Assembly: GCA_009760855.2 (NCBI GenBank)
Contig: WPIO01000035.1
Location: 1,520,501-1,584,500, forward strand
Source of the DNA: Cristatella mucedo
Taxonomy: Eukaryota; Bryozoa; Phylactolaemata; Cristatellidae
Direction of reading: 5' to 3'
DNA length: 64,000 nt
A program made the translations under genes and the position numbers. The notes under the pieces were generated by a model. That model made no database searches, had not been told where the DNA came from, and was given only the letters and a program-made list of their open reading frames with translations. Below, one piece after another: positions 1 to 64,000 of the stretch (position 1 is its first letter; each line of letters starts with the position of its first letter).

Positions 1-2200
1 TACGTTTAATGAAATTCCGTTTTTGGAATGTGCTAGAAGCGAGGCAGAACGTATTTTGAAAAAAACATTTAACACAAAATGAAGCCTGAAGACTGAGCAA
101 TATTTTGCATGTATATCCATAGCAGACCAGCTGTGCAAAAAAGGCTGACAATTCTAAAATTGCTTGTCATGGAAGTATTTAGAAAAATATAAATCATTCC
201 AACTTAATGTTAACTTGAAATCATTTCGAGGATATACTGCCTGTCAAAAATGCCTTGAAGGCTTACATGTAATTTCTGGAACTATTCCTGGAGATTACTA
301 GATTGGTCTGGTTGTTCTTAGATTACCTATCACGCTTGTCGTTAACGATTGGAAACATGGAGAAAATTGAGTATTTCATTCTGCAGTATTTATTCATCCT
401 GACATGAAAAGCGAATCCAAGTTCACACATTTTAAACCACTGAGCACCTGTTACGACTGCAAAGCTTTGCATTTTCACTTTATGTGGGAGCATATAGGTT
501 ATTGCATGAAGTGATAATGATTCCAAATCTCAGATAATAGACAAAAACTTGTTTTTTGCTTTTGAAAAACTATCGGATTCGAGCTGAAGGTTTCAAATGT
601 TGCTGAATTAAACTACGACCAATTAGGAACCCTTACCTAAAAACTATTTCAAAACGGAGTTGTATCATTAACATCTATTTCTAATCTACCTATAAGTTTC
701 ATTTCCGTTAAGGTAAACTTCAAAAATATTTTCCCAGTTTAGGTAGCATTTCAAATGAAAGGTGTTGATATACATCCAGGAAATACATGAGAGAATTAAC
801 TTTAAATTGCAAAGAAGAGTAAATAAATAATCAAGAAAAAAGCAAGATGATGAAAACAGCTGATAGTTGGAAAATTAATTATAATATCTCAAAGTCCCCT
901 AAGGCATATCAATTGAAATCATCCACATCTAAAGTATCAAAATATGGCTTCTTAAAGGACCAAATACAGTGAAATAGCATCACAAACAGAAAATAAACAA
1001 ACCTCATCAAAATTATAATACAAAATATGCCCATTTATTTTGTGATTCTAAAGTGGTTGAATATATAACACAAATTGGGGATAGCATTTCACATTTTTTC
1101 TTTGCCATCTAACGTAACCTGGTAAGTCTATTTTGTGTGAGCAGTAAGCTAAGAATAATAGCAGTGGCTCTCAACTCGCCTCACGCCACGACCCTTAAAT
1201 ACTATTTCTTACGTTACGGCGACTACAAACCATAAAAATTTGGCAAACACAATGTAGAAATGCGTGTTTTCCAACGGTCTCAGGCGACCACCGTGAAAGT
1301 TTCGTTCAACCCGCAAAGGAATCGTGACACACAGGTTAGAGTATTCCGAAGCTTACCCTTACAAAATAATCATTATTAAAAATCAATGAAATACCAGTTG
1401 CTCATTTTAAAACAAGGTGTGCACGTTCGAGCAAGAGTAAACTCTCGAGGAATACACTGTTAGTATAAAACATGAGAAATGTAATCTAGCGATAGCCGAC
1501 TTAGCCCCATTGTTGGTAGGGAAATGGCTTCATTTATAAACTAGTCACCAAAGATAAAGCAACTATAACTGCCGCATTGAATTAGCATGCTGCATGACAC
1601 AAGTACATGACCCGAGTATTAAGTTCCGAATATTCAAAGATGCAAACAAGCTTTACCACAATTAAATGAAAAGAGTGATTTGCTTAAAGTTCAGGTCCAG
1701 ATAAAGATGTAATTGTAATTGTATTTAAATAAGCAAGTAAAGATGCAGATTATTAAAACGTGCTAAATTTAAGACTGAGAAACTTCACGAGACTTGTTAA
1801 CGATATGACTTGCTTCAATTAGCTTCTATTCTTTACCCAAAAAGGTAATTAAAGAATTAAATTCCCGTTGAAACTTTGCTAACGGTCATACGTATGGAAG
1901 AGGCAGGGGGGATTGTTGTACAATTTACTCTGCTCTACGATTAAAGGGCCAACTTATACGACCGAGGTATTTCACTGGAACACATGAGCATATGCGAAAG
2001 ACTAATATACATATTAGGTATGACACAGCGCTATAAAGATATATTTCAGGTATATTTTTAAGACATTTCATTTACATTTATATCATAATGGCAAGCCTCT
2101 ATAGAAAGTAAATCAGAATCATGATTTCTTCTGGAAAATGTTGACTTAAGCTAAGCATTCCTTAGAAAGAGTTAGAAAAATAGATCATCAGAAGATCGCT
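1..2200. other. No gene recognised (intron or intergenic)
   Basis: AT-rich sequence with only short, stop-bounded ORFs. I searched it for a short hydrophobic ATG exon with a phase-1 donor, which would be the missing signal-peptide exon of the receptor gene to the right, and found none that convinced me. It is either upstream intron or intergenic DNA. Confidence 0.5.
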
Positions 2201-2210
2201 TATGTTAAAG

Positions 2211-2520
2211 TGACGTGTTCGAGTTTTTGCAACACAAATGCTGTAGCAAAAAACCCTAAAATTGGCAGCACCGTTTATATAGGATTGAAATTTGACCACG
2301 TTCCCATTGAAAATATTAGAGGCGTAATGCTATTTTCCGATAAACGTGACAAGCATCGTCCTGAACAGGATCGTTTAACCTCATCGCATACACATCTAGT
2401 TATTTTTGGTTAGCTCCTTAAATACTTTCTTTGAGGTGATACGATAGGCCAGTTCGCGTTATGCAACAATTGTGCTTTTTCCAGAAATCCCCAAGAGTAA
2501 TCAGATGACCAAGCACAGGA
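2211..2520 (+). pseudogene. Decayed B-type Ig-like exon (upstream)
   Basis: A possible acceptor (TTAAAG, AG at 2209-2210) leads in phase 1 into an open frame. By eye this aligns with exon B1: STVYIGLKFD against RTLYMACIIPD, then about 39 residues with a single one-residue offset ending in IFG against LFG. The frame stops at TAG right after FG (2411-2413), but past the stop the residues still track B1, including the region of the second Ig cysteine. The first Ig cysteine and the tryptophan are replaced. It lies 0.4 kb before exon A1, so the A/B array probably extended further left. This is a manual alignment of a diverged sequence; chance similarity is possible. Confidence 0.38.
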
Positions 2521-2542
2521 CACACTACCAATGTGCATGCTT

Positions 2543-2850
2543 GAAGCCACACACAAAAATCCAGACACACATGCATACACCCACACACAGACACACACAA
2601 ATATAGGCAAGCACACATGCACACACACACAGACACCCACTAATATAGGCACATGCACATGTGCACACACACACATACACACGCACACACGCACACACAC
2701 ACACACACACACACACTCATGCAGGCACACACACACATACACATGCACATATAAGAGTGTACACATGCAAACACATAGGCACACTCATGCACACAACTGC
2801 TAGTGCATGCAGGTGCAGACATACACAAGAGAATACACACATAAGCACAC
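2543..2850. repeat. (AC)n-rich microsatellite
   Basis: About 300 bp of interrupted CA dinucleotide repeats with ATGCAC and ACACGC variants; the purest run is near 2690-2715. It lies directly upstream of exon A1. Open frames on both strands here are repeat artefacts (Cys/Val or His/Thr repeats). Confidence 0.95.
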
Positions 2851-2949
2851 ACTCGGGCATTATATTTTCAAATTGATATATTACTAAGAAATGATTATGT
2901 TCAAACCGAATAGGCAAAAGTGACATAATTCAACACTGTATACTTTTAG

Positions 2950-3321
2950 TAATTCAATCCGTGACAACAACTAGATGGAGTGACACAACCAAGCATTATA
3001 CATGGTCATTAGGATTTCCTTACTTTGTTTGCTGCGACATAAGTCTTTTGAGTGAATACGATGTATCGAACATCACATGGACTATTGCTGAACTAAGTGA
3101 AAGAGACCCAAATGAAGCTGAACTTGTCAGCATAGGAAACACATACGGCAGAAAAATCCAAGGACAACGATGTGGACAAAGCTCATCAGTAGTTATAATT
3201 TCTCAACAGTACAGTAACAATGAAATCCAAATTAGTTGCTCTGCAAATGTGGTCCTCAAGTCCGGTGGACGTTTGCCTTACAAAGTCACATCACAGGAGC
3301 TTATTGCTGAAGTTAGTAAAG
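2950..3321 (+). CDS. Exon A1: type A Ig-like domain
   Basis: A 124-codon exon between TACTTTTAG and GTAAAT, phase 1 at both ends. Within the exon the residues that look structural are Cys28-Cys29, Trp44 (15 after Cys29), Cys75 and Cys97. The Cys29/Trp44/Cys97 spacing fits a V-type Ig fold, with Cys28 and Cys75 as a likely extra pair. Asn41 is in an N-glycosylation sequon (NIT). The motif NTYGRK at 64-69 is shared with exon A2. The two A exons align over all 124 positions without a gap at about 30% identity by my count, so their divergence is old. The domain resembles no family I can name from sequence alone. Confidence 0.8.
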
Positions 3322-3604
3322 GTAAATGCAATTCTAAATAACTTATTTTATCTTGTAGATCTAAAAAGCTTCAACTCTAAAAATAATAAGAGACTATTTG
3401 CAGAAATATTCGTACATTAATATTATAATATTGTGTACCTGTTTAGAAAGCCTCGATGTGATCGACTTGAATGAAACTTTAACAAAATAGGTAAACTAAC
3501 CACAATTAAAGATACTGGGCTCTCATTTTTTCACAATTCAAGCTTAATCAAAACTGTGGATTTAGTGCATTACTACACTATAGAATTATAACTTTCTGAA
3601 ACAT

Positions 3605-4980
3605 ATTAATAATGCACTTGATAAAGCACCGTCAGAGAACTCAATCTGTTTCTAGGCGATTTGCATTTGCTGCAAATGAAAATACGATTGAATGGTGTGT
3701 GATTTCGTGCTTGATAAGCAACATAAATAAATAACATGGTTAAGGGTGACATGCACAGGGTCAGCATGCAAATGTGGTTAGTCGCAGCTTGAACAGTATC
3801 AGCAGTAATAAAACCGGGACCCAGCAAATGCTGTCCTAAACAGGCGTGTTTTTAGGTTCTTTTTAAATGTGGTCAAGTCAGGTGATTTTGTGATCCAAGG
3901 CGGAAGTGAGTTCCAAGCTTTGGGAGCATACGAACTAACTGTACTATCTCCAAAGAATTTGAGGTTGTTAAGAGGTACTGGTAAACTGTCAGAATGCGAA
4001 AAGCAGGTCTCACGATGCTTGGCCTGGTGAGGGAGTAGATCTGAGAGATAGGCTGGAGCCAAAGAATGAAGCAACCTAGAAGTGAGTGACCAAGCCTTGA
4101 AGTCGATCACTTACTTGAATGATAGCCAGTACAGGTCGGAAAGTAGTGGAGGGATGAGGCAATTGCGATGCTGGCGACAGACAAGCCTAGTTGCAGAGTT
4201 TGGAACCTGCTGTTAGCCAAGTATTGAACATGCTGGTACGCCAGAAAGCAGTGAGTTACAGAAGTCAAGACGGAATGTCACAATCGTACCGACCAACTTA
4301 GACGTGCTATCCTTATCTAAACAAGCTCGAATTCTTTATTAATTTGGTGTATCTGGAAACTCGCAGACTTGATGGTGGTGCTGATGTGGTTTTCCGGCTT
4401 GTGGTAACTTTGGAACATGACATCTAGATTTCGTACTGATTCAACTGGATATCCGCTGGCAGAGCCGATTGAGCTTTTGATTTGCAACTTTCGAATCTCA
4501 CTGGGTTTGATCACAACTAATTGTTAGGTTTTATCATCGTTTAGTATAGGAAAACCTACTGCCATCCGTGTGTGGATGTCCTAAATATATTAAGTGAGAG
4601 AGCTGAGCGACTTTGAGGTGCTCGAAGGTTGATAGGGATTTAAGCAAAGACGCAACTGAGTGTCATCCCCATAGAAGTGAAAACTTCGATTTTTCTTGGC
4701 AATTACATCGGCCAGTGGGAGGGTGTAAACCATTAAAAGAACCGGACCCAGCACGGAGCCCTAAGTCACTCCATTTTGAAGAGGTACCTCGGATGATCTT
4801 TGTCGATTCATGTCAATACTCTGGAGTCTTCCACTGTGATATGACCCGAACCATTGCAGAGCCGTACCATTGACGCCCAGGAGTGATGAGAAGTGCTCCT
4901 AGAAGAACTTGGTGGTAGATAATATCAAAAGCTGCCGAAAGATTGAGCAAAACAAGCAGAGGTAATCTACCCATGATTTA
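3605..4980 (-). mobile_element. LINE family 1 copy, 5'-truncated
   Basis: Reads on the minus strand from a reverse-transcriptase fragment near 4980 to the 3' end near 3605. The complement shows the family hallmarks: a conserved C-terminal region with PAYLSDLLPHQAKH and KAWNSLP (open at 3799-4110), followed by the 3' UTR with GCATGC-rich repeats and the GGCGCTTTATCAAGTGCATTA tail. Stops and frameshifts disable it. It lies in the A1-B1 intron and faces another copy (5230-6345) head to head. Confidence 0.85.
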
Positions 4981-5229
4981 TTCCAATGTTTGTCATTGAA
5001 GCCTTTTACAAAAGTCTCAAAACACAATTTGTGAATTTACAGTTTTCTATTCGACAGAAAGCTATAACAATAATAATATTAGACTCGATTATACGACCTC
5101 TGACAGCTCTATCTTTTCTTAGGTGTTTTACAGACTGCGACGTTAGTTTGTTGCCGGCATGGTAACAAGTCTTAACGTATCTCAGATTCAATGACTTAAT
5201 TTCAAATATTGGTATCGATTCTTCCTCGT

Positions 5230-6345
5230 CGTGGGTGAGACTCTACCTGCTTTGATCCCTCCCAGCCTTCGAGCACCTCAAATACTCTCAAGTCACTTGT
5301 TGCATGTATTAATGACATCGCACATGGATGGCAGCAAATTTTTAAAAACTAAACAATGAGAAAACTAACTTACTAGTTATGGGTAAACCCAGTGTGATTC
5401 AGAAATTGAAAAGGCTGACGCTCAAAATTGTCTCATCCAGCATATCTCCTGATGAATTAGCTCACAATCTATGTGTCATGTTCCAAACTGACATCTAGTT
5501 AGACGACCACATCAGCTCCTCAGTCAAATTTGCCTACTTTCAGCTACACAACATCGCTACAATTCGGACTTGTTTAGACAAGGATACCACGTCTAAGTGT
5601 ACCCAAGCATTCGTAACATCCCGTCTTGACTTCGGCAACTCACTGCTTACTGGCCTACAGGCATGTGCAATGAAGCGATTGCAGGTGGTGCAAAACTCGG
5701 CAGCTAGGCATGTCTGTTGTGAAAGTCGCAGTTGCATAAACATCAAACCTCTTCTCGCCGACCCGCACTGGCTACCTATCAAGCGACGGATCAACTTCTA
5801 GGTTTTGCAGCTCACTTTTAGGTCATTTCATTCTTTGGCCCCAGCCAGTCTCTCAGATCTACTCCTCAACCAGGCCAAGCATCCTACCAACTGCATTTCG
5901 GAACCCAACAGTTTACTAATACCTCTTACAAACCCCAAATCCTTTGAAGATAGTGCATTTAGTTCGTAGGCTCCCAAAGCCTGGAACTCACGCCCGAATT
6001 TAGTCACAACATCCCCTGACTTGACCACAATTAAAAATAATTGTCAAACATACCTATTCAGGACAGCATTTAATAGGTCCCTGTGATTCGTCCTTCATGT
6101 GCTTATGCATGCTGACACTGTGCATGCTGTCACTAACCACATTAGTGCATTGCATTGCATTGCACATTGCATGCTGACCCTGTGAATGTCACTCTTAACC
6201 ATGTTGTTCATGTTGTTTATCAAGCATGATATTAGTCACCGTGCAATCGCTTTGGCCTTTACAGCAAATGTGAAGTGCCTAGAAAGAGATGGAGTTCTCT
6301 TAGGGCGCTTTATCAAGTGCATAATAATTATTACTGTCATTATTA
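5230..6345 (+). mobile_element. LINE family 1 copy, 5'-truncated
   Basis: Starts inside the RT domain (frame of CFDPSQPS), runs through the C-terminal region and 3' UTR, and ends in GGGCGCTTTATCAAGTGC plus (ATT)n. It has many stops. Its 5' end faces the minus-strand copy at 3605-4980. Confidence 0.85.
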
Positions 6346-6629
6346 TTATTTCACAAATGTGTTTGATTACTTAACCAATCTCCAGCACCACATTTCTTAC
6401 ACCGACTGACTAATTGGCTCTACTTCCTCAGGCACCTGGATCAACTCAGATCAAGAGTCGCACATTTGACCAAATGTTCGAGCACATTTGCTCTTCATTA
6501 CCAATTATCATTACCGCATTCTGCTTATCTAACCAAATATAAATCTCATTTAGTCAGAAAACTTTGGCCTCATATTCCTCCTCAACTGCTATTACATGCA
6601 AATCCCGAAATCCTTTAGACCCTTGCCAC

Positions 6630-6765
6630 CCCCGATTAGCCTTGCAGCTAACGTGCTTGCTCCGATCAAGGTCTGGCCGAGGTCGTGGACTTGAGCCCCA
6701 TGGCATATGTGAACTGCCTGAATAGATTTCAAGTTCTTTTAGGGTTCTATTCAAATTAATTGTGT
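6630..6765 (+). mobile_element. SINE family 1 (tRNA-derived), fragment
   Basis: Shares the block GAGGTCGTGG, then CTTGAGCCCC, ATGGCATATGTGAA and CCTGAATAGA with the copies near 40.3, 40.5 and 56.2 kb. The tRNA head is damaged. It is inserted in a LINE. Confidence 0.65.
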
Positions 6766-7398
6766 ACCCTCTTTTCGATGCTGTTTGTGAGAGAATATCT
6801 GTTTTGCCTCAGTTGCTCAATCCCATTTCTGATATGCCGTCATAGGCAGATGGCAACAGCAACACACTATCTAACATGCCCAGAGGCTTTGCAGCTTTGA
6901 CTAAGCTCACTGTGAGCCCTCGAACAGACTGCCAGTATTTTTTGCAAAAATTAAAGCAGCTAAGGGTGTTATGCACCAGCTTGAAAAAACAGTCAATCAT
7001 AAGGTCGAATGTCCATCGTCAGGCATATGAGGATTTCTGCAGATCCTATAAATCGATCCTAAGAAAGGTGATGTTTAGCTGATTTAAAAAAATTGTTGGA
7101 TCACATTTAAACAATCCGAATATTCTGATTTCGACGATCAGGCGTCTCCTAAACCACTTTAATGTGACATAAAAATGTAATTATCACAGAGATGATATAC
7201 TTTATTACTTCTCTAGCTTTTTTGTCAACCAATTTACAAGATTTTCTAAACGCCCTTATGATGCCAGCACCCTCCCTTGAATAAAGTCTCTCAATTGCAT
7301 GCAGCCCCTCAATGTCTACATTTAAGTAGGTCACTAGTGACCTCGTCCTAAAATTTAAATCTAGTTAAGATAATTAATTAAAACTATTTAAACACGGA

Positions 7399-7432
7399 TA
7401 ATAATAATAATAATGCACTTGATAAAGCGCCA
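7399..7432 (-). mobile_element. Very short LINE family 1 tail insertion
   Basis: (AAT)n followed by GCACTTGATAAAGCGCC, the reverse complement of the family 1 3' tail, lies inside a plus-strand LINE. It looks like a retrotransposition event truncated after about 30 bp. Confidence 0.55.
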
Positions 7433-9638
7433 AAATACTAATCACAGAAGACAATTAGTTCTTTGGACCCTATCTTGCCAGTACAATGCATTTATATGCT
7501 CATTTCTTGCATTATTAACCTTTAAAAAACCTTCATAGCTTCAAGTCATATCACAGCACCTTTCAAATGACTGTATTTGGACTATCACTCAAAAAAGTAA
7601 CTCCAGACCGGGTGACCTCGTGCAACGACCTCCCAGACCTGCTTCTACAATTTCTATCAAATACACTTTAAGAAGTCCTGCCAGATCAGATTAGTTCAAA
7701 TATTGAGACATCTAACCTACCAAGTAAGTTCCGCTCTGGTTTTGGATAAAATCACTACGGGAAGTCAGCATTCCATTGGGTTTACAATGACCTACTTATG
7801 AATGCACGTTTAGGGGAAGTCAGCATTCCATTGGGAGTACAACGACCTACTTATGAATGCTGGTTTAGGTAAATAATCTTATATTTTGTATCACATCCTG
7901 CATCAGCTTTCAATAGTATCGATCGTGAAATCCTACATGGGGGCCAATCATCTCTCCTGGTCATCATCTTCACTGCTCTGCAATGGTTCAGGTACTACCT
8001 TAGAGGAAGACTGCTGAGCGTTGATGTGGGAGGACGAGGATCGTTGGAGAAACGTCAGAAATAGGGAGTCTGGCAAGGATTGTACTTGATTCGGTTCGTT
8101 TATCATTATACTCTCCCCTTAGCTAATGTGGTTCTCAGGCTCATTATAGGCCTTTGTGTAGATGCAGTTGAAACTAATGTGTATAATTCCTTCGATCCTT
8201 CATGCCCCTGACCAATTCGAATTCTCCTAATTCCCGTGTAACATTTATATATGAAATATACATTTGGATGACAGCAAACGTTTTTCTTAAATTTAAACGC
8301 TATGAAACTAAATTACTAGTTATGGGCAAAGCAAGTGGGATTATAAAATTAAAAAAATGAAAGCTCAAAAAACGGGTTATGCCACTGTATCTTTTGTTGA
8401 ATGTGCTCGCAAACTGGGTATCATGTTCAAAAGCTACCCTTTTTTAGATAGCTGCATCAGCTCTACAGGTATTTCTGCCAACTTTCATTTATGTAATATT
8501 GCTATAATTAAATTGTCAAATTCATTTGTGTGTAGACAGGGATTACACGCTTAAATTGGATTTCACATGTTTGACATCATGCTTCGACTTCTTAACCTGA
8601 CTGCTTGCTGGCGGTCTAGCTAGTGCTATCACTTGCTTAAAGTTTGTGAAAACCTCTGCAGCTACACTCCGTGTGTACACTCCGTTTGAAGCAGCCACAT
8701 CACACCACTTCTAGCCGACCTGCGCTCACTCCCAGTCCAGCAATGCACCGAATCCACAGCTCTATGACTAATTGTTTAGTTAATATATAATTTTGCTACA
8801 AGTTATCTATCCGGTTGACTCCCTGTCAGGCTTAGCATCTTCTAACCATCATTTTGGAATGTAACTGCTTACCTCCACTTCATGCAAATCTAAAATTCGT
8901 TTAGAGACCGTGCCTTCAATTGGTATTCTCCAACAGCCTGGAAATCACTCCCGATTTGGATCACAATAACTCCTGAATTTTGGACAATTAAAATTAACAC
9001 TAAACACATTTTTATAATGCAAATAATGGGTCCCTTTGATTTGCCTTTTATGTGCAATGCTGTAACTGGCCATACTTGCAGGCTCACCCTGTGCATGCTA
9101 CCCCTGACCATGTTATTCTTTTCTTTCGTTGGGCTTGCTACCACAAGTTCGTTGATCGTGTTTCATTCCTTTGAGAGTTCTATATCAAATGTATCATCAT
9201 TGTCATGATGATAACGTTTCTCTTCAGTACCGATTAGACTAGATATGCTTCTATAAATTATATTAGGTTGGTTACTAATATTTTCACCTATCCGCATTCT
9301 TTCCTTAAGTACCTTTGATGGTTACTCTTCGGTCAAAAAAACTGCAACAATATTATCATGTAAACCGGAGGGCACAATATCCTGTCATTTCTTTTACCTC
9401 GGTAAAACTGCTCCTATTTTTGCAAGGCCTCAGGTATTCCTTCTGCAGTTTCAATTATTGCATAAGAAATACCTTTTCCTTATTTAATGACTCCAATTAT
9501 TTCAAGTTTATACAGGCGTTTAATGTTTACAAGTAGTTACCTTAATCATCTTGAACCTGCAAGGAAATTAGCAACATAAACTATTGACCCAGTGTTCTTT
9601 GATTGTGAAACTTTTAGAACGTTTGCTAAAGGAACAAG

Positions 9639-9779
9639 CACACACACACACACACACATACACAGACACACGCACACACTCACGAGCACACATACACACA
9701 CACACACACGCACAAGCACGTCCACACAAACTCATACACACACACACATACGCACACTCAGACACACACACACACACAG
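9639..9779. repeat. (AC)n microsatellite
   Basis: About 140 bp of interrupted CA repeats with ACGC and ACTC variants, in the A1-B1 intron. The overlapping His/Thr-rich and Cys/Val-rich frames are artefacts. Confidence 0.95.
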
Positions 9780-10259
9780 GTCCTTTGCATCAATGCTAAT
9801 TAATCCACAATTATCTTCAGGGATACTAACTTCCGCTAGCATATATTGAATAAAACTAATCTGGCTTGCAAGTAATTTAAGAAATCAAACCAAAATAATA
9901 AGTGCTATGAACTGTTTTACTCTTGATATAGGAATAAGGAGGAGAGTTACAAAAATATATATAGAGAGCTTGAGGATTACGAATGGCTTGTGTGATTTAT
10001 GGTGTGTGAATGGTGTGATGATTTAATGGTGTGTGATTTACGCATTTTTCCATGCTATAAATGAGTAACTAAATGAATGCAGCTACAGCTTCCCTATCTG
10101 TAGTTGAGGGCATTGCTGTTAAGTCGGAGTACTCATCTCCATACCTTACTATATCGAGATCTCGAGTAAAATTAAAATGAAGATTACGAGTAACTTAAGT
10201 TGCACCATCCACCCAAGCTAACGATCTTTACACTTCATGCTGTGTGCTCTTCTCACTGC

Positions 10260-10581
10260 TCACCTATCACCTTATTTCAAGCCTCTCACTAATCTCGGTC
10301 TTATCATCAAGCCTTCTGCTTTGTTCTATGTTAGCATGCTAGCCTTTATGACTCATCCACACTGCCAAGCATGTGTCCAGTTACCTGAACGGCCACGTAT
10401 TCTCTGGTACCATTTATTTTACACCCGAAAGGTATTATTATTCACTTATGCATAGGGTCTATGCATATTCCAATGCCTACACTATAATTTTGAATGCTGA
10501 TTTATTTGCAGAAATCTGTAACGTGCCTAAAAAAACGTTGTTAGTATTAGGAACCTCTTCTAACGCGCTAATAATATTTTA
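10260..10581 (+). pseudogene. Decayed B-type Ig-like exon in the A1-B1 intron
   Basis: The frame open from 10352 to the stop at 10579-10581 aligns with exon B1. YLNG matches YVNG; TPE matches SPE after a three-residue insertion. Then about 35 residues align without a gap: YTIILNADLFAEICNV against WTISLPPGNFEIYCER, and SSN against ASN fifteen residues after the shared cysteine. The first half of the domain appears in another frame (LFYVSMLAF), so a frameshift lies near 10345-10360. No donor follows. The exon is a fossil, not part of the joined transcript. Confidence 0.5.
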
Positions 10582-10589
10582 ATTGTGCT

Positions 10590-12028
10590 TTCTTAGCCAC
10601 TTACAAAAATTAATCAAGCAAGAACATTCACACTTTGGATTAAATAGGTAGACCTTACAATACAAATACCTTTAACGATTAAAGTAATTTTTGTTTGGCT
10701 AGGATTAACTTAAACGAGTTCGACTAGTTACTCGGGCATAATTTCAAAGTTGGCTGTTTAGAAAATTCTCTCTGGTATTCACCATTTTTAGCATAAACAA
10801 AAGGGAGCATTATTACATATTTCCTTCGTGACTGTTGCAAAACCGACACCAAAATAGTAATTTTTTCCGGATCTTAGTCTTGCATTTTACTGATTCACTC
10901 ACTACGTAGCTAGAGTGCTTTATTTATTCGTTTTGAGCTAACATATGCAAAAGTTGTAGCCAAATTCTGTACACATATTAATTGCTGGAGTGTTTGAGGA
11001 ATATAGTACTAGGACTACTATACAATACACATCATTTTATCTGCATCAAATTAAAAATATTTTGCATTCGTGGGAAATATTGCTAACATTAAAGTCTATG
11101 CACTTACGATATTTAACACAGTAAAAAACAAAATTGAAGTGTAAGCTACACTAATGGCGATTGTTGGCTTGATTTTGACGGATTTAGCATAACAATTCTT
11201 TCACTCCTAATAGCCTTTATTCAGTATTATCATGATGCGCCTTATTCTAAAATTATATGTAATACTTTCAATTTGAACAGAAACTCTACCTAAGAATTTC
11301 TCGAAAATCTACTTGTTTATCTAAAACTAAATTGGTTTAGTGCTTATTTATGGAAAATCGATATTCCCATGTGCAAACTAAAATTAGGTTAAAAGTTAGC
11401 AGCTATCTGAAAGCGTTATGCATGTTCTTATAGATTTGAAAGCATTTTCAAAACTACCGCAAACTCCATTGCTGCTCAAGTAAAAACGGATACAGATAGG
11501 ATTATTTTTATGAAGCAGCTTTAAATAATAATGATAAGGATTATCAGGGTGGAGGTCAGAAACGGTTTTCACAGAATGGACTAACATTTTAACCTTGCCA
11601 GTGATTTTAGTTTTGAGTAATGTTGGTCAAGATGACAATTAATATTCTATGCAATTATATCACGGAGAACCCTGATGGGGCGCCTGTTTAGTTATTTTAA
11701 AATTTGAAAAGCTCATACAATTTCATGATCCATTAAATATCTTTGAATTTACTTTGCCTGTTGAAATAAAAAATGTGATTTTTGCTTTGGTTGAAATATG
11801 AAAAATTAAGATACTGTATAATGCACCACAATTATTATTTATCTGATATAACTATATACCTATGCAATAAATGAGGAAAAACGAAGTATTGCAACAGTAA
11901 TATGCCACTAATCAATCCGAAGTTTATTCCGGTCTTGCTTTAGGATCGCCTTCGGGTTTAAACGTAATTCCGCTTGCACCAGATGCAACGTTCGGTGAAT
12001 TTTTATTTATGCCTCAGAATCATTCTAG
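10590..12028. other. Intron, nothing recognised
   Basis: AT-rich end of the A1-B1 intron. I looked for an A-type exon here, as the alternating order would predict, and saw no convincing one. Confidence 0.5.
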
Positions 12029-12343
12029 ATCCTCAACTTGTACACCTTTTAAAAAATGGTGAGGTTTTGACGAATCGAACTCTCTACATGGCTTGCATCA
12101 TACCTGACCAATATTTCAAAGAATATATAACCATAAATTGGTACGTCAATGGAAAAGCTATATTTAAAACCAGTCCAGAAAACATAGGCACTGCAACAAT
12201 AGGCGATCAACTACTACTTTTTGGCAATTGGACCATTTCACTACCGCCTGGAAACTTTGAAATATACTGCGAGCGGAAAATAGGCATTCCCATGGTAAAA
12301 TCTATCGCATCAAATATCTTTGTAGTCAATTTTGATCCAGAAG
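12029..12343 (+). CDS. Exon B1: type B Ig-like domain
   Basis: 105 codons between CATTCTAG and GTAAGT, phase 1 at both ends. It shows the Ig signature Cys23, Trp38 (15 later) and Cys81 (58 after Cys23), with hydrophobic strands around them (LYMACII, ITINWYV, FEIYC). Sequons lie at Asn16 (NRT) and Asn67 (NWT). The upstream open frame extends to a TTG codon at 11974, but the acceptor at 12027-12028 gives exactly the length and phase of exon B2, so I start the exon there. It was duplicated with exon B2. Confidence 0.82.
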
Positions 12344-13079
12344 GTAAGTAACGAGTTTTATTTTTACTGATATAAGGAATAACTAAGCATACTCAATGTA
12401 TGTGTAGTAAAATAATGAATAGCTTACATATTTTAATGGGAGTAGTTTATGCATTGGATGCAATGGCTTGGTTCTTCGAGTGGTAACTACTTTAACTATC
12501 CATAAACTTGTATTAGGCAGTTAAAACCCCAGAGTGAATTACCATGTAGAAGCCTGTAATTTCACCATATTAAAATAAGGCACTTTGTATCACCTTAGGA
12601 GTAAACTAGATAAAACGGAATTTACATTGAACTAGTGCAGGAATTAAAAAACTGAGGTAAAGAGCTAACTTATATTATGACTTTACTTCGGTACATGCGA
12701 CTTCATTCGAATGTAACTTACAAGGATACTGACGAAGAGTAAATGGCTCTGTTTAAAGTCAAAAGCAAGTACCTTAACAAACTTTTAACTTATACCTCGA
12801 AGTACCAAGGTTTGAAATATTAAAGTAAAAACTAATTAAATATATAAAGATTATTTATACAGATCTTGTCTAGTGTTTAATTTACTGGTAAGTGTAGTTA
12901 GCATCTCTATTGTAAATTTGCTTAATTTTCTGCTGATTTCTTTAATGACTCAAATCCAGCGCACGCAGCTTTTCTTAAGAAACTCCACACAAGTATTGAC
13001 ATTCGGACTAATCTCTTACGAGTTGCTTCAGCACGATCCAGTAAAAAGCTATAGGTCAATAATACCCGGCTTGCCATTT

Positions 13080-14190
13080 TGTAATGTAATGCAATGTAAT
13101 GTATCTCCGTCCGTAACTCCACAAAGCCATACAGACTTTGTGGGTGTTATGCACGAGAGATTTGCATAGCCCACTCACAGCCTAAGCGGCTTTCCATACG
13201 CATTAGCCAAATGACTTCTTCTTACACAACAAAGAGAGACTGGGAAGCCTAGAACAGTCAGGAGAGCAACATAGGTAGTGGGTAGCATGGAAGTAGCAGG
13301 TCAGGAGAGCTGAAAAGAATGAGCCATAATCAGCCGCAGGAGAGTAGTTATCGTTGCATAAGAATTGTGGAAGCGAGTTCCACATTATAGGACGTGCAGA
13401 TCTAAAGCACCAGTCACCAACGGTCTTAAGCGGAGGAATAAAACGGCTAGTTTATTGTCAATACAGGACTTTAGGGTGCGAAGAGGCTGAAAATGGTGCA
13501 GCAATTTAGCTAAGCATGAAATTGCCAGGCGGTGGCCAGCCCTGTTGGTCAGCATAACTTCGCTTTGTATCCGTTGCTCAACCGGCATCTATTCTTGCTC
13601 TTTTAGCAAAACAGACATGTGCTGAAACCTCTGGGACTTGAAGCCTAGCCTTGAAGCCATATTCACAGTTAGCTGCAGTGGCATAGTTGCTTTGTTTGGT
13701 AGCCCAGCCAAACTGTAATTACAATAATCAAGCAGAGACAGAACTAAGGAGCTAGTTAAATTTTTGGCAAGCCACGGTGGAAGAAAGCTCCTAATCTTGG
13801 ATAGGGATCAGAAGCGATGGCTAAATGTAGAATCAGTCGTGTGAATGAAGCTTTTAAAATTTATACAGCTGCCGAAAACAACACCTAAAATTCGAGCACG
13901 TGGTAATGGTCTCCCAAAAGCATCACCTAATAGAAGAGCAAAGGCTTTCAATCCAGCCACCTCCTTGGAGTGTCTTATGAGCAGCATTTAGGTTTTATAG
14001 TGGTTTATCTTCAAGAAGTTTTCCGACATCAGGATCGAATATCGGGAAGGCAAGCATTCAGTTTCTCAGTGGCTGCATCAGATTCCGACGGTTTGAATGA
14101 CAAATACAGCAGAGTATCGTCAGCATAAAAGTGACATCTTATTCCGTGGGCCTTAATCACTTTTCCCAGAGTGCTGCCAAATACATTACT
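13080..14190 (-). mobile_element. LINE family 2 copy, 5'-truncated
   Basis: The complement carries a CR1/L2-type RT C-terminal region: PVEQRIQ near 13570 and MWNSLPQFL near 13380. The same order of blocks recurs on the minus strand at 34.6-35.5 and 36.9-38.0 kb. It differs in sequence and 3' end from family 1 and is disabled by stops. It lies in the B1-A2 intron. Confidence 0.75.
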
Positions 14191-14929
14191 TATCTTTCAT
14201 AAAGAATGGTTTTTCATTTCTTTATGAATACCAGTAGTAATTAACTAGTTAATCGCAGTGAGCTAAAATATAAAATAAAATTTAAATTTTTTATTGAATT
14301 AGTTATCCACATATCAGATTGTTCACAATATTGTTATGTCAATTGGTTTTTCAATGTAATGTTTCATCACTGCAAGTTTTTTAATGTGCAGTAGTCTTTT
14401 ACTACGACTTTATCATACCGACAAGCTCTCTTAAACTCATTTATTAAACTTAAGTAAGCATGCGTTTGCGTTTGACCAGTAGGCTATGTTAAGCGGCTAT
14501 GTAACAAGTTGTTCAGAATTACTGCAACCCTCATTCCTCTATTGCTGTAACTTAAAAGCCTAAAATCTTAATTGCATACAATATCTAATATATATTCAGT
14601 AAACAACTATTTATTAAGTAACCAATACAAGTTATGGTCATGATAATAATAACAGTCCATTTATATAGTGCCCTTTTTGGAATGAATCTCTCTATCCTTA
14701 AATAATCCTTACCATCCTTACAGATTCTGAAAATAAAGATTTACCCAATACTTTATGGTGAAATCTACAAGCAGCATGCAAACCCAGCTGCAGGCACGCC
14801 AAGCATCAGGCACACCTAGCAGCTGGTGGGAGCATGTGAGCAGGTAGATTCACATGTAGGATGATTGGCAAAGAGTCCTAATGATTTATAAAATAGAGAA
14901 ATTTTAAGTTTCTTCCTAACGTAACTTCA

Positions 14930-15110
14930 GGGGCCGAACCGAACTATATTTATTGTATAATTCATTTTTATATCGCATTAAGAGAACTTAATCACTATTC
15001 TGGAGCTTCACATACGCCTTGGGGCTTGAGCCCACGACCTCAGCCAGACCTTGGTCGGGGCGGGCACCTTAAGAGTTCGACCAAACAGGCTCGTCACATG
15101 CCCGTAGTGA
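14930..15110 (-). mobile_element. SINE family 1 (tRNA-derived)
   Basis: The reverse complement reads as the tRNA-like head (TGTTTGGTCGAACTCTTAAG, then CCCGACCAAGGTCTGGC and GAGGTCGTGGGCTCAAGCCC) and the conserved body ending in AGTTCTCTTAATGCGATATA. The A-box and B-box region is fairly preserved. Confidence 0.75.
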
Positions 15111-15734
15111 GTCCCAGGCTAATAACAATGCACGTTGGCTTCTCAAGATGACAAAGCTGCTCCTCACGAAGACGCTTTCGCGAATGGGATGACCAACAGC
15201 AAGCACTTAAATGCAAAACCTAATTTCCATGCCCTTATTATAAAGTGAAATTAACATAAACTGTGCAAATGCCATGTAGTTCCCACGGGTTGACTTTGTA
15301 AACGATTCATCAGGATCAAAACAAGAATGTTTTCGAGTATAATAGATAGCTGTGGCTGCCTTTCGCAGGAACATAAAATTCTCGTTAGCAACATAACCTT
15401 CCAAGACTAATTATTGTGAAACTTGCACCGTGGAAAACATGGTACATCTTTCTAAAAAAACGATTAAAGAAACTCATCTTTGATAACGATTTGTTCTCAA
15501 AAATTTCAAATTTGTTTGAGAACAATTTCAGGTCATAAACTACATGTGTCATAAGAAACTTAAAGTCTTCCTATTGTCAAGTCGTGTTATTGTTTTAGCT
15601 TTCGTTTACCCGTATGTTGATCTCCGAGTTGTAATTGTCTTGCTTCTTTGCTAAATTGCTTTAAGTAAGTCACTACTGTTAATTGTAGTTTTCAAAAATG
15701 AGTGTTAGTCAAATTGATTACGATTTGCATTTAG

Positions 15735-16106
15735 GTAGACCCGTTGTGAGAGCCCAGATTGGACAGCAAGTGAATCTTCCTTCACCTTGGTATGGTGGAA
15801 TTCCTTACTTTTTGTGCTGCGATTGTAATTCTCTTCAGGACTATAAGCTGATTCACGTGAGATGGAATGCCACTGGAGCAGTAGCTAATGACCTAAATGA
15901 TGACGAATATATCACCATAGCAAACACATATGGGCGAAAAACAAAACCTGGCACTTGCAGCTTCAGCTCTACAATTATCATAACTACCCAGCAAAATAGC
16001 ACACTAGATTTGAATATCCTTTGTACAGCCACGCTTGTCGATAAATCTTCAAACAATTCATCCTTTGAGGCAATTTCTTCAAATTTCTACAGCAGTGTCC
16101 GTGAAG
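15735..16106 (+). CDS. Exon A2: type A Ig-like domain
   Basis: 124 codons between GCATTTAG and GTATTT, phase 1 at both ends and exactly as long as A1. It keeps Cys28, Cys29, Trp44, Cys75, Cys97 and NTYGRK in register with A1 and adds Cys31. Sequons include Asn45 (NAT), Asn88 (NST) and Asn108 (NSS). An earlier AG (near 15688) would give a longer exon starting near an ATG at 15698. I prefer 15733-15734 because length, phase and alignment to A1 all agree. Confidence 0.82.
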
Positions 16107-16169
16107 GTATTTTAAAGTTAAATTTACGAATGTTACATGGTGATTAAATCAAGATAACTATTGATAGCA

Positions 16170-16495
16170 GGTCCCTTCCAACTTGCGTCAGACTGTCCCC
16201 TGATTTGACCACATTTAAACAGAACTTAAAAACACACCTTTTTAGGAGAGCATTTAATGGGTTGCTTTGATTTGTCCTTCATGTGCGTATGCATGCTGAC
16301 ATTGTGCATGCTGCCACTAACCACATTTGCATGCTTACCCTGAGCATTTTACCCCTAACCATGTTGTTTATGTTGTTTATCAAGCATAATATTACTAACG
16401 ATTCAATCGCGTTTATCTTTGCAGCTAAATTAAAGTGAGTAGGAAGAGTCGAGTTCTCTGAGGGCGCTTTATCAAGTGCAGTATTGTTATCATTA
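16170..16495 (+). mobile_element. LINE family 1, 3' end only
   Basis: A 5'-truncated copy of about 325 bp: the last ORF2 codons (TSPDLTTF-like), the 3' UTR with GCATGCTGAC repeats, and GAGGGCGCTTTATCAAGTGC. It starts about 65 bp after the donor of exon A2. Confidence 0.85.
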
Positions 16496-16499
16496 ACAT

Positions 16500-19118
16500 G
16501 GTGTGTTTACATAGCAGCAATCTAATGTTGTAATATGATGCTTGAAATTAAAGAAAGCAGGATCAACTCAGTAACTGCTTTTCGGCATCCCCGTAAATCT
16601 CTTAGCACCGAGGCTTGTACCAAGTTGAATAAATCACACATAGGCTGGATTTTGTAACTTTCCAGCTATTCTAGTATGATGCAAAGAACCTGTATATCCA
16701 TAGTATACTCTATATGGCCTTAGCCGATAAAACCCTATTCAAGATGAACCTCCAGCAAATATAAGTAACTTTGTGAATCACACAGTGTCGAATTGACTCT
16801 ATCAGAATAAGTCAATACACGTCATTACGCTTTATTCGCAGCAATTCCATCAGAATTCACGTGTGAATATATTCTTCTATAGCTGTTTCCTACACTTCAG
16901 AATTCTAAGGCCTGAAACTGACAGTCTTATTTGAGCCGGCTACGAAAATGCATCTTAACTGATCAAACCATGCAAAAACATACGGTCATGTCAATTTGTT
17001 TATGGAAGAGACATTAGACTTTGTACTGTTCTCTTAAATTAAGCTTTCATTGGTTCAATCTCTCAACTGTTACGCTTTAAAAGTTTCATGGGATCACTGG
17101 ATCTTATTTTTTATGTATAGTGCCAAAGTATTTATTAGGTAATTAAAATTTGTTAAAGCAACGAATTCCCTAACAACGTCAAGTGTGTTTTCTCTTCTAG
17201 AGCAGCGTATCCCTCTTATATTCTTCACAAAAATTGGAAATTGGAAAATAACTTTCAGGTACTTCGGAACTTGTGTTGTTGTAGAAATCATACATTCAGC
17301 CTGCTAATCCACGTATTGAGTTCCTTAACTCCTAACGGTAATAATCACTGAACCTGTCAGTTCTTTGGTCAATATTTTGCTTACGTCGCAAATACAAGAA
17401 ATTAATTAATGTTCTGGGTATTTATTTAAAATATCCGTATCACACTTTTCATTGCAGATATATCTCCTCTTACACCCATGATGTTACGAATAAGATTCGG
17501 AGTCATATGCAGGCAGTAAATTAACATTCAAGTCCATAAAGTCATGGCTGCTGTGTCCAATTTAATTCTTACATCATTGTGCTTAATCACTGTCGCCTGC
17601 ATATTAAAATCTCTAGATAGTGGTTTTCAACTTGAAACGTGATTCTAATAAAATGTCGATGCTCTTTCAAAATCTGTAATTTTATTAACCCTGAAATTAA
17701 TTATTCTTGACAGCTTAAATTTTAATTGTGCAAGGTTTTCTAATGCAATACATACATTTCGTACGTTCCCTTAAATTAATAATATCATTTAGGTCATATC
17801 AAATATAAACACGCAATCTCTTATTTACATCATTTGACTTTTTAAAAGTTTACTAATAAATTTTCCGCTGTGTTAGATTTTTGTGTGCTCTATGCTCAAA
17901 ATCGAATCGGCCATCAAATAGTATTCAAGCTGCATTCTCGTGTAGGCTCTAGTTTAAATCCATGTTCGAATGGTTACTTTCAACCAGGTTCTTACTGAAT
18001 GCTAGTACATCTCATAGTAAGTACTCACCTTGAGAATTACAAAAACTTTGTTACTACCCAGTTAGCTGCCAAGTGCAAATTAGCAATGAATGCTGCTCTC
18101 AACAATTTACCTATAGTCTAGAGACTCTGTATCACTCCGTTACTGTAAATCTATTCTAAGCCTGCATTTCTTACCCGAGCATTTGTAGCCGAACTGCGTT
18201 TTTGTTAAACATGCTATGAACTTTAGACCAGAAAAAATATTAGCTTTTACCTTTGCTTTGTAATTAGAGCAACCTTTCGATGTAATTACTAAAGCTTCTG
18301 ACCAAGTTGGTTTAAAAACTAACAAGGTGCGTTGTAACCCCAAATGTCTTATGCAAAAGAAGGTAGCAATTTTTCACTGACTAAAAGTGGGGTATGGTCA
18401 GTTTTTCACTCTCAGGCACAAATTCTTTTTTCTTCTGGCAAGTCCCTTTTTGGCGTTAAAAGCATCAGTGCACCTGTGGCACTGACATTAAAAGCACTGT
18501 TACTTCATGTAGTCACCTTTAACTCTATCCGAAGGGCAATAACTTTGAAATCTTTGAACTGCCACTGGTGCTGATTTTATTTGATTTCAACGATAAGTAT
18601 TTTACGTTTATGAAGTCTCATTCATAAGTAACGAGTGTTAAATCGGCAAATAAGAAGTTCATTCCTACTTCGAAGAAAAACTCCCCTTTAAACAAAGTTT
18701 GAATCACCAACGAAAACTCTTTACTTGTGGTGTTTTCAGTTGGATCGTAGCAGGTTTTCATTTGGTTATTAGACCTTCGAAATTACTGCAATGTGCTTGC
18801 AAATCTTTCAAAGAAAATTTTAGAAAGAAGTCTTTTTCAACGTGTCTGTACCAAGGCATGTAGTAACCTCAGCGATAATGTTATTCACCGTATATCTATG
18901 CCTAGTTAGTACAGCTAAATATTTGTGCAAATCAAGGTTTCTTGTCAAGTAATAAAGATCGGATAGTGTAAGAAGTGTTCAGAGAAATCATATACAAAAC
19001 ACAGAGTTTCAAATATAACCCAGGTTTTGTCATTTGTAACTGCCATTGAATATATACTAATTGAAGCCCTGTAGTTGCAACAATGCTTTGGAAAAATAGG
19101 ATTCACGATGGTTTTTAG
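16500..19118. other. Rest of A2-B2 intron
   Basis: AT-rich intron. Open frames such as 18344-18574 show no similarity to the A/B exons or to the LINEs here. Confidence 0.6.
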
Positions 19119-19433
19119 GTCCTCCGATGATAACAATAAAAAAAAATTTCCACGTCGAGAACAAGTTGCAGCTGTTATGCATCTTACCAGATTCATCCTT
19201 TCAAGATGCAATCACGATTACTTGGTATTTGAATAACCAACTAAACCACTTTGGAAAGCCAAGTGTTGTGGAAATCTCAGACCTAACAAACCGAACGGTA
19301 CTTGCTGGAGAATTCAAGTTCAGCATTCCTAAGGGTAATCACAAATTATATTGCAAGCGAAATATCGATGTGAAGTCTTCTACACCTATTACATCTAATA
19401 CCATAAGCGTCTATGGAAGGAGCATTAAGGATG
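19119..19433 (+). CDS. Exon B2: type B Ig-like domain
   Basis: 105 codons between GGTTTTTAG and GTGAGT, phase 1 at both ends and the same length as B1. Cys21, Trp36 and Cys79 repeat the 15 and 58 residue spacings of B1. ITITWYLNN and FSIPKGNHKLYCKR match ITINWYVNG and ISLPPGNFEIYCER. One sequon lies at Asn58 (NRT). It is the membrane-proximal Ig domain, because the next exon holds the membrane helix. Confidence 0.83.
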
Positions 19434-20197
19434 GTGAGTTGCTTGCGAGCACAGGAAGCTTTACTTGTTAGTCTATAAGGATTGTTGCTGTAATAAAAAA
19501 GTTATGTGAATTTCTTGTTGACCTGTGAAATAAATCTATGCAGCCACTAATATGGAATTTAGAGCTCAGAAAATCGTGGTCGTTCTTAAGAGAGCCTTTT
19601 CCGATAAAAATAGAGATGTGAAAGAATTTAGTTGCACGGCCAGTAATGATGTCATTTAAATGTAAATCATGTTACAATCAGATATAGAGACGTTTACCAG
19701 GTTTTTGAATGTTTATCTAGCTTGAAATATTGAAAAACATTATTTTTTTTGATTTTTCTAGATGCCTTATTATGAGTTAAGTAGAGCTTACTACTGGCTA
19801 TTTAGGCATAGTACAATTTACAATTTACAACCGTTAAGTCGGTTATGTCTTTGAGGATCCGTAGTGCTATCGTAGATATAGCGTCTACCGATAATATGCT
19901 ATGACTATGTTATTAGAAAACTTGTTGGCCCGGTATGACGCTGTTTTCATGGTTTTTGTTTTCAATAACTTCGTACTTACATGGGTAACATGTAATCAAG
20001 GTGCAGTGTTTTGGATGGCCGGGTAATTACTGGCAATGTATGAAGCAACGGAAAAAAGAGGCCAAGCTTGGTCAGAAATATTGGTTCATGATGAATTAAG
20101 TAGTGTAAAAATATTTAATTAGCTGTATCTGCTAATAGTCTGCTAATCATTTTAAAAACTGGTTTAGTTCACCAAAAGAAACGTTTCCCTCTCTAAC

Positions 20198-20223
20198 TCG
20201 CTCTCTCTCTCTCTACACACACA

Positions 20224-20273
<50 letters not shown>

Positions 20274-20514
20274 CACACATACACACACACATACACACAT
20301 AGATGTGTGTGTGTGTGTGTGCGTGTGTGTGTTCATGAGCTTGCGTCTCTTGCTATCGGTCTCTGCCTCTGTCTCTCTGTGTCTCGGTATCTCAGTCTGT
20401 CTGTCGGTCAGTATGTCTGTCTGTTTTTCTGCTTATCTGTCTGCCTGCCTGTCTTTTGTCTGTCTGTATGTCCGTCTGTTTGTCTGTCTCTGTCAGTCTC
20501 ACTTTCTTTCTGCG
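20198..20514. repeat. Compound (CT)n(AC)n(GT)n(CTGT)n microsatellite
   Basis: A CT tract, then about 85 bp of near-pure AC, then directly GT, then degenerate CTGT/CTGC repeats. The AC and GT arms are complementary and meet near 20302, so they can fold back. Three translated frames through it are artefacts. Confidence 0.95.
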
Positions 20515-20639
20515 TTTATCTCTTAGTGTTTCTCTCGATAAAAGCAGCCATGAAGGACATACATTAATGGAAGGACTATCGAAGATTTTCGCAAAAACTG
20601 TTGCTGGTAAACCCTGCATGCAATCGATAATAATAATAT

Positions 20640-21665
20640 AAATAATGATACAATAATACACTATATTAAGCGCCATCTGAGAACTTAATTTCTTTGGTAA
20701 TCACTCAAAATGTATTGCAAAAGGAAACGCGATTGAACGGCAAGTAATATTATGTTTAATAAACAACATGAATAACATGGTTAGTGGTGAAATGCACATG
20801 GGCTGATGCAAGTGTGGCTAGTGGGAGCACTCGCATTGTCAGTATCCATAAGCTTGTAAAGAAAGCATCACAGCGACCAACTCAATCCTGCCCTAAATAG
20901 GTGTGCATTTAATTTGTTTCAAAATTCGGTCAATTCAGGAGATGTCGTGAAGCAAGTTGGGAATGAGCTCCAGGATTTAGGAGCATTCGATCTAAATGCA
21001 GAGTGTCCAAGAGATTTTAGGTTAAAAAGAGGTACGGGTTAACATCTAGATTCCGAAAAGCAGGTTTACCATGCTTAGCTTGGTAGGGAAGTAGCTTTAA
21101 TAGCTCGGCTGGAGTTCAAGAATGAAGAGACCTAAAAGTGAGCGACATTACCATGAAGTCGATGCATTGCTTGAATGACAGCTTGGGCTGGTCGTAAAAA
21201 ACTGGTGTGCTGTATCACCTGCGAAGCTGACGACAGACATGCCTAGCTGCAGAGTTTTGCACAAGCTATACTCACCTGATTACACATGCCGGTAGGCCAG
21301 CAGCAGTGAATTACAGAAGTCAAGACTGGATGTCGCAAATGCATGGAAGAACTAATTTAGTATCCCTGGCCATAAAAGCCCAAGTATTGGCAATGCTATG
21401 TATGCAGACTTGATTGTTGTGCAGATGAGGTCGTTTATCAAAAGATCAGTTTTGAACGTGGCACCTAGATTTCGTGCAGATTGAAAGAGAGATATGCTGG
21501 CAGAGCCCTTTTGGAGTGTAAGCCTTTCCAATTTATAAATCAAATTCTGTTTGCCAATAAACAGCAGGTTAGTTTTATCATCACCTAATTTCAGAAAACG
21601 TGCTCCCATCAACGTGGAAATGTGGTCGATACTTGCAACACGAGAGTTGAGAAAATTCAAAATGT
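20640..21665 (-). mobile_element. LINE family 1 copy, 5'-truncated
   Basis: The complement runs from the RT region after the catalytic motif (MGARFLKLGDDKTNLL, frame at 21352-21921) to the 3' UTR and AATAATA tail at 20640. Many stops. It lies in the last intron. Confidence 0.85.
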
Positions 21666-21689
21666 AACGGTGAAACACTATACTTCTCA

Positions 21690-21800
21690 TAAATGATTGT
21701 AATAAAATAAATAAGAATAGTAATATTGATACGTTGGATAAAGTACCAGCAGGCAACTCAGTCTCTTTCAATGCACTCCGTATTTGCTGGAAAATAAGAG
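21690..21800 (-). mobile_element. LINE family 1 3'-tail fragment
   Basis: A second short minus-strand tail: TAATATTGAT, then GGATAAAGTACCAGCAGGCA and ACTCAGTCTCTTTCAATGCA, matching the start of other minus copies. It ends 140 bp before the last coding exon. Confidence 0.6.
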
Positions 21801-21940
21801 CTATCATCCATACAGTCTTGCCGACACTAAGAAAGGAATACCAATTTGATTTTGTCACAGTTCTTGTAGAGAGAAGTTCATACACTTGCATTGGGCTATT
21901 GATAAGTATGAATAGAAACACACATTTGTTGTCGTTGTAG

Positions 21941-22374
21941 ATGTTACATATGCCGGGGTGTATTATGGTGTGCCTGCAGCCTGTGTGGCTATTTTGATTG
22001 GTTACGTTGCAATCTACATCTATTACATAAATTCAAAGAAAGCCGCTGAAGCTTTGCAATATCAAGGTTTGCAGAAACAGCAGAATCACGTTGCTTCTTT
22101 TCCAGACGAAAACACTTTCTTTGGGAGTCAACAACTTGAATTCATAGTTCCTAGCCGGAGCTCAGGTCTTCATTTACTGAACTCAAGTTTACCCACTTCC
22201 AGTTACGACAGTAGTTCTGTTCCTAATTTATCTAGCAGTTATAGCCAGTCACATCAGCCATCCAAACTGTCTATCAACCACTCAGGAAGTATCAAATCTA
22301 ATGGAAAATTAATCGATAAAAGCCGAAGAGCATCCAGCGTTTCTTTCTCAAAGCATGTACAGTATAGCAGCTAG
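21941..22374 (+). CDS. Last exon: transmembrane helix and cytoplasmic tail
   Basis: Starts after GTCGTTGTAG in phase 1, codes for 144 residues and stops at TAG (22372-22374). Residues 11-30 (VPAACVAILIGY and on) form one hydrophobic helix, followed by SKK as stop-transfer. The tail is about 114 residues, rich in Ser. It has LQYQGL at 39-44, which fits the ITIM consensus (V/I/L/S-x-Y-x-x-L/V/I) ten residues inside the membrane. Further tyrosines (SYDSSS and VQYSS at the C-terminus) do not fit ITIM or paired ITAM spacing. An RRAS motif near the end is a possible basophilic kinase site. The tail resembles no family I can name. Confidence 0.85.
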
Positions 22375-22504
22375 GAAATGGGAGGTTTGTAAATTCCATG
22401 ATCCTTAAGTTTTACCGTGTCTGGAAAAATTAATTCAATCGTTTCCTATACAAATATCTCAAAAATATATTTGAATTTTATTTGGTATTGTAGAATTTGA
22501 ATTA

Positions 22505-22510
22505 AATAAA
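22505..22510 (+). promoter_or_regulatory. AATAAA polyadenylation signal
   Basis: Canonical hexamer about 130 bp after the TAG stop of the receptor gene, in AT-rich sequence. Position and strand fit a normal 3' UTR. Confidence 0.65.
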
Positions 22511-23159
22511 GCATGAATCATGAACATATCAGTATCATATATCGAGTTTGCTAAAACGAAGCAAAGATAACATGCCTACATTATTGTTTTCTCAGGCTGC
22601 TTGTTGTCCAGATCAGTAAGCCAACTGTTCCAAGTTACAACTAAAGAGAGCACGCTTTAAATAATATTCAATAGTAACAGATCATCTACAAGATTTCGTC
22701 AATTAAAGATGGAATTTGTAATTATTCTTAATCCCTTTTTAAGTAACCTAGCTCCGATTGCTATTAGCTGAGGCTTGTGATCATGATCGACGTTAACATG
22801 ACTTTCATCTGCAGTTACTCAGTTTATATAAAGCACTGCAACCAGATGGAAATTTCGTGATTATCATTACCTGACTTTTTATGACCAATTACCAAAGTGT
22901 AAAGTACCTCTGTTCATGCCCAGGTTCTTGTTTTGAATCCCATAATAGTGCTCTTTTGATTGCCTCACTTCTTGTTGACAGTTTTTGGCCGTTTCTTCGG
23001 GCAACTGCATGATTATAACCCATGTATGCACTCTTTGATTCAAAAATTAATTAATTGCTGTGGCTAGAGTTGGTAAATATTGTCATGCTAATAATAAGTA
23101 GTCAGTTATTTAAGACTTTACATCAAAAGTTAGCACAAACTTGTTTTAAAATTCATCTT

Positions 23160-23960
23160 AATTAGGATCTTGATTGGTAGCCACTGCAATTCAATGACAA
23201 GTGGTGTAATCTTGCAACTGAGCTCTTGTCAGACCAGCCTTGCTGCATTTGAACTTGCTATAACCGCCTGACATCGGAGGCCAGTTGACCAGCAAGGGAT
23301 GACTTACACAAGTCAATAGAGATGCTCCAACCGCTTATGCCAATTTAGTTTTCTTATTCCTGTCGATAAAAATGACAAACTTTACCAATGTTAATCAGCT
23401 GAAAATAGTCTGAATTGGACGTGGAGCAGATCCGCTCGTCCAATTAAAGGTAATATTAGAACAGGATGGCAAGATTTTGTGCACGTTGAATAGGACGCGT
23501 GTGGGCAGAGCAAATTTTGAGTGTTAACGTTTCAATTTTCGGAATCCAACCTGATTCGCCTGTAATTAATACATTGGTTTAATCCTCTTTCAATTTCTTA
23601 AAGTTTGCTGCCCTTTATTAAGAGTATCTTTATATATTCAGGGAAAGAGTTGACTGAGTTCAGAGTAGAGGAAAGCTGTGAAGGATCAAAGGGGATGTAT
23701 AATAGAGTGTCATCGGCACAGAAGTGAAAGTATACATTGTGCTTGGCTATCACATCGGCATTGGAAGTTGTCAAGACCATGAAAGAACGGGACAATGCAC
23801 AGAGCCCTGGGGTAACCCATTCTTCAGTGTTTCTGAGGATGATCGGAGTATTTTCACTAAAGTCATTTTAGGCTCTAGAGTCTCCCTCCGACATAGGACC
23901 TGAGCCATACAATTGCAGCTCTAGTTTTTCCCAGGCGTGGTGATAGCCTAATAAGAATAA
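23160..23960 (-). mobile_element. LINE family 1 copy, decayed
   Basis: The complement contains the catalytic YADD-type block (residues HFCADDTLLYIPFDPSQ at 23598-23795; YADD changed to CADD) and flanking RT sequence. The 3' UTR and tail are missing or unrecognisable. It lies between the receptor gene and the next signal-peptide exon. Confidence 0.75.
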
Positions 23961-24364
23961 CTTGAAAAAATCAAGACTTGGATATTTTACAGATCTATAC
24001 TCACACAATCACTATGCCGAAGCCTGTCTGGTTTCGTCTTTTATTTCCTAATATACATTTACTAAATGGTCTTTTATTTCCTAAATACATTTACTGTTCT
24101 CTTCCTTTGTTCCTAGACATACTGTAGTCGATTGCTGTGGTCTCACTGAAATTTGTGAATCTTGTCTTGCCATTAAAGATTCAATAAATCAATCAGGTGC
24201 TATTGAGACTAAATTATACAAATATCATAAATCTTGAGTCATCGTAACGTTCCTAACAATTGCCACTTAATGCTGTAAGTACTTTTGAGGTTAACGACCA
24301 TTGCTAGAATCTCCTAGCTCGGGAAAGACTGCTTGGATTAATAAGACTGATAAAGTCATTCACA

Positions 24365-24419
24365 ATGAAGCACTCATGTGGATTATGGCAATACATCACA
24401 CTGTGTATCATCAGTCCAG
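24365..24419 (+). CDS. Signal-peptide exon of a second receptor gene
   Basis: An ATG opens 18 codons: MKHSCGLW, then a hydrophobic stretch QYITLCIIS. It ends in a phase-1 donor CCAG|GTAATT. The start, length, hydrophobicity and phase are what the first coding exon of this IgSF family should have. It lies 2 kb after the end of the first gene and 174 bp before an A-like exon. No promoter was recognised. The downstream exons of this copy are damaged, so this is probably the head of a pseudogene or of a gene using other exons. Confidence 0.5.
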
Positions 24420-24593
24420 GTAATTTTTATTGTCTACATCTTCAAGTAGGGGTTCTGAGTTTAAATACTGGTGATTTTCTGATGCCAAGTACAAAAGAAG
24501 CCACTCAATTCCTGTTCAAAATCCTATATATCATAAGTTTCGACGAAAATTGCGTAATGACCATAATATAGGACATATTAATTCTGAGTTTAG

Positions 24594-24900
24594 GCAATTT
24601 TCATATATTCTGGCAGGAACACATTTCAATCGGACCCATAGCTTGCTACCTACTGTTGTACGACCCTAGAGTTATTGACAGTTTCGAATTACAACTACAA
24701 TACTCGATAAATATTAAAGAAAATTATGTTATACAGGTAAATACTTAAGATCATTATATATTTAATAAAGTTGAAAAGACATATATATGTCTTATTAGCA
24801 TCGGATGAAGGTTGTGTGGTGATGTATCAATGTAAATATCATATCCTAACGTACCTCAACATCTATTTCGACAAAGTATTAATCCCAGCATAATGCATAG
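24594..24900 (+). pseudogene. Decayed A-type Ig-like exon
   Basis: The acceptor CTGAGTTTAG gives phase 1. Residues YLLLYDPRVIDSFE, then LQLQYSI, align with YFVCCDISLLSEYD and the ITWTI region of A1, with one gap; both cysteines are lost. A TAA stop follows at 24746-24748. Further on, LISIG resembles LVSIG of A1, but about 14 residues too late. It follows the signal-peptide exon at the right place and phase, which is the main reason to believe it. It is very diverged. Confidence 0.35.
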
Positions 24901-26149
24901 GCAAAAATTAAACAGGTCAATTGATTACCGTTATATTGTATGGAGTCAAAATGCTTGTTACCATTAAAATTATTTCAAATGAAATCTTTAATTATGAAGT
25001 GACTCGCAAGCTCAACAAAGAATTTTTAAGTTTTCTAAACAATGAGACACTCTGAATTAAGCTAAAATTAAGTGAGACAATTTCACGAAATCTATGGTGA
25101 ATTCAAGTTCAGTACTTGTTAGAACATAGATTACTGGAACAACTAAGCTAAGTAAGGAGTCTAAATAATTATCCATGGGGAGTATGAATAACTTTTTGAT
25201 GGTATTACATCCTTCCGAGAAAACATGTACAACTCTATGTTCCGAATAGAGAATGGTCCACTAATTTTGACTTGAATTTGCCTGATCTAGATAGACTTAT
25301 AATTCGTACCTTTGAGATCATCTAGATAAAATGCAGCTCGGGAGAAGTATACCCAAATAACATTGGTAGGGTAAACAAAAGTAAAAGGCTGACCAAATTT
25401 ACGTTTACGTGATTTCAATTTATAATTAACACTAGTTAGTCTTTTAGTTATTATTTTAGTTTTAAATACGTTTATCTTATCTTGCTACGATTACTCTTTG
25501 TGTTTCAAGATAGACTAATTTCCCGAGATTTCTGGCTCTCTTATATCCAGGACTCCTTGTTGCAGTAGGATCATTCCTACATGGACTCCTAAATATGTAT
25601 ACTATAAATATTAGTCGGCATATTTCTAGTGTTTATTTCTGTTGGGATATTTACACAGAAAAAAAATTGGTGCATTATTGGCATTTCGAGGACCAAGCGA
25701 TACAATGTATAATATAATACGAGATTTTTTTTTCGGCGAGCCATGGCAAAGTTCTGTTTTTCTTCCGACTCAACACCATACTTGATTTATCGTATCAATT
25801 GGTTACATGACATATTGATTCTATGTGTTCGGGAAAAGAAGAATCGTTTAGGATTTGTGTAAGGGTATTCATTTTACTAATGACAATAATGTACTGGTCT
25901 CTTTTATTACTAAACACTGTTAAAATAACGATTTGATTGCACGATTAACTGCAAATCATTTGATCGTCACATAATCTATAGGTCACAAGACAAGACTTAA
26001 TAGAGAACGCCTTGTAAGTCACACTGCTTAAACATTCTACAACTAAAATAGTTACCTTGTTGCACTAGTACCCAATAAATCAGGATCTGAGTCTAATAGA
26101 AGACGATAAATAGTTACTTGAATTTTCTAATTATTATACTTTTAGCTTG

Positions 26150-27330
26150 GCAGTGCTAGAGTCGGAGTTGTTGAATAAATCTTATTTGTGTGGAGAGAGG
26201 AGTGATCACATTTTCCGTTGACCTTAATCACTTTCCAAGAGGTCAATTATAAAAGGAGAACAGTGAGTGACCGAGGACGAGCCGTTGAGTGACTACACTC
26301 GTGACACATCTCGTGTGTGAGACCTGACACCCACATGACACGGATTTAACACGATCACTGATGTACGATTTACACCATGACAGTGCCTCGTCTGCCAGAC
26401 CGATCTTTGTTCTCAGTCGTTCAAATAGAACAACGTGATAAATGGTGAAGTATGCACCTGAAAGATCTAACTGAGTTAGGGCAGTTGCATTGCCCCATCA
26501 TTGCCATGTAAAATGTCATTTTTTACACGGAAGAGCTCAGTTTCAGTTGTGTGCTGCCTCTAAAGTCCTGATAGAAAGTTTTCTGACAATTTACTCCGTT
26601 CAATATGTTGACACAGCTGCTTAGTAACATCTTTTTCTAAATTCTGACAGGAAAGGAAGATGTGAAACTTGGCAGTAGTTTGCAAGAACTACTGTATCTA
26701 ATCAAGGTGTTTAAGTATGTGTTTAACAATTGCCGATTTGAAGGTATTGGGTGCAACCCCTTTTTCAAAAGTAGCAATCAAAATCTTGGTCGTGGCGGGG
26801 CTAATTTGGTCAGCCAGTGAATACTACTGAGATGATGGCTTAGGGTCTTCAAGAGATGAGCTTTGTTTGCTAGACCTACTTGAGGTAGCTACATCTCAGG
26901 CAGAAACCTGGGATAGAATTTTAAGAAAGGTCACAGACTGTCAATCCGAAATTGCTTTACTATGAGGAGGTCTTACGGAGGCTCGAATGTGCACAACTTC
27001 TTCAGTAAAGAAGGCTGAAAATTTTTAGGGAAAGCCGTAAATATCTAAGTCGTGAAATCTCAGAATTTTCCAGTAATATGTTTACTGTCTCATAAATCAA
27101 TTTATTATCCGAATGGCAGGAATTCAGTTTTTTAGTGATATAAGAAGCCCTTTTCAACTGGGACTTCTCCCAGGAGGTAAGGTGCTCCATGGTTACGACC
27201 CATGGCAGCCCACTGCGAGTTGTGGTGATAGTCGGTCAGGCTCTGCCTTTCGGGTGTAAACTAAAAGAAAGTCTTTGAAATTGTCTAGATCTGCATCAGA
27301 CCCCGATTTCTTAAAACGACGTTCAAGATT
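26150..27330 (-). mobile_element. LINE family 2 copy, decayed
   Basis: The complement matches the 36.9-38.0 kb copy (CAGTGCCTCGTCTGCCAGAC block near 26385) and extends to an ORF piece at 27002-27190 (SWEKSQLKRASYITKKLN) typical of the region between endonuclease and RT in CR1/L2 elements. No intact ORF. Confidence 0.6.
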
Positions 27331-27399
27331 TTGCTCAACACGGCTTATCCTGTAAAGGTTTTTTGTAAATTGAAAGGAATCGCTATGACTCCATACACT

Positions 27400-28020
27400 G
27401 ATAGATAAATGGGAGTATGCTTGTCAAGATCACTCCTGAGTGTCATATCCACTGCAGCAGTGAGGGTACTGAGGCTGGCGATCAAGTATGGGTGTATATA
27501 ACAAAGACGTGCACATCAAACAGATTAAAAAAATGTCTATATCAATGCTTTGTAAGTTACGTCACTAGACAAGTTCGACTTTACCCTGTTCGCAAAAGCA
27601 GAAACTGTAAACAAGACCTAAAAATGATCCAAGAGGGCCAGCCTGCACACCACAAGGTCAGTGGGGAAGACACTATTAGTACTAGCGAGATTAAGAATAT
27701 AAACACCGACCTGTGTGGTATGATTAACTGGTTTGGAAAACCCAAATTCACCAGACACTCAAGAATTGAGCAGACCTAGAAGTTGCTGAGTTGTCAACGC
27801 GAATAGTTATGATTTATGCAGTCGCATATTTTGAACAGAGAGCTGAGTCTAACTTGTTAGAACTAAAAAACAGTGGGTAAATAGAGATTGTTACATCTCA
27901 GGGAAAATCCACTGATATCGGTTAAGTTTTGTGGGCTGCTGTGTTATTTCTATCTCATTTAAAACTCGTAGACAGACGTGTAGCTGACTTATGGCGTGTT
28001 ACACTAGTATAAACATTTGT
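27400..28020. other. Unrecognised stretch with one open frame
   Basis: A 120-codon plus-strand frame (27417-27779) with several cysteines shows no match to the A/B exons or the LINE ORFs. It may be the 5' flank of the LINE 2 copy or unrelated sequence. I do not call it a gene. Confidence 0.3.
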
Positions 28021-28045
28021 TAGCTATAGAAAGAGTAATTTTTTA

Positions 28046-28385
28046 AATGTGACGATGCAAACAAGTATACCAGGTAAGACTGTAACTATACCAATCAAGA
28101 TTGGTTGTAATGTCAACTTCATCATAGCGGTCAAATTAAGCAAGGTTGTGCTTTTCTACGGCTTATGTTTACCGGCCACTATCTTGCTCTATCTGGCCGA
28201 AGCAACCTTGTTGTTTTATTACAGCCCCGTGGTGCGAGATTCATGCTTATCTTTAGGTTTTCTGTTGCACCAGGCACATTTTAAATGCATGGGTCCACTA
28301 ATTACAATTATGAGGCTAGTTCTTCTTTCAAAAAATATTTTATATTTTAGATGTCTCCAGTTAGATTTGTTGTTACTCACTTAAG
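28046..28385 (+). pseudogene. Possible decayed B-type Ig-like exon
   Basis: A 111-codon open frame with an Ig-like pattern: VTIPIKIGCNVNFIIAV resembles strand B, KVVLFY strand C, and CLSLGFLLHQAHFKC aligns without gaps to EFKFSIPKGNHKLYC of B2. The C-C' region is about five residues short, the tryptophan is gone, and I see no phase-1 splice sites. The position after the A-like exon fits the alternating order. Weak evidence. Confidence 0.3.
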
Positions 28386-28999
28386 ACGAACCGCGGCTCC
28401 ATAACAGGACAAATATGCACGTAAAAACCTAAATTTAAGTTGATCTAAAATAATTTTGCATCACAAGGTCGGCAACCTTAGAGTTATTCCGTTGCTGCAC
28501 ATACAAACATCCGGATAAGTGAGTGAGAAGACACCGATGGGAATTAGTTGGCTATGCATTTAATGTGAACTTTCAATATAATTATACATATTGGTAACAG
28601 GCTTTAGCGGTGAATGTAAATAATGCTTTATTCTTTAAATCTGAATAACTAGGGTACGTTTTCCAGGGAATAACTGGGAACAAAAATTAATAGCCAGTTG
28701 CCAGCTGGAAGATCCGATCTCAAAGAAAATTCTAACAAAATTTAGTACAATTCCATCCTTGCACCACTGTAAGTTCTTATCTCCCAAATATGCAAATAAA
28801 AACACCAACACGTATTGCCTGCAAGTCATAGCTTCAAGCTTAGGTTTGAATCGTTAGCACATATATTTCTTTACTTTCATCAAATCTTCATACACAGTTT
28901 GAGGCTGGGGTCATTTTTTCTCATGACAAACTGCAGCTGTCTCCAGTGGCAATAAAAGCCTACTTTAGATGAAAATGCAGTTTAGAAAATAATTATAAT

Positions 29000-29376
29000 A
29001 ATAATAATTATTATTATTACAATGCACTTCATAAAGCACCCTCATAGAACTCAATCTCTTTCAAGACGCTTTACATTAGCTGCAAAGGCAAACTCGATTG
29101 AATGGTGACACATATTACGCTTGATAAAAAAAGTTAATAACATAGTTATTGGCCACATGCACAGGGTCAGCACACCAGTGTGGTTGGTGGCAGCTTGCAC
29201 AGTTTTAGCACACATAAGCACATGAAGGACGATAACAGGGACCCACTAAATGCTGATCTAAAAAGGTGTGTTTTAAGTTCTATTTGAATGTGATCCAGTC
29301 ATGGGCTGTCGTGAGGCAAGTCGGGAGTGAGTTTCAGGCTTTGGCAGCATACGAACTAAATGCAGGTCTCCAACAG
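29000..29376 (-). mobile_element. LINE family 1 copy, 3' part
   Basis: A minus-strand 3' UTR and C-terminal piece whose (AAT)n tail begins near 29000. Its truncated 5' end abuts a plus-strand copy at 29377 with no spacer that I can see, making a head-to-head pair. Confidence 0.85.
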
Positions 29377-30745
29377 ATTTGAGTTCAGCAGCTATTGATA
29401 CCATCAATCACAAAGTACTTCTAGAGCGCCTCTCATCTCGCCTGGGCATCACTGGCACTACTCTGCCGTGGTTCAGGTCCTATCTTCGTGGGAGACTCCA
29501 GAGTATTGACGTGAATGGACAAAGATCATCTGAAGTACCTCTAAAATATGGAGTACCTCAGGGCTCTGTGCTAGGTCCGGTCCTTTTCACCGTTTATACT
29601 CTCCCTCTTGCTGATGTGATTGCCAAGCACAATCTAGGCTTTCACTTCTATGCAGATGACACTCAGTAGTACCTTTGCTTTGATCCCTCCCAGCCTTCGA
29701 GCACCTCAAATCCTATCAACTCACTTGCTGCATGCATTGATGAAATCCGCACATGGATGGCAGCACATTTTCTAAAACTAAACGATGATGAAACTAACTT
29801 ACTAGTTATGGGCAAACCCAGTGTGATTCAGAAATTGGAAAGGCTGACTTTCAAAATTGGCTCTGCCAGCATATCTCCAGTTGAATCAGCTCGAAATCTA
29901 GGTGTCATATTCCAAAGCGACCTCTCGTTAGACGACCACATCAGCTCCACAGTCAAATCTGCTTTTTTTCACCTTCATAACATTGCTAAAATTCGGGCTT
30001 GTTTAGATAGAGATACCACGTCCAAGTTGGTACATGCATTCGGGACATCCCGTCTCGACTTCTGCAACTCACTGCTTACTGGCTAACCAGCATGTGCGAT
30101 CACGCGATTGCAGCTGGTGCAAAACTCTGCAGCTAGGCTTGTCTGTCGTGAGCGTCGCAGTTGCCACATTACTCCACTTCTCGCCGACCTGCACTGGTTA
30201 CCAGTCAAGCAACGGATTGACTTCAAGGTTTTGTCGCTCACTTTTTGGTCACTTCATTCTATGGCTCCAGCCTATCTTTCAGATATACTACCCCATCAGA
30301 CCAAGCATCGTACCACTCACTTCTGGGAATCCAACAGTCTGTAAATACCTCGTGCAAACCTTAAATCCTCTGGAGACCGTGCATTTAGATCATATGCTCC
30401 CACAGCCTGGAACTCCCTCCCGACCTGCTTCAGAACATCCCTGACCTGACCACATTTAAAAGTAACCTAAAAACACACCTATATAGGACAGCATTTAGTG
30501 GGTCCCTGTGATTCGTCCTTGATGTGCTTATGGGTGCTGACACTGTGCATGTTGCCACTAACCACATTTCATGCTGACCCTGAGCATGTCACCTCTAACC
30601 ATATTATTAATTTTTTTTCAAGCATGATTTTACTTACTATTTAATTGCATATCACTTTGCAGCAAATGTAAAGCGCCTAGTAAGAGATTAAGTTCTCTGA
30701 GGGCGCTTTATCAAGTGCAATATTATTATTGTTATAATTATTAAA
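29377..30745 (+). mobile_element. LINE family 1 copy, RT to 3' end
   Basis: Begins inside RT motif A ([15 protein letters not shown]) and carries motif B ([13 protein letters not shown]) and motif C (FYADD). A stop follows ADDTQ (TAG at 29667-29669). The rest of the C-terminus (WLPVKQRIDFKVL) is readable with lesions, then the 3' UTR and (ATT)n. It is close in sequence to the 31-34 kb copy, so it is relatively young. Confidence 0.9.
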
Positions 30746-30769
30746 GGATTGGTATGCTATTAGATTCCT

Positions 30770-30851
30770 AAAAAGCTGGTGGTATGATGCTGGACCTGGT
30801 GGAGGAGTAGATTTGAGAGATAGGCTGGAGCCAAAGAATGAAGCAACCTAA
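30770..30851 (-). mobile_element. LINE family 1 fragment
   Basis: An 80-bp minus-strand piece (AGATAGGCTGGAGCCAAAGA, the PAYLSD region reversed) between two plus-strand copies. Confidence 0.7.
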
Positions 30852-33800
30852 TAATTCTCGCCTCCTGACATAGAGCGCTCTAACGTGTGTTCTTGTTCGT
30901 TGCAGAATTCTTCCGAAAACCGAAGTTCTTGCGAACATCGTATACGGAAACGATACAGCTAAGACCTGTTTAAAGTTATTCTGATTGTTTTTTGACCGTA
31001 GCGCGTAAGAAATTACGTGCCTATGGACATCTAAACGCTTTTCGCTTCGGGCTGCTGGGTCTCCCACGCCGGCGGCTGCATTAGCTACGCCGGCGGCTAG
31101 TAACCAATTTGTTAGTTATGGTCGTCAGCAGCTGCTATCGCTTCGTCATCGTATATCAAATGCATTCCTAGATATTAATGTTGTTGCTAAGATTCATGAA
31201 CTATGCATTAACAAAAGGAAAGCACCCCGTAGCCGCCGCGGTGGCCAGAACCGCCAGCTTAGATGCTGCTCGTTTGGTATTCCTAGCATTGTCTCGAACC
31301 ACTTAGCACGCTCCCCGCATGCGTCACTGTAAATCTCTCAAACTTAGTGGTCATCAGGCCTATTGTAACCCAATCGGCCAGACTTAACGCTTGCCTTTGG
31401 AATCCTCGCTCAATGTGCAATAAACCTCTAGTAATAAACGACCTTATTTCTGAAAATGGTATCGACCTGCTCGCCCTAACTGAAACTTGGCTGAAATCGA
31501 TAAACTGCCCGACAATTAAAGACGCTACTCCATCTGGTTTCACGTTCTTTCACACCCCTAGATCAATCAAAACTGGAGGTGCAGTTGCTATGATCGTGCT
31601 CTCGAAATTCAACTTCAAGCCATTTGCAGTACCCTCGAAGCAGTCTTTTAAATCAATTGTCCTGGTCTCACCCGAAAACAAGCTACCGATAGTGGCAGTA
31701 GTCTATCGCCCACCAGGTACCAAATCCTACTTTATCTCAGATTTCTCCGATCTCATTTCGATTCTGTGTTCAAGAAATCGATCCTTCCTCGTTATGGGTG
31801 ATTTCAACGTCCACTTTGATAACTTATCTGACGCTTTCAGCACCGAATTTCGTACATTGACAGACTCATTATCTCTAGTGACTCATGTGCATGGCCCTAC
31901 CCACATCAAGGGTCACACACTCGACCAAATTTTCTCATATAACTGCACTTTGTCATCAGCAGTTAACACCAAATCCTGCTTATCTGACCACATGCAGATC
32001 TCATTCAATCTACAGTGTGTGCCCACATTCTCCTCTAAAATAACCTGTGAATAGCGAAACCTCAAGACCCTTGACATCGATGCTGACCGTGCGAGCATAT
32101 CTGCTTCACCTTTGCTGCTCAGTCCTCCCTCCGATCTGTCATCACTGGTAGATTGCTACAACACGACACTAGCTGACACGCTCGACGAGTGTGCACCTTT
32201 GACAAAGCGCACTGTGGGCCCCCGCCCAGACGGCCTATGGTTTACCACAGACAATAAACTAGCCAAGTCTACTAAACGAAAGCTTGAAAAGGCATACAAA
32301 AGATCCGGACTAACTGTCCATCGACAGACATATGAAGACTACTGTAGGTCGTACCAATCGATCCTAGCAAAGGCTAAGCCTAGCTTCTATAGAAACATTG
32401 TTGAATCACAGATGCACAATCCAAAAATGCTGATGTCGACAATAAACCATCTCCTCAACCGTTCCCAGGTTAGCTCCTTACCTGATGATCCTTGTGATGA
32501 TCTAGCCGATCGCTTCTCTCGATTCTTTGTGCAGAAGATAGACAAAATCAGGGAATCCATCCCTGCGATGACAACCTTCCCACTAGAATGCTGTTCCTCG
32601 GTTCCTGGCTGCGCCTCAATGTCTGCATTTAAACAGGTCACTAGTGATGTAGTCCTAAAGCTCGTATCTCAATCAAAGAAGACAACAAGTCCACTGGACC
32701 CTATTCTCACTGTCCTGCTCCTACGTTGCATTGATCTGCTGCTGCCATGCATAACCAACATCATTAATATGTCATTAGCCTCAGGTCAGGTCCCAGCACC
32801 TTTCAAAAAAGCTGTAGACAGGCCACTTCTCAAGAAAGCTACACTAGACCAAGAGAACTTAAGCAACTACCGCCCACTCTCCCTTCTACCATTCCTATCA
32901 AAGACACTGGAACGGGTCGTGGCAGACCAGCTGAACTCGTATATCGTAACCTCACACCTTGCTAGTAAGTTCCAGTCTGGCTTTAGAGCTAATCACTCCA
33001 CAGAGTCAGCATTGCTTCGGGTATACACGACCTACTTAGGAATGCAGACATGGGTAGAGTGTCTCTTCTTGTTTTGCTCGATCATTCGGCGGCTTTTGAT
33101 ACCATCGATCGCAAAGTACTTCTAGAGCGCCTCTCATCTCGCCTGGGCATCACTGGCACTGCTCTGCAGTGGTTCAGGTCCTATCTCAGTGAGAGACTCC
33201 AGAGTGTTGACGTGAATGGACAAAGATCATCTGAAGTACCTCTAAAATATGGAGTACCTCAGGGCTCTGTGCTAGGTCCTGTCCTTTTCACCGTTTATAC
33301 TCTCCATCTCGCTGATGTGATTGCCAAGCACAATCTAGGCTTTCACTTCTATGCAGATGACACTCAGTTGTATCTTTGCTTTGATCCCTCCCAGCCTTCA
33401 AGCACCTCAAATTCTCTCAACTCACTTGCTGCATGCATTGATGACATCCGCACATGGATGACAGCTAATTTTCGAAAACTAAACGATGATTAAAGTAACT
33501 TACTAGTTATGGGCAAACCCAGTGTGATTCAGAGATTGGAAAGGCTGACTCTCAAAATTGGCTCTGACAGCATATCTCCTGTTGCAGCTGCTCAAAACCT
33601 TGGCATCATATTCCATAGCGACCTCACGTTAGACGACGTTATCAGCTGCACAGTTAAAGCTGCCTATTTTCAGCTGCATAACATTGCTAAAATTCGGGCT
33701 TGTTTAGATAATGATACCACATCCAAGTTGGTTCATGCATTCGTGACATCCCTTCTCGACATCTGCAACTCATTGCTTACTGGCCTACCAGCATGTGCGA

Positions 33801-34330
33801 TCAGGCGATTGCAGCTGGTGCAAAACTCTGCAGCTAGGCTTGTTGTCGTGAGTGCCTCAGTTGCCACATTACTCCACTTCTCGCCGACCTGCACTGGCTA
33901 CCAGTCAAGCAGCGGATTGACTTCAAGGTTTTGTCGCTCACTTTTAGGTCTCTTCATTCTATGGCTCCAGCCTATCTTTCAGATATACTACCCCATCAGG
34001 CAAAGCATCGTACCACTCGCTTTTCGGAATCCAACAGTCTAGAAATACCTCGTACAAACCTTAAATCCTTTGGAGACCGTGCATTTAGCTCGTATGCTCC
34101 CACAGCCTGGAACTCCCTCCTGACCTGCGTCAGAACATCCCCTGACCTGACCAAATTTGAATGTTCTTAAAAACACGCCTATTTAGGAAAGCATATAGTG
34201 GGTCCCTGTGATTCTTCCTTCATGTGCTTATGCCTGCTGACACTGTGCATGCTGCCACTTACCACATTTGCATGCTGACCCTGTGCATGTCACCCCTAAC
34301 CATGTTGTTCTTTTTGTGGTTTTTCAAGCA
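30852..34330 (+). mobile_element. LINE family 1, longest copy (EN + RT), disabled
   Basis: A CR1/L2-type non-LTR element. The 5' region (30852-31100) is GC-richer, with two CGCCGGCGGCT motifs, and may hold the internal promoter. ORF2 follows. The endonuclease (31347-32054) has the family motifs TETWL, YRPPG, MGDFNV and SDH. The RT has NYRPLSLLP, AFDTID (motif A), [13 protein letters not shown] (motif B) and FYADD (motif C). Four lesions can be seen: an in-frame TAG at 32052-32054, a one-base loss near 33027, a GAA to TAA change at 33491-33493, and a one-base loss near 33843. The copy lacks the usual 3' tail: similarity ends near 34330, before the GGCGCTTTATCAAGTGC block, which is unusual because these elements normally lose the 5' end. 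Confidence 0.92.
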
Positions 34331-34639
34331 TCCATGTGTATTACACCCTCAAAGATTGTAATCTGCTTTTAGGCATTGCAAATATGCTTTTCGGAAAGGA
34401 TGAACACATGATAGTAATATCATGCATTTTTTTAAAAAAGAATAACAAGCTTAGATGTGAATTATGAATCTGCATGGAGCCTACCATATAGGCACCATGC
34501 AAAGTAAAAAAGCTGGTAATGCATTCAATTAAGACCCACTTCATACCTTCGTCTTACTATAAGCACTTCGCAAGTATTGCACGGGAAGCCTGATCAAATA
34601 TAAAATGTATTACACATAATTCATTATTAATGACATGCT

Positions 34640-35520
34640 ACATGCGCATTGTCAACAAGCTCGTACTCAGAGTCAGCATTCGGTTACTGGTATCTTGCAC
34701 CATATCAGCATCAATGAGCCCAAGCAATTTTGTAAGGCAGCTTTTAACCAAAGGCTACGAGAAATGCTCGTTTTTGAGCTTACTCTTTAATTTCTTCTAG
34801 TAAGTGGATGTTCTGACATCATTCGAGATTGAGTTTTCGGCTTTGAGAACATACGAACTTCAGGCACGTGCTCCAAAGGAGATGAAACTCTTTGGATGTA
34901 TAGCTAAAGTATTTCAGACCAAAAAAACGGAAAGCTTAGGCTTATTATGGAGTAGCTGTGTGGTTTGGGATCGTTGAATAATAGCCAATCACCAGCAGTA
35001 AGGCTGCATTTCAAAGGAATTTCTTGCAACAGATAATGCAATCACCTTATCGCAATACCGTTATTTTTCATGTTTTCCACAGATGCAACCACCAATAATA
35101 ACATCGCATTTTTGGCAAATCTTCGCTTAAAATTTTGGTTTTTATAATTAGAAAGTGCAATTATCACAAAAGGGTATTACATTAATCAAGCCAAGACCCA
35201 TCTAAGGAGTTAATTGAAGACTTTCGCATGCAACTGTGGAAGACAGCTCCTAATCATAGATAGGAACTGGATGTGATGGCTAGCTTTAGAACCAGTCTCA
35301 TGAGGGAAGCTTCTAAATTTTTGTCTGCTGTAAAAAGGCATCTAAATTTCTTTGGAGCACGTGGTACTGGTCGCACTACAGCTTCACCTTTTAGAAGAGC
35401 AAAGCCTTCGATCCAGCCACACGCTTAGGGCGTCCTATGAGCAACAGCTCAGTTTTATCGTCATTTAGTTTGAAAAAACTTTTCGACATAAAAGGTCGCG
35501 TCTGCTTTATCATGTTAGGC
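34640..35520 (-). mobile_element. LINE family 2 copy, decayed
   Basis: Matches the 13.1-14.2 kb copy block by block on the same strand (CGATCCAGCCAC block near 35410, CGATGGCTA-like block near 35275). No ORF left. Confidence 0.65.
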
Positions 35521-35529
35521 TAAGTATTT

Positions 35530-36940
35530 TACTTATTGCGTCATATATTCATATATTATATTATTCATATATTCATTATAATCAACATGTCGGCTTTCTC
35601 TGTGAAGGTACTTGGGAAATATAAATACCTGAATTTTGCATAGGAATAAATTTATTTACAAAAAATGCAAAAATAATTTGTAATTGATATAAACCAGCTA
35701 AAGTGGAAACGCTGTAACCACAATGGATATTAAAAAGGGAACGGGTTGATTATAGGTTATTAGCCTTTTTTGTTACTGCTATGATTTAGTATTCGCTTCA
35801 TCGCTCCTGCATATTTTTCACTGATAATATTGTTTAGGATATGGTGATGCTTGGCAATAATGGGTTTTCGTTAACAGACGGCTGCTAACACATACCATGC
35901 ATATTTGCAAACGCTATCCATTCTAATATTGAGATGAGACTAAGTTAAATTATTTTTTCCTGTGAGTGGGTGATCTAAACCACGTGGCTAAGCATATCCC
36001 ATATTTTTTACCTAGACCATTCAATTTAATAAAGAGATATCTCTGTAATGAACCACAAATAGATCAATAAATCTAGACAGATTATATAGTAAGTACGTTT
36101 AACAGAAGGAAGCCTCAGAACTCGATGGCTGTAATGTCATACCTTTGTGTTGACCTTTCTACACTTGTAGGACTCTGGATAGAGGCAAATCATGATATCT
36201 GTTGATTTTTCATATGCAATTTTCTTAAGCAGCTAAAGAATAACGTATATTAATTATTTCACCAGCCCAAACTTTTTTGTGATTGGAATTAAACGCTTGT
36301 GTATTTTTCAAGCATTAAGCACATGTATATTTAGTATATCCTTTATTATTGCAACATTTCAATCATAGACCAAAATTGGTACTTTTCTGGTTAGGTTAGT
36401 AGAGTAGCAAGACTTTACTAGCACTTTTCCCACCGACATATTATTTTTTTAAATTGCAAAAACATGTATTAGTTACTTTGATTGCACGATTTTTAATTCC
36501 AGGAAAGGCGTAGGTAATTTTACTATCCCTATCCATTACAAAAACTTATGCATATGCGTAGCTTATGAAAGACTAGTTATATATTCGCTCAGCTCTATCA
36601 GGCATCTCTGAGTCCTTGACACTGGGGTGCAAAATTAACTTCTGGATCTTCATTATTTTCTCGTGTGTAGCCATAATATCCATTTAAAATCTAGCCATAT
36701 ATTTAATTATGCTGATGCAGGTTTAAATAGAGTGAGGGTATTTTAATATTTTCTAAATCATCCCTAATCTATTTGCACTTCTTAAGGATGAATGGATAAA
36801 GATATGTTTGTTAACCCAAGAAAAACTTTGAATGGCTAATGTAGTCTGTAAACATAAGAATTTTCGACATTCAATTATGTTTATTTAATTAGGTTTATTA
36901 AAATGGCATTATATTTGAAGAGGAATTAGGATTAAATATA
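35530..36940. other. No feature recognised
   Basis: AT-rich sequence between two LINE 2 copies. No ORF over 60 codons and no similarity to the A/B exons that I could see. Confidence 0.5.
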
Positions 36941-36944
36941 CCAT

Positions 36945-38025
36945 CGAAGTATCAGCTCAGGACCACTGAAAAGGATGAGCCATAGTCGGCAGCAGGAGAT
37001 ATGTTATAGTGGCTTAAGAATTGTATAATGGATTTCCACAGTCTAAGACCATCTGAGCTAAAGCTGTTGTCAGCAACGGTATTTAAGCTGACGAATTGAA
37101 GCACTAATTTATTGTCCATACGGGACTTGATGGCGCGAGGATTCCGACTGGTGCAGCAGTCCAGCTAGGTATGGAGGAGGTAAACTGTGGCTGGTCTCAT
37201 GGATCAGATTAGGAACTGTGTTCAGTATCCATTGATAAACCGGCAGCCGTTGTAGTTGTCTTAGCAAAGGAGAATTGTGGTAAAAGCTCTTGAATTTGAA
37301 AACAAGCCTTGCATCCATATTCATACACATTTGCTGTGGTTCCATTACCTTTATGGTAGTGTAGCCAAAATAGGAATACAATAACCAAGACGAGATAAAA
37401 CGAAGCAGCTGGATGAATTTTTCGCAAGCCACCATCGAAGAAAGCTCCTTACCTTAGATATGAATCAGACGCGATGGACAGAGTATAAGCAGTCTTCTGA
37501 ATGAAGATTTCAAAGTTTAGGCAGCTGTCAAAAACCACTACTAAATTTCTAGCATGAGGTGAAGGTCGCACAATAGCATGGCCTAACTAGAACAGCAAAG
37601 CCTTATGATCCAGCCACAAGCTTACGTTGTCCTATGGGCAGCTGTTCGGTTTTTATCTACATTTAGTTTCAATAAATGTTTCGACTTCCAGGTTCGATTG
37701 TCTGCAAGCCAAGAATCCAGTGTATCAGTTGCTGCAGCAGATTCCTGCGGTTTGACTGACTAATACAGCTGACTTTCGTCAGCATGAACGTGATATCCTA
37801 TTCTATCGTCCTTAATCTCTTTTCCCGAATGTTGAGTAAGAATGGAGAACAACAAGGTACAGAAGGTGAACCCTTGAGAGAGTCGACAGGTTACCAGTTT
37901 CGTCGGTGACAGCTGACCCCAAATGATATGGATTCAATACTGTCAGATGAGTATGATTTAAAATATGCCAGTGCCTTGTCTGCCACACCAATCGTTGTTC
38001 TCAATTGTTCATGGTGGACGTCGTA
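36945..38025 (-). mobile_element. LINE family 2 copy
   Basis: The complement carries the RT C-terminal region, with the block around LQRLPVYQWI near 37250 (corresponding to PVEQRIQ of the 13 kb copy), then upstream RT sequence to about 38025. Disabled. Confidence 0.7.
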
Positions 38026-38032
38026 ATTAATG

Positions 38033-39850
38033 GTTGTACCTTTGCTTTAATCTCTCCCATCCTTTCAGCGAGGCAAATTCTCTCCACTTCTTCACTGCGT
38101 GTTATGAGGAAATCTGTTGATGCTATGCAAAAATAAAGTCAATAATATGTCATTCCCTAGGTAATGTCCCAGCATCTTTTGATAAAGCTATATTCAGACC
38201 GCTACTAATGAAAGCGACACTAGACCAGGATAACCAGAGCAAAAAACCCTATTCGCACTTCTACGATTCTGATCAAATACATTTAAATTAGTCGTGGCAC
38301 ACCTGTTGAACCCATGCATTTAAACTTTAGGACTTGCTAGTAAATTGCAGACTGTCTTCAACACTAATCACTCCGTATAATCAGCATTACTTCGGATTTA
38401 CAATGACCTAGTTAGGAATGCCAACATGGGTAGGGAATATCTACTTGTTTTGCTCGAAATTTTGAAAGCATTTGTTACTATAGATCGCCAAGTATTCTTG
38501 AGCGCCTATATATGATCTCGCCTGGAATCACTGGCACTGCTCTGCTCTGCAATGGTATAGATCCTATCTCAGTGGAACACAACTGTATATTGATGTGAAT
38601 GAACAATGATTATCCTATGTAGCTCTGAAATATGAGGTACCTTTGGTCTGCATGCTTAGTCAGGTTCTTTTCCCGGTTTTTACTCACCCTCTTTCCGATA
38701 CGATTGTGTTGCCCAATCTCGGCCTTCACTTTTTTGTGGACGGCACTCCATTGCACCTTTGCTTTGATGCCGGTCTTCACTTATTTCCGGACGGCACTCA
38801 GTTTCACCTTTGCTTTAATCCCTCCCAGCACTCTAGCACGTGGAATACTCTCAACTCCCTTTCTGCATGTACTGATGGCATCAGCTCATGGGTGACTGCA
38901 AATTCTCTTTATTCGAATAATGACAAAACTAACTTACTAGTTATGGGCGATCCGAAGATTATTTATAGATTGGAGAAGCTTTGGCTTTCAATCGCTTCTC
39001 TGCTCATGTCCTCTTGAATCTTAACGAAATTTATGTGTCAAGTTCCGAAGTGACCTTTCGCCAATTCGGTCAAGTCCAAATCGTGTCTGCCTACCATCAG
39101 CTGTATAGCTTTGCTAATATTTGGGCTTTTTTAGAGCGGGGTATCACGTTAGTTCATCCATTCATTTGTGACATCCCGTCTCGACCTATGTAACTCACTG
39201 ATTGCTAGTCTACAGGTATGTGCATTCACGCGATTACAGCCGATGCAAAATTCGCAGCTAGGCTTATCTCTCGTGAGCTTGGCAGTTGCCACATCACACC
39301 ACTTTTTACCGGTCAGAACTGGCTACTAGTTAAGCAACGCATCCACTTCATAGCTTTTTTGCTCTCTTTTAGGTCCCTTCATTCTTTAGCTCCAGCCTAC
39401 CTATTTGATCCCCTATCCCTAGGCAATGCATCCTACGCCAGCTTTTCGGAATCTAACTGCTTCACTATACCACATACAGACCTCGAATCCTTTGGACACT
39501 GATTGTAGTACGTAAGCTTTTAAAGCATCGAACCTACTCCCGACCTCCGTCACGACAGTCTGTATCTTGACCATATTTACTTGAAATTTAAAAACCCGAG
39601 TATGTAGAATTGCATTTAGTGGGTCCCTGTGGTCCGTCCTATTTATTTATGCTGACACTGTTGTAGGCTAACACTAACCACACTTGCATTCCGACCAGTG
39701 CATGTCATCCTTAACCATGTTATTTTCGTTGTTTATCAAGTGTGATACCACTCACCACTAAATCGTGTTTTCTTTTCTGCAAATGTAAAGCACCTAGAAG
39801 CAGATCAGTTTATCTGAGGTCGCTTTATCAAGTGTATTATTAATATTGTT
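38033..39850 (+). mobile_element. LINE family 1 copy, rearranged
   Basis: Starts with a displaced RT fragment (CFDPSQ region), then goes back to the motif near FRANHS and runs to the 3' tail (CGCTTTATCAAGTGTATTAT). It contains a locally duplicated block in the YADD region (38700-38830), where HLCFD and HLCFN appear twice. Many lesions. Confidence 0.8.
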
Positions 39851-40267
39851 TTTGCAAGCAAATAAACGGCATTAAGCGTTCAGAAATTGAATAAGACAAC
39901 TAACTGTTTTTGGGAAAACCAAGGATCATTCAAAAACATGAAAAGCTAAAGCTCAAAATTTGCTCTAACAGTGTGTATGTTGATTCATCTGGGCGAAATC
40001 TAGGTGCCACTTTGTAAAGTGACTTTTCTTCAGACGAACATATCAGTTACACAGTCAAGTCGACCTACTTTCAGCTACATGATCATGCTAAAACTCTAAC
40101 TTGCATAAACAATAATGCTCTGTTTAATTAATATAATATAATAATTAATAATGTTCTGTTTCCATCCATTTATCGATTCCAGTCCAGTACTTCACTAACT
40201 CACTGCTCGCTGGTCTACCGGCCTGCACACTCAGGTAGTAAAAGCTGGTGGACAAAAACAGCAGCTA

Positions 40268-40415
40268 GGCACCGAGCCGGTTTGCTCTAGAGGTAAAGGT
40301 GCTCTCCACGACCAACGTAATGGGCTCAAGCCCCGATGCATATGTGAAGCGCCTGAATAGAGATTATAAATAGAAGATCTCTTGGGGCGCTAAATAAATG
40401 AATTGTATTTCATTA
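40268..40415 (+). mobile_element. SINE family 1 (tRNA-derived)
   Basis: The head CCGGTTTGCTCTAGAGGTAA leads to GGGCTCAAGCCCCGATGCAT, then GTGAAGCGCCTGAATAGAGA and GGGGCGCTAAATAAATGAAT. The tail resembles the LINE family 1 tail. Confidence 0.8.
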
Positions 40416-40484
40416 TTTATTTATTTAAGCTTGTTTGTCTTGATCTTCGCCTTTGCCTCGTCACATAATTTCGGTACGACCTTG

Positions 40485-40627
40485 CCAAGCTGGTTTGGTC
40501 GAGCAGTTAAGGTGTTTGCCCCGACCACGGTCTCACTGAGGCACTGGGCTAGAGCCCAGTGGCATTTGTGAAGCACCTAAATGGAGATTAAGCTCTCTTC
40601 GGCTGCTATACAAATGAATAATGTTTT
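40485..40627 (+). mobile_element. SINE family 1 (tRNA-derived)
   Basis: A second copy 70 bp downstream of the first, same orientation: GCTGGTTTGGTCGAGCAGTT head, GGGCTAGAGCCCAGTGGCAT, then the body ending in GCTGCTATACAAATGAATAA. Confidence 0.8.
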
Positions 40628-41171
40628 ATTTTCATGTACCGGCTCCCAGTCAGGCAAAGCATCGATTTCAAGGTTTTGCCATTCAATTTTCCTCTTTCTA
40701 ACTTTTGTGGCTCGAGCGTACCCAATCATATTTATTCCCCCAAAGAGGCTAAACATTGTTCCAGCCCCTTTCTAAGTCCAACAGTTTATCTATAACGCAT
40801 GCAAATCTCACCTCCTTGGGAGACGATGCCTTTCGTTCTGAAGCTCCTAAAGCCTATAACTCACTCCCGACATTCGACACAGCATCTGCTAACTCGTCCA
40901 AATTTAAAATGAAACGAAAATCACATTTCATTACAACAGCATTTAGTGGAATCCTGTGAGTTTTCATTTACGTGCCTATGGCAGCTGGCACTTTGCACGT
41001 TTCCACTAACCACATTTGCATGACGAACTTGTGCATGCCAATGACGAGCTTGTGCATGCTATATCAAAGTTATCATTATCCTTATTATTTGCAAATTTCT
41101 GAACTTCCATTTTTTAAGTTCGGAAATAAATGACTTTTACAGATAAGGATTAATTTTGAGCTAAGAACATT

Positions 41172-41207
41172 AGTTAAATCACACAGGCCCACACACGGAT
41201 ACACACA

Positions 41208-41274
<67 letters not shown>
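41172..41274. repeat. (AC)n(GCAC)n(AT)n microsatellite
   Basis: A GCAC tetramer tract near 41205-41240 followed by AC and then AT repeats. Confidence 0.95.
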
Positions 41275-41450
41275 TTGATTGGATTAAAAGTTGATGGTAT
41301 GGGTTTGTGAACTAACAGTTCAGCAAGACGATACATGTTGTTTCAGGAAAAATACAAATGGGCTTTCTTTGATTCAGGCAAGATTTGTCTAATGTCTTTT
41401 AATTCAAGCAAGTTTTGGTAATTTTTATTTATCGAAAACAGAATCTGTGG

Positions 41451-41452
<2 letters not shown>

Positions 41453-41512
<60 letters not shown>
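41453..41512. repeat. (AT)n microsatellite
   Basis: About 60 bp of uninterrupted AT. Confidence 0.95.
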
Positions 41513-41515
<3 letters not shown>

Positions 41516-41928
41516 GGAACGGTTTTGGTCGACATATTTCGTATCTAAAATTCAGCTATTATTATTAGGAAACCTGCAAATGAACTAGTCAAAATAGTTA
41601 AAAGATTGTGGATGAATAATGCTCATTAAAGTTTGTGCAGGCTGCAGTTTCGTGATAATGACCATTTTTATCGGAGCAAATAATTGTGGGCACAAATAAT
41701 TTTTGTTAAGTAAATATGAAGAATCTTACTTTTGCACATTGTAGTTTTACCTGCTCTAGATCACGTTAGATATTAACGGAAAAGACCCTTGTTGTCGGTT
41801 CAAGTCAACCCTACTATAAAAGATCAATCTCAGGCAGCAGGTTTACTGAAGTAAACCATAATTTAAACTTCACGTGCCATGGTTATTTCGCGATGACTAA
41901 ATTTTGATTTGTCGAATTTGAATACAAG

Positions 41929-42230
41929 TCACTGACTATATATGGCACCACTGATTCAACTCCACCGGTGTATCTAATGACTTACCTTGTCTCTTCGAAC
42001 GCATTTATGGGATCGTCGGGAGTCAATTTCTATTTTAAGAGTGGAATAGTAAGCTGTCAACCAAGCCGCATTGGAGGCGGATCGTTCACCTGCCCCCTAA
42101 GCCTTTCCTTGGTCACGAAAAAATATACCGGTATTTATGGATGCTTCTGCCATTCCCTTGTGTCGCTTTATGATATTCCAGTCGGAGACCCACGTGCAGT
42201 TTTACTTGTTTGCAGTTTTACTTGTTGGAG
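41929..42230 (+). pseudogene. Diverged Ig-like exon with a 16-bp duplication
   Basis: The open frame aligns with exon B2 without gaps over 25 residues: SSNAFMGSSGVNFYFKSG against PDSSFQDAITITWYLNNQ, with Trp replaced by Phe. A YTGIYGCFCHS block at the F strand looks like a classic Ig end. The donor GGAG|GTAAAA is intact. Just before it a 16-bp unit is repeated exactly (42195-42210 and 42211-42226). With one unit the donor falls in phase 1, as in all other exons; with two it falls in phase 2. No phase-1 acceptor was found. Closest to type B, but an A-type assignment is not excluded. Confidence 0.45.
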
Positions 42231-42239
42231 GTAAAAATC

Positions 42240-43500
42240 ACTAATTCATTCAAAAAAAGAATTAAGTGAATTTTAGTACTAATTGTTGCTGCATAGCATG
42301 GTGGGTTATTTAACTGTAGTGTCATGCAAATGCTTTACAATTGATTTACTTCTATGAACTGTCATTTTATTTCGGCTGATGAGGTAGCACTAATGTATAC
42401 CTTTTTTAAGGCTTCATCAGTTACAGCAAACAACGTTTACGGATGCTACAAGATTAAAGCTATTGGTAGATCATGGTTAAAATTTTAAATTCTCCAGAAA
42501 TCACCTACCATTAGCACGTAAAAGCAAGGCAGCCCAAATCGCCATAACTGGATAGGTTTTTTAGTTTGGTAGCTTTACTACTGCACCGTAAACTCAGGAA
42601 TGCTATAGTATAAGTCTTAATTAGCCTTACAGCTTAAAAAGCTTGCGTTATGGAGGTATTACCTCCAATCGTCAGAGCGTATCCTGAGTATAGCCCTCAT
42701 AGTTTGGGGGTCTATTAACGTAGTAACAAACTTGATTGGGAATTACTTCAACCAATTAAAGGCTTATCAACCTAGCATATTGATCTAGAGGTTATAGAGA
42801 ACACGCAACATTAGATTATAGCCTGATGGCCGGACCATCGAAGATGAGTCAGGTGTTTAGTCTTAGCTCTGCAATTTTCAAGACAAGCCATTATCGGAAA
42901 CGTTGCTCTAAACTGGAGGCTTTTAGTGCTTTAACGTAAAGCCTAATTTACTATGACTTTTACTTAGCGATGTGATATATAACGAATAGAAACCGGCTTG
43001 CCAGTCTTAACCTAATCACCACCAAATTAAGCACTTTGCAACGGATTGAAGCACGCCGATGCTACATATTGCAAAGGCTGTCGTTAATTAGGAAAGTGCA
43101 AACTAAGATCCAGAGTTTTGGATTACTGCACTGTTTTTGGAAATAGAGCTGGTGCTGTGGTTCTAATAGCAATCGTAGATTTAATCTAGATTGAACATGT
43201 TATCTTATAACTAGCTTCTAGCATAAACTCTGTTTCTTTCTGCCTATTCATTGGTTCATGCATAGCGGATGAATATAAATTGTGAAGTTCCCAGGACAGA
43301 AGCTTAGGAAAAAACAGCACTTAGTCTGATAGAAAGTGGGGTTACCAGGACTGGAGCTGTTCAAGAAAATCAGAGCATAGTCTGGCAAAATGAATGAGTA
43401 GGTCTTGTTTATCTGTTAAACCGGCAATGTGAGGTTTGAACTTGCTGGTTGAACTGTATTGGGAATCCAACCTTAAAGGGTCATTGAATTACCAGTACCT
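42240..43500. other. No feature recognised
   Basis: AT-rich stretch with no long ORF and no repeat family recognised. Confidence 0.5.
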
Positions 43501-44275
43501 TATTAGTAATAATAGTAATTATAATGCAATTGATAAAGCTGCCTTAGAAAACTGTATCTCTTTCTCCGGGCTCTACATTTACTGCAAAGAGAAATGAAGG
43601 GTGAGTAATAGAAAGCCTGCTGAACAACATGAATCACATGGTTAGGGTTAACATGTACGGGTCAGAATACAAGTGTGGTTAGTGGCACCGTGAACAGTGT
43701 CAGCACACATAAGCACATGAAGGATGACTCACAGGGACCCACTAAATGCTCTCCTAAATAGATGAGATTTTAAGTTCTTTTAAATGAGGTGAAATGAGGA
43801 AATGCCGTGACTTAAGTCGGGAGTGAGTGCCAAACTTTGCGAGCATACGAACTAAATGCACGACCACCAAAATATTTGAGGTTTATACGAGGCATTTGTA
43901 AACTTCTGCGGGATTCCAAAAAGCGGGTGGTACAATGCTTGGTCTGATGGGGGGGGGGGGAGTTGATTTAAGAGATAGGTGTTAGCCAATGAAATAAGTG
44001 ACTTAAAATTGAGCGGCCAAACCTTGACGTCGATCCGTTGCTTAACTGGTAGCTAGTGGAGGTTGGCGGGAAATGGTGTGATGTGGCAACTGTGACGCTC
44101 ACGATAGACAAGCCTAGCTGCAGAGTTTTGCATCAGCTGTAAGCTCCCGAATGCACATGCAGGCAGGCCAGGGAGCAGTGAGTTACAGAAGTCAGGATTG
44201 GATGTCACAAATGCATGGTCCAACTTAGATATGGTATCCTTATCTAAACAACCCTATATTTTGGCAATATTACGT
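43500..44275 (-). mobile_element. LINE family 1 copy, 3' part
   Basis: Tail at 43500 (AATAATAGTAATTATAATGC), 3' UTR and C-terminal ORF2 on the minus strand, ending near 44275 inside the region with AACTTAGATATGGTATCCTT. It faces a plus copy about 55 bp away. Confidence 0.8.
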
Positions 44276-44329
44276 ATTTTAAAGTATTATTATAATTAAT
44301 CAAATTGTGAATTTTAATATTTTAAATTT

Positions 44330-45010
44330 CATGATTTCTGTAACTCACTGCTCCCTGGCCTACAAGCTTGCAATTAAGCGATTACAGCTGGTGCAAAGCT
44401 CAGCTGCTAGGCTTGTTTGTCATGAGTGTCTCAGTTGCCAGATCATATCACTTCCCTCCAACCTGCACTGGCTCCCAGTCAAGCAACGGGTCAACTTCAA
44501 GATTTTTTCGCTCACATTTAAGTAACTTCATTCCTTGGCTGTCACTTATCTTTCAGATCTACTCCCCCACCTGGCCAAGCATTGTATCACTGCATTTCGG
44601 AATCCAACAATTTATCAATACTCGTGTAAACCTCAAATCGTTTGGAGACAACGAATTTAGTTCGTATGCTCCCAAAGCCTGGAACTCCCTCCCGACCTGC
44701 GTCAGAACATCCCCTGACCTGACCACATTTAAAAGGAACCTAAAAACACACCTATTTAGGACAGCATTTAGTGGGTCCCTGCGTTTTGTCGTTCATGTGC
44801 TTATGAGTGCTGTCATGTGCATACTGCCACTAACCACACTTGCATGCTGACCCTGTGCACGTCACCGCTAAAATTATTCATGCTGTTTATCAAGCATGAT
44901 ATCACCAACCATTTAATCGCGTTTAAATTTGCAGCAAATTGAAAGCGCCTACAGTGAGATTGAGCCCTCTGAGGCCCATTATCACGTGCACTATTATTAT
45001 CATTATTAGT
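44330..45010 (+). mobile_element. LINE family 1 copy, 3' part
   Basis: From CTGTAACTCACTGCTCCCTG to the 3' tail with (ATT)n. The frame at 44368-44850 includes the conserved KAWNSLPTCVRTSPDLTTF. It forms a head-to-head pair with the minus copy at 43500-44275. Confidence 0.85.
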
Positions 45011-45409
45011 ATCATTGTTATGAAATTAGTATTAGTAGTAGTATCAGTAAGTATACTTTTACTGTGAGTTCTTTAAATGTAAATAAACTAAAACGTTAGT
45101 AATGCTAGGCAGGTCAGACCTAATGAGATGAAAGTCCACACATGATTTAGTCGTAACACATGTCAGTGAAATTTTACCTGAAATTCCGTCGAAGAACAGT
45201 CTTTCTTCCTTATCTTTAATAAATCATCTATATATTCCTTAGTCAGCCCTGCTTTTTTGCTTCTAAAAGTAGCTTTTTTAAATTCTCAATTAAAATGAGG
45301 TTTGCTGAAATAATAAAATTAATATAGCAGTATATCCGGCTTGAGCCCGGTAGAAAAGTACGTATACTTGTGATTTAAAAAAATCATATCTAATTAAGCA
45401 GTCTCTTTT

Positions 45410-45590
45410 TACATAGCGACAGAAGAGCCTTTACGGCAATCGCCACCGCTTCCAGTGGCGATAAAGGGTCGCCCACCTCATGAATAAAACACACGATCTT
45501 GGGATTAAGGTCGTGAAAGCAACTGCCTTACCTAACGTGCCATTTAGCAGACACTACTGCGGATGAACTGCTAAATTCCTCGAGAAACCA
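45410..45590 (-). mobile_element. SINE family 2 (tRNA-derived)
   Basis: The reverse complement gives an incomplete tRNA-like head, then GGGCGACCCTTTATCGCCAC, TGGAAGCGGTGGCGATTGCC and GTAAAGGCTCTTCTGTCGCT. This matches the body of the element near 54.07-54.25 kb. Confidence 0.65.
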
Positions 45591-45819
45591 TAAAGGACTT
45601 ATCTATTCTAATGGGGCTGAAACGGTACCCTAATTTCTTTTAGCGAATAAGCTGGGTATAGCCGTAATATTAAAGATGTCTTGAACTTTTGTGGTTTACC
45701 TACGAGCTCAAAAGTCTTTATCCTTCACATGCTCGAAATCACCTCATGCCTGATATCGGAAGGGATAGGCTTGTAAAAATGTACAAATATTTCGACAAAT
45801 GTGTAGTGGTTGAACAATC

Positions 45820-46310
45820 TCGATAGTGTTCTCAGATCTAGTCCCCCACCAGGCCGAAATCGTACCAGCCGCTTTTTGGAATCCAACAGACTACAAATGC
45901 ATCGTGCAAACCTCAAATCCTTTGGGGACCGTGCGTTTAGTTCGTATGCTTCCTAAGCCTGGAGCTCCCTCCCGACTTGAGTCAGAAAATGCCCTGCCTT
46001 GATGGCTTTAAAAAGAACATAAAAACACAACCATTTCGGGAAAGTATCGATTGGTTATCTGTGATTCGTCTTTCATGTGCTTATGTGTGCTGACACTGTG
46101 CATGCTGCAATTAACCACATGTGCATGCTGACCCTGTGCATGTCACTCTTAACCATGTTATATATTTTGTTTGTTTATACAGCACGATATTACTCACCAT
46201 TTAATTGCATTTCCCTTTGCAGCAAATGTAAAGTGCCCAGAGAGAGAGATTGAGTTCTCTGAGGGCGCTTTATTAAGTGCATTATTATTATTATTATTAT
46301 TATAGTTATC
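45820..46310 (+). mobile_element. LINE family 1 copy, 3' end
   Basis: C-terminal ORF2 remnants (CACCAGGCC and GACCGTGCGTTTAG blocks), 3' UTR and a long (ATT)n tail at 46283-46302. Confidence 0.85.
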
Positions 46311-46682
46311 ATTACCAGGTTTCTTAGATGTATTTCTTGTTGCTAGAAATGAGTTAGTTGGTTACAAAATTGAATAAGCTCCTTTGATTTATCTGTTTTC
46401 CTAGCATGGCAGCTTGAACAGAAGTTGACTCAATCGCCATGGCTTAATATAGACTGCACTATATGAGAATTGGAGTGGTTAAGTAACTGGTGCACGGTTA
46501 TCAGCACCAGTTTTAGATCGAATAAAGTCAATAAGAAAAGCGTCGCAAGAGTTAAAATACTGAGAAGAAACGTATACTGTAATTAAAATGCTACTATAAT
46601 TGTTATTAATTAGCCTGATTCCAACCAAAGTCACCGGATATGTACACCCCTTAAATTTATAAATTATTGTTCTATTTTAAAG

Positions 46683-47050
46683 GAATCTTCCAGACAGTAG
46701 CAGCAACAGTTCCCAGTTACGCAGCAGCACCAACCTTTCCATCATATTGGGTGTGTCTTTGTAGTCAATTCCTCCAGTTGTCTAGCTAACCGCACCATGA
46801 AATTAGTAGCAACATAAACTGGCTCTTCGTCTTGACACACGATTGCTGACTTAAATCTGAAAATATTTGTAAAACCTATGGCCAACTGACATTGTATCCA
46901 CTGGGAAGAGACCAGATTTGAACAACAGATCGGTCTATTACCAAAATATTACATGGAAACAGTTTCCAGCTGAATGATCGTACAAGCGGATTAGCATAAA
47001 ACAGATTTAGAAAACATTTACAATTTATGTAGAACGCAATAGTTTAAAGA
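46683..47050 (+). pseudogene. Decayed A-type Ig-like exon
   Basis: The acceptor TCTATTTTAAAG gives phase 1. The residues then follow A1: IFQTVAATVPSYAAAPTFP against IQSVTTTRWSDTTKHYTWS, YWVCLC against YFVCCD, ISSNINW against VSNITW, and ENICKTYGQ against SIGNTYGRK. Three in-frame stops (the first after LQLSS) show it is dead. This is one of the clearer fossil A exons; the match runs through the first cysteine region, the tryptophan and the NTYGRK motif in the right order and nearly the right spacing. Confidence 0.55.
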
Positions 47051-47734
47051 TGTGTTTGACCGAACAATAAAAGCTAAAAACCTACTAGCAGGAAAATACA
47101 AATCAATACTAGTGGTCACACAATTTGCGCCATTTTTTAATCATGTTAGAAAGAGCTAAACTGCAATAACAATCTGTTCTCGCGAATCGCAATAGGAAAA
47201 TAAACTTGCTGGACTTTTATTAATGTGAGCGACTCCGTTCAGTCTTTACCTGTGGAAACTCTAATGGTCTCGGTCGAGAGGGTAAACACAAACAGCAAGT
47301 ATCCTCTAAATTAAAGAATGGCGCCTTATCAATTTGTCTACAGAAAGCTTACTTTATAACAAGTGAAGCCAATACCAGTGGGTGTCAATTTTCTTGTAAA
47401 AATCATTAGCAGAATTACACCATAGTGATGCACTTACAGTTAATTATTGCCTACTATCTGGCTTTTAAAACTGCTAAATTTCAATATAATCAAAGTAATA
47501 ATTATTGGATGCTCGTTTGGTTAACCAAAGTGATATAATTCCTGGGAAACCAATCAATATTACGTCAGCAACATTAAAATGACTGGTCAGAGACATCTAT
47601 GTGGCCGTACTAAAATAAACTCGGTTACATATAATATTTAGATAATTTTGTCAGTAAATCTGATTTAATTTAAATCATTACCAGCTTCATTACATAAATT
47701 ATTTCATATTTTAAGTGCCTAGACAGAAACTACT

Positions 47735-47795
47735 ATAATAAAATTAATAATACACTTGATAAAGTGCTCTCAGGGAACTCAATTTCTTTCCATGT
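47735..47795 (-). mobile_element. LINE family 1 tail fragment
   Basis: AATAATACACTTGATAAAGT, then GCTCTCAGGGAACTCAATTT: the minus-strand 3' tail only. Confidence 0.6.
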
Positions 47796-47882
47796 GTTTG
47801 CCTATCTGAGTACTCTGTAAAAGGATTTTCATTATTAAAACTGTGTTTATAAAAAAAACTTACGAAGTTTTATTTTTCGTAA

Positions 47883-48137
47883 TTATGCTGCAAAAAAGAG
47901 GTTGAAACCTTTGGAAACACGCTGTAAAATTCCGTTGAATTCAAGCTTTTCTTTCGTTTCGAAATCGCGAAGTTCCAATCTTGCACCGGATTCAAGCAAA
48001 TTTATTTTGGTGATTTTTGTAAGAGACACCCTGCGTTTGGGCCAGTCACCGAGAAAAACTGGAGCGATGGTTTTTAGGCCTTGCTTACTTTGTCTGCTGC
48101 CAGTGCTTGGATTGGTTAAGCTGTTACAACTACACAT
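47883..48137 (-). other. Unassigned 84-codon open frame
   Basis: A charged frame (SGARLELRDFETKEKLEFNG) on the minus strand; the plus strand is also open here (47902-48168). It looks more protein-like than most short ORFs in the window but matches no family I recognise. It could be a fragment of an unrecognised mobile element. Confidence 0.25.
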
Positions 48138-48194
48138 TTACAGCTCAATGACACTCCAATGCTTTTAAACCGATGAGTCCTGATGAAAGAAAGG

Positions 48195-48400
48195 AGTTAA
48201 TTCAATATGGAAGAATGCATCGCAGCCACATCGGAAAATCGGAGGGTCACTCCAGATCCACTTTTATCGTTCCAACATATGCCAATGCAGAGGGTGCAAT
48301 TTGGATAGCTTGTATATTGACTTTTCATTACCAATTGGAAATTAGATACGTTGAAATCGACTCAGATGAATTAATAAAATAAACTCAGCAAGGTACATTA
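48195..48400 (+). pseudogene. Possible decayed B-type Ig-like exon
   Basis: AIWIACILTFHYQLE aligns with TLYMACIIPDQYFKE of B1 without gaps. The underlying bases also agree around the cysteine codon. A possible acceptor (CACTCCAG) is one base out of phase, and the frame stops at TAA (48380-48382) before the second cysteine. Only about 35 residues support it. Confidence 0.28.
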
Positions 48401-50094
48401 AATATGTCTGCGGTTTGCAGCTCAATAATATTACTAAGCTCAATATAATTTAAAATGGATTATATTGGTGCTCTGTTGATTGCTATCTAGGTAATTGGGA
48501 TTCGTAAAAGCACTGAGGCCATGAGTGAGTAAGCATAGGTAATATAGAATAAATTTATATTACCATGCTATGAATATGTGATTTTGTGCTGAAAATCAAC
48601 TACTGTTAACTAGCTTATAGGTCTATTACCCTTATGATTGGGTAATAAAAAAGAAACTCATAGGAATACAGCGAAAATTAAATTTAAGGACTTTTCTCTA
48701 AAGATACTACACAATTAGAAACTTTTTAAGCTTGGAATTGTGGCACTTTGTAAATTTATAACAAAAATTAATTATTCTTTGCAGCCTGCTAAATTTATTT
48801 ACAGTTTAGAAAAGTTATTTTTTCACAAACATTTTTTTCATGATCCCCATAGCCCAAGTATTCAAGCAGATATACAAAGTTCCTTTTCTGCTTTAAAGAG
48901 AACAGTGTCACATAGTGAATAGACCTTTCATAGTTATCATTATGAAGCAACGTAGTCGTAACAGTCTGCACCGACTGGTAAGTAAAAATGGATCAGCTTT
49001 TCTAGTAAATAGTTACTCCTGCTTCCTTAAAAGTGCTGGAAACACTATGGTAGAATCATAGTTTCTACTGGTAAAGGATGAAGCTTGTATAAAAACATTA
49101 CACTTGCTTCCTTTGACTCACTTGCTGGGGTATAAAAAGTCCCGAGCTTCAGAATGAATTGATTTTCTTGCTCTTTCAATCTTCCAAATTAGTTCCGGAC
49201 GTATTATTTGTAAGTGCATCCTAAATTCATTCCAACATCGAATATTCAGTTTCCATTTTAAACCTTCATATTTATGAAGCTCTAAGTACTACTTATAATT
49301 TCATCGTTGTCAAATCCAGATCTTACAGAGGCTAATGCTGTGACCTTAACACTGGTCAACTGTGACCATGCTTCCGTTTGGAGCACATTATTGAGAGCAG
49401 CAGTTCATTAGTGAAAACTAGCTTATTGTCTACACAGCCTTATGAGTGCAGTAGTTAGCATACTTGCAAATTAGTCTTTATATTATGCATTTGTTTGTAA
49501 AGCTTTCTCCGGAAACATTTTAAAACCGCAGTTACATGTCAATTAGAAATAGCTACCAAAGAAATAGCCCTCACAAGCTCATTCCCAATATAAAAAATAG
49601 AGAAAATAACTTTAAAAATAAATTTAAAAATTAAAAAGCCTCAAACATTTAATTGTCTGGTCATTTTTACATTATAGCTAGGCAATAAAAGAGAAGGAGT
49701 TTATTAAAAATTTCTGTAGCCTTGAAATGTGATAGCATTTGGTCAGCTTCATCTGAGCTCAACTGAAATGTTATTACAGCTCCTAAGATTCTGTAACATT
49801 TTAGAAGCAGCAGTTTTTACTCAGTCGTTTCAAAATATATTTTAACAAGTAAACCATGGTATTTACATTATTAATAATTAAAGTGAGACCCTTTCGAAAC
49901 TTAGAAGAAAGGCTAACGCTTTTTAGTGTGCAAATTCATATAGTAAGTTGTTAATTACATGGTGGTAACCAATTAAAAAAAGATGGGATACTTTATAAAG
50001 CCTACAAATCTTACTACCCAACTTCAATCCCAACTAATTTGGCTACAGTCAGCAACTGCTGAGCGTGAATAATAACTACGTAAACATACAAATA

Positions 50095-50097
<3 letters not shown>

Positions 50098-50178
<81 letters not shown>

Positions 50179-50275
50179 GTGTATGTGTGTGTGTATGTGT
50201 GTGTGTGTGTGTGTGTGTGTTTATGTATGCGTGTGTTTATGTATGCGTGTGTTTATGTATGCGTGTGTTTGTGAG
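50098..50275. repeat. (AT)n(GT)n microsatellite
   Basis: About 75 bp of pure AT, then GT repeats and a short TTTATGTATGCGTGTG motif in tandem (50220-50270). The overlapping open frame is an artefact. Confidence 0.95.
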
Positions 50276-50436
50276 CGAGTGTCTATGTATGTACGCACGA
50301 GAGCACGTGTATGTACATGTACGTTTTTTTAATTAAAAACGTTCATCACAGTTTTGAGAAATAGCTCGAATACATCGGAAATGTAAGGGCTCCTTCAATA
50401 TTCACATCTATCAAGGAATAATCTCGCAATTTGTAG

Positions 50437-50742
50437 AAGTCCCTAAGGTGAACGCTAGACTTGTTTCCGAATCTATACCTCTTTGGATAGCTCGAGTCAG
50501 CTGCGTGCTGCCCGATATTGATCAAATGGAGTTAATTAAAGTAACCTGGCTACTAAACGGGAGCCACTTTCACGAAATGGTACCGCATTAATCTACTTTT
50601 GATGCTAAAGTTGTTCTGATGAGCACTATAGAACTAAGATTGGTACCGGTGAATCACTCCATTCTATCTTAAAGAGATGTGAATATGAAAGGTGTGGCTC
50701 AACAGAGATCGGACGTACTATGAGTATTCTTCCCACACCCAG
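50437..50742 (+). pseudogene. B-type Ig-like exon with three stops, splice sites intact
   Basis: 102 codons between GCAATTTGTAG and GTAAGA, both in phase 1 like the live exons. VSCVLPD and VTWLLNGS match LLCILPD and ITWYLNNQ of B2, with the first cysteine and tryptophan kept. NHSILS, a stop and RDVN track NHKLYCKRN. Stops lie at 50589-50591, 50670-50672 and 50721-50723. The second cysteine position is lost. This is the best-preserved dead exon and shows that the family once extended beyond the live gene. Confidence 0.72.
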
Positions 50743-50869
50743 GTAAGAGCAAAAGAAGTGGAGCTTTCCAGCAGCAAAAGGGCTCATCCACAAGCACGGC
50801 ATTGCTAGACATGACTCTGTCAGACATAGATAGATCTATTGAATGTTATAGCTACCTAAAAGCGGTTAG

Positions 50870-50999
50870 ACATATAATGCTCGTCAAATTTCCCGTTCTG
50901 TTACTAGGAGTGATCTTTTGTGCAGAAATAAAACTTTGCGTTGCAGCTGATGCTATGCAATTAGGAAATTTTCTGAGAAGAAAGACGATTAAAACATGA
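50870..50999 (+). pseudogene. Possible decayed membrane exon
   Basis: Shortly after the dead B exon, a frame codes for a hydrophobic segment (MLVKFPVLLLGVIFCAEIKL), then AADAMQLGN and a basic end (FLRRKTIKT) before TGA. AADAMQ resembles AAEALQ just inside the membrane in the live last exon. No phase-1 acceptor was seen. Alternatively it is an independent signal peptide starting at the ATG near 50878. Confidence 0.28.
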
Positions 51000-52359
51000 T
51001 TATTAAATGTGCAATGAAAACAAATCTGTTCAAATATTTCTGGCCCAAATTGCTAAAATAAATATTGCCACCGGAGTTCATGTTCTGTATCAAAATTTAG
51101 TACTTTTTAAACAATGTTTTTGTTATGCAGCAATGTTTTATTAGCATAACCAAAGCTGAAGTAGCTTTCTGAATGCGTTCGATAGCTGACGGACTTCATC
51201 TCAAGCAATTATTTTAAATTCAGAAACCATAGACTAGTTCAATGAGCTGTTCACTGAGAGATTAGTATGAATGTCGCAGCCTTAGACGGCAAAGACTGAC
51301 ATGCCTTTGAATTGTAGGGAATATCCTACCTGTAGCTGTGCATAATTGTAATATTACTAAAAATAAAAAATCCGGGGTGTACCATATTCAGTTTGTTGAA
51401 TATCCTTCTAGGCACCTTACAGATGCCATACAGAAAATTGTAGACCTCAAAGTTTGACACTTCCATTTGACTATGTCTATGCATTTTCTTGGCAATGCTG
51501 TAAATTCCAGCAAGGGTAATTTATAGTATCATTTGACCAAACAAATATAATTCTAGTGACACCCAAACCATTACTAATAATAACAATTAAAAATGGTAAT
51601 ACTGGTAACAATATTACTAATGATAATAATAGATACATATGCTATAGCACATTAAATAACTCATTCTCTGTCTTGGCATGCTGCAAAGGAAGCACAATAA
51701 CATTTTAAAGTTTAGACTTGTTGAATTTAAAGTTGGTAGCGTAGTAACACTGTATTAAATGAGAAAACTCCGTCCAAAGTAAATAATATTTTTATATCAA
51801 GCATTACGTAAATAAAATTAAAATGAATTTCACCGTTCATGAGGATGGAGAACTTTGAAAAAAACAACAAATAAACTCTGTTTGACATGGCCAAGGTCGT
51901 GGACTATGGTAATTTTGTTCTTTTTCCCACACAGGCTGTAAGTTTTTAATACTGTCACTTTCATTGCATTAATGCTCACTTTCAGTGTGAAATATAGCCT
52001 CTTAGGCTTGTCGCTCTCTATAAGAAATGAGTCTTACTAATCAGCTTACCCTAATCACTCTAATGTGATGCAAGGAAGATAGGGTTTATGAAAATCTCAA
52101 CGCAATTATGTTGAGCTATTTGTGGGCGGCTGTAGCAACTCAACTATGTCAACCCTTTAAAAGGCCTCATTAAACCTATTTAAATAGTCACACAGATATA
52201 AGCATGGTCAAGATTCAACTTCTTTAGTGTCTTCGTATGCTTGCTTGTATTTGCTTAAGAGTATTTTAAAACGATGATATTTGTGTATCTATCATCTAAC
52301 TTGCATGCTAGTCAGTGGGGAGTTTCTGGATGCTGTAAGTATACAATATTATTTATAAA

Positions 52360-52980
52360 ATATTTCATATTGTGCTCTCTGAGAACTCAATTTATTTCCC
52401 AGCATTTGAAAAGGGCTTAAAATGAAGCACGGTTGAATATTTACTAGTAGCATGCTGAATAAACAAGAATAACATGGTTATACTTGACGTGCTCTGGGTA
52501 AGCATGCAAGTATGGTAAATGGCAGCATGAACAGTATCAGCATTTATAACACATATAGGACGAATCTTTGTTACCCAGTAATTATGTGATGAAAAGATGC
52601 GTTTTTAGTTTCTTTTTAATTTTACACAATTATGAAGATGTCGTGACGCAATTCTGGAGTGTGTTCCAGGCGTTAAATAATTTCACCATGTTCATTTTGT
52701 TACATGTGAATTTGATAAACTTCGACGATTGCTAAATAGTGTGCTATCCTGTCGGTGAAAAAGTAAACCCGAATGTAAAAAAAAACTCAAGACAGCTGCT
52801 TTTATCAAGACGGTACTGTCTTTACCTGAAAACTTATTGGTTAGTAGAGCTGTTAGTAAGTCAGTAAAAAATAGATGTCGTAAATACTGTGTTGCTGGGA
52901 TGCATGACTTGGAAGCTGCGACAATGCATTAGCACAACCAGTTGAGCAAGGCTGAATCACAATTGGTAAACATCATTGTG
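52360..52980 (-). mobile_element. LINE family 1 copy, decayed
   Basis: Minus-strand tail and 3' UTR (GAGAACTCAATTTATTTCCC), then remnants of the C-terminus. Very diverged. Confidence 0.6.
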
Positions 52981-54069
52981 TTATTTAAATAATACATCGT
53001 GTGCATGCCACAACTAAATACTTTTGAAATGGTTATGTTCTTAATCATAATTATCAGATAAGGTAAAATCTTCATTCTAAGTTAGGCAAATACACGTCAC
53101 AAGTCTTGTAGTTGACAGTTAGTGGTGGTTCTTTCTGTATTGTGACTTGCACACACTGCAGATGTAGATATACTCACTGGACGTTTAAACTAAAATTATA
53201 TCGGCTGTGAAATTCGCTAGTAATCACCATTGTTAAAATTATAGGTTGCCAGTAGTAATGTTGGCGTCTTCTTAGGGCTATGGTAGGTTATTAGGTTAAC
53301 TAGTATCGTGATGTCATTGGCAGAGAGTATTAACTTTACGAAGTAGGTGTTTCTACCACATAAAGTTTAATTTAGAACAGCGACTGGCTTATGTAATAAC
53401 AGCGACTCAGCTAAAATGGTTTGTTGCTTAACGATTGATTTAAGTCTGAATTATTTTAAATCGTTTGTCGCTGAAGCTTGATGAAGATGTAAACCGTTTT
53501 GTTGTAACCGTGATGTGGAATTTCGGTGGTAAGACAACATGATTCTGCTGGTTTGGCATAATAGATCATATTAAGCAGTGTTAGAGCTTTGCTAAGTAGT
53601 CAGCGTTTCAGTAGCAGAAGCTCATCTATATCCGGAGCCCTGCACAAGCCGCTTGGCTCCAGCATTATACCTCGTCCTTAAAATCGAGAAATGGATTGTT
53701 GGGTTGCATTAGAGTGGCAGTCTAGCATGCAGATGCCGAAGGAATTTTATTTGTGGTTTCACTTAATGAGGACATACCATTCGAACCCAAAATTTTATTA
53801 GACGAGCGTGTACATATAGTTGCTAATTAGGCAAGCTTCCGTTGGGAAACGTCGGGAAATTAGAGCCCATAGAGAATTAAGCCCAGGAAATAAAAATGGC
53901 TCACACCAGTAACAAAAAATCTACAATAGATTCATTACTTGTATTCAGGACTACAAGCCTGTGCCCTCTATCAACCGTTGCTGTTATACAAATTTTATGG
54001 GCGACTGTTTCGTAACGAGCATAACTGCATCACCCAAGTTTTTTATTTAATTCGCTGGCTCCTATTCAA

Positions 54070-54250
54070 GTATCTTATACATGGTGAGTCGGTATGGCTC
54101 ACTAGGTTAGACAGTTGCTTTAACGAACTCAGTCCTGAGGTCGTGGGTTCAATTCTCGCGATGGGCGATTCTTTATCACCGCTGCAAGTGGCGGAGATAG
54201 CCGGGATGGCTCTTCTGTCACTACACACAAGAAGCTGTTTAATCAGCTAA
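54070..54250 (+). mobile_element. SINE family 2 (tRNA-derived)
   Basis: The head GTCGGTATGGCTCACTAGGT is followed by a B-box-like GTGGGTTCAATTCTCGCGAT, then TTTATCACCGCTGCAAGTGG and ATGGCTCTTCTGTCACTACA. It shares this body with the minus copy at 45.4 kb. The acceptor stem does not pair, so it is not a tRNA gene. Confidence 0.65.
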
Positions 54251-54469
54251 GATTCATTTATTTACTTATAAACACCCTCGGTCTCGTTGGCCGGGTGCAT
54301 CGCTCACTAGCACCATCCTACCTACTTGAGCTCCTTGTCCCTTGGATGTGCTTTCATAATAATACATGATCAGAATATGTTTAATGAGAATGTCCTTTAA
54401 CGTTCATCTACCACAGAAATAGTATATCGCCATTCTATCACGTTTCTCTTTATTTCAAAATTAAATCTC

Positions 54470-54525
54470 TTAGAAAGACATTGAGTTCTCTAAGGGTGCT
54501 TTATCAAGTGTATTATTATTATGGT
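54470..54525 (+). mobile_element. LINE family 1 tail fragment
   Basis: TTAGAAAGACATTGAGTTCT, then CTAAGGGTGCTTTATCAAGT and a short ATT run. Confidence 0.6.
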
Positions 54526-55234
54526 TACCCAGCCTGTAAGTATTTGGTTCGAATTGACTGGGAACCTCAAGCCTATGTTTCCCTAACATTTGAAATGCCA
54601 ACTGTCTTACATGAAACCACTTGGTAAGATTGCAGCTGCGCCGTAGTTAAACTATTTACAGGTGCCGTTGGACACAGGAAACCTGATGCGAAATCACCAA
54701 AACATGCATGTTCAATCACATGAAATTTGGTGAGAAAATTTGAAGAATTATTGTTGGTCATTTGAAATAAAAACGCAGTCATGCTCAGATTTTGAAAGAA
54801 ATTATATCTATTTTGCAGTTAAATTATTTATCACTGCTATCAACAACAGGGTCATTGGAGGCTACAGCATAAGATACGGCAGCTAAATCGCTAACAGTCT
54901 GTGAGTGCAATTGCAAAATTTCCTTTATAAACTGAAATACAATTTAAGTCCGAAAAGACTTTTTGAAAGTGGCATCCTTATGATTGTCCCAGTGTTTTGA
55001 GCTGCTATTTATCCTGGACAACCAGATGCTGTAGCCTTTGGTCTGGGCTGAACAATCACGTGAACTTGTAATGGTTAGCCTGTAACACTATTCTAGCTCA
55101 ATTAAAACAGAATTGATATTAGAAAATAACAACTGCAGACTACTTAAATTTTAGTGGTGTTTTAAGAGCCATGAGATAGACTGACGAAAGACCCAGGATG
55201 AGAAGGCACCAGTGATTTAATGTGTAATTTAAAA

Positions 55235-55305
55235 ATATAAAGCATCTAGAAAGGGATTGCATTCTCCGAGGGCGCTGTATCAAGTGCGTTATTTTTATTA
55301 TTAAT
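55235..55305 (+). mobile_element. LINE family 1 tail fragment
   Basis: AAGCATCTAGAAAGGGATTG, then CCGAGGGCGCTGTATCAAGT and a TTATT run. Confidence 0.6.
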
Positions 55306-55904
55306 ATATTTGCTGGTTAGCATGAACAAGTTTTCCATAGAGATAAATCAAAATCGCTTTAGTGAGACGAGATTCGTCGAAACGGCAGCTTGGTAGAAAC
55401 TACAGTGCTTTGGGCAACAATTTGGGCTGGGTGCGTGGAGACCGTAGCATTACCACAGCCAATCGCAATCACATGGAATCTGGTTATTGACTTTGCTTAC
55501 TGTTATTATTCATTTGGGACTAAAACCGCAGTTTCAGAAAGCATTTTATAAAAATATCAGTTTTATTGTCGATCAAATGCATTAAAAGGCTGGCTTACCC
55601 ACGCCATTCAATTTTTGCACGACCCTAAGCAATTTCAATCGCATGAATTTAACTGGTTAAAACCGCAATATCATTTCGTAAAGTAAAAAAGCAAATGCTT
55701 CCGTTGTATGAGGTTTATGGTGAAAATAACAGGCGTCTCTCGTTGAATGGCAGTTGTTTCGCAGCAGCACAGTCTTAGCTAAGCAGGATTGTGCCTGACA
55801 GCTAAACATCATAGCTAAAAGAAATTCTTCGTTTCTTCTGCACAGCCTTTCATGCACACGAATGCTAAAAGTATTTAATACTCCGAAGGGAAGTTGTCCC
55901 GTAA

Positions 55905-57760
55905 CTATGACAATAATAACCATACACCGGACAAAGCACCCACAGAGAACTCAATTTCCTTCTAGGCACATTAGCCACAATAAAACACGATTGAATGGTA
56001 TGTGGTATCGTGCTTGATAAGATAAATAAATAATAATATAGTTAGGTGTGACATGCACACTTTCAGCATGCAAGTGTAGCTAGTGTCTGCAAGCAACAGT
56101 GTCAACACTCATAATCACATACAGAACTAATCACTGGGACTAAGTAAATGCCGAGCTGGTTTGGTCTAGCGGTTATGGTGCTCGCCCCGACCAAGGTCTG
56201 ACTGAGGTCGTGGGCTCGAGCCCTGAGGCATATGTGAAGCACCTGAATAGAGATTAAGTTCTCTTGGCGCGCTATATAAATGAATTATCTTATATTTTAA
56301 AAGTTGCTTTTGTAGTTTTATTTAATGCGGTGAAGTCAGGGGATGTCGTGATCCAAGACGGGAGTGACTTCCAGGTTTGTGAGCATACGAAGTGAATGCA
56401 CGGTGTCCAAAGGATTTGAGGTTGGTATTATTTAATGGTAAATAGCTTCCAAAATCTGGTGGAACGCTGCTTGGCCTGATGGGACAGTAGATCTGATAGG
56501 TAGCCTGGAGCTTAAGAATAAAGGAACCTAAAAGTGAGCGACACAACCAATAATTCAATTCCTTGCTCCACCGGAAGCCAGAGCAGGTCAGTAAGTAGTG
56601 TCATGATTTTTGCTTTGCAACGCAAACGACAGAAAAGCCTAGCTGCAGAGTTTTTCACTTGCTGCAAGGGCCAGATTTTAAATGCTGGTAGGCCAGAAAG
56701 CAGTGAGTTACGGAAGTCAAGACAAGATGCCTCAAATGCATGGACCAACTTCGTTTGTGTAATCAGTATATAAAAAGCCCGATTCAAAAATTTAAAACCT
56801 TTAAAAAAATTCAAAGTCGTGTAACTGAAACTAGGCACACATGATATATAGCTAATGTGGTCGTCCAATTAGGGTCACTTTTAAACTTGACAACTAGAAT
56901 TCGTGCAGATTCAATAACAAACGTGCTTAGAAGAGCCAATTTCAAGAGGTAGGTTCTCAAAATTCTGAACTGATTAGCTGTAACGCCATTGTGGAACTTA
57001 ATAGCATGGTTCGAAGTTTAAAGATACAATCTCAGCTGGTCTGCCACGACCCTCTCCGGTGCCTTCGATAGAAATGGTAGACGGGAGACAGGGCAGGAGT
57101 GGGTCAAGTGCTCTTGCTCATGTGTCACTTTCTTGAGTAGAGGACTGACTAAGCCTTTTTCAAAAGGTGCTGAGATATTATCAGAGGCTTATGACATGTT
57201 AATGATGTTAGTTATGCTTCGGCAGCAGATCAATGCACCATGGGAGCAGGACGGTGGGAATGCAGTCTACAGAGCTGGTTTTCTATTTGTGATAGTGATA
57301 TGAACTTTAGCACGAGATTACTGGTCACCTGCTTGAACATTTACTTTGAGGTGGTGCAGGGAATCGAGGGACAGCATTCTAGTGGAATGCAACAATCGCC
57401 GGGATGAACTTACGGATCTTTTCTATCCTCTAGACAAATAGTCAAGATAAGCGATCAGCTTGATCGTCACCGGGTTTTTGGATAAGGCAAATGGGATACA
57501 ACGACTTTGTAGAAGCTAGACTAAGTCTTTGCTAGGATCAATTGATACGACCTACAGTAGTCCGTATATATCGGTCCATGGATAGCTGTTCCTTATCTTT
57601 CGTATCGCTTTTCAAGCTTGTACTTAGTAGACCTAGTTAGTTTAATGTCTGTCGTATACCATAAAAAGTCTGCCGATAGCTCGCAGTGCATTCAGTAAGA
57701 GGTGCAGACTTGTTGATAGTGTCAGCTAATATAGTGATAGCCTGCTTATTGTGTGTTGAC
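55905..57760 (-). mobile_element. LINE family 1 copy, long, interrupted by a SINE
   Basis: The complement reads from the linker between endonuclease and RT (ITILADTINKSAPLTE against TTLADTLDECAPLTK of the 31 kb copy) through RT remnants and the C-terminus to the 3' UTR at 55905. A SINE is inserted at 56152-56303. Stops and frameshifts throughout. Confidence 0.8.
56152..56303 (+). mobile_element. SINE family 1, best-preserved copy
   Basis: The head GCTGGTTTGGTCTAGCGGTT (A-box-like) and GAGGTCGTGGGCTCGAGCCC (B-box-like) are intact, followed by GTGAAGCACCTGAATAGAGA and GGCGCGCTATATAAATGAAT. It is inserted in a minus-strand LINE. Confidence 0.85.
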
Positions 57761-57939
57761 GCGCACCGAACGGCATTAGAGGTTAGGTTTAACCCCTTAG
57801 AAAGCAGCAAGTTGAGCCTACTCCGCCGAGCTTTCGGCGTTATATATTGTACTGATAGTAAATTATCAATAGAAAAGGGCGATTTATTTAATACACCTAA
57901 ATTAGAATCAAGTTTATAACATTTTGACATAACCAAATA

Positions 57940-60900
57940 ATAGCCAAAATAGTTATTCTAGTTACACCTGTGTTTAGCATACTAAAAGAACTGAATTTAT
58001 TTATATACCCACTAAGCATATTGTTAGACTACTTAATACTGATTAGGAATGCAGTGGAGAATGTCAAAATGTATTAGCGAGTAAATACAAGTATACTGGA
58101 ATATTGCAAACACAATGAGAAAAGAAAAAGTATTCAATGCGAATATGGACTAAGTATAGAAGGCTTCTGTGCGAACGCACTAGTAACATCAGGATGATGT
58201 TCATATGAATAAAACTGGCATATTCAATCGCTATGTTATTTTAAATTCAGCTATTTTTTTATCGAAACTACCTTTGCAAATTGAGACAGCAACTTTGCCC
58301 ATACTAAAATTCCAATATGCTTAGTATAATCTTATTATAAATAAAAGCTAAACATAAACTACATTGGATAATTGCAATACATTTTTAACGTACATAGTCA
58401 TTTGCCGTGCGAAATGGGAAACTACATATTGTAAACAGAGCGAGCACTATTTATTGGATGAGACGCGTGACAACTAATTGCTCAGTTCTTTTGCTCTGCG
58501 GACTTCTCAATTTACTTACTTGGTCAAATTCAATTGTATGGAAGCTTCTAAACCAATAACTAGAGAAGTATTAAATAACTAAATCAAACCCTCTTGACAC
58601 TTTAAAATAGCTTGATGATATCTAAAAAGATCTCCACATGCTTTCATAATAATTTAAAATTGAAGCAAAACTTGATTAAACAGTTCACGAATAATTGTCA
58701 CGGTCTTCTGCAGAGCTATTCAAAATAGTAGTTACCTCAAGATAACACATAAGATAACATAACAAGATAAGATATAGCTGTATAACTTAAAAAAGAGAAG
58801 TTGGTCTGACTTGACATCCACAATGCAGGCCTCTGATAATGTTGTAAGCTAAATATATATTTTGCAATACTTTTAGTTCTCCGAGTCGGGTAATTGTCTC
58901 TAGGTGATAAAACAAATAACCTTCTGGAATATCAGCATCTTTAAAAAGGTTTAAAGGAGTGATTTATTGGGAAAAGTAATTTTATTTGAATACATCTTTA
59001 ATTTAGCACTAAATATATTCAATTTCTTTTGCAAGGCTAAACAATTTGAACTTCCAAGCTTATTACATTAGGAAAATATGTATATAATTCATTTTTACAT
59101 CATCAGAGATTATGCAGATACACTTGTCGTGACTACCAGAATGATTGCTGTGCGGTTCCACACCTTGCCATTCTCAGTGAGGTCAGTTCACGATTAATCG
59201 GCGAATCAGGATTCTTCTAATGCAGCCATGGAAAAAGGCTGAACGCTCACAGTAACCAAACGTACTAACACATTAAAACCACGCTTTAAACTTCAAAATA
59301 TTAAGGCGACATTTCTTGTGCCGCCAGTCAGTTACCTTTGAATTCAAAATCTCTTTACTTACTAAGAAGCTAAAATGTTTCTTCTTATGCGGAAATTGTT
59401 ATTTTTATTTAACAATCATTTTCAGGCTGACATGTGATAGGTGCTATACATGTATACCAATTGTAGCATTATTTATTATAAATAGCTGCGATCCTTGATA
59501 TGATTGTAGCTCCAAAGTTATAACTAATCTGTGGTTATAGCTTATGCATTTAAGTAAATGCATTATAATATATCTCTGCGTGTTACAAAACTAGCCTATT
59601 TGACAACTAATTTGTATTGCGACGGAAGAGATATTTAGTGCTTGCTCATCAACGATCTACACAGGGAGATTTTCTTCGAGTCACCAGCTAACGCAGCAGC
59701 CAGACTATGGGAATGATTAGACACACCAGCCAAGAAGGCAGCTGCGAGTGGTCGAAATGGGCAGTGCCAATTGAAGACTGGAGGTCGACACCTCACTCTG
59801 ATTATTGACATATGCAAATTAAAAGTGCGATTTTTACTTTAAATAATTCACATCACTCTGCTCTGTTTTTGTGAATGGGTTGCCATGCAGAGCCTACACA
59901 GTAACATCATACTGTTTCACAACGATCATTCGCAGAAACATGAGAAAATACAGAAGCTATTGAAACACTGTGCCGTTATGTGCAGCACACAAGCAGCACA
60001 TGCCAAAATCCAAGTTTTCACAGCAAAAATAAAGAAAAAAACTGATTGATGTAAATTTTACTGTTTTCCATGTAACTCACGAGAAGATCTCTCGGCGATG
60101 TGAGATATTAGTCTGAAATCCAGCCTCAGTTATCTTTACGAAATTGATGGACACATACCGAATTTATACAGATGGTCATTAGCTCTGGAAGCAGAGTATG
60201 ACGTTGCTTTTGAGCTAAGCTCATCCGATTCTCTTAAGGTTCAATTACAGCTTGGGATTTACTATAAGAGTATTCGATTACATCAGCCGAACAAGTATCA
60301 AGTGCTGAGCTTGTTTATGCTAAATTTTCTGGACCTTTGGCAAGTTGCTCGATGCATAATGCTCCTTTTTTTTTAGTAAAAAATAGGCATAAAACAGTGT
60401 TTAACTTTGATTCTACAATTTATTTTTATCCTATATGTAAAGTCCACCTAATAATTCAAAAAATACTATTTAATTATAATGTCACAGCCACATCATTAAA
60501 ATGTGGGTGGGGCTTCTATACTTCAAGTTAATTACCAGATCGCATTCAAATGCACTCTAAAGGTACAAATTATCAAATGAGTCGGCACTATGTAGATTTC
60601 AAAGAATGGTTCTACTCTGAATAAAGATATAGGCTTGTCTTTCCAACGGGAGTAGCTTCGATGTAATCTTTTCTGATTATATACTTGGTTAGCTGTAATG
60701 GTATAATAGATAATGGAGTTATGATTCACGACCTTCATGCCTAGGTTTCAGGTTACATTTTTGAAACTGGCTTGTTTTATTGCCACTGCACTTTGTGGAG
60801 AGAGCCATAAAGGCTCGGCTGTTGCTATGCAAAAGAGGCTGTTAAATCTTCCATTTTATTATATTTATGCTTTCCTAGTTCTCAATTTTTGCATACTATG

Positions 60901-61540
60901 CACGTGAAATTTTGAGAAGTAAACATACGCTTCCAATATCTTATTCCCCATTGCTGTGATGAGAAGAGTTATAGTTACTGCAATATCAATTTAACATCAA
61001 TAGAACTCCGCGACACAAGCTTAAATCCATTAAAGAATCTTAAGAATTTGAGAAAATTGGTTACAATTTCTTTAGGCTTTTTGGTGAGAGAATATGGAAG
61101 ATTGAGTTGCTAAACTGTTCTTCAGCCCGTCGGGAGTCTACTATGCTTCTGCTGCAGCCTGGGAGGTAAATGAATGCGATAAAGGATTTATTACTCCAAA
61201 GAAAAATTGTCTTATACTGTATCCCTAAGCATTTACAATTAGCTGTGACGTTTAATTTGAAACCAGTAATAATATATCTCAAGCTACCTGGCAGTTTGGA
61301 GGAATCCCCAGGATGCAAGAAATAAATATCCGACGGTGTTTAGGATTTATTACTAAAAGTAGCTAGATTCCTTTGCTTGTTGAATGTTTTCGACACTTCG
61401 ATGTTTAACTAGTTGCCGATTTTGGGTACCATTATAATAATATTTCTTCTAACTTATAACGCTCCAGATCAATACGTCAAAATCAGTTGTATCCCAATCC
61501 ATCAAACCCAATAATACTGATGTAAAAAACCTAAATAATA
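57940..61540. other. No gene recognised
   Basis: AT-rich; short unassigned ORFs on both strands. Near 60770-60850 a block (TTATTGCCACTGCACTTTGT, then AGAGCCATAAAGGCTCGGCT) weakly resembles the body of SINE family 2. Confidence 0.45.
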
Positions 61541-61900
61541 ATAAGAATGTAGTTGATTAAGTGCCCTCAGAGAACCCAGTCTATTTTAGGCGTTTTGCAT
61601 TTGCTGGAAAGGGAAATGCAATTGAATGGGGAGTAATATCATACTTGATAAACAAACACAATTTATAACATGGTTAGGGGTGACAGGTACAGGGTAAGCA
61701 TAAGACATGAAGTAAAAATCACAGGGACCCACTAAATGCTGTCCTAAATAGGTATTTAAGTTCTTTTTAAATGTGGGCAAGCCAGGCGATGTTCTGACAC
61801 AAGTTGGGAGGTAGTTTCACTCTTTGGGAGCATACGAACTACGTGCACGGTCTCCAATAGATTTGAGGTTTGTACGAGGTATTTTTAGACTGTTGGATAT
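61540..61900 (-). mobile_element. LINE family 1 copy, 3' end
   Basis: (AAT)n and GAATGTAGTTGATTAAGTGC at 61540, 3' UTR, then C-terminal ORF2 remnants up to GCATACGAACTACGTGCACG near 61850. Confidence 0.8.
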
Positions 61901-62299
61901 ATATTCAGCTTTTCATTTTTAAAGGAGAATATCTATTGGCATTTATATCTCTTGTACTTGGGAACTAGATGCGTTTATCTCTAACGACTAAACAAAATTT
62001 TAGTGAGTTTACTGATTCATCTGTATTTATCATCACGTAATCCTTAAAGTGGTCGGGAAGCCAAGAACAATGGATTGTCCTTGGGCATGTGAACGCATCT
62101 TTAATTTAACCAAGCGCATCCTCAGAAGCTACGAAAATGCAAGACTTACCTGCATCTCTAAGAAACATATTCATTTTGATCATCATTCGAGGTAATGTGT
62201 CAGCTAATTCTCCAAATTAGAGCTTCAGTTGTTCTGTAGTTACGATGTTCAAAGGAAGATACACGTTGCAAGTCTTTATATCACGACAGCAATCTTGAG

Positions 62300-63990
62300 T
62301 TAAAATCTAGGCTTTCACTTTATTGCAGATGTTCAAGTCAGTTTAACATTTCCTTGATCCCTCCCAGCTCTCCACCAATTCGATTTATCTCACCTGCCTC
62401 GCTGCATATTTGCTTGTTAGTTAATGATCGTCAGCAGCTGTTAACTCTTCTTCATTGTAGATAAAATGCATTCCTGAATATTAATGTCGTTGCTAAGATT
62501 TATGAACTATGCATTAACAAAAGAAAAGCACCCCCTAGCCGCTGCTGTGGCCGGAACCACCAGCTCAGACGCCTCTATTAAGGCGGGAACTGCTGGCTGA
62601 GTACCCACTCGTGGTATTCCTAGCATTGTCTCGAACCGCTCAGCACGATCCCCCACATGCTTCACTGTAAATCTCTTTAACTTAGTGGTAATAAGGCCTG
62701 TTGTAACTCCATCGGCCAGACCTAAGGCTTACCTTTGGAATCTTCGCTCAATGTGCAATAAACCTCTGGTAATAAGCGATCTTTTTTCTGAGAATGGTAT
62801 CAACCTGCTCGCCCTAACTGAAACTTGGCTAAAGTTGATAAACTGCCTGACCATTAAGGAAGCTACTTCATCTGGTTTCTCGTTCTTTCACAAAAAACTA
62901 GATCAATCAAAACTGGAGGTGAAGTAGCTGTTATCGTGCCCTAGAAATTCAACTTCAAGCGATTTGCTGTACCCTCAAAGCAGTCATTTGAATCAATTGT
63001 CTTGGTCTCACCCGAAAACAAGCTACCGATAGTGGCAGTAGTCTATCGCCCACCAGGTACCAAATCCTCTTTTATCTTAGATTTCCCTGTTCTTATTTCT
63101 ATTCTGTGTGCAAGAAATCGATCCTTCGTCGTTATGGGTGATTTCAACGTTCCCTTTGACAACTTATCTGAGGCTTTCAGCCCCGAATTTTGTGCGTTTA
63201 CTGACTCATTGTCTCTTGCGGCTCATATGCATGGCCCTAACCACATCGAGGGTCAAACTCTACCAGATTTTATCATGCAACTGCACTTTGTCATCACCAA
63301 TTATAACCTAATCCTGCTTATCTGACCACATGCAGATCTCATTCAACCTACAGTGTGTGCCCACATCCTTTAAAGAACCTGTGAATCACGAAGCCTTAAC
63401 ACCCTTGACATTGATGCTGTCCATGTGAGAATATCTACTTCACCTCTGCTGCTCAGTCCTCCCTCCGATCTGTCATCATTGGTAGATAGCTCCAACACGA
63501 CAGTGGCTGACAACCTCGACGAGTTTGCACCTCTGACAAAGCTCACGGTTCGCCCCGCCCAGGCGGCCTACGGTTTACCTCAGACATTAAACTAGCCAGG
63601 TCTACCCAGGACTGCTCTTGACAAGCATGCTCACGTTTGCTCTATCCGTGTTCAAAGTCGTGGAGATTCCAATTAATTAACAAAAACCTCCTTAAGATGC
63701 TCCGGGTTGGCTGGTGCAGGCTAGAATGTTATCTGAAGAAATTGAGGTCCGAGGCAGATCTAGTCGATTTTATAGACTTCCTTCGAGTTTACACCTGAAA
63801 TTTATAAAAAAACAGGACTTCTTTTTTCATTACAAGGCTGAATTCCTGCCAGTCTGAGACTTAACAGATTTATAAGACAGTAAACCATTTACTAGCCAAT
63901 GCTGTAAGGTCTGACTCCCCAGATATTAAGGGCTCAGCCGAAAGGTTTTCAGCATTCTTTACTGAAAAAAATTGTGCACATTCATGCCTC
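62300..63990 (+). mobile_element. LINE family 1 copy, 5' half
   Basis: A short displaced RT piece (62305-62405) runs straight into the 5' coding region (GTCAGCAGCTGTTAACTCTT), then the endonuclease: TETWL, YRPPG and MGDFNV are readable in 62685-63325, with stops and a frameshift. After TTAAACTAGCCAGGTCTACC (about 63605) similarity to the 31 kb copy is lost for a while and resumes only as linker/RT remnants at the window edge. Confidence 0.82.
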
Positions 63991-64000
63991 CATTAAGTAC

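Follow-up and report, generated by a model that had tools for sequence, protein, structure and literature searches.

The window, i.e. the whole 64-kb stretch of DNA analyzed here, harbors five open exons on the plus strand, designated A1, B1, A2, B2 and T, followed by the relics of two further exons, A3 and B3 (Table 1). Exon borders were placed at splice sites fitting all five open exons, with every junction in phase 1. The A exons are clearly related to each other, as are the B exons: A1 matches A2 at E 1.7e-21 in tblastn, with 35% identity over 107 residues and 30% over the entire exon, and B1 matches B2 at E 9e-16, with 32% identity over 104 residues and again 30% over the entire exon. The encoded domains are 124 (A) and 105 (B) codons long. 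A1 and A2 share the positions of four cysteines (27, 28, 74 and 96) and two tryptophans (18 and 43), a C-W-C pattern is present in both B1 and B2, and N-glycosylation sequons occur in all four of these outer exons. Since exon lengths are equal within each pair at 30-35% identity, and the A cysteines are in register, we regard these as real exons, which probably stayed open through most of their divergence. The original prediction of four live exons was thus borne out, at E values of about 2e-21 for A1 and A2 and about 1e-15 for B1 and B2.

Table 1. Receptor exons, relic exons and the longest LINE copy in the window.
Feature	Position	Strand	Properties	Basis
Exon A1	2950..3321	+	open, 372 nt, phase 1 at both ends	tblastn vs A2, splice sites
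Exon B1	12029..12343	+	open, 315 nt, phase 1 at both ends, Ig-like	tblastn vs B2, splice sites
Exon A2	15735..16106	+	open, 372 nt, phase 1 at both ends	tblastn vs A1, splice sites
Exon B2	19119..19433	+	open, 315 nt, phase 1 at both ends, Ig-like	tblastn vs B1, splice sites
Exon T	21941..22374	+	predicted membrane helix ~21970-22029 and predicted cytoplasmic tail, stop at end	open frame, phase 1 acceptor, hydrophobic stretch
Longest LINE copy	31287-34170		endonuclease and reverse-transcriptase domains, frames broken	Pfam
Relic A3 (A-type exon)	48024..48392	+	stops at 48149 (TGA) and 48380 (TAA)	borders by eye
Relic B3 (B-type exon)	50437..50742	+	stops at 50589 (TAA), 50670 (TAA) and 50721 (TGA)	borders by eye

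The B domain is probably immunoglobulin-like, a reading that sequence comparison allows us to hold with fair confidence. In Pfam, B1 matched the C1-set at E 0.023 and B2 matched Ig_3 at E 0.031, both below the curated cut-off, and B3 had no match. When searched against PDB, a profile of B1 and B2 retrieved Ig chains, the best at E 0.0019, and all of the best 60 out of 81 sequences found up to E 10 carry an Ig or antibody name; the same profile reversed gave one non-Ig match (E 0.55) up to E 1. With B3 added, the profile retrieved 383 sequences up to E 1, and among the best 60 of these all but 4qgt_A and 8q5u_A have Ig, Fc, Fab or antibody names. The two highest-ranked sequences, at E 6e-9 and 2e-5, lack any single passing stretch, and the best match having one was found at E 1.1e-4. 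The PDB match spans just the front ~35-50 residues of B. Both B1 (C22, W37 and C80) and B2 (C20, W35 and C78) have the cysteine pair and the core tryptophan. B resembles the C1-set (PF07654) in its conserved C and W-Y-x-N-G and in its match to Ig constant domains over their front half, but differs from it in scoring under the Pfam cut-off and in having an unmatched back half. An AlphaFold model of B from a two-sequence alignment was mostly-beta and poor, with a mean pLDDT of 60.4 and a pTM of 0.52.

The A domain, as judged from its sequence, appears to belong to no recognized family. Pfam assigned no Ig family to it, with no match at all for A1 and only DUF4940 (E 0.14) for the A2 frame, and a PDB search with A returned no sequence up to E 10. 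Profile-profile comparison of A and B gave no similarity. The cysteine and tryptophan spacing of A (C27-W43-C96) is V-like, which is a mere resemblance, and its AlphaFold model, likewise from a two-sequence alignment, was poor (mean pLDDT 53.9). For neither the A model nor the B model did Foldseek return anything at E <=0.001 or any immunoglobulin chain by title among the best 50 rows listed; the 50 rows for A include two for IL-12 subunits, at a probability of <=0.05. A literature search for the peptide NTYGRK gave no hit, a result that does not show the family to be undescribed. It is a rather improbable conjecture that A represents an undescribed cysteine-rich beta domain, paired with an Ig-like domain in a fast-evolving family of recognition receptors of this animal, and that the window would lie at the margin of a larger cluster where A-B modules arise and die.

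Relic exons were sought with profiles of A1 plus A2 and of B1 plus B2 in a six-frame scan of the entire window, with stops read as X. A3 scored 19.8 bits (48023-48397) and B3 27.8 bits (50430-50747), and the next independent hits outside the live exons reached 2.5 bits for A and 4.1 bits for B. The best scores among 400 shuffles were 10.6 (A) and 12.0 bits (B), those among 40 dinucleotide shuffles 7.6 and 9.4 bits, respectively, and with reversed profiles the real window yielded nothing over 3.2 bits. By tblastn, A3 matched A1 at E 3e-4 and A2 at E 0.013, and B3 matched B2 at E 2e-6 and B1 at E 9e-5, as compared to a best E of 0.096 when the five exons were run against the reversed window. A frameshift-tolerant scan gave 60.0 for A3 and 62.0 for B3, with shuffle maxima (14 shuffles each) of 32.5-44.5 for A and 31.0-44.5 for B. 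A3 precedes B3 by 2.0 kb, 26 kb downstream of T, and the borders of both are phase 1 splice-like. The lack of frameshift in A3 and B3 was not counted as evidence, as the borders had been picked for phase. No relic of the T exon exceeded the shuffle range anywhere in the window in the frameshift-tolerant scan. The window accordingly contains three A-B modules in one orientation within 48 kb, two of them open and one dead, with five in-frame stops. This supports an old duplication of the A-B module, with one copy since pseudogenised.

The original prediction had counted up to eight decayed copies in this region, all on the plus strand. Two of these, the A-type copy at 48.2 kb and the B-type copy at 50.4 kb, are the relics A3 and B3, and both do lie on that strand; in the profile scan that had been proposed as a check, run here on the window, only these two places rose above the shuffled null. 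The other six, at 2.2, 10.4, 24.6, 28.05, 41.9 and 46.7 kb, score like background and are thereby refuted as copies of A or B by the standard that the original prediction had itself set. In frameshift-tolerant alignments of 1200-base segments around them, the six gave 23.0-28.0 with A and 23.0-27.0 with B. Control segments (60 drawn, of which 13 near listed places were skipped and 47 scored) had a median of 26.5 and a maximum of 34.0 for A, and a median of 24.5 and a maximum of 36.5 for B. Profiles rebuilt with A3 and B3 revealed no new copy in the whole window over the best of 40 shuffles, the best new matches being 3.1 bits vs 8.6 for A and 5.5 vs 7.9 for B. Copies too decayed to be recognized may still exist.

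Some weaker matches were also recorded. The 5.5-bit B match, at 1771-2070, lies near the listed 2.2-kb place and is inside the null. Another weak match to the B profile is found at 52257-52385, 1.5 kb downstream of B3; at 4.1 bits, and 40.5 in the frameshift-tolerant scan, it is inside the shuffle range. An open frame at 41908-42234 (108 codons), faintly Ig-like by eye, was discarded, having no Pfam or PDB match and no A or B score. A tblastn match of T on the minus strand (4523-4365, E 0.017) was likewise set aside, as it falls within a LINE fragment.

Broken LINE copies are in fact abundant throughout the window, and are presumably L2. Such LINEs, along with the long introns and the phase 1 exons, suggest that the window is animal DNA. 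The Pfam endonuclease and reverse-transcriptase domains of the longest copy are found in open frames at 31.3-33.1 kb, fragments of this copy are numerous on both strands across the window, and translated matches to it cover ~17 kb. Self-similar DNA amounts to ~25 kb of the window, and G+C content, in 4-kb steps across the 64 kb, ranges between 34 and 42%. Microsatellites of CA/TG type are found at 2547-2802, 9626-9797, 20199-20320 and 50180-50320, three of the four at most 0.8 kb from a receptor exon or relic. ARAGORN predicts no tRNA in the window, and an Rfam scan likewise gave no match at gathering score. No relative of A, of B or of the LINE could be confirmed in collections of viral and prokaryote contigs, as would be expected of an animal gene.

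Taken as one plus-strand gene, A1, B1, A2, B2 and T would encode a type I transmembrane receptor whose outer part is composed of two-exon A-B modules. Joined in phase 1, the five exons would specify four domains outside the cell, a single membrane helix and a short tail, with T presumably spliced to B2. The tail of T comprises ~110 residues and has a single ITIM-like motif, LQYQGL, which is so short that it can have arisen by chance. Judging from this architecture, the receptor would most likely bind a ligand or a neighboring cell via its A-B domains, and the T tail would pass on the signal. Such a four-domain receptor is suggested by the equal-length exon pairs, the phase 1 junctions, the common cysteines, the sequons, the Ig matches of the B profiles, the T helix and the relics with their stops. 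Counted against it are the lack of a convincing signal-peptide exon, the Pfam scores below cut-off, the restriction of the PDB match to part of B, the poor models with no significant Foldseek match, the long gap between A1 and B1, and a codon-position bias in the live pairs that is not above the alignment control. On balance we favor, with moderate confidence, a type I receptor gene A1-B1-A2-B2-T with one pseudogenised paralogous A-B module downstream.

With regard to the signal peptide, no exon resembling one was found within 2.9 kb upstream of A1, and the interval between B1 and A2 held a single weak candidate (12945-13095, donor 6 of 9). Three candidates came out of a stricter scan across the entire window, of which one overlaps B1 and two lie in a microsatellite. 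Just upstream of the B1 acceptor, at 11983-12058, there is an ATG in frame with B1 and accompanied by a short hydrophobic stretch, which may be due to chance.

The one-gene model has its most serious competitor in a division of the locus, with A1-B1 as a separate gene, or an orphaned front, and A2-B2-T as the sole live receptor, with two outer domains. The A-B-T module is indeed complete without A1-B1, and the spacing would agree with such a break, the distance from A1 to B1 being 8.7 kb and that from B1 to A2 3.4 kb. In addition, an open frame with a hydrophobic stretch (12840-13169), 500 bases 3' of B1, might serve an A1-B1 gene as a membrane exon dissimilar to T. What speaks for a single gene instead is that no T-like exon above the shuffle range lies between B1 and A2, that the weak signal-peptide candidate is the only one ahead of A2, and that all phases are compatible with one transcript. 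We consider a separate A1-B1 possible, if somewhat doubtful.

A wider interpretation, in line with the original prediction, would place the window within a large allorecognition or immune-receptor complex evolving by birth and death. Three tandem modules of which one is dead, fast divergence, and an Ig-like B domain together with an ITIM-like motif are features that would fit such a complex, and there is a broad likeness to the Alr clusters of Hydractinia. Alr proteins cross the membrane once, belong to the immunoglobulin superfamily and have low mutual identity, and their genes are clustered with many pseudogene-like models (PMC11067881). A complex similar to that of Hydractinia is described for Podocoryna (PMC13119343). 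The present locus differs in that only a single open gene and a single dead module are seen in the window, and in an A domain without a recognized Ig match. The NITRs of teleosts are clustered membrane proteins of type I topology that have either one or two Ig domains and, in many cases, ITIMs (PMC2442602); the locus differs from these in that no V domain can be recognized in A. By analogy, the locus may work similarly to the Alr and NITR receptors.

With six out of eight alleged relics at background, membership in a large complex of this kind is nonetheless unlikely. Adhesion receptors and further receptor families would be equally compatible with duplicated Ig-like exons next to a pseudogene. 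Nothing tested points specifically to an allorecognition or immune complex, and that part of the original prediction is not supported. Its claim of repeated duplication and loss holds for tandem duplication and the death of one module, and fails for the 'graveyard', the 'many dead relatives' and the repeated loss: duplication and loss are seen at a modest scale, i.e. three modules of which one, with two exons, is dead.

Codon-position bias bears on whether the locus is alive at all. In the control, 60 random pieces of the window were aligned to B1/B2 (120 comparisons), giving a mean difference of 0.11, a 95% point of 0.22 and a maximum of 0.29. The live pairs, at 0.17 and 0.20, did not exceed the 95% point, and B1-B3, at 0.29, was the sole one of four relic-live pairs to do so. 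Dating the death of A3 and B3 by codon position was abandoned, as random pieces show a similar bias against B1/B2. The values for the live pairs, like the failure to find a signal-peptide exon, would agree with a locus that is dead as a whole, its open exons being young pseudogene pieces without stops so far. Such a recent death is very unlikely given five open exons with intact splice sites, and pairs that kept their length and gained no stop while their identity fell to 30-35%. Chance matches, lastly, are hardly credible as the origin of A3 and B3, despite the weakness of A3 against A2 alone, with scores well over those of 400 shuffles and of reversed profiles, in the expected order and strand, and with the spacing and splice-like borders described above.

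Relics spotted by eye in AT-rich, LINE-filled DNA thus require a null model, one which six of the eight proposed here failed. As it currently stands, the locus represents one plausible Ig-like receptor gene, accompanied by a single pseudogenised module. Should the A-B family turn out to be both large and polymorphic, invertebrates, from which few recognition systems are known, would gain another.
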